Assembly: GCA_947453445.1 (NCBI GenBank)
Contig: CANGGP010000031.1
Coordinates: 1 to 38,276, forward strand
Reading direction: 5' to 3'
Source: Sphingobacteriaceae bacterium
Lineage (GTDB): Bacteria; Bacteroidota; Bacteroidia; B-17B0; Aurantibacillaceae
Length of the DNA stretch: 38,276 nt
Under the pieces are notes generated by a model. That model was not told the origin of the DNA and made no database searches. It saw only the letters and a program-made list of their open reading frames with translations. Positions 1-38,276 of the stretch are shown here, one piece after another. Made by a program: the position numbers and the translations under genes. Within the stretch, counting starts at the first letter, position 1. Each line of letters starts with the position of its first letter.

Positions 1-123
1 CACACCGTAAATACCCACCGAAAAAACATCATGGCCAAATTGGGCGTAAACAATACTGCAGGCGTGGTAATGTTTGCTGTAAAAAACCAATTGCTCGAAA
101 CAAATTTTAATTTGTTTGATTAA
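1..123 (+). CDS. C-terminal fragment of a LuxR/NarL-type DNA-binding regulator (partial)
   Basis: The frame is open from base 1 and stops with TAA at 121-123, giving 40 residues; the 5' part lies outside the window. The visible peptide contains HTVNTHRKNIMAKLGVNNTA, which matches the recognition helix and following helix of LuxR/NarL-type helix-turn-helix domains (typically TV..H..NI..KLGV.NR.E). In this family the domain sits at the extreme C-terminus, which agrees with the stop about 20 residues later. The protein is therefore probably a response regulator or another LuxR-family transcription factor; the N-terminal domain that would decide this is not visible. It converges on gldG with 13 bases between the two stops. 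Confidence 0.75.
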   Translation, partial: HTVNTHRKNIMAKLGVNNTAGVVMFAVKNQLLETNFNLFD

Positions 124-136
124 AATAAGCCAAGCA

Positions 137-1855
137 TTAAGCAGCGTATTTTTTCTTGCGAATATAAAACTGAACCAAGGCCAACACAATTAATAAAACC
201 AATGGCAAGGCCGCATTCACCATTTGCCATTTAGCGCGTTGTGATTCAATTTTCTTTCTATCCAATAAACGTAATTTTACCTCACGCGAACGCAATTGTA
301 ACATGCCTTCGTCATCCAACAAATAATTAATGCAATTCAACAAAAATGTTTTGTTGGCAAAAATTTGTTGTGTGTTTCTATCAAAACCCAAAGGATAAAT
401 TTGTCCGGTAGCACCGTTAAAGTCATTGCGCGCCACGTCACCATCCGATACCACTATCATTTTAGTGAATTTGCTTTTGTCTTTGTACTTAAAGTTGCTG
501 TCGTTTAACAAAGCCGTTGGCAAACGGTATTCCACAAAACTGCTAAACTCTCCTTCCAACAAACAAGCCACAGGTTGGTATGAATTAATAAATTGTGATT
601 CTTTAATGGGCATGGTCACCATGGCGAGAAAAACTCTTGTAGGTGTTGGTTGTGTTTTTGTATAACGCGATGTTTTTAATAAGATGGTTTTTTTGATGCC
701 TTTGGCGGATACAGTATCAAGGGTAGAAGCAAAATCGAATTTTATCAAGTCGAGGTTTTTTACAATCGGATGATCACTGTTCGATAAAATCAAAGGTGTG
801 TAAAGCCATGGAAACATTTCAAATTTGGCCTGGCCTTTTTGAAAGCCGGTGTTCATCTTTAAATAACCGCATTGTCGATCCTGAATTAAAACTGGATTTA
901 AACGCACACCGTATTTAAACAACATGTCTTCAATTTCCAAAGGTCGGTTAATGCCCATGGTAAAGCCGCCTTTGCGCAACGAATCACGGTTGGTCGACAC
1001 AGGATCAATCAACCACAATACCTTACCGCCGTTCATGATAAATTGATCAATCACATATTTTTCTTTATCAGTAAAACTTGTGTCAGGTTGCGAAATCACA
1101 ATGGCATCACTGCCTTTTAAAGCGCTTAATTCGCGTCCTTTTGGAATGGTTGTTTGATTTACTTCGTAATACTCCGATAAGCTGCGCATAAAATCATATT
1201 GCGCAATGGTGTCGAGTTCGCGGTGGCCCTGAATGAATGTTACTTCTGCTTTTTTTGTTCTTTGTAGTTTACGAATGGTATTGGTTAAACTATATTCTAA
1301 TTCCTCAACGCTATTGTTAATACAGGTTTCAGGGTCGATGCCCGGACTTTGGCGTGTGAAAATTTGCCATACACTTTCGCGGCCCTTGTAACTTACAATG
1401 GCACCGGGCCAAATTACATTTTCGGTTGTCTTGTCTTTTGTGCGTATACTAACGGTTTCGGGAATTAAGCCTTTTTCATACAACTGTTTGTCAAGATTTG
1501 TACTTTCTTCTTTTGTTAATCCCTCACCTGGCACAATAAATTCGTATTGCAAATGCCCTTTTGAATAAGCCCTGAATTCATCCAATATTTCTCTGGCTTC
1601 ATTACGAAGCCTTGTAAAACCCGGATTAAAATCGCCGTTTAAATACACTTTTAAATACACTTCATCATCCAAATTTTGCAATAAACTTTTGGTGGATGAA
1701 GCCAAGGTATATCGCTTTTCGGAGGTTAAATCAAAGCGCTCAAAATAAAAGGAGGCCAAAAAATTAATGAAGATCACAATAACCAATAATGCCAAGAAAG
1801 ATAAAATGTCTTTGCCTTTGGTGTTTTTATGCTGTAATGTATTTTGCTTTACCAT
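137..1855 (-). CDS. gldG: GldG, gliding-motility-associated ABC transporter component
   Basis: Predicted 572 residues. There is one membrane segment near the N-terminus (about residues 18-36), a long soluble region carrying an ABC_transp_aux-type domain (for example the stretches EVTFIQGHRELD and NGGKVLWLIDP), and a second membrane segment close to the C-terminus (about 548-566) followed by a basic tail. This layout and the N-terminal FERFDLTSEKRYTL signature are those of GldG. With GldF and the ATPase GldA it forms the ABC complex needed for gliding in Flavobacterium johnsoniae; no gldA lies in this window. The ATG at 1855 lies inside the end of gldF (7-base overlap), so translation is probably coupled. 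It is the last gene of the minus-strand cluster. Identity is confident; whether this organism glides cannot be judged from the sequence. Confidence 0.93.
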   Translation of the reverse strand: MVKQNTLQHKNTKGKDILSFLALLVIVIFINFLASFYFERFDLTSEKRYTLASSTKSLLQNLDDEVYLKVYLNGDFNPGFTRLRNEAREILDEFRAYSKGHLQYEFIVPGEGLTKEESTNLDKQLYEKGLIPETVSIRTKDKTTENVIWPGAIVSYKGRESVWQIFTRQSPGIDPETCINNSVEELEYSLTNTIRKLQRTKKAEVTFIQGHRELDTIAQYDFMRSLSEYYEVNQTTIPKGRELSALKGSDAIVISQPDTSFTDKEKYVIDQFIMNGGKVLWLIDPVSTNRDSLRKGGFTMGINRPLEIEDMLFKYGVRLNPVLIQDRQCGYLKMNTGFQKGQAKFEMFPWLYTPLILSNSDHPIVKNLDLIKFDFASTLDTVSAKGIKKTILLKTSRYTKTQPTPTRVFLAMVTMPIKESQFINSYQPVACLLEGEFSSFVEYRLPTALLNDSNFKYKDKSKFTKMIVVSDGDVARNDFNGATGQIYPLGFDRNTQQIFANKTFLLNCINYLLDDEGMLQLRSREVKLRLLDRKKIESQRAKWQMVNAALPLVLLIVLALVQFYIRKKKYAA

Positions 1856-2589
1856 TTTCTACTTTCTAAAACCAATTTGGTAAATAAATTAAACACGGCA
1901 ATAATGCTGATAAAATATAAGGCGTCGCGGGTATCCAACACACCTCTGCTTAAACTAACATAATGTTCGTTGATGCCTAAACTTTTTACCATCGGACTAA
2001 GTTTACCTAACACATTGCTTTGTGCAATAAATTCAAAGCCCATGTATAAAAAGAAACACATGATGAGTGCCATAATAAATGCAATAACTTGGTTTTCGGA
2101 AATGGCCGATGCAAATATACCAATGGCCACAAAGCCTGCACCCAATAATAACAAGCCAATGTAGGAGCCCCACATACCGCCTGTATCGATATTGCCCTTG
2201 GGCGCACCCAATTGATGTACGCTGTAATAATAAATTAATGTTGGCAACAACGACACAATCACCAAACTAAAACCCGCTAAATATTTGGCCAACACAATTT
2301 GTAAATCACTTAATGGACGTGTTAACAACAATTCGATGGTGCCGTTTTTTTTCTCTTCCGAAAACGAGCGCATGGTGATGGCCGGAATCAAAAACAAATA
2401 CACCCATGGCGCGATAAAAAATAGGGGATCGATGTTGGCAAATCCATTGTCTAATACATTGTACCCGCCGCCATCGGCAGGTATAATCCACATGAAGATG
2501 CCAATCATGGTAATAAATACACCAATGCTGACATAGCCTATTAATGAACTTAAAAAACTTCTTATTTCTTTAATGTATAATATAAACAT
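1849..2589 (-). CDS. gldF: GldF, gliding-motility-associated ABC transporter permease
   Basis: Predicted 246 residues with about six hydrophobic segments spread over the whole protein. It begins MFILYIKEIRSFLSSLIGYV, and carries the stretch PAITMRSFSEEKKNGTIELL (about residues 69-88), a conserved cytoplasmic motif of ABC-2 type permeases of the GldF group. It should form the membrane channel of the GldAFG complex in the inner membrane. The stop overlaps the gldG start by 7 bases, and the ATG at 2589 lies 15 bases after the stop of the serine hydrolase gene upstream, so transcription probably comes from the promoter ahead of mtgA. Length and gene order gldF-gldG are normal for Bacteroidota. 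Confidence 0.93.
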   Translation of the reverse strand: MFILYIKEIRSFLSSLIGYVSIGVFITMIGIFMWIIPADGGGYNVLDNGFANIDPLFFIAPWVYLFLIPAITMRSFSEEKKNGTIELLLTRPLSDLQIVLAKYLAGFSLVIVSLLPTLIYYYSVHQLGAPKGNIDTGGMWGSYIGLLLLGAGFVAIGIFASAISENQVIAFIMALIMCFFLYMGFEFIAQSNVLGKLSPMVKSLGINEHYVSLSRGVLDTRDALYFISIIAVFNLFTKLVLESRKW

Positions 2590-2604
2590 GTTTGTTTTTC
2601 AATT

Positions 2605-3768
2605 TTATTCTTCACCATCTTCAGTTTCAGTTCCGGTGGTGCTGTCGATAATTTCGTAAACTTTGTGTGTGTGATAAGCAGCCTGATTCAATTGATTACT
2701 TAAAATAATGACTGTTAAGGTGTCACTCAAGCGTCGGTGAAACGATGAACGGTAGCCATGCCACCAGCCATTGTGATACACTTCTTTTTTAATTGGATCG
2801 TTAAAGTTTTTCATGCGCCATCCAAAACCATAATTGGCAGCCTTAATTTCTTTGCTATAAGGACTATAAGCCAGGTCTTGCGTGGCTTTTGAAATGATTT
2901 TATTTTGATACAATGCCTCACTAAACAAAAATAAATCATAAGGTGTTGAATAAATACTTTTGTCGCCAAGCACATAATCGCTAGCATCAAAGCTTACCGG
3001 TCTCCAACGGTTATCATAGGGTTTGGTGCAAAGCGGATTATTTAAATCAATGTCTCTGATGGTGCAGGTGTGTTTCATGCCCAGTGGTTTAAAAAGTTCA
3101 TCACGCACAAAATCTTGAAAACTTTTTCCGCTGATTTTTTCAACCAACAAAGCCAACAAGGCATAATTGGTATTGGAATAATTAAAGCGGTAATTGGGTT
3201 TAGAATATTTTTTTGGATTTTTGCTTACCAAAAACTTGTACATATCCTCATTGCTCATTTGGTAATTTGGCAAATATATTTCGTGATTTAAAAAGTAAAG
3301 GTAATTGGGTAAACCCGAACGGTGACAAAGCAATTGTTTAACCGTAACACCTTGGTATGGAAAATCGGGAAAATACGCTTGTACGTTTTTGTTGATGTCA
3401 ATCATTTCACGCTCGTGCAACAGCATCACGGCAGTGGCAGTGATCACCTTTGAAACAGACGCCAATTGATACATCGATGAATCAGTTAAAGGTTCTTTGG
3501 TGTTTTTATTAGCAATGCCAAGTGATTTTTGAAAGATAATCCTTCCTGCCTTGGCCACCAGAATGCTGCCGTTAAACATGCCTGATTTGTGAAAGCCGGT
3601 AAACAAGTCCTCTAATTTAGAAGCCATTATTTTTTGTTCCTTACTAACCGATGCCGGCTCTTTGATAGCCGCTGCTTTGGCATAAATATGTTCTACAACC
3701 GTATCAGAGGCATTGCTGCAACTTAAGAACATGATTAAAATAAAATAGAGAATGTATAAGCGGTTCAT
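2605..3768 (-). CDS. Serine hydrolase of the class C beta-lactamase / penicillin-binding family, lipoprotein
   Basis: Predicted 387 residues. The N-terminus is a lipoprotein signal with lipobox LSC and Cys17 as the expected lipidated residue. The catalytic SxxK motif is SVSK (Ser104, Lys107), the second motif is YSN (Tyr197-Asn199), and the third conserved region is HNGWWHG (about 332-338) in place of KTG, as is common in esterase- or peptidase-like members of the family. Likely substrates are D-amino-acid peptides, esters or beta-lactams; the sequence does not say which. It should act in the periplasm, anchored to a membrane. It sits 13 bases after mtgA and 15 before gldF, which supports a cell-wall role in one operon. 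A resistance function should not be assumed. The C-terminal 15 residues are rich in Thr and Glu. Confidence 0.85.
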   Translation of the reverse strand: MNRLYILYFILIMFLSCSNASDTVVEHIYAKAAAIKEPASVSKEQKIMASKLEDLFTGFHKSGMFNGSILVAKAGRIIFQKSLGIANKNTKEPLTDSSMYQLASVSKVITATAVMLLHEREMIDINKNVQAYFPDFPYQGVTVKQLLCHRSGLPNYLYFLNHEIYLPNYQMSNEDMYKFLVSKNPKKYSKPNYRFNYSNTNYALLALLVEKISGKSFQDFVRDELFKPLGMKHTCTIRDIDLNNPLCTKPYDNRWRPVSFDASDYVLGDKSIYSTPYDLFLFSEALYQNKIISKATQDLAYSPYSKEIKAANYGFGWRMKNFNDPIKKEVYHNGWWHGYRSSFHRRLSDTLTVIILSNQLNQAAYHTHKVYEIIDSTTGTETEDGEE

Positions 3769-3781
3769 TGATTAGTTCTTC

Positions 3782-4519
3782 TTAGTTCTTATTGGTACTT
3801 TTTGTTTTGGCGTCTTCATCATTGTATCGGTTATAATCCAATTGATTGCCCCAAAAACTCATTTGTTGTTTTATCCACTCTTTTCTTTTCGAAATATAAG
3901 TACTGGCCGGATATGCTTTGTATTTTAATGGGTTAGGCAAAACTGCTGCAATGGCTGCACTTTCATCTTTGTTAAGGTTTTTAGCCTCTTTGTTAAACCA
4001 ATATTTGGCCGCCGCCTCAGCACCGTAAACGCCATCGCCCATTTCAATGCTGTTGAGGTACACTTCCATAATTCTTTCTTTACTCCACATTAACTCAATC
4101 AACAAAGTAAAATACGCTTCCAAACCTTTTCGCACAAAATTTCTTCCCGACCATAAAAATACATTTTTTGCGGTTTGTTGCGAAATGGTGCTGCCTCCTC
4201 TTAGTTTTTTACCTTTGTTGTTATCCTTTAAAGCCTTTTCAATGGCGAGCCAATCAAATCCAAAATGTTTTAAATAGTTTTGATCTTCGCTGCAAACCAC
4301 CGCCAATTGCAGTTTTGGGGAAATTTCTTCCAATCCAACCCAATTGTGTTTAAGCGTCATTGTTTTACCATCTGCTTTTTGTTCTACACAACGAATCAGC
4401 ATGAGTGGTGTAACCGGCACCGGCACCCACTTGTAAAGCAATACAAAGCCCATTGAGATCAAAATCAACAGAATGATGATCTTGAACAAAAGCTTAAATA
4501 TGTTGGTTAACAAAAACAA
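3782..4519 (-). CDS. mtgA: Monofunctional biosynthetic peptidoglycan transglycosylase
   Basis: Predicted 245 residues; one N-terminal membrane anchor (about 9-29) is followed by a GT51 glycosyltransferase domain. Visible motifs are the catalytic glutamate in SEDQNYLKHFGFDW (Glu78), RGGSTISQQTAKN (107-119) and KERIMEVYLNSIEMG (147-161) with the second conserved glutamate. The enzyme polymerises lipid II into glycan strands on the outer face of the inner membrane; there is no transpeptidase domain, and the length fits MtgA. No ATG lies ahead of the anchor: TTG at 4519 (or 4513) keeps the whole membrane segment, while the first ATG (4453) would delete most of it, so a TTG start is preferred. It is the first gene of the mtgA-hydrolase-gldF-gldG cluster. 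Confidence 0.9.
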   Translation of the reverse strand: MFLLTNIFKLLFKIIILLILISMGFVLLYKWVPVPVTPLMLIRCVEQKADGKTMTLKHNWVGLEEISPKLQLAVVCSEDQNYLKHFGFDWLAIEKALKDNNKGKKLRGGSTISQQTAKNVFLWSGRNFVRKGLEAYFTLLIELMWSKERIMEVYLNSIEMGDGVYGAEAAAKYWFNKEAKNLNKDESAAIAAVLPNPLKYKAYPASTYISKRKEWIKQQMSFWGNQLDYNRYNDEDAKTKSTNKN

Positions 4520-4530
4520 AAGTAATCCTG

Positions 4531-4538
4531 CAAATCTA
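4531..4538 (-). promoter_or_regulatory. Putative -7 promoter box ahead of mtgA
   Basis: Read on the minus strand the sequence is TAGATTTG, an exact match to the Bacteroidota -7 consensus TAnnTTTG. It ends 11 bases before the preferred TTG start of mtgA. No TTG stands at the usual distance for a -33 box, so the call rests on the -7 box and its position before the first gene of a tight cluster. Confidence 0.4.
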
Positions 4539-4601
4539 TTTGTATTTTTAAACTTTTTGCCGCCAAAATTGTAAATGAATTAATTATTTTTCAGATGTAT
4601 T

Positions 4602-5093
4602 ATGAACAATAGAGCTTACTTGTTTTTTTTCCTGTTGCTGCTCATCATTGGTGCCTTTTATGTTTATCAAAAATATCAAAAAGCCCCAAGCATACAATTT
4701 TCAAATTTACCGGTACGCACACTTCAAAATGAAGTTTTTAATTTACAAAGTCTAAAAGGAAAAAAAGTGATAGTCTGCATGGCCGCATCATGGTGCCCAA
4801 ATTGCATCGATGAATTAAACGAATTATCCCAAATAAAAACTGAATCACTTGCCGATGTTGAAGTATTGGTGCTCAGCGACGAATCAATAGAAAAAATCGA
4901 ACAATTTAAAAGCCGACGAAATTATCCCTTTACCTTTTTAAAACTCAATGCCGACTTTGCCTCCATTGGTATCAATTCAATTCCTACTTCCTATATTTTA
5001 AATACCAAATTCGAAGTTGTAAAACAAAGTGTCGGCATCATTCAATGGTCTGATCCTTCTACATTACAACATTTAAAAACATTGATGGACTAG
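4602..5093 (+). CDS. Membrane-anchored TlpA/ResA-like thioredoxin-fold protein
   Basis: Predicted 163 residues. An uncleaved-looking hydrophobic segment (about 5-21) anchors a thioredoxin-fold domain that should face the periplasm. The active site is WCPNC (Trp64, Cys65, Cys68), and the cis-proline loop is visible as SIPTS (Pro128). Such proteins reduce or exchange disulfides, for example in cytochrome c maturation or for envelope proteins; the substrate is unknown here and no cytochrome genes are near. The gene is divergent from mtgA and ends only 4 bases before uvrA, so the two are probably co-transcribed, although a functional link to DNA repair is not obvious. Confidence 0.85.
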   Translation: MNNRAYLFFFLLLLIIGAFYVYQKYQKAPSIQFSNLPVRTLQNEVFNLQSLKGKKVIVCMAASWCPNCIDELNELSQIKTESLADVEVLVLSDESIEKIEQFKSRRNYPFTFLKLNADFASIGINSIPTSYILNTKFEVVKQSVGIIQWSDPSTLQHLKTLMD

Positions 5094-5097
5094 CTAT

Positions 5098-7929
5098 ATG
5101 GGCCAAAACCAAGACATTTCTAAACTGAATCCAAAAGAATTTATCATCATTAAAGGTGCCAGGCAACACAATTTAAAAAACATTGACGTGGCCATTCCCC
5201 GAAATAAAATGATTGTGATTACAGGATTATCGGGTTCAGGCAAATCATCATTGGCTTTCGATACCTTGTATGCCGAAGGGCAAAGGCGTTATGTTGAAAG
5301 CTTATCGGCTTACGCAAGACAGTTTTTGGGACGTTTAGAAAAACCCCAAGTGGATTACATCAAAGGAATTTCACCCGCCATCGCCATCGAACAAAAAGTA
5401 ATTTCGCGAAATCCAAGAAGTACCGTTGGCACCATCACCGAAATTTATGATTATTTCAAATTACTATTTGCACGCATCGGTAAAACCTATAGTCCAATTA
5501 GCGGACAGCAGGTGAAGCGCCAAACAGTGAGTGATGTGGTGAATTTTGTTTTAACATTAAAAGCCGAAACAAAATTATTGGTTTTGGCTGAGGTATTCGA
5601 AAAACCCGACCGAACTTTTCAAAAACAACTTGATTTGTTGATGCAGCAAGGTTTTGCGAGGGCCATCGTAAATCAACAAGTGCAACGCATCAGCGAAATT
5701 GATTTTAAAAAAATTAAAAAGGGTACCGAAGTGTATTTGGTGATCGACCGTTTAGTGAATCAACCCGATGATGAAGATTTTGTAAACAGGGTAGGCGATT
5801 CAGTGCAAACAGCCTTTTACGAAGGAAATGGTGCTTGTAAAATATGGATTGAAGAAACAAACGGAGGCTATCAAAAACACGATTTTAGTAATTTGTTCGA
5901 GCTCGATGGCATTGCCTTTGAAGAACCATCAGTGAATTTTTTCACCTTTAACAATCCCATTGGAGCCTGTAAAACCTGCGAAGGATTTGGAAGCGTGATT
6001 GGCATCGATCCTAATTTAGTAATGCCGAATAAAAGTTTATCGGTGTTTCAAAGTGCCATTGTATGCTGGAATGGCGAGGTAATGAGTTATTATAAAAATC
6101 AACTTTTAAAAAACGCACACCATTTTAAATTTCCGGTGCACAAACCCATTGCCGAATTAAGTGATGAGGATTACCAGTTGTTGTGGACCGGCAATAAGTA
6201 CTTCGAAGGTTTGAATGCATTTTTCAAAATGCTTGAAAAAGAAACATACAAAATTCAATACCGTGTGATGTTGGCCCGTTACCGCGGCAAAACCAATTGC
6301 CCTGATTGTAACGGCACCCGTTTGCGGAAAGATGCCAATTACGTGAGGGTGGCCGATAAATGTTTAAATGATTTGGTGTTAAGTCCGGTTGAAAAATTAT
6401 TGCCATTTTTTGAAAATTTAAAATTGGATGAACACGATACCCAAGTATCGAAACGTTTGTTGATTGAAATAAAAAACAGATTACAATATTTATGTGACGT
6501 TGGATTGGGTTACCTTAACTTAAACAGGGTTGCAAACACTTTAAGCGGTGGTGAAAGTCAACGTATCAACTTAGCCACACAATTGGGCAGTACATTGGTT
6601 GGTAGTTTATATATTTTAGATGAACCCAGCATAGGACTTCATCCGCGTGATACCCTGCGTTTAATAAAAGTATTGCGTTCATTGCAAAAACAAGGCAACA
6701 CCGTCATCATTGTTGAACACGATGAGGAAATTATGTTGCAAGCCGATGAACTCATTGACATTGGTCCTGAAGCCGGCACCAATGGCGGGCATTTGGTTTT
6801 TCAAGGAACACACAAAGATCTCTTAAAATCAAAACAAAGTTTTACGGCCAAATACCTCACCAATCAATTAAAAATTGAAGTGCCTTCGCGCCGTCGTTCA
6901 TGGAAAGAATTCATTGAGATTAAAAATCTAAATGATAACAACCTAAAAAACGTGAGTGTAAAATTCCCCTTGCACGCGCTAACCTGTGTAACAGGTGTGA
7001 GTGGTTCAGGCAAATCAACACTTATTAAAAAAGGATTGATTCCTTTTCTCCAGCGGTATTTAGATGGTTATTACGAAAGTGTGAACCACGACCATTTGAT
7101 TGGGGGCAGTTTAAAACAAATCAAACAATTAGAATTTGTTGATCAAAATCCAATTGGTAAATCAACGCGAAGCAATCCGGTAACTTATGTAAAGGCATTT
7201 GACGATATCAGAGAATTGTTTGCCTCACAAGGCTTGGCAAAAACACGTTTATATAAACCCGGTTATTTTAGTTTTAATGTTGAAGGCGGCAGATGTGAAG
7301 TTTGCCAAGGTGAAGGTGAAATTACCGTTGAAATGCAATTCATGGCCGATATCAAACTCACATGCGAAGCTTGTGCAGGCAAGCGTTATAAGGCCGAAAC
7401 TTTGGAAGTTACTTACCGTGGCAAATCAATTGCCGATATTTTGCATTTAACAGTAGATGATGCTGTTGTTTTTTTTGGTGAGGATTTGCAAAATCGCTTG
7501 GCAATTAAAATCAACGAAAAATTAAATGCTTTGCAAGCAGTGGGTTTGGGTTATGTTCAGTTAGGTCAAAGCAGCAGCACCCTGAGTGGGGGCGAAGCGC
7601 AAAGAATTAAATTGGCGAGTTTTTTAATCGCCATTAACAATGTGGCGCCTACTTTATTTGTGTTCGATGAGCCAACAACCGGTTTGCATTTTCATGATGT
7701 TGCCAAATTGTTAAAGTCATTTAATGCTTTAATTGATAAAGGACATTCAATTGTGGTGATTGAACACAATTTAGATGTGATTAAATGTGCCGATTGGATT
7801 ATCGATATGGGACCGGAAGGCGGAGAAAATGGCGGACAAGTTCTCTTTGAAGGCGTACCCGAAAATTTAGTCAAAGAGAAAAAATCTTTTACCGGACAAT
7901 ACCTTGTCGACAAACTAAAAAACAAATAA
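5098..7929 (+). CDS. uvrA: UvrA, excinuclease ABC subunit A
   Basis: Predicted 943 residues, normal for UvrA. The two ABC modules are complete: Walker A GLSGSGKS (about 43-50) and GVSGSGKST (about 631), signatures LSGGES (about 481) and LSGGEA (about 828), Walker B LDEPSIGLHP (about 506) and FDEPTTGLH (about 855). Zinc-binding cysteine pairs are present: CKTC and CPDC in the first half (about 289 and 401), CEVC and CEAC in the second (about 731 and 755). UvrA dimers scan DNA for bulky lesions and load UvrB in nucleotide excision repair in the cytoplasm. The preserved inter-motif regions and the conserved RRYVESLSAYARQFLG block argue for the canonical UvrA rather than a resistance-type paralogue. 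The ATG at 5098 follows the thioredoxin-like gene by 4 bases. Confidence 0.95.
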   Translation: MGQNQDISKLNPKEFIIIKGARQHNLKNIDVAIPRNKMIVITGLSGSGKSSLAFDTLYAEGQRRYVESLSAYARQFLGRLEKPQVDYIKGISPAIAIEQKVISRNPRSTVGTITEIYDYFKLLFARIGKTYSPISGQQVKRQTVSDVVNFVLTLKAETKLLVLAEVFEKPDRTFQKQLDLLMQQGFARAIVNQQVQRISEIDFKKIKKGTEVYLVIDRLVNQPDDEDFVNRVGDSVQTAFYEGNGACKIWIEETNGGYQKHDFSNLFELDGIAFEEPSVNFFTFNNPIGACKTCEGFGSVIGIDPNLVMPNKSLSVFQSAIVCWNGEVMSYYKNQLLKNAHHFKFPVHKPIAELSDEDYQLLWTGNKYFEGLNAFFKMLEKETYKIQYRVMLARYRGKTNCPDCNGTRLRKDANYVRVADKCLNDLVLSPVEKLLPFFENLKLDEHDTQVSKRLLIEIKNRLQYLCDVGLGYLNLNRVANTLSGGESQRINLATQLGSTLVGSLYILDEPSIGLHPRDTLRLIKVLRSLQKQGNTVIIVEHDEEIMLQADELIDIGPEAGTNGGHLVFQGTHKDLLKSKQSFTAKYLTNQLKIEVPSRRRSWKEFIEIKNLNDNNLKNVSVKFPLHALTCVTGVSGSGKSTLIKKGLIPFLQRYLDGYYESVNHDHLIGGSLKQIKQLEFVDQNPIGKSTRSNPVTYVKAFDDIRELFASQGLAKTRLYKPGYFSFNVEGGRCEVCQGEGEITVEMQFMADIKLTCEACAGKRYKAETLEVTYRGKSIADILHLTVDDAVVFFGEDLQNRLAIKINEKLNALQAVGLGYVQLGQSSSTLSGGEAQRIKLASFLIAINNVAPTLFVFDEPTTGLHFHDVAKLLKSFNALIDKGHSIVVIEHNLDVIKCADWIIDMGPEGGENGGQVLFEGVPENLVKEKKSFTGQYLVDKLKNK

Positions 7930-8027
7930 ACTGATGCATTCAAGGCGAACTCTTTCATTGGCGCTAAGTGCATATTTTAACAATACTTCCCCGGTTTAGA
8001 ATTCCGAATTTTTTGTAGTTTAGCGTA

Positions 8028-8444
8028 ATGCTGAAGCAAAATTATATCAAGACCAAAATCAACGAAAAGTGGATCGATGAACAAGGCATTGTTTGGATGA
8101 AAGCCATTGAAGGAGTGCATATGGATATAGAGGCCCTGAAAGAAGACCACGAAAGAAGTTTAGAATTGCTTGGCAGCCATAAAATATTGGTGATGTATGA
8201 TGCCAGAAGCCATTTTAGCATTAGTCCCGAAGCCAGAGCATTTTTATCGAAAGGCATCTTAAATGAAAACCGCATTGCTACGGCTGTATTATCTCCCAAC
8301 TTGGGCGTTCGTTTGTTGGTTAATTTCATGAATTCTATCAATCCGCCCAAATCGCCTTTAAAAATGTTTTCAAATGAAATGGATGCAATGCAATGGTTAC
8401 AATTCATCAAAACCAAAAGTAGGGTGAAGGAATTACAAGATTAA
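8028..8444 (+). CDS. STAS/SpoIIAA-like domain protein of unknown function
   Basis: Predicted 138 residues, no signal peptide and no membrane segment, so cytoplasmic. The pattern of alternating strands and helices, with a central KILVMYDARSHFSISPEAR stretch (about 52-70) followed by a long helix and an AVLSPNLGVRLLVNFM segment, resembles STAS or SpoIIAA-like proteins common in Bacteroidota, where the stretch VMYDAR corresponds to the strand and loop before the regulatory site. No partner kinase or phosphatase gene is adjacent, so a role in partner switching would be a guess. The gene starts 98 bases after uvrA; a near-consensus -7 box (TAGTTTAG, 8016-8023) lies 4 bases before its ATG, suggesting its own transcript. 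Confidence 0.55.
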   Translation: MLKQNYIKTKINEKWIDEQGIVWMKAIEGVHMDIEALKEDHERSLELLGSHKILVMYDARSHFSISPEARAFLSKGILNENRIATAVLSPNLGVRLLVNFMNSINPPKSPLKMFSNEMDAMQWLQFIKTKSRVKELQD

Positions 8445-8529
8445 TGCCTTCTCACTTTTAAGACTGCTCAGTTCAAAACATTTTTAAGATTCTCAACATT
8501 TATTCTTTGATTCTTCTCAATTTTAAGCA

Positions 8530-8790
8530 ATGAAAAAGTTATTGCTTTGCTTTATCTCTGTGTTGTTCATTTTTGGAACAGTATCTGCGCAAGATAATTT
8601 ATACAGCAGCAAATCGCATAAACGTGTTTGGAAGCGTTGGAGAAGTCACCGACAATCCTATAACCCATATCTTGAGAAGAAAAAAAAGAACAAGCCAAGT
8701 GCAATTTTAGCCCGCGAAAATAAAAAAGCAGCCAAACGTCAAGAACGAAAGGCCAGAAGGCAGGTGCGAAGAATGCGTACAGGGAAATAA
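8530..8790 (+). CDS. Small, strongly basic exported protein, unknown function
   Basis: Predicted 86 residues. The N-terminus is a clear signal peptide (MKKLL, hydrophobic core, VSAQ cleavage region near residue 21). The mature part is about 65 residues with more than 25 Lys or Arg, including KKKKNK and the C-terminal RQERKARRQVRRMR; acidic residues are few. I do not recognise a domain. Such a protein could bind nucleic acid, teichoic- or lipopolysaccharide-type polyanions, or peptidoglycan outside the cytoplasm, but nothing in the sequence decides this. Its stop lies 2 bases from the stop of the convergent gene at 8793. The signal peptide and codon use like the neighbours support a real gene. 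Confidence 0.7.
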   Translation: MKKLLLCFISVLFIFGTVSAQDNLYSSKSHKRVWKRWRSHRQSYNPYLEKKKKNKPSAILARENKKAAKRQERKARRQVRRMRTGK

Positions 8791-8792
8791 TG

Positions 8793-9455
8793 TTATTTCT
8801 TCTTCTTTTTAGCGTCGGTTTTATATTTACCATCGCGCCAAGCCTGAATAAACTTAGCCCATGCAACAGGATTTAATAAGCTAATGCTTGGTTGTTGACC
8901 TGCCGAATACACTTTGGTATAAATGTTTTGCATCATGTATTTGTAATTTTCAGTAGAACTGGCAGATGCATTTCTTTCTAAATAAGTCATGTCTTCACGA
9001 ACTAAATTCCGATCCGCGCGCTCTGCATCTGTATCTTTTAAATCCAATGCCAAAAAGGCCCTTTTAAAATCTTCCTTACTTGGCCATGGGAATACAGCTA
9101 CTTCTTCTAGTTTAATGGTGTCTTTGGTTAACACCTGAATCGCGTAATAAAACTTTTGTTTCAAAGAATCTGAAATTTTATAACTGCGTGTTTTGTGCAC
9201 CAAAGAAAGAAATTCAATTTCATCACCGGGGTTCACCACCAAATTGAAAAAACCATAATAATCGGTTTTTGTGCCGCGGTATGTACCTTTAATCATTACC
9301 GCCACAAATGGAATAGGCGTTAAACTGTCTTGATCAAGTACAATACCTGAAAATTGAATTAAATTGGTGTAATTGCTTTTTGCTGTAAGGGTTTGGCCTT
9401 GGTAGCAGGATGCCAAGCATATTAAAAATGTGCCTAAAATGAGTCTTACTTTCAT
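8793..9455 (-). CDS. Exported protein with N-terminal carboxypeptidase-like regulatory (beta-sandwich) domain
   Basis: The start is set at ATG 9455, which gives MKVRLILGTFLICLASC, a signal sequence with a possible lipobox ending at Cys17; earlier in-frame starts only add a poor leader. The mature protein (220 residues in all) begins with a CarboxypepD_reg-like fold (FSGIVLDQDSLTPIPFVAVM, then YRGTKTDYYGFFNL), the small beta-sandwich found ahead of many Bacteroidota receptors. The C-terminal half (about 105-220) is helical and charged, ends in a Lys-rich tail and has no recognised domain. Similar stand-alone proteins occur widely in Bacteroidota and have no assigned role. It is convergent with the small basic protein gene. 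Confidence 0.7.
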   Translation of the reverse strand: MKVRLILGTFLICLASCYQGQTLTAKSNYTNLIQFSGIVLDQDSLTPIPFVAVMIKGTYRGTKTDYYGFFNLVVNPGDEIEFLSLVHKTRSYKISDSLKQKFYYAIQVLTKDTIKLEEVAVFPWPSKEDFKRAFLALDLKDTDAERADRNLVREDMTYLERNASASSTENYKYMMQNIYTKVYSAGQQPSISLLNPVAWAKFIQAWRDGKYKTDAKKKKK

Positions 9456-9577
9456 TACAATAAAGGTAGGCATTGTTTTGAAGGACAAAAATGTAAATAA
9501 CATATTTTAAACCTTATTCTCCTCTTTTTACTTGTTAGAAACAAAAGTAAAGCAGCATAAGCTGGCGTTTATTTTAG

Positions 9578-9585
9578 TATTTTTG
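9578..9585 (+). promoter_or_regulatory. Putative -7 promoter box, 4 bases before the start codon
   Basis: TATTTTTG matches TAnnTTTG exactly and ends 4 bases before the ATG at 9590. If it works like characterised Bacteroidota promoters, transcription would begin at or next to the start codon, giving a leaderless mRNA. A good -33 TTG is not seen. Confidence 0.45.
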
Positions 9586-9589
9586 AAAT

Positions 9590-10336
9590 ATGCGTTTAAG
9601 AGGATTTGGCTTTGTTTTGTTGATGATGTTGACAAGCACCTACTTTTCACAAAAAAAAGTAAAGACCACGCCGCATAAAATTGTTTTGATAAAGAAAGAA
9701 TGGAATCTTGGCATCGGTGTTGGCCTCAATTCCAGTGTTGTTTACCTGCCGCGTAACTCATCAGGAAATAATGGTGCCGCCGGTAAAAGCATAATTTGTA
9801 CTTATGATAAGGGGAATTTCTTACGTTTTACCTTTGAATACAATAAATACATGTCACCTGATTTTGCACCCACCTGGTACAATGTAAGTGCTTCATCATT
9901 TGAATCGAATGTGCAATACATTACCCGCTTTATGGATGGTCATGGTTATTTGTATCCTTTGGCCGGTGTGAGTTATAATTTATTTAAAGGTTATTTTACC
10001 GGCAAGAATGATTATCTCAATCTACGTGCAGTTCACCAAGAAAGCACAACCGTTACCAGTAATTGGTTCGGTATAAATGTTGGTGTTGGCTATGATTATA
10101 ATTTAAAACATTCGGCATTTTACTTCATGTATAAAATGCGTGTGGGTTATACCGAAGGTTATAATCAGTGCAATATTCAAGACATTTGCATTTCTGTTGG
10201 TTACCGACTTCACTTGAGTGAAGCAAGTTTTAAGAAAGTTTTTCTTGGCCCAAGAAGCAGATATGCCTTACCCAAATCAAAACTCAAACCAAAAGTAAAA
10301 ACTAAACCGGCAACATCATCTACAGCCACCAATTAA
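9590..10336 (+). CDS. Exported outer-membrane-barrel-like protein, unknown function
   Basis: Predicted 248 residues with a signal peptide (about 1-20, ending near STYFSQ). The mature part is rich in Tyr, Phe, Gly and Asn with alternating hydrophobic patterns such as NLGIGVGLNSSVVYL and FGINVGVGYDYNL, typical of short beta-barrels in the outer membrane. The last 35 residues are different: Lys/Pro/Thr/Ala-rich with repeated K-x-K and no strand pattern. I cannot name a family. The stop lies 3 bases ahead of the antiporter gene, so the two are probably co-transcribed. Confidence 0.6.
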   Translation: MRLRGFGFVLLMMLTSTYFSQKKVKTTPHKIVLIKKEWNLGIGVGLNSSVVYLPRNSSGNNGAAGKSIICTYDKGNFLRFTFEYNKYMSPDFAPTWYNVSASSFESNVQYITRFMDGHGYLYPLAGVSYNLFKGYFTGKNDYLNLRAVHQESTTVTSNWFGINVGVGYDYNLKHSAFYFMYKMRVGYTEGYNQCNIQDICISVGYRLHLSEASFKKVFLGPRSRYALPKSKLKPKVKTKPATSSTATN

Positions 10337-10339
10337 CCT

Positions 10340-12496
10340 ATGTCGTCAGTGTCGGAGTATTTTTTTCAAGCCAATCATTTTCTCAATCAATACCTGCCAT
10401 TAAAAAATCCGGTACTAATTTTAGCACTTACCTTATTAATTATCCTTTTTTCACCTTTATTATTTAAGCGTTTTCGAATTCCGGGCATCATTGGCTTAAT
10501 TCTGGCAGGCGTTATCATCGGACCAAATTCATTGCACATCATTGAATCTACAAACAGTTTCGAATTGCTTTCAAAAACCGGTTTGTTGTACATCATGTTT
10601 TTGGCAGGTTTGGAAATCGACATGAATGAATTTGCACAAAACCGCAACAAGAGTCTTGTTTTTGGAGCACTCACATTTTTAATTCCAATTAGTTTGGGTT
10701 ATTTGGTTTGTATCCACATTTTTCATTTTTCATTTTGGTCGGCATTGTTATTGGCTAGTATGTTCAGTACCCATACATTGCTGAGTTATCCAATTGTTAG
10801 CAACATGGGTATTGTAAAAAACAGGGCGGTTCAAATAACATTTGGCGGCACCATCATCACCGATTCGGCTGTGCTTATTTTGTTGGGGGTGATCACACGC
10901 ATTGTTACAGGCGATGTAAACGGGGCCTACTGGTTCAAAATTGCCGTATCCCTCGCACTATTGGTTTTTTCTACATTGTATCTGTTGCCAAAAATTAGCC
11001 GGTGGTTTTTTAGAAACATCGAGGCGCAGGCCAGCTCCCATTATATTTTTGTTTTGGCCGTTGTTTTTATTTCAGGATTTTTAAGCGAATTAGCAGGTGT
11101 GGAACCCATCATTGGCGCGTTTTTAGCAGGATTGGGTTTAAATAAAGTAATCCCGCACAGTAGTATTTTAATGAATCGGGTTGTTTTCATCGGCAACACC
11201 TTGTTCATTCCTTTCTTTTTAATCAGTGCCGGTATGTTGGTTGATATTCACCTATTTTTTAAAGGCAGTGAGGCCCTTGTTTTTGCAGGCATTTTATCAG
11301 TGGTTGGGTTACTCACCAAATATTTTGCTGCTTGGTTAACAGCCTTGATTTATCAATACAACAAGTATGAACGCAATATTATTTTTGGCTTAAGTGTTTC
11401 GCATGCAGCAGCAACCTTGGCCATTATTAAGGTGGGATTCGACATTGGCCTTTTCGACCAAAATGTGGTAAATGCCACCATTATTCTCATTTTAATTTCA
11501 TGCTTGGTGAGTTCTTTTGTAACTGAGCGTGCTGCCCGAAAAATTGCAATTCAAGAAAAGGATTTTGTTAAAAAAACAAACGATAAAACCGAAAGAATTT
11601 TAATTCCTGTGAGCAATCCTGATAATATCCATCGTCTTATTGATTTGGCGCTGATATTAAAAGACCAAACATCAAATGAGCCTTTGTATCCCTTGTCGAT
11701 TGTTGAAGATGATGCCGAAGCCGACGAAAAGATAAACATTGTGCGAAAGGTTATTGAAGGGGTGGTTGAGCAAATTGCAAGTGGCGATAAAAAAGTTGAA
11801 GTGCTTAAAAAAGTTGATTTAAGCATCGTTGATGGCATTGTGCGAACGGCCAAAGCCTATAATATTACCGATATACTTATAAGTTATAAATCAAATCAAG
11901 GCGCCACGAATTTAATTTTCGGGAATGTTTCTGAAGGTCTTCTTAAAAAGTCGAAACAGTCCGTTATCATTTCAAAAATTTTACAACCCATCAGTTCTTT
12001 TAAAAGGGTAACCGTTGTTCTTTCACCAAATGCAGAATTAGAAAGTGGCTTTATGCGTTCGGTACAAAAAATTAATTCTGTAATCAAGCAATTGGGTAAC
12101 CAATCAAATATTTATGGAACAAAAAATACATTAAATGTCTTTGCCAATGTAATCAACGACAAAAAACATAATATTTACAACTACATCAGTAAAGAAGCAT
12201 TTAATGATGCCGATGATATACTGAACTCAAAAGCTGATGACCTTTTTATTTTCCTCAATGCCAGGGTTCAAACTATTTCTTATGATTATCATTTAGATGA
12301 AATGACCAAACGATTGAATAAAACAAGTGAATTTACAAGTTTCATTGTGTTTTACCCCGATATCAGCAGGGCCTTACAAGACGGGGCTTTTGGCGACATT
12401 GGTTCATCTTCGATTCCGAACAAATATGTGCAGGTAAAACAATTCACAGGAAAAATTACCGGCATTTTTAAGAAAGATAGTGAAGAAAACAATTAA
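10340..12496 (+). CDS. CPA2-family cation/proton antiporter with C-terminal UspA-like region
   Basis: Predicted 718 residues. The first about 395 carry some 12 membrane segments with Na+/H+ exchanger-type features: RIPGIIGLILAGVIIGP (about 46-62), LLYIMFLAGLEIDMNEF, and the ion-site helix GGTIITDSAVL (about 169-179), in which a single aspartate (Asp175) is preceded by Thr rather than a second Asp. KefB-like members of CPA2 also carry one Asp there. The remaining 320 residues are soluble and resemble tandem universal-stress-type domains (for example ERILIPVSNPDN and KRVTVVLSPNAELESGF); no RCK/TrkA-N nucleotide motif is seen. It likely exchanges Na+ or K+ for protons across the inner membrane under control of the cytoplasmic domain; the ion is not predictable. 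It ends 2 bases from the convergent tamB-like gene. Confidence 0.85.
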   Translation: MSSVSEYFFQANHFLNQYLPLKNPVLILALTLLIILFSPLLFKRFRIPGIIGLILAGVIIGPNSLHIIESTNSFELLSKTGLLYIMFLAGLEIDMNEFAQNRNKSLVFGALTFLIPISLGYLVCIHIFHFSFWSALLLASMFSTHTLLSYPIVSNMGIVKNRAVQITFGGTIITDSAVLILLGVITRIVTGDVNGAYWFKIAVSLALLVFSTLYLLPKISRWFFRNIEAQASSHYIFVLAVVFISGFLSELAGVEPIIGAFLAGLGLNKVIPHSSILMNRVVFIGNTLFIPFFLISAGMLVDIHLFFKGSEALVFAGILSVVGLLTKYFAAWLTALIYQYNKYERNIIFGLSVSHAAATLAIIKVGFDIGLFDQNVVNATIILILISCLVSSFVTERAARKIAIQEKDFVKKTNDKTERILIPVSNPDNIHRLIDLALILKDQTSNEPLYPLSIVEDDAEADEKINIVRKVIEGVVEQIASGDKKVEVLKKVDLSIVDGIVRTAKAYNITDILISYKSNQGATNLIFGNVSEGLLKKSKQSVIISKILQPISSFKRVTVVLSPNAELESGFMRSVQKINSVIKQLGNQSNIYGTKNTLNVFANVINDKKHNIYNYISKEAFNDADDILNSKADDLFIFLNARVQTISYDYHLDEMTKRLNKTSEFTSFIVFYPDISRALQDGAFGDIGSSSIPNKYVQVKQFTGKITGIFKKDSEENN

Positions 12497-12498
12497 GC

Positions 12499-15400
12499 TT
12501 ACTTCATTTTATTCCTATTCATAAAATCTCGCAAGCTGTTAAACTCTCGTCGGTAAAAAAATCCAAAACCCTGAGTGTAAGGGCCGCCTGCCGTGGTAAT
12601 TTGAGCACTTGTATTGGTTCGGTTAAAACCGGTGAGTTTGTAGCGGCCATCATCGGTAAGCTTATAATCAATCGTTACGTCGCCAATAAAATTGCCCGAA
12701 TTTCCGGCCTGGGTATTGTTCATGCCAAAATTTCCGTCTACACTCATTTTGTTATTCAAAAACTGCTTGCTAAGCGCCAAATCAACGCTCTCTTTGGTGT
12801 TTTGGCTGCCTGGTCGATAATTTAATCCCAGTTGTAAGTCCCTTAGGCCCGGTAAACCACCAAAGTATGAGTTTAAAAATCCGCTGATGCGATTACTTAA
12901 TAATTCACTACTGGTTGAGGCAGCAGCAGCTGTTACCCCGCCACCGTTAGCATTAAAAACTTGTGGCGTCACAAAACTTCTAAATAATAAAAACGAAAAC
13001 ACCTGACGATTTAACTCACCTTCGTCACTTAATACATTATTAATTCTAGCTTTTGCAGTGGCATCGATATTCGGAAAATCAAAGGCAAAGTTAATCATTG
13101 GAGAAAATAATTTACCCGACAACAACAATTTGCAATCTACAGCGTATCGGCTTTTATACACGCCGGTTGTGTCGTTTAACAAGGCTGCTACCGATGCCCT
13201 CTGCTTGTAACTCGTTGCTACATTTATGTCGGCATTAAGTGGATCACCATTCCATGATATGCTGCTGCCGGCCTCAATGTCAAACTTTTTATTGATCACA
13301 TGTTCAAGGGTAAATAAATAATCCCCGTTCGTGATTAAATAATCACCGGTCATTTCAAACTTACCCAGCGTGTTAATTTTTAAATTGATATTTCCTTGCC
13401 CTTGCGCATTTAACATGTCGCCATTTTGCTTATCCAAAATTATTTGAACCGAAGCATTTGGCGTGGCGCTAATTGATAAATCTAAATTAAATCCTGTAAA
13501 ATCTAACTCCTTTTTTACCTTGTTAGTGTCCTTTTTTACAAAGTGAACAAAGTCATCGTCTTCAATTTCATTCGGACCATCGAGTTGCATTACAAAACGC
13601 GAATTTTTTGTGGTGGTATCAAATATTTGCATACTCAAATTGTTTAAGTACCCGTATATACCCGCTCTCCCTGAGCTGTAAATTCTGCCGTAATAAAAAC
13701 TGTTTTCTTTCTCTGTGGTATTTAACACCAACATGTTTTTGTAATTAATGTCGTAATCAAGTTGAACTTTTTTAAACTTCGTATGAAATATGTTGCCATT
13801 TACGGTTCCTTGCGCGGCGGCTTTTGTGCCTTTTTCACGCAACAAGATGTCCGAAAACCTTATCTGATCAGGCATTACCTCTATGTCGCCACTCACGTTG
13901 TAAACCACATTGGTGTAATCTACTTTTAATTCAGTGTTAAATAATCTTAGTTTCCCATCTAATAAAAGATTTTCGGGTGACCCGTGAATTTTTAATTTCC
14001 CGCTCAAGTAACCGTTTTTAATGGTTAAAATATCGGTTAATATAGGATTCAATAATTTAATGTTCGCCGGATTTGCAATCAAATCAATGTCAATACAGTC
14101 AGGACGATTGTCGAGGAAGTAATTACCGTTAAATGCAATGTTTTTTATTTGATTACCAAATTCATCTTGTAAACCAAGTGATGTAAAACCATGTAAATTC
14201 AAATACTTGTTTTTTGTATTATAGGTCGAACTCAGCGATAATTCACCAACCAAATTGTCGTTCATTTTTAACCTTTGCAAATTCACATTGCCATCAATTG
14301 CAAAATGATTGTTTGGTTGCGATAAGTACAAATATCCGTTCATTTCACCTTCTACCTTTGCGTGAAATAATTTTAAGATGGGATTAAATTGCGCCAAATT
14401 GATGTGGTTGACTTTGAATTGTAAGCTGTCGTTTTCATGAATCGAAAATTCGCCATTCACCCCAATCGATTGGTTATTATGACTTACTTCTAGTTTTTGA
14501 ATCGCCAATCCATTTTTGCCAAAACTCAAGGCACTTAAATTTTCTTGTTTCCAAACACTATCATTGATGCATATTCTCAAACTGTCGTTGTACAATGCTG
14601 TTTGCAATTTGTCGAATATAATTCTTCCTTTTAATAAACCATTTGATAATGGGACGTGGTGATTATCCCAGTTTAATTGGTAAGATAAAAATTGATCAAG
14701 TGATTTTAAATTCACCATTAGTTGCTCAACACCAACACTGTCGCCAACTTTTACCGATTCAGCATTTACGTCACACACAACCGCCTTGTCGATTTGATTT
14801 AATTTTAAATTGAGTTGACGAATATCGAAGAGTTTAAAGCTCAGCAAGGTACTGGTAAAATCAAGATTCAATTTTTGATTCAACGCATTGAAATTGCCGC
14901 TAATTCGACTCCCTTTGCTCAGCATTAAGTCGGGTAATAATAAATCATGTATGGTTTGGAAATCTTTTATGTTGATGTCGAACGTAAATTGATCACTAAT
15001 GATTTTATTCAGCTTTTCAATTTTAAAATAGCTTGGATAATATTGTGCCAGTATGTTCTGCGCGGCAATTCCGAAATCACCCAATTTATATTGACCGGCT
15101 ATGTTCGCATTAAAATAGGCCGATTTTAGTGTAATACTTTTAGTGTCTGCTGTTTGATTTAAGTCTAAGTTAAACCGATTTAATTTGTAAGTTTTTGTTT
15201 TTGTTTTATAAACTGAATTGTCAAAATTAATTTGTCCGCTTAATTTATCAATGTTGTCGCCTGAAATATTGATGAATAACTGAGATGAAAATTCTCCACT
15301 ATCAAGCAAACTGGTTAAATGGAGCTTGTTTAAATTTAATCGGTTGATGGAAGAAATGAAATACATTTCAGGCACTTGCCTTTTAAAGTTAACACTGCCG

Positions 15401-16938
15401 TTAAAGTCAAAATTGGCATTCGTGTCTAAACAAGAAAAATAACCATTAAACACTTTTTCATTTAAGCTGCCGTTCAATTTTATTTTACTGTAATTGTAGC
15501 CTTGAATCTGAATGTTGTCAATATGTCCTTTTGCTTCGCTGTTAATACTGTTTAAATCTAATCCCTCTCCCTTTAATTCCATATTCATCGAAATGGCATT
15601 AAAATCATTTAGTCCCAATAGTTTTCCCAAATCAAAATACTCAGTTGAAATCTTGCCTTGGTAATGTATATTTTTGTTTTTATCCCCAAGTTGAATCGAT
15701 AGTTTTGAGTCAATCAAACCCAATTCAGAAGTGAATATGCCGTAAGTGGTAAAGTCATTTAATAATCCGTCGAACTTGCCCTTATAGCTTGTGGTACCAA
15801 GTTTTTGGATCGAAGGTGGGAGATTTAAATAAGTGGTTTGTTCACCGTTCATAATCGGAAATTGCACCAAATCTTTGTAATTGGTTGAAAGAACTTTGGC
15901 CTCGAAATGCAAAAAACTATTGCTTAAATCCGGCAAGCCGGTTAAACTCAGGTTGCCCTTAAATTGCGTGTAATCTCTGTACTTTAGTTTAAATTTTTTC
16001 AAATTAAAATCACTCACGGTACCTGAAATATGACCCGAAAATTGTAATTCTTCATTGAACTTGTTTAAGGCCGGTGCGAAATAAGCAATGTCGCCAAAAT
16101 TTAATTTGGTAGAGTCTTCAAATTTCGAAACAATGTGAATTTTATTTATAAAATCTGTATAGTCTTGCCAATGCCCGTAATTAAAATACAAATTGGCTTT
16201 AATCAATGTTTTGTCGGTTTCCAATCGCAAATGCTCGGCCTGCAGTTGACGTGAACTTAAGTGTATACCTGCAGTAAGTTCTTTTAAATGAAAACCTGAT
16301 TTTTCCTTTAAACTTAAGTTTTTAATTTCAAAAATAAATTTGTCTTTGGCAATAATGGGATATAAAATTTGCCCATTTACAGCACTAAGTTCAAGGTTGT
16401 TGTAATTAATATTGTTGGGGAGCTTTACCGTATCGTTCAAGTTTTTGTATGCGAAACATACATTTTGAAGCGTTATTTTTTTTATGCGAATGTTCCAATT
16501 TGAAGGTGCTGTATCACTGTTGTTATCAGATTTAAAATAATCGGCTATAAATTGATAATTGTAATTGCTGTCGTTTTTAGCCAATTTTATTCTGCTCACT
16601 GCGTTTAAAATTCGAATATCATTGAAATATATTTTTTTCTTTTTGTAATCAAAAGTGTGTATTGCTAATCCCAAATCTCCGGCAAATAGTGTATCACCTT
16701 TTTGATCTTTTATCATTAGTCCTTTTAATTCAGCATTTTTGAAAAAACGAATAGCAATTTTATCAATTTTGATTTCCGTATTCATTTGTCCACTCAAATA
16801 AGCACTAACACGCTGCGCTAACCATGTTTGAAATGCAAAACTTTGAATGGCAAAATACAAGGCAAAGCATAGGATTATCAAGGCAACAAAAAGTAGCCCG
16901 ACCGACTTAAAAAATATTCTGCTAATTTTGCCTAACAT
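12499..16938 (-). CDS. tamB: TamB-like translocation/assembly module protein (DUF490)
   Basis: Predicted 1479 residues from ATG 16938; an in-frame TTG at 16950 would add four residues and is less likely. One N-terminal membrane anchor (about 13-33) is followed by about 1400 residues of repeating short beta-strands of the AsmA/TamB type, which form a long hydrophobic groove, and a C-terminal DUF490 block (about 1210-1400, with SISWNGDPLNADINVATSYK and the conserved ending region around FSFLLF). TamB-like proteins bridge inner and outer membrane and take part in outer-membrane protein assembly or phospholipid transport. The length is typical for Bacteroidota homologues. No tamA or BamA-family gene is adjacent. 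It is divergent from tsaD, with 50 bases between the starts, an arrangement I know from other Bacteroidota genomes. Confidence 0.88.
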   Translation of the reverse strand: MLGKISRIFFKSVGLLFVALIILCFALYFAIQSFAFQTWLAQRVSAYLSGQMNTEIKIDKIAIRFFKNAELKGLMIKDQKGDTLFAGDLGLAIHTFDYKKKKIYFNDIRILNAVSRIKLAKNDSNYNYQFIADYFKSDNNSDTAPSNWNIRIKKITLQNVCFAYKNLNDTVKLPNNINYNNLELSAVNGQILYPIIAKDKFIFEIKNLSLKEKSGFHLKELTAGIHLSSRQLQAEHLRLETDKTLIKANLYFNYGHWQDYTDFINKIHIVSKFEDSTKLNFGDIAYFAPALNKFNEELQFSGHISGTVSDFNLKKFKLKYRDYTQFKGNLSLTGLPDLSNSFLHFEAKVLSTNYKDLVQFPIMNGEQTTYLNLPPSIQKLGTTSYKGKFDGLLNDFTTYGIFTSELGLIDSKLSIQLGDKNKNIHYQGKISTEYFDLGKLLGLNDFNAISMNMELKGEGLDLNSINSEAKGHIDNIQIQGYNYSKIKLNGSLNEKVFNGYFSCLDTNANFDFNGSVNFKRQVPEMYFISSINRLNLNKLHLTSLLDSGEFSSQLFINISGDNIDKLSGQINFDNSVYKTKTKTYKLNRFNLDLNQTADTKSITLKSAYFNANIAGQYKLGDFGIAAQNILAQYYPSYFKIEKLNKIISDQFTFDINIKDFQTIHDLLLPDLMLSKGSRISGNFNALNQKLNLDFTSTLLSFKLFDIRQLNLKLNQIDKAVVCDVNAESVKVGDSVGVEQLMVNLKSLDQFLSYQLNWDNHHVPLSNGLLKGRIIFDKLQTALYNDSLRICINDSVWKQENLSALSFGKNGLAIQKLEVSHNNQSIGVNGEFSIHENDSLQFKVNHINLAQFNPILKLFHAKVEGEMNGYLYLSQPNNHFAIDGNVNLQRLKMNDNLVGELSLSSTYNTKNKYLNLHGFTSLGLQDEFGNQIKNIAFNGNYFLDNRPDCIDIDLIANPANIKLLNPILTDILTIKNGYLSGKLKIHGSPENLLLDGKLRLFNTELKVDYTNVVYNVSGDIEVMPDQIRFSDILLREKGTKAAAQGTVNGNIFHTKFKKVQLDYDINYKNMLVLNTTEKENSFYYGRIYSSGRAGIYGYLNNLSMQIFDTTTKNSRFVMQLDGPNEIEDDDFVHFVKKDTNKVKKELDFTGFNLDLSISATPNASVQIILDKQNGDMLNAQGQGNINLKINTLGKFEMTGDYLITNGDYLFTLEHVINKKFDIEAGSSISWNGDPLNADINVATSYKQRASVAALLNDTTGVYKSRYAVDCKLLLSGKLFSPMINFAFDFPNIDATAKARINNVLSDEGELNRQVFSFLLFRSFVTPQVFNANGGGVTAAAASTSSELLSNRISGFLNSYFGGLPGLRDLQLGLNYRPGSQNTKESVDLALSKQFLNNKMSVDGNFGMNNTQAGNSGNFIGDVTIDYKLTDDGRYKLTGFNRTNTSAQITTAGGPYTQGFGFFYRREFNSLRDFMNRNKMK

Positions 16939-16988
16939 TGTGGTAGCCAATAAAGATAAAAGAAATAAAGCAGGCCTTTCATAAAAAA

Positions 16989-18020
16989 ATGCAAAAACAA
17001 AACAACTATATTTTAGCGATTGAAAGCAGTTGTGATGACACTTCTTGCGCCGTGATGTTGAATGATGTTTTGTTGAGTCATGTTACCGCCAACCAATCTA
17101 TTCATTCACTGCACGGAGGGGTAATTCCTGAATTGGCCAGTCGCGACCATCAAAAAAATATTGTTTTGGTTGTTGATGAAGCACTAAAACAAGTCAACGT
17201 CGCGCTCAATCAAATTGATGCCGTTGCGGTTACCTCCGGTCCGGGATTAATGGGCAGCTTGTTGGTTGGCTTATCTTTTGCTAAATCATTGGCTTTAGCA
17301 TTAAATGTGCCTTTGATTGAAGTAAATCACATGCAGGCCCATATTTTAGCCCATTTTGTGAAAGAAAAGAATGAAGACAAAAAAGAATTTCCCGAATTTC
17401 CATTTCTGTGTTTAACCGTTAGTGGCGGACACACGCAATTGGTGCAGGTGAATGATTATTTGTCTTTTGAATTGCTTGGGCAAACAATTGATGATGCAGT
17501 TGGAGAGGCCTTTGATAAGGCAGCAAAAATTTTGGGATTACCTTACCCGGGTGGACCACTCATTGATAAATACGCACAATTAGGTGATGTTACAAAATAT
17601 AAATTCGCCGAAACCAAAGTGCCCAACAATGATTATAGTTTCAGTGGCATAAAAACATCTTTTTTATATTTTATTCAAAGGCAAGTTCAACTTGATAAAG
17701 ATTTTATAGCAAACAATTTAAATGATATTTGTGCCTCGTATCAAAGTCATTTGATTAAGGTGCTACTTAAAAATGTGATGGTGTTGCTTCAAGAAGGCAA
17801 ATACAAGAATTTTGTAATTGCTGGAGGTGTTTCGGCAAATTCTGAATTAAGAAAACAAGTGCTGTATTTGGAATCAAAATTTAAAATAAAAACTTTTATT
17901 CCCAAGTTTGAATTCTGTACTGATAATGCTGCCATGATAGGTGTGAGTGCATATTTTAAGTTTTTGAATGCAGAATTTTCCGATCTCAGCTGCATCCCTT
18001 CTGCCCGAATGCAATTATAA
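16989..18020 (+). CDS. tsaD: TsaD, tRNA N6-threonylcarbamoyladenosine transferase subunit
   Basis: Predicted 343 residues, as expected. It begins with the ASKHA-fold phosphate loop region ILAIESSCDDTSCAV (8-22). The metal-binding HMQAH motif (His114, His118), SGGHTQL (145-151), the DDAVGEAFDKAAKILG helix and the late FVIAGGVSANSELR block are all present. With TsaB, TsaC and TsaE it installs the t6A modification at position 37 of ANN-decoding tRNAs in the cytoplasm; none of the partners is in this window. The gene is divergent from the tamB-like gene. Its TAA stop overlaps the T-tract of a terminator that serves the gene on the other strand. Confidence 0.96.
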   Translation: MQKQNNYILAIESSCDDTSCAVMLNDVLLSHVTANQSIHSLHGGVIPELASRDHQKNIVLVVDEALKQVNVALNQIDAVAVTSGPGLMGSLLVGLSFAKSLALALNVPLIEVNHMQAHILAHFVKEKNEDKKEFPEFPFLCLTVSGGHTQLVQVNDYLSFELLGQTIDDAVGEAFDKAAKILGLPYPGGPLIDKYAQLGDVTKYKFAETKVPNNDYSFSGIKTSFLYFIQRQVQLDKDFIANNLNDICASYQSHLIKVLLKNVMVLLQEGKYKNFVIAGGVSANSELRKQVLYLESKFKIKTFIPKFEFCTDNAAMIGVSAYFKFLNAEFSDLSCIPSARMQL

Positions 18021-18046
18021 AAAAAGGCCGCCCTTTTGAGGCAGCC
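18019..18046 (-). terminator. Rho-independent terminator for the CsgG/TolB-like gene
   Basis: On the minus strand the arm GGCTGCC (18046-18040) pairs with GGCGGCC (18032-18026): seven pairs including one central U-G wobble, with a 7-base loop, followed by seven T. On the plus strand the central pair would be a C-A mismatch, so the hairpin is asymmetric in favour of the minus strand. It lies 14 bases beyond the stop of the minus-strand gene, and its T-run covers the tsaD stop codon. Confidence 0.75.
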
Positions 18047-18059
18047 CTTGGGTTTTAGA

Positions 18060-19169
18060 TTAAAATTTATTATTTCTGGCATTAAAACCAAACGAAAAGC
18101 CATATCTAAAACCGTCTCTTCCGGGAATCACAAATACGTTAACAGGTATATTCAATTTTCCTGATTTAAAAGTTCGTCCTACCGCCAAAACAAAATAACT
18201 TTGTAGTCTGTAGTCTCCTCTGTAATCCATACGGGTGGTCATTTCGGGTTTTTTGCCGGTTTTATCCCATGAACCTTCTAAGTTCCAATTGCCACTTGCA
18301 TCATAATACCCTGAGGCCATTTTTGCAATATTAATCGACGGACCAAAAGCAAATTCCCAGCCATTCACATTGCTTCTTAAACCGTGTAATACTGTTAAAC
18401 TTGGAATGAAAAAACCTTGGTCTAAACCTGTAATCATTGGAATACCTTCGAATAAAGCTTGCACATTACCTTCATTCAAATATTGTTTTTCAAACTGGTA
18501 ACCAAATTGAAACATCACCGGAAATAGATCAAATCCACCTTCACTTTTTTTACCCTGAATGATTTGTAAATTTTTACCTGTAAAACTTGTGAAGCCCATG
18601 CGCGGACCATCAAGCGCTAAACGATCGGTTTGCGGGTTGTTGTTGCTATTATCGAAGGCATTCTTTTTGGATAATTTATCCATTAGGTTTCTATCGTAAT
18701 TTTTGTTGAACATTTGTGCAACCGATAATTTAATCATGTTCTTTAATTCATCGGGTAAACTTAAAAATTCGTGTACATAGGTGCGTTCAACTTCATTTTT
18801 TTGTACATCGATGATGCGGAAAGTAACATTGATATTTTTGCCGACCAATTCAATCGAACCGGTAAGCATTTTTTGAACTTTTAGTTGGGTTCCTATTTCT
18901 ACCAAACACACCTTGCCATAACAATTCGACATGCTAATTTTGTTCGATTCCATAAATTGTTGCACATCGTAACGGTCGGTAACATTAAAGGTGTCGAGTT
19001 TTTCTACTTCAGTTCTCACTAAGTTACCTAAGCTAATGGGATCAATACTTAATTCTTTTGTATCGATACTCACCACTGCCAAACTGGTTCTTGATTTTTC
19101 TTGAGATAATGACTGAAAGGTTGCTGTTAAAGCGAAACACAAGCTTAAAATTTGAATTGTTTTTTTCAT
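18060..19169 (-). CDS. Exported CsgG/TolB-like N-terminal domain with C-terminal barrel-like region
   Basis: The start is set at ATG 19169, which gives a standard signal peptide (MKKTIQILSLCFALTATFQS); the longer reading frame has no plausible leader. Predicted 369 residues. Residues about 25-170 resemble the CsgG/TolB-like alpha/beta domain: SLAVVSIDTKEL, a helix LVRTEVEKLDTFNVTDRYDV, then CLVEIGTQLKVQKMLTGSI and a strand pair NINVTFRIIDVQKNEVERTY. The remaining 170 residues are Gly/Phe/Tyr/Asn-rich, with strand-like repeats and a C-terminus ending in Phe (GFSFGFNARNNKF), suggesting an outer-membrane barrel or beta-rich surface domain. Function unknown; CsgG itself is a secretion channel, but channel formation cannot be inferred from this. 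A -7 box and a terminator on either side suggest a single-gene transcript. Confidence 0.65.
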   Translation of the reverse strand: MKKTIQILSLCFALTATFQSLSQEKSRTSLAVVSIDTKELSIDPISLGNLVRTEVEKLDTFNVTDRYDVQQFMESNKISMSNCYGKVCLVEIGTQLKVQKMLTGSIELVGKNINVTFRIIDVQKNEVERTYVHEFLSLPDELKNMIKLSVAQMFNKNYDRNLMDKLSKKNAFDNSNNNPQTDRLALDGPRMGFTSFTGKNLQIIQGKKSEGGFDLFPVMFQFGYQFEKQYLNEGNVQALFEGIPMITGLDQGFFIPSLTVLHGLRSNVNGWEFAFGPSINIAKMASGYYDASGNWNLEGSWDKTGKKPEMTTRMDYRGDYRLQSYFVLAVGRTFKSGKLNIPVNVFVIPGRDGFRYGFSFGFNARNNKF

Positions 19170-19190
19170 GATTGTTGGTTTTTGTTTGAG

Positions 19191-19198
19191 CAAAATTA
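19191..19198 (-). promoter_or_regulatory. Putative -7 promoter box of the CsgG/TolB-like gene
   Basis: Read on the minus strand this is TAATTTTG, an exact TAnnTTTG match, 21 bases before the ATG at 19169. It supports the shorter start chosen for that gene. No convincing -33 TTG was found at the usual spacing. Confidence 0.4.
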
Positions 19199-19331
19199 AG
19201 GCGACATCTGGGCAGGGAATAATTGAATTTTGCGAGCCTTTGCAAGGGATTTGCAATATTTCGATGTAGCAGAATTGGAACATTTGTTCGACGGCAAAGT
19301 TTAATTATTAGCAAGTATTTGCTTTGCTGTT

Positions 19332-19361
19332 TTGCGATTTTTGCAAATATTGGTAGCTTTA
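19332..19361 (+). promoter_or_regulatory. Putative promoter of ftcD (-33 TTG, 19 bases, -7 TAGCTTTA)
   Basis: TTG at 19332-19334 is separated by exactly 19 bases from TAGCTTTA at 19354-19361, which matches TAnnTTTG except for the last base. The expected transcription start is near 19366, about 23 bases before the chosen ATG. It also shows why the TTG at 19332, which opens the reading frame, is a promoter element and not a start codon. Confidence 0.5.
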
Positions 19362-19388
19362 AAAATTGATTTTTACTTAAAGTTTAAA

Positions 19389-21080
19389 ATGATGGAACAA
19401 TTAATCGAATGTGTGCCCAATTTCAGTGAAGGCAATGATTTAAACATTATCAAACAAATCACCGACCAAATAGAAAGTGTAGAAGGACTTAAATTATTAA
19501 ATGTTGATCCGGGTAAGGCCACCAATAGAACAGTTGTGACATTTGTGGGCACACCAAACGCGGTGATTGAAGGCGCTTTTAGAGCCATTAAAAAAGCCGG
19601 TGAATTAATCGACATGGGTAAACACAAAGGCGAACATCCCCGCATGGGTGCCACCGATGTTTGCCCATTCATTCCCATTAGCAACATTAGCATGGAAGAA
19701 ACTGCCCGTTACGCGCAGGCTTTGGCCAAACGCGTGGGAGAGGAGCTTGCATTGCCAGTTTATTTATACGAAGAAGCCCAAGCAAATAAGTCGAGAAGCA
19801 ATTTATCGGTTATTCGCAACGGTGAATACGAAGGATTTTTTAAGAAAATAAAATTACCAGAATGGAAACCTGATTTTGGTCCGGCCGAATACGATGTAAA
19901 AAGAGGCGCTACTGTTATCGGGGCGCGTGATTTTTTGGTGGCATACAATGTGAATTTAAATACAACGTCAACGCGCAGAGCCAATTCAATTGCATTTGAT
20001 GTGCGTGAAGCGGGCCGTGTGATGCGTGAAGGCAATCCAATTACAGGAAAAATAGTGTTGGATGAAAATGGTCATGCAAAAAGTATACCGGGCTCATTAA
20101 AAGCCGTTAAAGCCATTGGTTGGTATATTGAAGAATATGGCATTGCGCAGATTTCAATGAACCTAACAAACATCAACATTACGCCTGTACATGTGGCATT
20201 TGATGAGGTGTGTGAAAAGGCGAATAAACGTGGTATTCGCGTAACGGGTTCTGAATTGGTAGGCTTAATTCCTTTAAACGCCATGTTGGATGCCGGAAAA
20301 TATTTCTTGAAAAAGCAGCAACGATCGTTGGGTGTTAGTGAAGCAGAGCTCATAAAAATAGCTGTAAAATCAATGGGTTTGGATGAATTGGCGCCTTTTA
20401 ATCCGGAAGAAAGGATCATTGAATTTTTATTACGCAAGCAAGAAGATGCCAAATTGGTGAATATGAGCTTGAGTGCCTTTGCGAATGAAACTGCAAGTGA
20501 AAGTCCTGCCCCTGGAGGAGGTTCAATTTCGGCTTACGTTGGCAGTTTGGGCGTATCGTTGGCAACAATGGTGGCGAATTTAAGTTCCCACAAAAAGGGT
20601 TGGGACGATCGATGGGAAGAATTTAGTGTGTGGGCAGAAAAAGGACAAGGCATTAAGGATGCTTTGATCAAACTTGTAGATGCCGATACCGCAGCATTTA
20701 ATAAAATTATGACGGCTTTCGGCTTGCCGAAATCAACTGAAGAAGAAAAAAAGCTAAGAACACAAGCCATTCAAGAGGCAACCAAGTTCGCCATTGAAAT
20801 TCCTTTTAAGGTGATGGAATTAAGTTACGAAAGTTTGGCATTGATAAAGGCCATGGTGGCCGAAGGTAATCCGAATTCATTTACCGACGCAGGCGTAGGC
20901 GCTTTGTGTGCAAGAGCTGCGGTGATGGGGGCATTTATGAATGTAAGAATTAATGCCACCGGTTATCATGATAAGGCATTTGTAAATGATATTGTAAGCA
21001 AAGGAAAAGAAATTGAAGAAAAAACAATTGTGGCAGAAGCAGAAATTTTAAAAGCAGTGAATGCCAAAATTGGTTTGTAA
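19389..21080 (+). CDS. ftcD: Bifunctional glutamate formimidoyltransferase / formimidoyltetrahydrofolate cyclodeaminase
   Basis: Start chosen at ATG 19389 (a second ATG follows directly) because the family begins LIECVPNFSEG; predicted 563 residues. The N-terminal two thirds is the formimidoyltransferase, with HKGEHPRMGATDVCPF holding the family's catalytic histidine. The C-terminal part from about residue 360 is the cyclodeaminase (SESPAPGGGSISAYVGSLG, later NPNSFTDAGVGALCARAA). The enzyme moves the formimino group of N-formimino-glutamate, the end product of histidine breakdown, to tetrahydrofolate and then forms methenyl-tetrahydrofolate with release of ammonia. The fused form is known from animals and from Bacteroidota. 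No hutH, hutU or hutI gene lies in the window, so it stands alone here. Cytoplasmic. Confidence 0.93.
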   Translation: MMEQLIECVPNFSEGNDLNIIKQITDQIESVEGLKLLNVDPGKATNRTVVTFVGTPNAVIEGAFRAIKKAGELIDMGKHKGEHPRMGATDVCPFIPISNISMEETARYAQALAKRVGEELALPVYLYEEAQANKSRSNLSVIRNGEYEGFFKKIKLPEWKPDFGPAEYDVKRGATVIGARDFLVAYNVNLNTTSTRRANSIAFDVREAGRVMREGNPITGKIVLDENGHAKSIPGSLKAVKAIGWYIEEYGIAQISMNLTNINITPVHVAFDEVCEKANKRGIRVTGSELVGLIPLNAMLDAGKYFLKKQQRSLGVSEAELIKIAVKSMGLDELAPFNPEERIIEFLLRKQEDAKLVNMSLSAFANETASESPAPGGGSISAYVGSLGVSLATMVANLSSHKKGWDDRWEEFSVWAEKGQGIKDALIKLVDADTAAFNKIMTAFGLPKSTEEEKKLRTQAIQEATKFAIEIPFKVMELSYESLALIKAMVAEGNPNSFTDAGVGALCARAAVMGAFMNVRINATGYHDKAFVNDIVSKGKEIEEKTIVAEAEILKAVNAKIGL

Positions 21081-21105
21081 TATTTGCAATTTTTGATGCA
21101 TAAAC

Positions 21106-21975
21106 TTACAAAACGTTATTTGCCTGTTCCTTCATTTTTTCAAGTTCATCTTTCATTTGCACCACCAGTTTTTGCATGGCGGCATCATTGGCTTTTGATC
21201 CAATGGTATTGATTTCGCGACCAATTTCTTGGGCAATAAAATTGAGTTTACGTCCGGGTGCTGCCTCATGGCATGTATCCATAAAATAATCCAAATGGGT
21301 TTTTAAACGCACCTTTTCTTCATTGATGTCTAATTTTTCAATGTAATAAATCAATTCTTGCTCAAAACGGTTTTCATCTAATTTCCCTTTGCCAACTACC
21401 TCATCGATGTTGTTGCGAATCCTTTCTTTGATAGTACTGATGCGGGCTTGGTCAAATGTTTTAATTTCTTCCAAACAACGGGCAATATTGCCCAAGCGCT
21501 CTTTAAAATCACGCATCAATGATTCGCCTTCAACAGTTCTAAAATTTTGTAATTGTTGAACAGCCTCGTTAATACAGTTTTTGATGAGCGGCCATTCGTT
21601 TTCATCGGTTTCTTTTCTTTCACTTTTTAAAACATCCGGAAATTTTAATACTTGTTGAATGGCATCCGACAAAGGCACATTGAGTTCAATGGCTAAATTC
21701 TTGAGCTGATCGTGGTAAGCCTTGGCCAAATCGAGATTAATTTCAACCGGGGTTTGTGTTTTTTTCGATTCAATGTAAACACTTAAATCAATTTTGCCTC
21801 TTTCCAACTGTTTCGACACATCGTTGCGAATTTCCAATTCGTAATTCCTTAATCCAGAAGAAAGACGTAAGCTGATATCGGCTCCCTTACTGTTCAATGA
21901 GCGTATTTCAACTTGAATCGTTTTGTCTTCTAATTCTAGCGTGGCTTTTCCGAAGCCGGTCATTGATTTAATCAT
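21106..21975 (-). CDS. yicC: YicC family protein (putative endoribonuclease)
   Basis: Predicted 289 residues, the usual length. It opens with the family signature MIKSMTGFGKATLE and ends with the DUF1732 block (RLKTHLDYFMDTCHEAAPGR, then KLNFIAQEIGREINTIGSKA). YicC in Escherichia coli has been shown to act as a ribonuclease that promotes decay of the small RNA RyhB; the role in Bacteroidota is not established. The ATG at 21975 overlaps the TGA of the EamA transporter gene by four bases (ATGA), so translation is probably coupled. In many genomes yicC is next to gmk; that is not the case upstream, and downstream it converges on ftcD. Confidence 0.92.
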   Translation of the reverse strand: MIKSMTGFGKATLELEDKTIQVEIRSLNSKGADISLRLSSGLRNYELEIRNDVSKQLERGKIDLSVYIESKKTQTPVEINLDLAKAYHDQLKNLAIELNVPLSDAIQQVLKFPDVLKSERKETDENEWPLIKNCINEAVQQLQNFRTVEGESLMRDFKERLGNIARCLEEIKTFDQARISTIKERIRNNIDEVVGKGKLDENRFEQELIYYIEKLDINEEKVRLKTHLDYFMDTCHEAAPGRKLNFIAQEIGREINTIGSKANDAAMQKLVVQMKDELEKMKEQANNVL

Positions 21976-22883
21976 GTTGTAATTTTGTTTGATTTTTTAT
22001 TCACCAGATACAAACCGCAAATGATGAGTGCACCTGAAAAAATTTTGGTTGCTGTTAAATGGTCTTCACCCAAAGCAATGGCAAATAAAGAAGCCAAAAA
22101 TGGTTGTAAATAAATATAAGCACTCACGGTGTTGCTGCTTAATTCCTGCAATCCATACAAGTTTAAAAGGTAAGCTAAAAAAGTGGTGGCAATTACCACA
22201 AAACTCAAGGCCAACCAGGCATGCTGATTAAAGGCCGCAAAGTTGGTATCCATGGCAAAGTTGATGCCAATGGGTATAATGTAAATGCTGCCAAATAAAA
22301 ATAACCAACGCATGGCGGTAACAGTATTGTACTTCATCATGATGGGTTTTGCCATTACAATAAAAAAAGCCCAAGATGCTGAATTGATGAGGGTCATCAC
22401 ATCGCCAGCAATGGTGTCGGACCCAACTTCAAAGTTGCCTCGGTAACGTAAAATTAAAAACGCACCGGTGATGGCCATTATCAATCCCCCTGTTTTTAAA
22501 ACAGTAATTTTTTCTTTTAAGATTATGAGGGTGCAAATAAAAACAATAATGGGATTTGAGATCATGATGATGGATGAGTTTATGGGTGTTGTTATACTCA
22601 AGCCGTAAATAAAAAAGATTTGGTTGATGATTACACCAAAAAGTGCCAACCAAGCCAGTTTAAAAAGGTCTTTGCGCTCAACTTTTTGAGTTTTTACAAA
22701 AACTGATAAAATCCAAAATAGGGCAGTGGCACCAATGATTCTGAAAAACACAATGCTCATTGGACCAATAAAGCCCGGCATCAAGCCTTTGGCAATGGAA
22801 TAGTTTAAGGCATAAATTAATTGTGCCGCAAAAAGTGCAATATGTCCTTGTAAAGCTTTTGACAAAACGGTGTAAAGATGCAT
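21972..22883 (-). CDS. EamA/DMT-family transporter
   Basis: Predicted 303 residues with about ten membrane segments arranged as two five-helix EamA repeats: the first from IALFAAQLIYALNYSIAKGL to GAFLILRYRG, the second from DVMTLINSASWAFFIVMAKP to ALIICGLYLVNKK. Members of this inner-membrane family export metabolites such as amino acids or take up other small molecules; the substrate cannot be read from the sequence. It is the first gene of a two-gene unit with yicC (four-base ATGA overlap) and is divergent from the binding-protein gene at 22915, with 31 bases between the starts. Confidence 0.87.
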   Translation of the reverse strand: MHLYTVLSKALQGHIALFAAQLIYALNYSIAKGLMPGFIGPMSIVFFRIIGATALFWILSVFVKTQKVERKDLFKLAWLALFGVIINQIFFIYGLSITTPINSSIIMISNPIIVFICTLIILKEKITVLKTGGLIMAITGAFLILRYRGNFEVGSDTIAGDVMTLINSASWAFFIVMAKPIMMKYNTVTAMRWLFLFGSIYIIPIGINFAMDTNFAAFNQHAWLALSFVVIATTFLAYLLNLYGLQELSSNTVSAYIYLQPFLASLFAIALGEDHLTATKIFSGALIICGLYLVNKKSNKITT

Positions 22884-22914
22884 TTTTTTATTTTATTCCG
22901 TTAATTTGCAGGCA

Positions 22915-23694
22915 ATGACTTATCAGGATCAAATTGGACAAACATTACATTTTACGAATTGCCCCAATCGAATTATTTCGCTCGTGCCTTCACAATCGGA
23001 GTTTTTGTGGGATTTGGGTTTAAGAGAAGAATTGGTGGGCATCACAAAATTTTGTGTTCAGCCCGAAGAAATGTTTAGATCGGTTGAAAGAGTAGGTGGC
23101 ACCAAAGATTTACATTTGGAAAAAATTAGGGCTTTAAAACCCGATTTAATCATTGCCAATAAAGAAGAGAATGATGCCCTTCAAATTAGGACTTTACAAA
23201 GTGAATTTAATGTATGGGTCAGTGATATAATTGATTTTAATGGGGCTTACGCAATGATGTTAAGTTTGGGAGAAATTTTAAACAGACAAGAAGCGGCGCA
23301 AGAAATGGTTGATTCTATAAAAGCGCAATTATCAGGTATTAAAAAAACGATGCCTTCAGGCAAGGTGGCTTATTTTATTTGGAACAATCCATACATGCTG
23401 GCTGCGAAAAATACATTTATTGATTTTGTAATCACTGAAATTGGATTTACGAATGCCGTTGAACATTTAGAACGTTATCCGGTTTTGTCGCCTGAAGAAT
23501 TAATGGTACTTCAGCCTGATTTTTGTTTTTTATCAAGTGAACCTTTTCCCTTTAATGCACAACATGCCGAGGCCATTCAACAACTTTTACCGCATGCCAA
23601 AGTGATACAAGTGGATGGTGAAATGTTTAGTTGGTATGGTTCAAGATTAAAACACTTACCGGCCTATCTCAAAACTTTAAAATTGTTATTGTGA
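22915..23694 (+). CDS. BtuF/FepB-like helical-backbone metal or cobalamin binding protein, no signal peptide
   Basis: Start chosen at ATG 22915; the preceding in-frame TTG adds three residues. Predicted 259 residues. The peptide NCPNRIISLVPSQSEFLWDLGL (about 17-38) and the following GITKFC, LEKIRALKPDLIIANKEEN and LSPEELMVLQPDFCFLSSEPFPF segments are those of the periplasmic-binding protein fold of the class III type, with two lobes joined by a long helix. Relatives bind cobalamin, haem or ferric siderophores for ABC importers. The N-terminus MTYQDQIGQ has no hydrophobic leader, so this copy appears cytoplasmic, and no permease or ATPase gene is adjacent. Its ligand is therefore open. Confidence 0.8.
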   Translation: MTYQDQIGQTLHFTNCPNRIISLVPSQSEFLWDLGLREELVGITKFCVQPEEMFRSVERVGGTKDLHLEKIRALKPDLIIANKEENDALQIRTLQSEFNVWVSDIIDFNGAYAMMLSLGEILNRQEAAQEMVDSIKAQLSGIKKTMPSGKVAYFIWNNPYMLAAKNTFIDFVITEIGFTNAVEHLERYPVLSPEELMVLQPDFCFLSSEPFPFNAQHAEAIQQLLPHAKVIQVDGEMFSWYGSRLKHLPAYLKTLKLLL

Positions 23695-23696
23695 AC

Positions 23697-23714
23697 ATAA
23701 AGCAATGGCTTTAT
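23697..23714. terminator. Hairpin between convergent gene ends (possible weak terminator)
   Basis: ATAAAGC (23697-23703) and GCTTTAT (23708-23714) form a perfect seven-pair stem with a four-base loop, between the stop of the binding-protein gene and the stop of folC. Neither side is followed by a real T-tract, so terminator activity is uncertain. Confidence 0.3.
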
Positions 23715-23717
23715 TGA

Positions 23718-25019
23718 TTAGGCTGATTGCATCATGAGTGCATCTGCCACTACAAAGGTACTACCGCCAATCAAAATTAAATCGTTTTTCTTAGCGGCTT
23801 TTTTTGCGGCCTTTAAACCCAATTCTACAGTTTCATAGGCCTTGCCTTTTAATTTTAATTTGAGTGCCATTTGCATCAATTCATTTTCATCGAGTGCTCT
23901 GGGGATGTTTGCCTTCACAAAATAATAATGGGCATCCTTTGGTAAGAGTTGTAAAATTTTAGAAATATCTTTGTCATTCACTGCGCCAAAAACAAAATGC
24001 AAATGTTGAAATTGAACTTGTTTTAAATTTTCAATCACTTGTTTAATCCCGTCCTCATTATGACCGGTATCTGCTATTATTTTAGGATTGTCTTGTATCA
24101 ATTGCCATCGGCCTTGCAAGCCGGTTAATTCAGTCACGTTTTTTAAGGCGGCCTTTATATTTTCTTTTTCAAGAATAAAGCCTGCTTTTTCAATGTGTTC
24201 GAGTGTTTCGAGTACGCCCAACAAATTTTTAATTTGATACAAACCACATAAATCTAATTCGTAGTGTTCTTGGGTTTCTGTTTTTTTATTCAGTAAACTT
24301 AGTTTTAGATGTTTATTTTCTTGCTGATGCGCTAGCACTTTATAATTTTTATCAGCGTATTCAATTGGTGCTTTTAATTCTTTTGCTGTTTGCGTAAAAA
24401 CAGGTGCTGTTTCAGATTGGTATTGGCTAATGACAACCGGCACTCGGTTCTTGATGATACCGGCTTTTTCGGCGGCAATTTTTTCAAGGGTATCGCCCAA
24501 TAAATTCATGTGATCGTAACTGATATTGGTAATGAGCGAAACTTTTGGGGTAATTACATTGGTAGAATCCAAACGACCGCCTAAACCAACTTCGATGACG
24601 GCAACATCAACTTCTTCTTGCATAAAATAATCAAATGCCAAGCCAACGGTCCATTCAAAAAAACTAGGCTGAATTTGTTCGAATACTTCTTTGTGTTTTT
24701 CTACAAAATCAATCACATGATTTTTGGGAATCATTTTACCGTTGATTTTGATTCTTTCTCTAAAATCGAGCAAATGCGGAGAGGTGTATAAGCCGGTTTT
24801 ATAACCACTTTTTTGAAGCACGGCTGCCAACATGTGGCTGCTAGATCCTTTGCCGTTGGTGCCGGCTACATGAATGCATTTAATTTTGGTATGTGGTTTG
24901 CCCAGGTGTTCAACAATTTTGAGCGTATTGCTTAAATCGGCTTTATAAGCTGCTGCTCCCACGCGCTGGTACATGGGTAACTTGGTGAATAAATATTCCA
25001 GCGTTTGCTGGTACGTCAT
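23718..25019 (-). CDS. folC: FolC, folylpolyglutamate / dihydrofolate synthase
   Basis: Predicted 433 residues, normal length. The Mur-ligase-type P-loop is HVAGTNGKGSSSHML (50-64), followed by TGLYTSPHLLDFRERI (about 76-91) and VAVIEVGLGGRLDSTN, the classical FolC signatures; ADTGHNEDGI marks the C-terminal domain. The enzyme adds glutamate to dihydropteroate and to reduced folates in the cytoplasm. The ATG at 25019 comes one base after the tonB stop, so it is transcribed with the exbB-exbD-tonB cluster, a linkage I know from other Bacteroidota; the reason for it is not clear, as the functions are unrelated. Confidence 0.95.
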   Translation of the reverse strand: MTYQQTLEYLFTKLPMYQRVGAAAYKADLSNTLKIVEHLGKPHTKIKCIHVAGTNGKGSSSHMLAAVLQKSGYKTGLYTSPHLLDFRERIKINGKMIPKNHVIDFVEKHKEVFEQIQPSFFEWTVGLAFDYFMQEEVDVAVIEVGLGGRLDSTNVITPKVSLITNISYDHMNLLGDTLEKIAAEKAGIIKNRVPVVISQYQSETAPVFTQTAKELKAPIEYADKNYKVLAHQQENKHLKLSLLNKKTETQEHYELDLCGLYQIKNLLGVLETLEHIEKAGFILEKENIKAALKNVTELTGLQGRWQLIQDNPKIIADTGHNEDGIKQVIENLKQVQFQHLHFVFGAVNDKDISKILQLLPKDAHYYFVKANIPRALDENELMQMALKLKLKGKAYETVELGLKAAKKAAKKNDLILIGGSTFVVADALMMQSA

Positions 25020-25020
25020 T

Positions 25021-25887
25021 TTAATTGAATGAAAATATAATTGTAATCGTTCCTTTTTGTTCTTCGAATTTGCCGTTTACATCAAACTTGGTCGCCAATG
25101 CAGCTTGTTTGGCTTTGGCTTTTAAAATGGCATTGCTGGTGGTAGTGCCGCGACCGTTAGGATTGGCTTCAATCACATTACCTTCGGTGTCAACTGTAAT
25201 TTCAACCACCACTTTTCCTTCTTCTTTTGTGTCGTTTGGTAATTTGGGTGGGCGCACCACTGCACGGCCTTTTAAGTCGATGCCATATTTACCGCCACCA
25301 AATCCGGGACCTTTACCCGGGCCTGTTCCGGTGCCATCGCCATCACCATTGCCGCCACCGGTTCCGGTGCCTGAGCCTCCTGTACCGTTTTTAAAAGGGT
25401 CGCCATCGGGCGCTCCATTTTGGCCTGCTTCTTCATTGTTGCCAATGCCACCGCCATTTTTGCCACTGTTCTTTTTAAATTTCTCTGATAATTTTTCTGC
25501 TTCCGTTTTTTCCTTCACAACTTCTTTCACCGGCGTAGGTTTCACCGGTTTAATCACCATTTTATTTTCTTTTAATTCAGGTTTAGGTTCTGCCATGGGC
25601 ACTACTTCGCCACTTTCGTCGGTGAGAATGTTCTCTTTGGTTTCTTCCTTATCCGTTACCACTTCGGTAGCTGCACCCATCGAACCAAAATCAATATCAT
25701 CATTGCCTACATTCATCATGCCCAATGCCAATTCTTGACCGCCGCCGCCGCCCGATTCAGGAAAAGGAGGATTGGGTGTAATCAATTGAAAAAGGATGAG
25801 GAAAAGCAATAACAAGCCAAAAATAACTGCCGTAATGGAAGCAGAAATGGCCCTGTTTTTATTTTCTTCTGATCGTGTAAGAATCAT
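25021..25887 (-). CDS. tonB: TonB-like energy transducer
   Basis: Predicted 288 residues. A cytoplasmic basic N-terminus and one membrane segment (about 15-38) are followed by a periplasmic linker rich in Glu, Pro and Lys (about 70-130), then a low-complexity Gly/Asn/Asp/Thr stretch (about 140-195), and a C-terminal domain from about 200 (RAVVRPPKLPNDTKEEGKVV, VEITVDTEGNVIEA) of TonB type. It should couple the inner-membrane proton gradient, through the ExbB/ExbD motor, to outer-membrane receptors. It overlaps exbD by one base and lies one base ahead of folC. The Gly-rich linker is typical of Bacteroidota TonB proteins and replaces the Pro-Lys/Pro-Glu rod of enterobacterial TonB. Confidence 0.87.
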   Translation of the reverse strand: MILTRSEENKNRAISASITAVIFGLLLLFLILFQLITPNPPFPESGGGGGQELALGMMNVGNDDIDFGSMGAATEVVTDKEETKENILTDESGEVVPMAEPKPELKENKMVIKPVKPTPVKEVVKEKTEAEKLSEKFKKNSGKNGGGIGNNEEAGQNGAPDGDPFKNGTGGSGTGTGGGNGDGDGTGTGPGKGPGFGGGKYGIDLKGRAVVRPPKLPNDTKEEGKVVVEITVDTEGNVIEANPNGRGTTTSNAILKAKAKQAALATKFDVNGKFEEQKGTITIIFSFN

Positions 25888-26291
25888 TATTTGTTGGTAG
25901 CTGCGGTGGCTAATACGGTTTTACATTTTAATTTGTAACAAACGGTCATGATATCAATTTCATCTTGTATCGACAACTCTTTATCCAGGTGCATTAAAAC
26001 GGTAGGTTCGGTTTGTAAGGCAGCCAATTTTGAAATTTCTGCTTCAATATTTGCTTGTGCCACTTCCACCGAATTCACATAATATTTTTTATCCTTTGTA
26101 ACAGCCACATGTATTGGTTTCTTATTATTTTCAACGGTTACGTTAGGATCTGATTTTGGTAAATTCACCTTGATTGAATTAGGGCTTACCATGGTTGATA
26201 AAATCAAAAAGAACAACAACAGAAAGAACATGATATCGTTCAATGAATCTGTGCTTACTTCTGATTCTCTATGTTTTTTTCTTAAACCCAT
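25887..26291 (-). CDS. exbD: ExbD/TolR-like biopolymer transport protein
   Basis: Predicted 134 residues. After a short basic N-terminus the segment SLNDIMFFLLLFFLILSTMV (about 16-35) is the single membrane helix, with Asp19 at the position of the proton-carrying aspartate of ExbD/TolR. The rest is a periplasmic domain of about 100 residues with the family pattern (IKVNLPKSDPN, then VLMHLDKELSIQDEI). ExbD forms the rotor or stator unit with ExbB that drives TonB. It is placed 38 bases after exbB and its stop overlaps the tonB start by one base. Confidence 0.9.
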   Translation of the reverse strand: MGLRKKHRESEVSTDSLNDIMFFLLLFFLILSTMVSPNSIKVNLPKSDPNVTVENNKKPIHVAVTKDKKYYVNSVEVAQANIEAEISKLAALQTEPTVLMHLDKELSIQDEIDIMTVCYKLKCKTVLATAATNK

Positions 26292-26329
26292 TTTTCAAAA
26301 ATTACTGATTAAGGATGATTTATTTAGGC

Positions 26330-27070
26330 TTAATTACTTGGCTCGTTCAGAATGTCAAGAAATTTAATTTGGGTGTCTTCCATACGATGCGCCAATTTAT
26401 CGAGGCGTGCATTTAACCAGTGGTAGCAAACAAATGCCAGCACACCAACCACTAAACCACCTGCAGAGGTCACCATTTTTTGGTATAAACCTTTTGAGAT
26501 AATTTCAATTTCAACCGTTTTGGCCAATGAGATGTCGTAAAAAATAGTGATTACACCAATAATGGTTCCAATAAAACCAAACATGGGCGCAATACGGCCA
26601 ATGATGTTTAACACGTTTAAGTTTTTTTCAAGTTTGGCAATTTCATTGGCGCCACTCTTGTCCATGGCCGCTCTAATTTCGGCAACAGGTTGACCGATGC
26701 GTGAAACACCTTGCTCAATCATGGCGCTTTCGGGTGTATTTACATTTTTACACATGGTGATGGCGTTGGCAATATTGCCTTGTTTAATCATGTCTTTAAC
26801 ACTGCTAAGCAATTGTTGGTTTTTTTTAGATGCTTTGCCAATGACCAACAATCTTTCGATGAGGATGTAAATAGATACAATTAATAAAATTGAAAGCGGC
26901 ACCATGATGGGACCACCTTTCATGATCATTTGAATCAAGGATATTTTTGTTTCCGTAATTTCGGGTGTATTGGTTTGAATGCCCGTGAGCATTTCTGAGT
27001 GTGCAGAATCGGCCATGTTTACAGCCGCATTAACCACGCCGCTTTGCGCTTGAAGAATGAAATTTAACAT
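26330..27070 (-). CDS. exbB: MotA/TolQ/ExbB-family proton channel protein
   Basis: Predicted 246 residues with three membrane segments: about 57-74 (PIMVPLSILLIVSIYILIERL), about 155-175 (GRIAPMFGFIGTIIGVITIF) and about 200-220 (SAGGLVVGVLAFVCYHWL). The second and third carry the conserved Gly- and Thr-rich ExbB/TolQ patterns. The protein forms the pentameric channel around ExbD in the inner membrane. The N-terminal 45 residues, before the first helix, are Ala/Ser/Thr-rich. It is the first gene of the exbB-exbD-tonB-folC unit. A weak -7-like box on the minus strand (TACTTTCG, 27097-27090) lies 19 bases upstream of the ATG. Confidence 0.9.
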   Translation of the reverse strand: MLNFILQAQSGVVNAAVNMADSAHSEMLTGIQTNTPEITETKISLIQMIMKGGPIMVPLSILLIVSIYILIERLLVIGKASKKNQQLLSSVKDMIKQGNIANAITMCKNVNTPESAMIEQGVSRIGQPVAEIRAAMDKSGANEIAKLEKNLNVLNIIGRIAPMFGFIGTIIGVITIFYDISLAKTVEIEIISKGLYQKMVTSAGGLVVGVLAFVCYHWLNARLDKLAHRMEDTQIKFLDILNEPSN

Positions 27071-27189
27071 CTTGATAAAAGTTTAACAACGAAAGTAGGT
27101 TTAAAATCACCGTCAAAAATTTTGAGGGCAATGGATTTTAAACATGACTTTGTTTATTATAAGCTATAAGGACAAAAAAGGGAAAAGTT

Positions 27190-27606
27190 TCAAGAAATGT
27201 GTTTTTCCAATTCGTTTTTTAGCATGATAAGATGGGCCGGTTTGATGCCAAATACACGCATATGGGCAAGTTCGCCATCTTTGTAGGTGATAAAAAACTG
27301 GCCTTTTTTTGATACACTTACTTTTTGAATATCGATAAAATACCATTCTTTGCTGTAAAAAAGGGAGTATTTGATGAGGATTTTTTCTTTGTATACCAAA
27401 GCAAATGGATTGAGTGCAAACCAGAGGCTTTGAAACGACACCACGCAGGTTGGCATGAGCATAACAAAACCAAGTGGATTCATTTGTTTGAATAATTGGT
27501 AGTTAACCAAAATTAACACGATGCTAAGGGCAGTGGTCGTCAACAATAAAAGTGGGTGTCGTTCGATGTTGTAAAGAGGCGGTATAAAAGGTGTAGAGTT
27601 TTTCAC
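27190..27606 (-). CDS. Small membrane protein with PH-like domain, unknown function
   Basis: Predicted 138 residues from a GTG at 27606; no ATG is available before the membrane part and a stop lies four codons upstream. Two hydrophobic segments (about 19-38 and 44-64) form a hairpin anchor. The remaining 70 residues (LVYKEKILIKYSLFYSKEWY, DIQKVSVSKKGQFFITYKDG, then a C-terminal helix) have the strand-helix layout of bacterial PH-like domains. I do not recognise a named family. A -7-like box with one mismatch (TAACTTCG on the minus strand, 27618-27611) ends four bases before the start codon. The gene stands apart from the exb cluster (119 bases). Confidence 0.6.
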   Translation of the reverse strand: MKNSTPFIPPLYNIERHPLLLLTTTALSIVLILVNYQLFKQMNPLGFVMLMPTCVVSFQSLWFALNPFALVYKEKILIKYSLFYSKEWYFIDIQKVSVSKKGQFFITYKDGELAHMRVFGIKPAHLIMLKNELEKHIS

Positions 27607-27707
27607 AAGGCGAAGTTAAAAATTAAAAGTTCAAATAAGCCTGAAGTTTCGCATTTTTCTTTAAACTTGTTTGTTGGGGCAAAGGCATTTGCTTAATTAC
27701 TTGTAAC

Positions 27708-27736
27708 TTGTACATGCCGATGCACTTATAATTTTA
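27708..27736 (+). promoter_or_regulatory. Putative promoter of the MltD-like gene
   Basis: TTG at 27708-27710, an 18-base spacer, and TAATTTTA at 27729-27736, which matches TAnnTTTG except for the last base. The implied start of transcription is about 14 bases before the ATG at 27754. Confidence 0.4.
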
Positions 27737-27753
27737 ATTTAATACCAAAAACA

Positions 27754-29241
27754 ATGGGTTTATTCAAAAAACAGTTAGGTTTAATTTTGCCGGTGCTAAT
27801 TGGCCTACAACTTCATGCACAGATAAGTTCTGTGGTAAATCCCATTGCTGATATGCTTGACAGCCTTTCAACGCAAAAGATGTTTGAAACAGCATTTTCA
27901 AAACCTGTTTTCCCGAAAAACAACAAATATAAATTCGCGCAAGACAGCGTTCCGCGTTACGACGATTACACATATCAGGCGCGATTGGCCAAATTGGATG
28001 CCTTTTCGCCATTTGATTTGGTTTACAATGAACATGTAAAAGGATTTATTGAATTATATACTGTTCGCAAAAGAGAGAGTGTGTCAAGGATGATGGGCTT
28101 TGCTCATTTGTATTATCCCATGTTTGAAGAAATCATGGACAAATACAACATTCCTTTAGAGTTAAAACATTTGGCTGTAATTGAAAGTGCCTTAATTCCA
28201 TATGCCCGCTCTAAGGCCGGGGCCATGGGTTTGTGGCAGTTCATGTATCCAACCGGTAAAATGTATGGTTTAAATGTTACTTCGTATGTTGATGAACGTT
28301 GCAATCCATACAAAGCCACTGTGGCAGCAGCAGAGTACCTCAAGAGTTTATATGCCATGTTTGGCGATTGGCAAATGGTGTTGGCAGCCTACAATGCCGG
28401 TCCGGGAACCATTAGCAAAGCCATTCGCCGCAGTGGCGGTAAAAAAACGTATTGGGAAATTCGTCCTTATTTACCACTGGAAACCCAAGGTTATGTACCT
28501 GCATTTATTGCCGCGAATTACGTGATGAATTACGGGCCTGAACACAATTTATATCCGGCTATGCCGCGCAAAACATATTTTGAAGTTGATACAGTGGTTG
28601 TGAAAGAACAAATGACCTTTGAACAAATTTCGCAGGCTTTAAATATCAGTACTGAAGAAATTTTATATTTTAATCCGCAGTACAGAAAAAATTTGATACC
28701 ATCGGGCGGTAACGCCATGTGTTTGCCAAAAAATAAAATTGCTTATTTCTTGAATAACGAAATGGCCATTTACGACGCCTTAAAAGCACAAAGAAAAGAA
28801 GAACAACAATTTGAAGTGGCAGAGGTTAAACGCATTCATACCGTAAAATACGGTGAAAAATTAAGCACCATTGCGCGAAAGTATGGCGTGAGTGTTGAAG
28901 AACTTCGTACGTGGAATTCGATTGGCAAGAAAGGTGCAAAGCCCGGAAAAAAACTTGTTGTATATGTGCGTGAGCAAAAGGCAATACCTTCAAAACCGGT
29001 GACCGTGAATACAGCTTCAAATTTAGCTTCCAATGGTGATACGGTGAATAAGCAATTGGCCGAAAACAATGTGGCCCTTGATCCTGCCTATGTTTACCAC
29101 AAAGTACAAAAAGGTGAAACGCTTTATAGTTTGGCTTTAAAATACAATGTAGAAGCACAATCGATTATTAATTTAAACAGCTTGCAAGACAAAAATTTGA
29201 GCCAAGGCCAACTGCTTAAAATTAAATCGAAGACTGAATAA
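27754..29241 (+). CDS. mltD: MltD-like membrane-bound lytic murein transglycosylase with LysM repeats
   Basis: Predicted 495 residues with a signal peptide (cleavage near Ala22-Gln23). The lytic transglycosylase (SLT, GH23) domain spans about 125-260: catalytic glutamate in LAVIESALIPYARSKAGAMG (Glu144), LWQFMYPTG, and AAYNAGPGTI. At least two clear LysM repeats follow: HTVKYGEKLSTIARKYGVSV (about 365-410) and YHKVQKGETLYSLALKYNVE (about 448-493), with a degenerate one before (TFEQISQALNISTEEILYFN). The enzyme cleaves glycan strands to 1,6-anhydro-muropeptides in the periplasm; LysM repeats bind peptidoglycan. No lipobox cysteine is visible, unlike enterobacterial MltD, so the gene name indicates the class only. 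Confidence 0.88.
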   Translation: MGLFKKQLGLILPVLIGLQLHAQISSVVNPIADMLDSLSTQKMFETAFSKPVFPKNNKYKFAQDSVPRYDDYTYQARLAKLDAFSPFDLVYNEHVKGFIELYTVRKRESVSRMMGFAHLYYPMFEEIMDKYNIPLELKHLAVIESALIPYARSKAGAMGLWQFMYPTGKMYGLNVTSYVDERCNPYKATVAAAEYLKSLYAMFGDWQMVLAAYNAGPGTISKAIRRSGGKKTYWEIRPYLPLETQGYVPAFIAANYVMNYGPEHNLYPAMPRKTYFEVDTVVVKEQMTFEQISQALNISTEEILYFNPQYRKNLIPSGGNAMCLPKNKIAYFLNNEMAIYDALKAQRKEEQQFEVAEVKRIHTVKYGEKLSTIARKYGVSVEELRTWNSIGKKGAKPGKKLVVYVREQKAIPSKPVTVNTASNLASNGDTVNKQLAENNVALDPAYVYHKVQKGETLYSLALKYNVEAQSIINLNSLQDKNLSQGQLLKIKSKTE

Positions 29242-29282
29242 TTTCCCCTAAAAAATTAGAACATAATTAGTATTTTGCTGTG

Positions 29283-31757
29283 ATGGAAACACTTTTTCAT
29301 ATACACGCAAAAGCCAAGAAATTTATTTATCTCATTTTTGTTTTTCTTGCAAGCAATCAGTTATTCGCGCAATACACACAAATTGTAAAAGGAAGAATTA
29401 CTGATAAAGTGTCGGGTATTGGTTTACCCGGTGTGTTGATTCAATTAAAATCATCGGCCGGTCATAAAGTAAGCACCAGTGATGCCGATGGTAATTTTAA
29501 ATTAACTGATGTGCCGGTGGGCCGACAATCCTTATTATTTAGTTTTACGGGCTACAAACCGGTGCCCATGAATGATTTAATTGTGAGCAGCGGTAAGCAA
29601 GTGGTGCTAAATGTTGAAATGGAAGAAAATGCCATCAACATGGATGAGGTGGAGGTAAAGGCCGGTGCCGATTCAAACCTGGTGAATACCATGCAAAATG
29701 CGGGTATGAAATCATTCAGCATTGAAGAAACAGAGCGTTATGCAGGTTCACGACAAGATCCTGCGCGGATGGCAGCAAACTTTGCCGGTGTGCAAGGCAC
29801 CAATGATTCGCGCAATGATATTATCGTTAGAGGAAATAGTCCTTCGGGTTTATTGTGGCGCTTAGAAGAAATAGACATTCCAAATCCGAATCACTTTGCC
29901 ATTGCGGGGTCAGCAGGCGGACCACAAAGCATCATCAACAATAAGTACTTAGCCAACAGTGAATTTTACAACGGCGCTTTTCCTTCAAATTATGGCAATG
30001 CTTTGGGTGGAGTTTTTGATTTGAAAATGCGCAACGGTAACAACGAAAAACATGAACGTACCTTTCAATTTGGTGTATTGGGTACTGAGTTAGCACTTGA
30101 AGGACCAATTAGTAAAAAATCTGGGGCCAGTTATTTGTTTACTTATCGTTATTCAACTTTAGCTTTGTTTAGCGCGGTTAAGTTTAACATTGGTACTTCG
30201 GCTGTGCCTGGTTATCAGGACATGGGCTTGCGATTAAATTTTCCGACTAAAAAAGCCGGTGTTTTTTCGTTTAACAGCATTGGTGGTTTAAGCAATATCA
30301 ATATTATACTCAGTAAAACAAAAGAACGTCCTAAAGAATTGTATGGTGATTTAAACCGCGATCAATATTTTGGTTCTAACTTGGGCGTAGGCATTTTAAA
30401 CCACGTGTATTCTTTTAATGCCCGCACCATGATTAAATCAAGTATTGCCTATGCCGTGCAAACCATCGATTCCAAACACAAATTAATTTTACGCCATCCC
30501 GATTTTACTCCTAACGACACTTTGCCGCAAATATTGGGTTACAAATTTTTTGAAGGTAAAACCACGATCAGTTCATTTGTAAAACACAAAATAAATTCGA
30601 GAAATAGTATTAAGGTTGGTGTTTTTGTAAATGTGATTAATGTGAATATTGATGATAGCATCAAAATAAATTCGGTGTATGATACCATTGCCTTGAAAAT
30701 ACAAAACAAGCCATTTAAAAAAAGGGAGTATGCCAAAACAAGCTTTTTATTGGTGCAGCCTTATATTAATTATGTACATCAGTTTAACCAAAAACTCTCT
30801 TTAAATGCCGGCATCTTTACACAGTATTTAAGTCTTAATAAACACTACAGTATTGAGCCGAGGGCAAGTTTGCGCTACCAATTAAAAGCCAATCAAGTGT
30901 TGAGTGTAGCTTATGGTTTGCACAGTCAAATGCAACAAACCTATTTGTATTTTGCTGCGCCCGACAGCATTTCGAAAGATGGTGTTTTGGCGGTAAATAC
31001 AAGCAAACAAAAAACAAATCAAGGTTTAGATTTTAGTAAGAGTCAGCATGCGGTGATTGCATACGATTTTTATTTGAGTAAATATTTAAAAGTAAAAACC
31101 GAAGCTTACTACCAATATTTATGGAATATTCCTGTATACATGATTCCATCTTCGGTATCAGCCATTAACAGGGGCGCCACTTTTACGCGTTTTTACCCAA
31201 TTTATACCATGGTGAACAAAGGCACCGGTACCAATTATGGTTTGGAGCTTACGCTTGAAAAATTATTTCATAAACACTACTTTTTTATGTTTAGTGGCTG
31301 TTTGTACGACAGTAAATACAAGGGAAGCAATGGTATTGAGCACAACACCGATTTTAATGGCAATTACATGTTTAACTTTTTAGGAGGTTTAGAATATGCT
31401 GTTGGTGAAAGAAATAGTATTTCATTTGGCACAAAAATTACCTATGGCGGTGGTAAGCGTTATTCGCCTATTAATATTGCTGCGAGCAATGCCATTATGG
31501 ATGTTGTGCCACAAGATGACAAAATTAACACCTTGCAGTTTAATCCTTATAACCGTTTAGATTTACGTATTTCTTATAAAATTAACGGCAAAAAAACATC
31601 CACCGAAATAACCTTGGATTTGGTGAATGTATTGAGCACAAAAAACGTTTTGGCCTTGAGTTATGCGCCTGATCCCGCGAATTTAAGCGCCAACCCTTTG
31701 GTGAAAAATTACCAATTGGGATTCTTGCCTTTGTTTTATGTGAAGGTGGACTTTTAA
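29283..31757 (+). CDS. TonB-dependent-receptor-like outer-membrane protein with carboxypeptidase-like N-domain
   Basis: Start chosen at ATG 29283 (an in-frame GTG precedes it); predicted 824 residues. A long signal peptide (about 1-31, ending LFAQ) is followed by a CarboxypepD_reg beta-sandwich (about 35-115: KGRITDKVSGIGLPGVLIQL, FSFTGYKP), a plug domain (about 125-250, with NDIIVRGNSPSGLLWRLEEI) and a C-terminal barrel whose last residues, FYVKVDF, end in Phe. This is the SusC/RagA-like layout in Bacteroidota, though the barrel is short for that group, and no SusD partner gene is adjacent. It could import a small ligand using the ExbBD-TonB system encoded just upstream on the other strand. 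The substrate is not predictable. Confidence 0.82.
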   Translation: METLFHIHAKAKKFIYLIFVFLASNQLFAQYTQIVKGRITDKVSGIGLPGVLIQLKSSAGHKVSTSDADGNFKLTDVPVGRQSLLFSFTGYKPVPMNDLIVSSGKQVVLNVEMEENAINMDEVEVKAGADSNLVNTMQNAGMKSFSIEETERYAGSRQDPARMAANFAGVQGTNDSRNDIIVRGNSPSGLLWRLEEIDIPNPNHFAIAGSAGGPQSIINNKYLANSEFYNGAFPSNYGNALGGVFDLKMRNGNNEKHERTFQFGVLGTELALEGPISKKSGASYLFTYRYSTLALFSAVKFNIGTSAVPGYQDMGLRLNFPTKKAGVFSFNSIGGLSNINIILSKTKERPKELYGDLNRDQYFGSNLGVGILNHVYSFNARTMIKSSIAYAVQTIDSKHKLILRHPDFTPNDTLPQILGYKFFEGKTTISSFVKHKINSRNSIKVGVFVNVINVNIDDSIKINSVYDTIALKIQNKPFKKREYAKTSFLLVQPYINYVHQFNQKLSLNAGIFTQYLSLNKHYSIEPRASLRYQLKANQVLSVAYGLHSQMQQTYLYFAAPDSISKDGVLAVNTSKQKTNQGLDFSKSQHAVIAYDFYLSKYLKVKTEAYYQYLWNIPVYMIPSSVSAINRGATFTRFYPIYTMVNKGTGTNYGLELTLEKLFHKHYFFMFSGCLYDSKYKGSNGIEHNTDFNGNYMFNFLGGLEYAVGERNSISFGTKITYGGGKRYSPINIAASNAIMDVVPQDDKINTLQFNPYNRLDLRISYKINGKKTSTEITLDLVNVLSTKNVLALSYAPDPANLSANPLVKNYQLGFLPLFYVKVDF

Positions 31758-31760
31758 TAG

Positions 31761-31768
31761 TAATTTTG
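31761..31768 (+). promoter_or_regulatory. Putative -7 promoter box, 4 bases before the start codon
   Basis: TAATTTTG matches TAnnTTTG exactly and ends four bases before the ATG at 31773, implying a leaderless or nearly leaderless transcript. It lies in the 15 bases between the receptor stop and the next start, so the saccharopine dehydrogenase-like gene may have its own promoter in addition to read-through. Confidence 0.45.
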
Positions 31769-31772
31769 ATGT

Positions 31773-33095
31773 ATGACAAAAATACTTGTGATAGGAGCCG
31801 GACGTTCGGCAACCTCCTTAATAGATTATTTATTTGAACATGCAGCAATGTATCATTGGCAACTAACGGTTGCCGATATGGATATACGTTTGGCGCAATC
31901 GAAAGTACCTGCCAATAGTAATGCCGTGGCCATTGGTTTTGATATTAACGATAAGGCACAACGCCAAGCCACTATACAACAACATGATTTTGTGATTTCG
32001 ATGTTGCCTGCTTTTATGCATGGTGATGTAGCGCGAGATTGTGTGCAATTTGGCAAAAGTATGGCCACTGCCAGTTATGTGAGTGCCGATATGCGGGCAT
32101 TGGACGAAGCTGCCAAACAAAAGGGATTGATCTTAATTAATGAATGTGGATTGGATCCTGGATTAGATCATGCCAGCGCGATGAAAATGATTGATGACAT
32201 TCATGCGCAAGGTGGAAAAATAAAAACATTTAAATCTTATTGTGGTGGATTGGTAGCGCCGCAAAGCAACGACAATCCTTGGGGTTATAAATTTAGTTGG
32301 AATCCCAGAAACGTTGTATTGGCCGGTCAAGGCACTGCACAATACTTAGAAGATGGCTCATTAAAATTTATTCCTTACAACCGTTTATTTACGCAAACCG
32401 ATAGCATTGAGGTAACAGGTTATGGCGCATTTGACGCTTATGCAAATCGCGATAGCATTGGTTACAAAGAGATATACCACTTAAAGGATGTGCAAACCAT
32501 GTTACGCGGAACCTTAAGACAGAAAGGTTATTGTAAGGCCTGGAATGTGCTTTTAAAATTGGGTTTAACGGATGATTCATCCAAAATTTCAAATGCCGAT
32601 GCCTTGACATATGCAGGGCTTGTGAGAGCATTTTTGCCGACCTCAAAATTAAATATTGTTGATCAAGTTAAAACCATTATGGGCCAAGATTGGGATGCAG
32701 AAGTGGAGCACAAACTAAATTGGTTGGAGATTTTTTCAGATAAAAAAATCAAGTTAAAAGAAGGTAGTCCGGCGCAAATTTTACAAGCCTTATTGGAAGA
32801 AAAATGGTTGTTAAAACCGGAGGATAAGGACATGATTGTGATGCAACATCAAATCAGTTATGAAGACAATCAGCAGCAACAAAAACACATCAGTTCTTCA
32901 TTGGTTTTGGAAGGAAAAAATCAAAATCATACCGCCATGGCATTAACGGTAGGTTTACCATTGGCAATTACTGTGAAAAATTATTTGAGCAAAAAGTTTA
33001 CATTGAGTGGTGTTCAAATACCAACGGTTTCGGCTATTTACAAGCCAATGTTGGATGAATTGGAACAGATGGGGATTCAATTTATTGAGCAATAA
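31773..33095 (+). CDS. Saccharopine dehydrogenase-family oxidoreductase
   Basis: Predicted 440 residues. An N-terminal Rossmann fold starts with KILVIGAGRSATSLIDYL (3-20), the dinucleotide-binding loop GAGRSA, and continues to DFVISMLPAFMHGDVARDCV. The C-terminal catalytic domain begins near NECGLDPGLDHASAMKMIDD, a signature of saccharopine dehydrogenase/reductase of the glutamate-forming type. Enzymes of this group interconvert saccharopine and aminoadipate semialdehyde plus glutamate, in lysine breakdown or the aminoadipate pathway. Related reductases act on other substrates, so the family is sure and the reaction is probable. No lysine-ketoglutarate reductase gene is adjacent. Cytoplasmic; the stop overlaps the A-run opposite the terminator of the convergent gene. 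Confidence 0.85.
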   Translation: MTKILVIGAGRSATSLIDYLFEHAAMYHWQLTVADMDIRLAQSKVPANSNAVAIGFDINDKAQRQATIQQHDFVISMLPAFMHGDVARDCVQFGKSMATASYVSADMRALDEAAKQKGLILINECGLDPGLDHASAMKMIDDIHAQGGKIKTFKSYCGGLVAPQSNDNPWGYKFSWNPRNVVLAGQGTAQYLEDGSLKFIPYNRLFTQTDSIEVTGYGAFDAYANRDSIGYKEIYHLKDVQTMLRGTLRQKGYCKAWNVLLKLGLTDDSSKISNADALTYAGLVRAFLPTSKLNIVDQVKTIMGQDWDAEVEHKLNWLEIFSDKKIKLKEGSPAQILQALLEEKWLLKPEDKDMIVMQHQISYEDNQQQQKHISSSLVLEGKNQNHTAMALTVGLPLAITVKNYLSKKFTLSGVQIPTVSAIYKPMLDELEQMGIQFIEQ

Positions 33096-33114
33096 AAAAG
33101 CGGCCGAAGCCACT
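33094..33114 (-). terminator. Rho-independent terminator with UUCG tetraloop
   Basis: On the minus strand AGTGGC pairs with GCCGCT (six pairs, one U-G wobble) around a TTCG loop closed by C-G, followed by six T. This is the stable cUUCGg hairpin. It begins six bases beyond the stop of the minus-strand gene at 33120, and its T-run covers the stop codon of the convergent dehydrogenase gene. Confidence 0.8.
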
Positions 33115-33119
33115 CTCAA

Positions 33120-33845
33120 TTATCTGCCGCCCATGGCGCGCATTTTTTCTTGAAATTCTTTGAATGTAAGCATCGTGTAACCTTCGGTATTTGGAACAAA
33201 AACCGAATCGTCAATGACATTGGTTGATACTTCAGTGGCGATCATCACACTTTTTACTTCCATACCTTGCATGTTCATGGTCGATTCCATGGCAAGCGGC
33301 ATCCCTTTTAATTCACTTAAGTCAACCGACATACCTCTGCGGTTGGCACGACGCACAGCGCCGCTCATTGGTTTTAATTTATCGGTATACCAAACGATGG
33401 TTTGACGTTCTTTTTTATCCTTATCGATTGAAGTAATGATGGCTTTGTAACATTCATAACCCGCTATGGTACGCTTGTCGTTGATGTATTCAATTTTTGG
33501 TTTTGATTCGGGGGCTTTGTTTTTATCCATACCATCCATTTCTTCTTTGGTGGCAGTGTATCCTGTTTTATTGCCCATTGATTCGCTCAAATTGGTGATT
33601 AGTTTGCCGTCAAAGTAAACCACATTCGAAAACATCATGCTGCTGGTTTCTGATTTTGATCTTTCGCCTTTCATGTAGGTCACAATTTCAATCTCTCCAA
33701 AAGCAGCATACTCAGCCGGCAGCCCTTCGGCTTTAATTGACATTTTAACGGTGTAATTATCGGTGTTTTGACCGCTTGATGCAGGTGTTTGGGCTTTTAA
33801 AAGCCCTAAACACAATACACTAAAAAGCATGAAATGTTTGATCAT
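33120..33845 (-). CDS. Exported DUF4412/GLPGLI-like protein
   Basis: Predicted 241 residues with a signal peptide (about 1-19, ending LLKAQ). The mature protein has a beta-rich pattern with Met-rich stretches: MKGERSKSETSSMMFSN, NDKRTIAGYECYKAIIT (about 147-163), then TIVWYTDKLKPMSG, and a late VFVPNTEGYTMLTFKEF. A conserved cysteine follows the IAGYE motif. This fits the group of small secreted Bacteroidota proteins named DUF4412 or GLPGLI-like, whose function is unknown. It is the last gene of a three-gene minus-strand group and shares its motif order with the gene upstream. A strong terminator follows. Confidence 0.68.
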   Translation of the reverse strand: MIKHFMLFSVLCLGLLKAQTPASSGQNTDNYTVKMSIKAEGLPAEYAAFGEIEIVTYMKGERSKSETSSMMFSNVVYFDGKLITNLSESMGNKTGYTATKEEMDGMDKNKAPESKPKIEYINDKRTIAGYECYKAIITSIDKDKKERQTIVWYTDKLKPMSGAVRRANRRGMSVDLSELKGMPLAMESTMNMQGMEVKSVMIATEVSTNVIDDSVFVPNTEGYTMLTFKEFQEKMRAMGGR

Positions 33846-33892
33846 AATCTGATTTTTTGTTGAAGTTTAAAATAAATATTAATGATGCGGTA

Positions 33893-34582
33893 TTACTGTA
33901 AATCCTTAATAAACTGTGCCATTTCTTCTTTGCTGATGATTTTCATCGAAGCAGGAATTTCAAAAGTTTGGTCAGGCACTTCAACATGGCTGTATGATTT
34001 AGCAGCAAAGTGCAATTCCATGCCCATCTTCTTTAAGCGGTAATCGAGTAACATCCCTTTAACAGGAGCATAAGGGGTTAACATGTTACAATCTTCCATT
34101 CCGAGATCTTTTGTATACCAAGCTTCGAACTTTGAAAAAGGTGCATCGAGCATGCTAACATTAATTTTATAACACTTCATACCAAGAATATCCTTGGTTT
34201 CGGTGGTTTCTTCAATTTTAATTCTGTAGTCTAAATTTTCTTTGGCCAAATCTTTTTCATTCTCAATACAAGCCTGTTTCACATTCATGAACTTAACCGA
34301 TTGCGACATGGTTTTACTTGTATTATCGCCCAAAATGGTCATGTTGAATAAGCCCATCACGCTCATTTCGATGGCGAATTTTTTCTTCTTAAACTTAAAA
34401 GTGGCTGAGTTTGGCGCAAAGCCATACAATGGGTGGTTGGGATCAACGCCTTTGGTGTCATATTCAATGATACCCTCTTCATCTTTACTCTTGCGAAAAG
34501 CATCATCACATGAAGTAAAAAGCAATATCGCCAGAAGCGCGATTAGCTTGGTGGTGTTGATTATATAGCGTTTTGCAGTCAA
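33893..34582 (-). CDS. Lipoprotein, DUF4412/GLPGLI-like, apparent paralogue of the next gene
   Basis: Predicted 229 residues from a TTG at 34582: no ATG occurs before residue 70 and a stop lies eight codons upstream, so a rare start codon is needed. The lipobox is FTSC with Cys25 as the lipidated residue. The mature protein carries TTETKDILGMKCYKINVSML, FEAWYTKDLGMEDC, KGMLLDYRLKKMGMELHFAA, and a C-terminal QTFEIPASMKIISKEEMAQF. The same order, with G-x-x-CYK, then WYT, then GM-x-L, then V/FxxP and an acidic-aromatic ending, is seen in the gene at 33120, so the two are probably paralogues. Function unknown; periplasmic or outer-membrane attached. Confidence 0.65.
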   Translation of the reverse strand: MTAKRYIINTTKLIALLAILLFTSCDDAFRKSKDEEGIIEYDTKGVDPNHPLYGFAPNSATFKFKKKKFAIEMSVMGLFNMTILGDNTSKTMSQSVKFMNVKQACIENEKDLAKENLDYRIKIEETTETKDILGMKCYKINVSMLDAPFSKFEAWYTKDLGMEDCNMLTPYAPVKGMLLDYRLKKMGMELHFAAKSYSHVEVPDQTFEIPASMKIISKEEMAQFIKDLQ

Positions 34583-34609
34583 AAAATCGATCTTTCTTTT
34601 TCGTTAATA

Positions 34610-34984
34610 TTAATAATGCATGCTTACACTCTTCTCAACAGTTTGACCTTCTTCTAACTTAATAACGCTTAAGCCGGAGAATTTTTTACCACCAATGTAT
34701 TTGGTAGCGTAAATATCATAAATAGCCGGTAATTTAAAAGTGAATTTGATGGCACCATCGGCATCGCTGGTACCATTGGTTCTTAAATCGGCAGTATCAA
34801 CACGTTTGCCATCTGCGCTTTTTACCAAGGCATAAAGCATCACGTATGAATTGCCAACAGCATTACCTGCCGAATCAACGCATTTAATAGAAGCAATGCA
34901 AGAAGTGTCCTTCTGACAAGAGCTCAAGCCCATAAAAAAACCGGAAACCAAAAAAATACTTAAAGCCAGTGCAATTAATTTCAT
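34610..34984 (-). CDS. Small lipoprotein with transthyretin-like beta-sandwich
   Basis: Start set at ATG 34984, which yields a proper lipoprotein signal (MKLIALALSIFLVSGFFMGL, then SSC with Cys23); the longer frame starts 13 residues earlier without a leader. Predicted 124 residues. The mature part (ASIKCVDSAGNAVGNSYVML, then NGTSDADGAIKFTFKLPAIY, DIYATKYIGGKKFSGLSVIK) has the strand order of small Ig-like or transthyretin-like modules such as CarboxypepD_reg. No catalytic residues are apparent. It is first in the minus-strand group, 27 bases ahead of the lipoprotein at 33893, and divergent from the cyclophilin gene. Confidence 0.68.
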   Translation of the reverse strand: MKLIALALSIFLVSGFFMGLSSCQKDTSCIASIKCVDSAGNAVGNSYVMLYALVKSADGKRVDTADLRTNGTSDADGAIKFTFKLPAIYDIYATKYIGGKKFSGLSVIKLEEGQTVEKSVSMHY

Positions 34985-35099
34985 TACTTTTAATAATCTA
35001 AATTTACATTTTTCGTGCTTCAATATTGCTCAATAATCGAAATAAAGAAGGCGATCATCTATACTATAAGGTAACAAATATAAAATAATTATGCATTAA

Positions 35100-35927
35100 A
35101 TGAAAAAATTAATGATTATTTCCAAATTGCTTGTGTTTTTAAGCTTTTTAGGTCATTCGCAAACCTTGAGTAAAGAAACAATCGTGATGCAAACCACCTA
35201 TGGCACGATTAAAATGAAGCTTTACGAAGAAACACCGCTACACAAGGCAAATTTTTTAAAATTGGCCCGATCCAAATTTTACAATAAAACCCTTTTTCAT
35301 CGGGTGATAGGTGCATTTATGATTCAAGGCGGTGATCCACTCAGTAAAAAAGCCAAAGCCGGCGATAGTTTAGGTCATGGTGATTTGGGTTACACGGTGC
35401 CCGCTGAAATCAACGAGAAATTAATTCATAAACGCGGAGCGCTTTGTGCGGCGCGCGAAAGTGATGCTATCAATCCTTTGTTTGCCTCAAGCGCTTCACA
35501 ATTTTATATTGTGGTTGGAAAAAAACGGAGCATGGAAGACTTGAAAAAATATGAAGACCGCATCAATAAAGCAAGTTATGCCAATGCCGGCCGTTTGTTT
35601 TTGTTAACGGATGAAGGGGCGGCATTAAAAAAATTGTACAACCGTTTAAAAGAGGAACAAAAACTTGATAGTGCCGACATGGTGAATGCGCAAATTGAAG
35701 CAGCCATCAAGACTCGCAATGCAGCCGTGAAAACATATTCCTTTAACCCAATACAAATTGAACAGTACACAAGTGTAGGCGGTACTCCACATTTGGATGG
35801 CACTTACACTGTGTTTGGTGAAGTGATTGAAGGCATGGAAGTGGTTGAATTTATCTCAAAAGTAAAAACCGATAAGCGCGATAGGCCATTGGAAGACATA
35901 AGAATTAAAGTGAAGGTGATTGACTAA
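35100..35927 (+). CDS. Secreted cyclophilin-type peptidyl-prolyl isomerase with internal insertion
   Basis: Predicted 275 residues with a signal peptide (about 1-21, ending SQT). The cyclophilin fold starts at TTYGTIKMKLYEETPLHKAN (32-51); LFHRVIGAFMIQGGDP (65-80) holds the catalytic Arg68 and the FMIQGGD core, and SQFYIVVG (133-140) corresponds to the SQFFI substrate-binding strand. A charged helical insertion of about 85 residues (141-225) then interrupts the domain before GTPHLDGTYTVFGEVIEGME. It should speed prolyl isomerisation in the periplasm. Insertions at this place are seen in other Bacteroidota cyclophilins; here the insert contains a Lys/Glu-rich helix pair (KKLYNRLKEEQKLDS). Confidence 0.88.
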   Translation: MKKLMIISKLLVFLSFLGHSQTLSKETIVMQTTYGTIKMKLYEETPLHKANFLKLARSKFYNKTLFHRVIGAFMIQGGDPLSKKAKAGDSLGHGDLGYTVPAEINEKLIHKRGALCAARESDAINPLFASSASQFYIVVGKKRSMEDLKKYEDRINKASYANAGRLFLLTDEGAALKKLYNRLKEEQKLDSADMVNAQIEAAIKTRNAAVKTYSFNPIQIEQYTSVGGTPHLDGTYTVFGEVIEGMEVVEFISKVKTDKRDRPLEDIRIKVKVID

Positions 35928-36136
35928 GGGATATTGAAATAAATGGACAAACAGAATGCAGCGGAAAGCGCCCAACAAAGAATGTATTATCGAAAGGCGG
36001 GTGTGGGCAACTAACAAACTGAATTGATTTTATCCACAATAATTATACGGCATTTGTTTGGTAAATAGTCATTTGAGAACAGAAAAATAAATTGATTAAA
36101 CCTTTTAAATAAAACAACATCTAAAAAGAAAAGACT

Positions 36137-36601
36137 ATGAAGAAATTAATTTTGATATCGGGTTTAATCATGTCACTTGTGACTATTGTAAGTGCGCAAG
36201 ATCAAAACAAGCCAATTTTAAAAGGTGCAAAAAATCACCAAAACATGCCAGTTGAAGAACGCGCAAAAAACAATACCATAAAAGCAGAAAAGGAATTGGC
36301 CTTAACAGCCGATCAAAAAATAAAATGGGAAGCCGCCAGCCTAGAACGCATGAAGCAGAACGAACCGCTTAAACAAAAAATGCAAGGTTCAACAACGCCT
36401 GATGAACGTAAAAGTTTGCGTCAACAAATGCGTGCCAACAACCAAAAATTTGAACAAACAGTGTTGACATTTTTAACACCTGATCAAAAAACAAAATTCG
36501 AAGCCATGAAAAAAGCAAAGCCTGGCAAAGGAAAAGGGCACGGGCATCGTGAACAAAAAGGTGATGTTGCCCCGGCACCAAGCGAAATCAATAAAAATTA
36601 A
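36137..36601 (+). CDS. Exported LTxxQ-motif (Spy/CpxP-like) protein
   Basis: Predicted 154 residues with a signal peptide (about 1-20, ending VSAQ). The mature protein is almost entirely charged helix. It contains two LTxxQ-like motifs, LALTADQKIKWEAA (about 55-68) and FLTPDQKTKFEAM (about 114-126), spaced as in Spy/CpxP-type periplasmic chaperones, and ends in a Gly/Lys/His-rich tail (GKGKGHGHREQ) that might bind metal. Spy proteins hold unfolded envelope proteins as cradle-shaped dimers; the relation here is by motif, not overall identity. The gene sits behind the cyclophilin gene (209 bases), which fits an envelope-folding role. No adjacent two-component system is visible. Confidence 0.65.
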   Translation: MKKLILISGLIMSLVTIVSAQDQNKPILKGAKNHQNMPVEERAKNNTIKAEKELALTADQKIKWEAASLERMKQNEPLKQKMQGSTTPDERKSLRQQMRANNQKFEQTVLTFLTPDQKTKFEAMKKAKPGKGKGHGHREQKGDVAPAPSEINKN

Positions 36602-36607
36602 AAAGCA

Positions 36608-36961
36608 CTATAAGGATTGTAAAACTTTTTCAGCTTCAGCAATGGTGTTTTTATTGTTGCCGATAAATATTTGATCACCCACAATAATTACAGGACGTTT
36701 AAGAAAAGTATACTCATTTAAAATGAGGCTTTTGAATTCTTTTTCGGATGTTGGTTTAAGGGGCAGGGTTTTGTATTTGAGCGCCACGCGACTAAACAGC
36801 GCTTCATACGAACCTGCCTTTTTTTTCATTTCATCCAATTGAACTTCAGTAATGCTTTCAGTTTTTATATCTTGAAAAATAAAAGCCTTGTTTTTTAAAT
36901 CCAATTGTTGAATGATGCGTTGACAAGTGCTGCAGGATGATAAAAAGTAGATTTTTTTCAT
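36608..36961 (-). CDS. ArsC/Spx-like thioredoxin-fold protein
   Basis: Start chosen at ATG 36961 because it directly follows a strong promoter and begins MKKIYFLSSCSTCQRI; an in-frame TTG adds eight residues. Predicted 117 residues, the normal length for the ArsC/Spx/YffB family. The CxxC motif is Cys10-Ser-Thr-Cys13 in the first strand-loop, and FLKRPVIIVGDQIFIGN (about 84-100) is the conserved RP-containing segment. Members act as glutaredoxin-dependent arsenate reductases or as transcription regulators (Spx); YffB-like proteins have no firm role. No arsenic-resistance genes are adjacent, so arsenate reduction should not be assumed. Cytoplasmic. Confidence 0.82.
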   Translation of the reverse strand: MKKIYFLSSCSTCQRIIQQLDLKNKAFIFQDIKTESITEVQLDEMKKKAGSYEALFSRVALKYKTLPLKPTSEKEFKSLILNEYTFLKRPVIIVGDQIFIGNNKNTIAEAEKVLQSL

Positions 36962-36964
36962 GAC

Positions 36965-36993
36965 CAAATGTACATAAACTTTCAAGCAGCCAA
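36965..36993 (-). promoter_or_regulatory. Promoter of the ArsC/Spx-like gene (-33 TTG, 18 bases, -7 TACATTTG)
   Basis: On the minus strand TTG (36993-36991), an 18-base spacer and TACATTTG (36972-36965), an exact TAnnTTTG match, end three bases before the ATG at 36961. This is the best promoter match in the window, and it implies a leaderless transcript. Confidence 0.65.
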
Positions 36994-37083
36994 TAAAATA
37001 AACATGGCCAAAGATTTAAGATAATTTTGCTTAAAAGGTTGAATTATGGTCATGAGTGGTAAGAGGAATCGCGATTTATTCTA

Positions 37084-37091
37084 TATTTTTG
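37084..37091 (+). promoter_or_regulatory. Putative -7 promoter box, 3 bases before the GTG start of the ABC ATPase gene
   Basis: TATTTTTG matches TAnnTTTG exactly and ends three bases before GTG 37095. No -33 TTG at normal spacing is seen. It helps choose the GTG at 37095 rather than the GTG at 37056 as the start. Confidence 0.45.
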
Positions 37092-37094
37092 AAG

Positions 37095-37754
37095 GTGATC
37101 GCACTCAAAAATATTCGCAAATCTTACCAATTGGCCGAAACCTCGTTTGAGGTGTTAAAGGGCATCGACTTAAAAATTAATGCCGGTGAATTTGTATCCA
37201 TCATGGGCTCTTCGGGTTCGGGAAAATCAACCTTGTTAAACATTTTGGGTTTATTAGATAATTACGATTCAGGTGATTATTTTTTGGATGGGCAATTGGT
37301 AAAAGATTTATCACAAAAACGCTCAGCTCAATTGCGCAACCAATTTTTGGGTTTTGTTTTTCAGTCCTTTAATTTATTGTCGTTTAAAAACGCCATGGAA
37401 AACGTGGCCTTGCCATTGTATTACCAAAAGGTGTCGCGCAAAGAGAGAAACAAAATTGCTTTAGGCTATTTAGATAAAATGGGACTGTTGGACTGGGCCA
37501 ATCATTTGCCATCGGAATTAAGCGGGGGACAAAAACAGAGGGTGGCCATTGCGCGTGCATTGATTGCCAATCCGAAAGTGATTTTTGCCGACGAGCCCAC
37601 AGGCGCTTTGGATTCACAAACTTCATTAGAGGTAATGGATATTTTTAAAGACATCAATCAACAAGGCAAAACCATTGTGATTGTAACACACGAAAATGAC
37701 ATTGCAGCGATGACACATCGAACAATACGTTTGAAGGATGGGGTGATTGTTTGA
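37095..37754 (+). CDS. MacB/LolD-type ABC transporter ATP-binding protein
   Basis: Start chosen at GTG 37095, giving MIALKNIRKSYQ, the typical start of this family; the GTG at 37056 would add 13 odd residues. Predicted 219 residues. Walker A is GSSGSGKST (38-46), the Q-loop FVFQSFNLL, the signature LSGGQKQRVAIARAL, and Walker B VIFADEPTGALD, followed by the H-loop in VTHEND. The Q-loop and signature are those of the MacB/LolD/FtsE group, which drive mechanotransmission rather than solute flux, for example in peptide, macrolide or lipoprotein export. The permease partner follows at 37868. The gene is divergent from the ArsC/Spx-like gene. Confidence 0.9.
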   Translation: MIALKNIRKSYQLAETSFEVLKGIDLKINAGEFVSIMGSSGSGKSTLLNILGLLDNYDSGDYFLDGQLVKDLSQKRSAQLRNQFLGFVFQSFNLLSFKNAMENVALPLYYQKVSRKERNKIALGYLDKMGLLDWANHLPSELSGGQKQRVAIARALIANPKVIFADEPTGALDSQTSLEVMDIFKDINQQGKTIVIVTHENDIAAMTHRTIRLKDGVIV

Positions 37755-37858
37755 TGATAATTAATAATTAAGATTTAAAAATTAAGAATTAAGAATGTTG
37801 AATGAATGCATCTGTCAATTTCATTTAAAATTCAACATTCAATATTTAAAATTTATCA
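37755..37858. repeat. AT-rich palindromic intergenic element between ATPase and permease genes
   Basis: The segment starts with TGATAA (37755-37760) and ends with its inverse TTATCA (37853-37858). Inside, GAATGTTGAAT (37793-37803) is perfectly inverted as ATTCAACATTC (37830-37840), with imperfect AT-rich complementarity between the outer parts and short tandem ATTAAGA units on the left arm (about 37781-37794). No coding frame is present. It begins directly after the ATPase stop and ends nine bases before the permease ATG. It resembles short palindromic intergenic repeats (MITE- or REP-like) but no second copy occurs in this window. Confidence 0.55.
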
Positions 37859-37867
37859 TTTTAAAAA

Positions 37868-38276
37868 ATGTTTGATCTAGATAAGTGGCAAGAAATATTG
37901 GGTACCATTCAGAAGAACAAGCTTCGTACTTTTCTTACGGCCTTTAGTGTGGCCTGGGGCATCTTTATCTTAATCATTTTAATGGCTGCGGGTGAAGGTT
38001 TAAAAAACGGCACGCAAGCACAATTCGGCAACGATGTTAATAATGCTATTTGGATTGAAGGTGGCATGACCAGTATGCCAACCGAGGGGTTTAAGGTTGG
38101 ACGAGAAATTCAATTGACCAATAACGATTTTATTGATATAAAAACCAAACAAAAAGGGGTGGTGATTGCTTCGGCCATGTATAGGCCTTGGGAGAGCAAA
38201 GTGCTTTCGTACAAAAATGAACATTTGAGTTATACCACCAGGGCGGTTGCGCCTGATCACCGCATACTCGAAAACG
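37868..38276 (+). CDS. MacB/FtsX-type ABC transporter permease, N-terminal part (cut by the window end)
   Basis: The frame opens at ATG 37868 and runs to the end of the window (136 codons). It begins MFDLDKWQEILGTIQKNKLR, followed by a membrane segment (TFLTAFSVAWGIFILIILMA, about 21-40) and a periplasmic MacB core region (AAGEGLKNGTQAQFGNDVNN, then IWIEGGMTSMPTEGFKVGRE). This start is characteristic of MacB-PCD/FtsX permeases in Bacteroidota. With the ATPase upstream it should form an ABC export or mechanotransmission complex in the inner membrane. The remaining three membrane helices lie outside the window. The start is separated from the ATPase stop by the palindromic element. Confidence 0.85.
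   Translation, partial: MFDLDKWQEILGTIQKNKLRTFLTAFSVAWGIFILIILMAAGEGLKNGTQAQFGNDVNNAIWIEGGMTSMPTEGFKVGREIQLTNNDFIDIKTKQKGVVIASAMYRPWESKVLSYKNEHLSYTTRAVAPDHRILEN

Follow-up and report, generated by a model that had tools for sequence, protein, structure and literature searches.

Results

Boxes adjoining start codons in the window

The window, by which we mean the whole 38,276-nucleotide stretch analysed here, comes from an uncultured relative of Bacteroides and Flavobacterium and carries TAnnTTTG boxes immediately upstream of several start codons (Table 1). A sequence-only reading had reported exact boxes ending 4, 4, 3 and 3 bases before the starts at 9590, 31773, 36961 and 37095, and one-mismatch boxes ending 4 bases before those at 8028 and 27606; all were located at these coordinates. 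In seven Pfam scans of window genes, no family was assigned to the genes at 9590, 27606 and 36137. The NADP-binding domain encoded at 31773 begins at residue 4 and thus fixes that start codon tightly.

Table 1. Boxes and the genes that they precede in the window.
Feature	Position	Strand	Remarks
Exact -7 box TATTTTTG	9578..9585	+	Ends 4 before start 9590
Gene with predicted leaderless mRNA	9590..10336	+	248 aa; no Pfam family
Exact -7 box TAATTTTG	31761..31768	+	Ends 4 before 31773; within 15-base gap behind codirectional upstream gene
Saccharopine dehydrogenase-family gene, predicted leaderless mRNA	31773..33095	+	Pfam PF16653 and PF03435
Exact -7 box TACATTTG	36965..36972	-	Ends 3 before start 36961
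ArsC-family gene; leaderless mRNA possible, less sure	36608..36961	-	Pfam PF03960 from residue 5
Exact -7 box TATTTTTG	37084..37091	+	Ends 3 before GTG start 37095
ABC transporter ATPase gene	37095..37754	+	GTG start
Second exact box TAATTTTG	37022..37029	+	d = 65 from 37095; candidate leadered promoter for the same gene
One-mismatch box TAGTTTAG	8016..8023	+	Ends 4 before start 8028
DUF7793 gene; candidate leaderless mRNA	8028..8444	+	
One-mismatch box TAACTTCG	27611..27618	-	Ends 4 before GTG start 27606
Gene	27190..27606	-	138 aa; GTG start; no Pfam family

Over the whole window TAnnTTTG is not over-represented (63 matches against 61.8 expected); the oddity of the boxes is their position, not their number. 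With d as the number of bases separating box and start codon, four exact boxes fall at d = 3–5 before the 32 window starts, whereas shuffling gives a mean of 0.099 and equalled the observed count in 0 of 2000 shuffles, in agreement with the earlier estimate of well under one exact match by chance in that slot. Because the slot was picked with the sequence already in view, this test is post hoc. Such boxes are, in addition, more frequent in the window than in its own genome outside it, where 914 genes have 21 (P ~0.008).

Box position in the genome

For one third of the genome (1.24 Mb, 945 genes, after 33 of the 978 called genes with fewer than 100 bases upstream had been left out), we carried out the scan of start codons against shuffled controls that the sequence-only reading had proposed, taking the start codons from orthology or from the calls of a home-made script. 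Exact boxes peaked at d = 3–5, where 24 were found against a shuffled mean of 2.85; 16 lay at d = 4 (1.00 when shuffled) and one at d = 0–2 (shuffled mean 2.50). Internal in-frame ATGs, used as a control, had 2 boxes at d = 3–5 (1973 ATGs, 438 kb). At the level of sequence, the peak among 945 genes upholds the earlier description of these transcripts as likely leaderless.

The boxes at d = 3–5 sit before genes able to lead a transcription unit: they precede 13 of 256 divergent genes and 1 of 214 genes with a codirectional neighbour less than 15 bases away, and the gene at 31773 is itself codirectional with a 15-base gap. This distribution bears on a rival idea, namely that the box is no promoter but acts as a signal for translation or simply reflects the base composition around starts. 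Such a signal would fit the reliance of Bacteroidetes on upstream base context instead of Shine-Dalgarno sites (PMC6847099), but it should recur inside operons, contrary to the counts just given; shuffling, moreover, recovers only the 2.85 boxes noted above, and the box lies at a different distance in other clades' orthologs of 31773 (see below). We regard this idea as scarcely credible.

Shine-Dalgarno sites precede 8 of the 945 genes, compared with 7.0 in shuffles. Their absence had been taken as support for leaderlessness, for which it is uninformative because it is genome-wide and includes leadered genes. We estimate the leaderless share at ~14% (9–22%) of exact-box promoters, or 13% (7–19%) without the window. 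The leaderless type is therefore a minority in this genome, about one exact-box promoter in seven, and the earlier phrase "a sizeable share of mRNAs" was an overstatement. A first estimate (13 boxes in 348 genes, 438 kb) had been inflated by the window and was superseded by the larger sample.

Features of the putative promoters

Among the 24 listed exact boxes at d = 3–5, 23 read TAHHTTTG, G being rare at both n positions; TAHHTTTG is the refined -7 consensus given in PMC6847099. An AT-rich block near -18 is common to these boxes and leadered promoters, the AT share 6–10 bases before the box being 85% in the former and 81% in the latter; for 22 boxes within coding sequence it is 71%. No clear -33 element was seen when a TTG peak was sought upstream of boxes at d = 3–7 (33 from this genome, 59 from relatives), and the -33 element TTTG is weak in PMC6847099 too. 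Many -7 elements of Flavobacterium johnsoniae lie 4 or 5 nt from the transcription start site, with G at -5 (PMC6847099).

A loss of the upstream A signal would be expected at leaderless genes because the upstream bases would not be in the mRNA. Such a loss looked evident in the pooled set of this genome and its relatives, A standing at -3 in 22 of 63 versus 152 of 272 cases, but the difference was absent from this genome plus ten families (19 of 45 versus 69 of 144, p = 0.61), and for that reason the signal is not used as support.

Conservation among orthologs

Ortholog rows were retained if identity was at least 38%, the alignment began no later than residue 25, a start codon lay nearby and the upstream sequence did not duplicate that of another row. 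Four of the six starts in the earlier reading have a box that persists among orthologs. At 9590, 11 of the 15 remaining rows have an exact box at d = 3–7 and 12 have one with at most one mismatch. At 27606, every one of the 11 orthologs shows a box at d = 3–7 that has one mismatch or none, seven of these boxes being exact; 8 of the 11 additionally match with one mismatch at d = 10–14, none of them exactly there. Boxes with no more than one mismatch likewise stand at d = 3–7 in all six orthologs of 37095, three of them being exact. For 31773, the box is kept at d = 3–7 in the window's own clade and lies at d = 15–22 in other clades. Conservation is lacking for the box at 36961, with 0 of 28 orthologs exact and 1 of 28 carrying a one-mismatch box at d = 3–7, and no ortholog of 8028 was found in the loci searched (0 rows remaining).

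Judged by box position, the saccharopine dehydrogenase orthologs are split between the same two spacing states as the class as a whole. Rows dropped from this set comprised 22 with duplicate upstream sequences, 2 whose upstream sequence was shorter than 60 bases and 2 in which the start was unaligned; 14 of 84 rows (5 mid, 9 other) were left out of the tree.

The GTG start is kept in 11 of 11 orthologs found at 27606 and in 6 of 6 at 37095. In this genome plus ten families, GTG starts account for 5 of 45 genes with exact boxes at d = 3–5 versus 69 of 1395 (p = 0.077), and for 13 of 132 versus 61 of 1308 when one mismatch is allowed (p = 0.020). The enrichment in this set is weak, and the case for it rests on a few conserved families.

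Spacing across Bacteroidia

In our own genome, 27 boxes at d = 8–14 form a shallow trough. There is a preference for d = 4, 10, 13 and 16, for which the in-frame stop codon (TAA or TAG) that the box itself supplies at these spacings is partly responsible. Spacings in the class were counted phase-matched, with TAHHTTTG. Summed over 29 Bacteroidia genomes, the counts were 4036 at d = 4–5 and 3601 at d = 19–20, and they were lower, 2579 and 2608, at d = 1–2 and d = 10–11. The count at d = 4–5 exceeds that at d = 10–11 in 29 of 29 genomes and that at d = 1–2 in 28 of 29. The effect in our own genome alone is modest (129, 171, 151 and 137 at d = 1–2, 4–5, 10–11 and 19–20). These counts replaced the ratio of TANNTTTGN{3,5}ATG to N{0,2} in 41 genomes, a measure blurred by the dominant coding background and by the inclusion of TGATG at d = 0. 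They suggest that leaders in Bacteroidia are either about 0 nt or at least 11 nt long and seldom between, a pattern that would be new here.

Discussion

Our results support a model in which the boxes probably belong, as -7 elements, to housekeeping promoters of the sigma-ABfr type that would give leaderless mRNAs. The prediction follows from the finding that such promoters start transcription 4–5 nt after the box (PMC6847099). If RNA polymerase does so here, a box ending 3–5 nt before the start would place the 5' base of the mRNA at the first base of the ATG or GTG, within about one base, and the ribosome would have to begin translation at a start codon lying at the very 5' end. It is from box position that we infer both the real 5' ends and the translation of these predicted mRNAs. 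The trough at intermediate spacings could be explained if leaders of roughly 4–10 nt were poor for initiation.

Real boxes could nonetheless contribute little if most mRNA came from upstream promoters with ordinary leaders and leaderless mRNAs were minor or poorly translated. The second exact box before 37095, at d = 65, is consistent with such an arrangement, as are possible read-through at 31773, 15 bases behind a codirectional gene, and the few leaderless mRNAs in published Bacteroidetes transcriptomes (PMC9723704, PMC7366714). However, the spacing has been kept across long divergence at 9590, 27606, 31773 and 37095 and intermediate spacings are avoided, which together point to selection on the leaderless product, and we consider a mainly upstream origin unlikely. 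It is less likely still, to the point of being highly improbable, that the starts were called too far upstream and that the mRNAs made from these boxes have short leaders of the ordinary kind. Although the starts come from a home-made script or orthology and not from protein data, the Pfam domain begins at residue 4 in the product of 31773 and at residue 5 in that of 36961, and a guanylate kinase whose gene has a box at d = 3 likewise has its domain from residue 4. In nine other sampled genes with boxes at d = 3–5 that were scanned for domains, most domains begin too late to decide the start.

Beyond the leaderless promoters themselves, a bolder reading is conceivable, if rather doubtful. The leaderless start in Bacteroidia may be a discrete state that has long been maintained and is rarely bridged by intermediates; in some families (the genomes of f23, f24, f25 and part of f19) it is perhaps the commonest single promoter-to-start spacing. 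Since transcript and start codon would share their first base, the choice of ATG or GTG would fix the initiating nucleotide (ATP or GTP), and a conserved GTG might be kept for transcription, not translation. 

If the two-state spacing holds across the class, box position could help gene finders to fix start codons. It would also offer a natural contrast for studying start-codon choice by Bacteroidetes ribosomes, in that the same ortholog, judged by its box, would be approximately leaderless in one clade and have a leader of ~11–18 nt in neighbouring clades.

Leaderless mRNAs have already been measured in the same phylum. Flavobacterium psychrophilum has the TAnnTTTG box at -12 to -5 and some mRNAs mapped as leaderless, but these amount to 5.5% of mRNAs (890 CDSs with a transcription start site; PMC9723704), a mapped figure with which our ~14%, a box-based share of exact-box promoters, is not directly comparable. 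F. johnsoniae shares the -7 element and its distance of 4–5 nt to the start site, yet 87% of its leaders exceed 10 nt, and leaderlessness is, according to the authors, not the reason why its Shine-Dalgarno sites are missing (PMC6847099). Bacteroides thetaiotaomicron has the same -7 element, with ~3.7% of 5' UTRs below 10 nt (PMC7366714). A two-state spacing is not among the results in the available portions of either PMC6847099 or PMC7366714. Two computational studies likewise read a promoter signal ~10–12 bp before the start as leaderlessness (PMC3160421, PMC5397173); the former, which works with TANNNT as its model, differs in classing a large number of genes from Bacteroidetes as atypical, and the latter suggests that Bacteroidetes use leaderless mRNA, ribosomal protein S1 or both. 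The FCB group has been described by AT-rich non-canonical ribosome-binding sites (PMC9581028), and Bacteroidetes ribosomes do not recognise Shine-Dalgarno sites (PMC10783764). In Mycobacterium tuberculosis, too, the start codon can stand at the 5' end and GTG starts are allowed, but leaderless genes make up 26% of those with a primary transcription start site, the sigma factor and promoter are different, and Shine-Dalgarno sites are also used (PMC3898074). Promoters that touch the start codon are thus a known arrangement, which, from box positions, looks more widespread in Bacteroidia than published counts suggest.

Boxes before start codons in the window and its genome

The exact TAnnTTTG boxes that the sequence-only reading had claimed before four genes, named here by start-codon position, were all found (Table). 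Its one-mismatch boxes before 8028 and 27606 (the latter of unknown function) are also present, both at d = 4, where d counts the bases that separate a box from the start codon. The motif is not enriched in the window overall, with 63 matches compared with 61.8 expected. At d = 3–5, four exact boxes precede the 32 window starts against a shuffled mean of 0.099, and at least four were reached in 0 of 2000 shuffles. Because this slot was picked post hoc, the genome-wide test weighs more. The start codons of 31773 (saccharopine dehydrogenase family) and 36961 (ArsC family) are hardly in doubt, since the Pfam domains of the two proteins start as early as residue 4 and residue 5, respectively.

Table. 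Exact TAnnTTTG boxes close to start codons in the window
Feature	Position	Strand	Placement
Exact TAnnTTTG box	9578-9585	+	d = 4, before 9590
Exact TAnnTTTG box	31761-31768	+	d = 4, before 31773
Exact TAnnTTTG box	36972-36965	-	d = 3, before 36961
Exact TAnnTTTG box	37084-37091	+	d = 3, before 37095

From the genome (3.72 Mb, 153 contigs), 60 segments of 20 kb were combined with the window into a 1.24-Mb sample, in which genes were called by a codon-usage script blind to upstream sequence. Before the 945 genes counted, exact boxes (dinucleotide-shuffle means in parentheses) numbered 1 at d = 0–2 (2.50), 24 at 3–5 (2.85), 11 at 6–7 (1.81), 27 at 8–14 (6.37), 85 at 15–33 (17.49) and 45 at 34–60. 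The scan of start codons against shuffled controls thus bore out a positional peak at d = 3–5; d = 4 alone held 16 boxes against 1.00 in shuffles. Internal in-frame ATGs lacked this peak, with 2 boxes at d = 3–5 for 1973 ATGs in the first 438 kb. Boxes at d = 3–5 preceded 13 of 256 divergent genes but only 1 of 214 genes with a codirectional neighbour less than 15 bases upstream, a contrast that is expected promoter behaviour. The block 6–10 bases upstream of the box is 85% AT at d = 3–7 boxes and 81% at leadered promoters, compared with 71% before boxes inside coding sequence (22 boxes). The trough at intermediate spacings is shallow in this genome. Its boxes show a preference for d = 4, 10, 13 and 16, which is due in part to TAA or TAG in the box forming an in-frame stop at those spacings.

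After background subtraction, d = 3–5 boxes make up 14% (bootstrap 9–22%) of exact-box promoters at d = 3–60, or 16% (9–25%) under an alternative background and 13% (7–19%) without the window. The sequence-only reading had proposed that a sizeable share of mRNAs is leaderless; judged by the boxes, this share would be a minority, and the window is locally enriched in such boxes (4/31 vs 21/914 elsewhere in the genome; Fisher p = 0.007). Missing Shine-Dalgarno sites, which had been taken as support, say nothing for leaderlessness because they are lacking genome-wide (8/945 vs 7.0 shuffled).

Conservation among orthologs

All 11 orthologs of 27606, several of them closely related to one another, have a GTG start and, at d = 3–7, a box that is exact (7 orthologs) or differs by one base; in 8 of them a further match, always with one mismatch, lies at d = 10–14. 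The same holds at d = 3–7 for all six orthologs of the ABC transporter ATPase 37095, each with a GTG start (exact in 3). The boxes at these conserved GTG codons end some 3–4 bases before them. For 9590, 12 of 15 orthologs have such a box, exact in 11, and none has an exact box in any of four control ranges. The box before 36961 is recent or due to chance, since its orthologs had an exact box at d = 3–7 in 0/28 cases and a one-mismatch box in 1/28. In relatives' loci L042-L070, many congeners lack a box upstream of the ArsC-family gene and have a common block just before the ATG (TCAAATTTAACCAAACTTTT or similar). No ortholog of 8028 was found among the loci searched.

The 84 distinct upstream regions orthologous to that of 31773 show a split in spacing, with exact boxes at d = 4–7 in 15, d = 8–14 in 2 and d = 15–22 in 31. 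When one mismatch was admitted in regions with no exact box, 22 were near (d = 3–7), 5 mid, 48 far (d = 15–30) and 9 other. A quick protein tree, in which two long branches were flagged, was built from the 70 rows classed as near or far. The near/far label required 3 changes on it compared with 18.8 in shuffles (0/500 gave so few), and a single clade of 23 that includes the window's own gene held 21 of the 22 near rows.

In the relatives, 56 gene clusters have four or more members. GTG predominates as the start codon (≥67%) in four of these clusters, and in three of the four most members carry an exact or one-mismatch box at d = 3–5. Across our genome and ten other families, GTG is weakly enriched among starts with d = 3–5 boxes, whether exact (5/45 vs 69/1395; p = 0.077) or with at most one mismatch (13/132 vs 61/1308; p = 0.020). 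PMC3898074 describes leaderless mRNAs as strictly dependent on ATG in E. coli, whereas ATG and GTG are used similarly in M. tuberculosis. Conserved GTG at genes with such boxes may therefore be regarded as a lead; a coupling to the initiating nucleotide is speculation.

Spread through the class Bacteroidia

The 80 nearest loci come mainly from MAGs labelled only to phylum or class. With the saccharopine dehydrogenase cluster excluded, they hold 1 exact box at d = 0–2, 52 at 3–7 (including 30 at d = 4, which represent 13 gene clusters), 13 at 8–14 and 133 at 15–33. The corresponding counts for 495 genes from ten other Bacteroidia families were 2, 29, 8 and 33, with a d = 3–5 share of 28% (17–41%), or 39% (22–77%) under the alternative background. 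The whole genome of G032 (family f9; 65% GC) has 57 boxes at d = 3–5 vs 9 at d = 0–2; among 100 listed of its 295 matches at d = 0–30, 33 lie at d = 3–7, 16 at 8–14 and 29 at 15–20. Here an AT-rich -7 box persists in a GC-rich genome with almost no chance background. A small sample from a congener (G001, 155 genes) showed no clear peak (2 at d = 0–2, 3 at d = 3–5).

Phase-matched whole-genome counts, independent of gene calling, totalled 2579 at d = 1–2, 4036 at 4–5, 2608 at 10–11 and 3601 at 19–20 over 29 Bacteroidia genomes. The d = 4–5 count exceeded that at 10–11 in 29/29 genomes, at 1–2 in 28/29 and at 19–20 in 19/29; our genome ranks 17th by excess per Mb, in mid-list. Leaderless-type promoters may be very common in G096 (f23; 48, 163, 59 and 78 in the same four slots), G169 and G088 (f19), G100 (f24) and G126 (f25), because their d = 4–5 counts are about twice those at 19–20 or more. 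For the remaining 89 genomes sampled from the phylum, the totals were 4450 at d = 4–5 vs 4062 at d = 1–2. About half of this excess comes from one family outside the class (f38, 6 genomes; 248 vs 61), which differs in this from most other families there.

Proposed mechanism and known systems

Boxes sit at d = 3–5 ahead of unit-leading genes, are conserved at four named genes and, across the class, leave a trough. In F. johnsoniae, many -7 elements lie 4 or 5 nt from the transcription start site, with G at -5 (PMC6847099). Given that spacing, a box at d = 4 would make the start codon's first base the start site as well, and transcription from it would yield an mRNA beginning with that base. From these sequence patterns we infer that leaderless mRNAs exist and are translated from their 5'-terminal codon. 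Leaders of about 4–10 nt would probably be selected against because they would be unsuited to either way of initiating.

Neither the two-state spacing nor its class-wide occurrence came up in a literature search without most subscription journals and bioRxiv preprints. Leaderless mRNAs in this phylum are themselves a known kind, since they have already been mapped. In F. psychrophilum they account for 5.5% of the mRNAs from 890 CDSs (PMC9723704). In B. thetaiotaomicron, about 3.7% of 5' UTRs are shorter than 10 nt (PMC7366714), and in F. johnsoniae 87% of leaders exceed 10 nt (PMC6847099).
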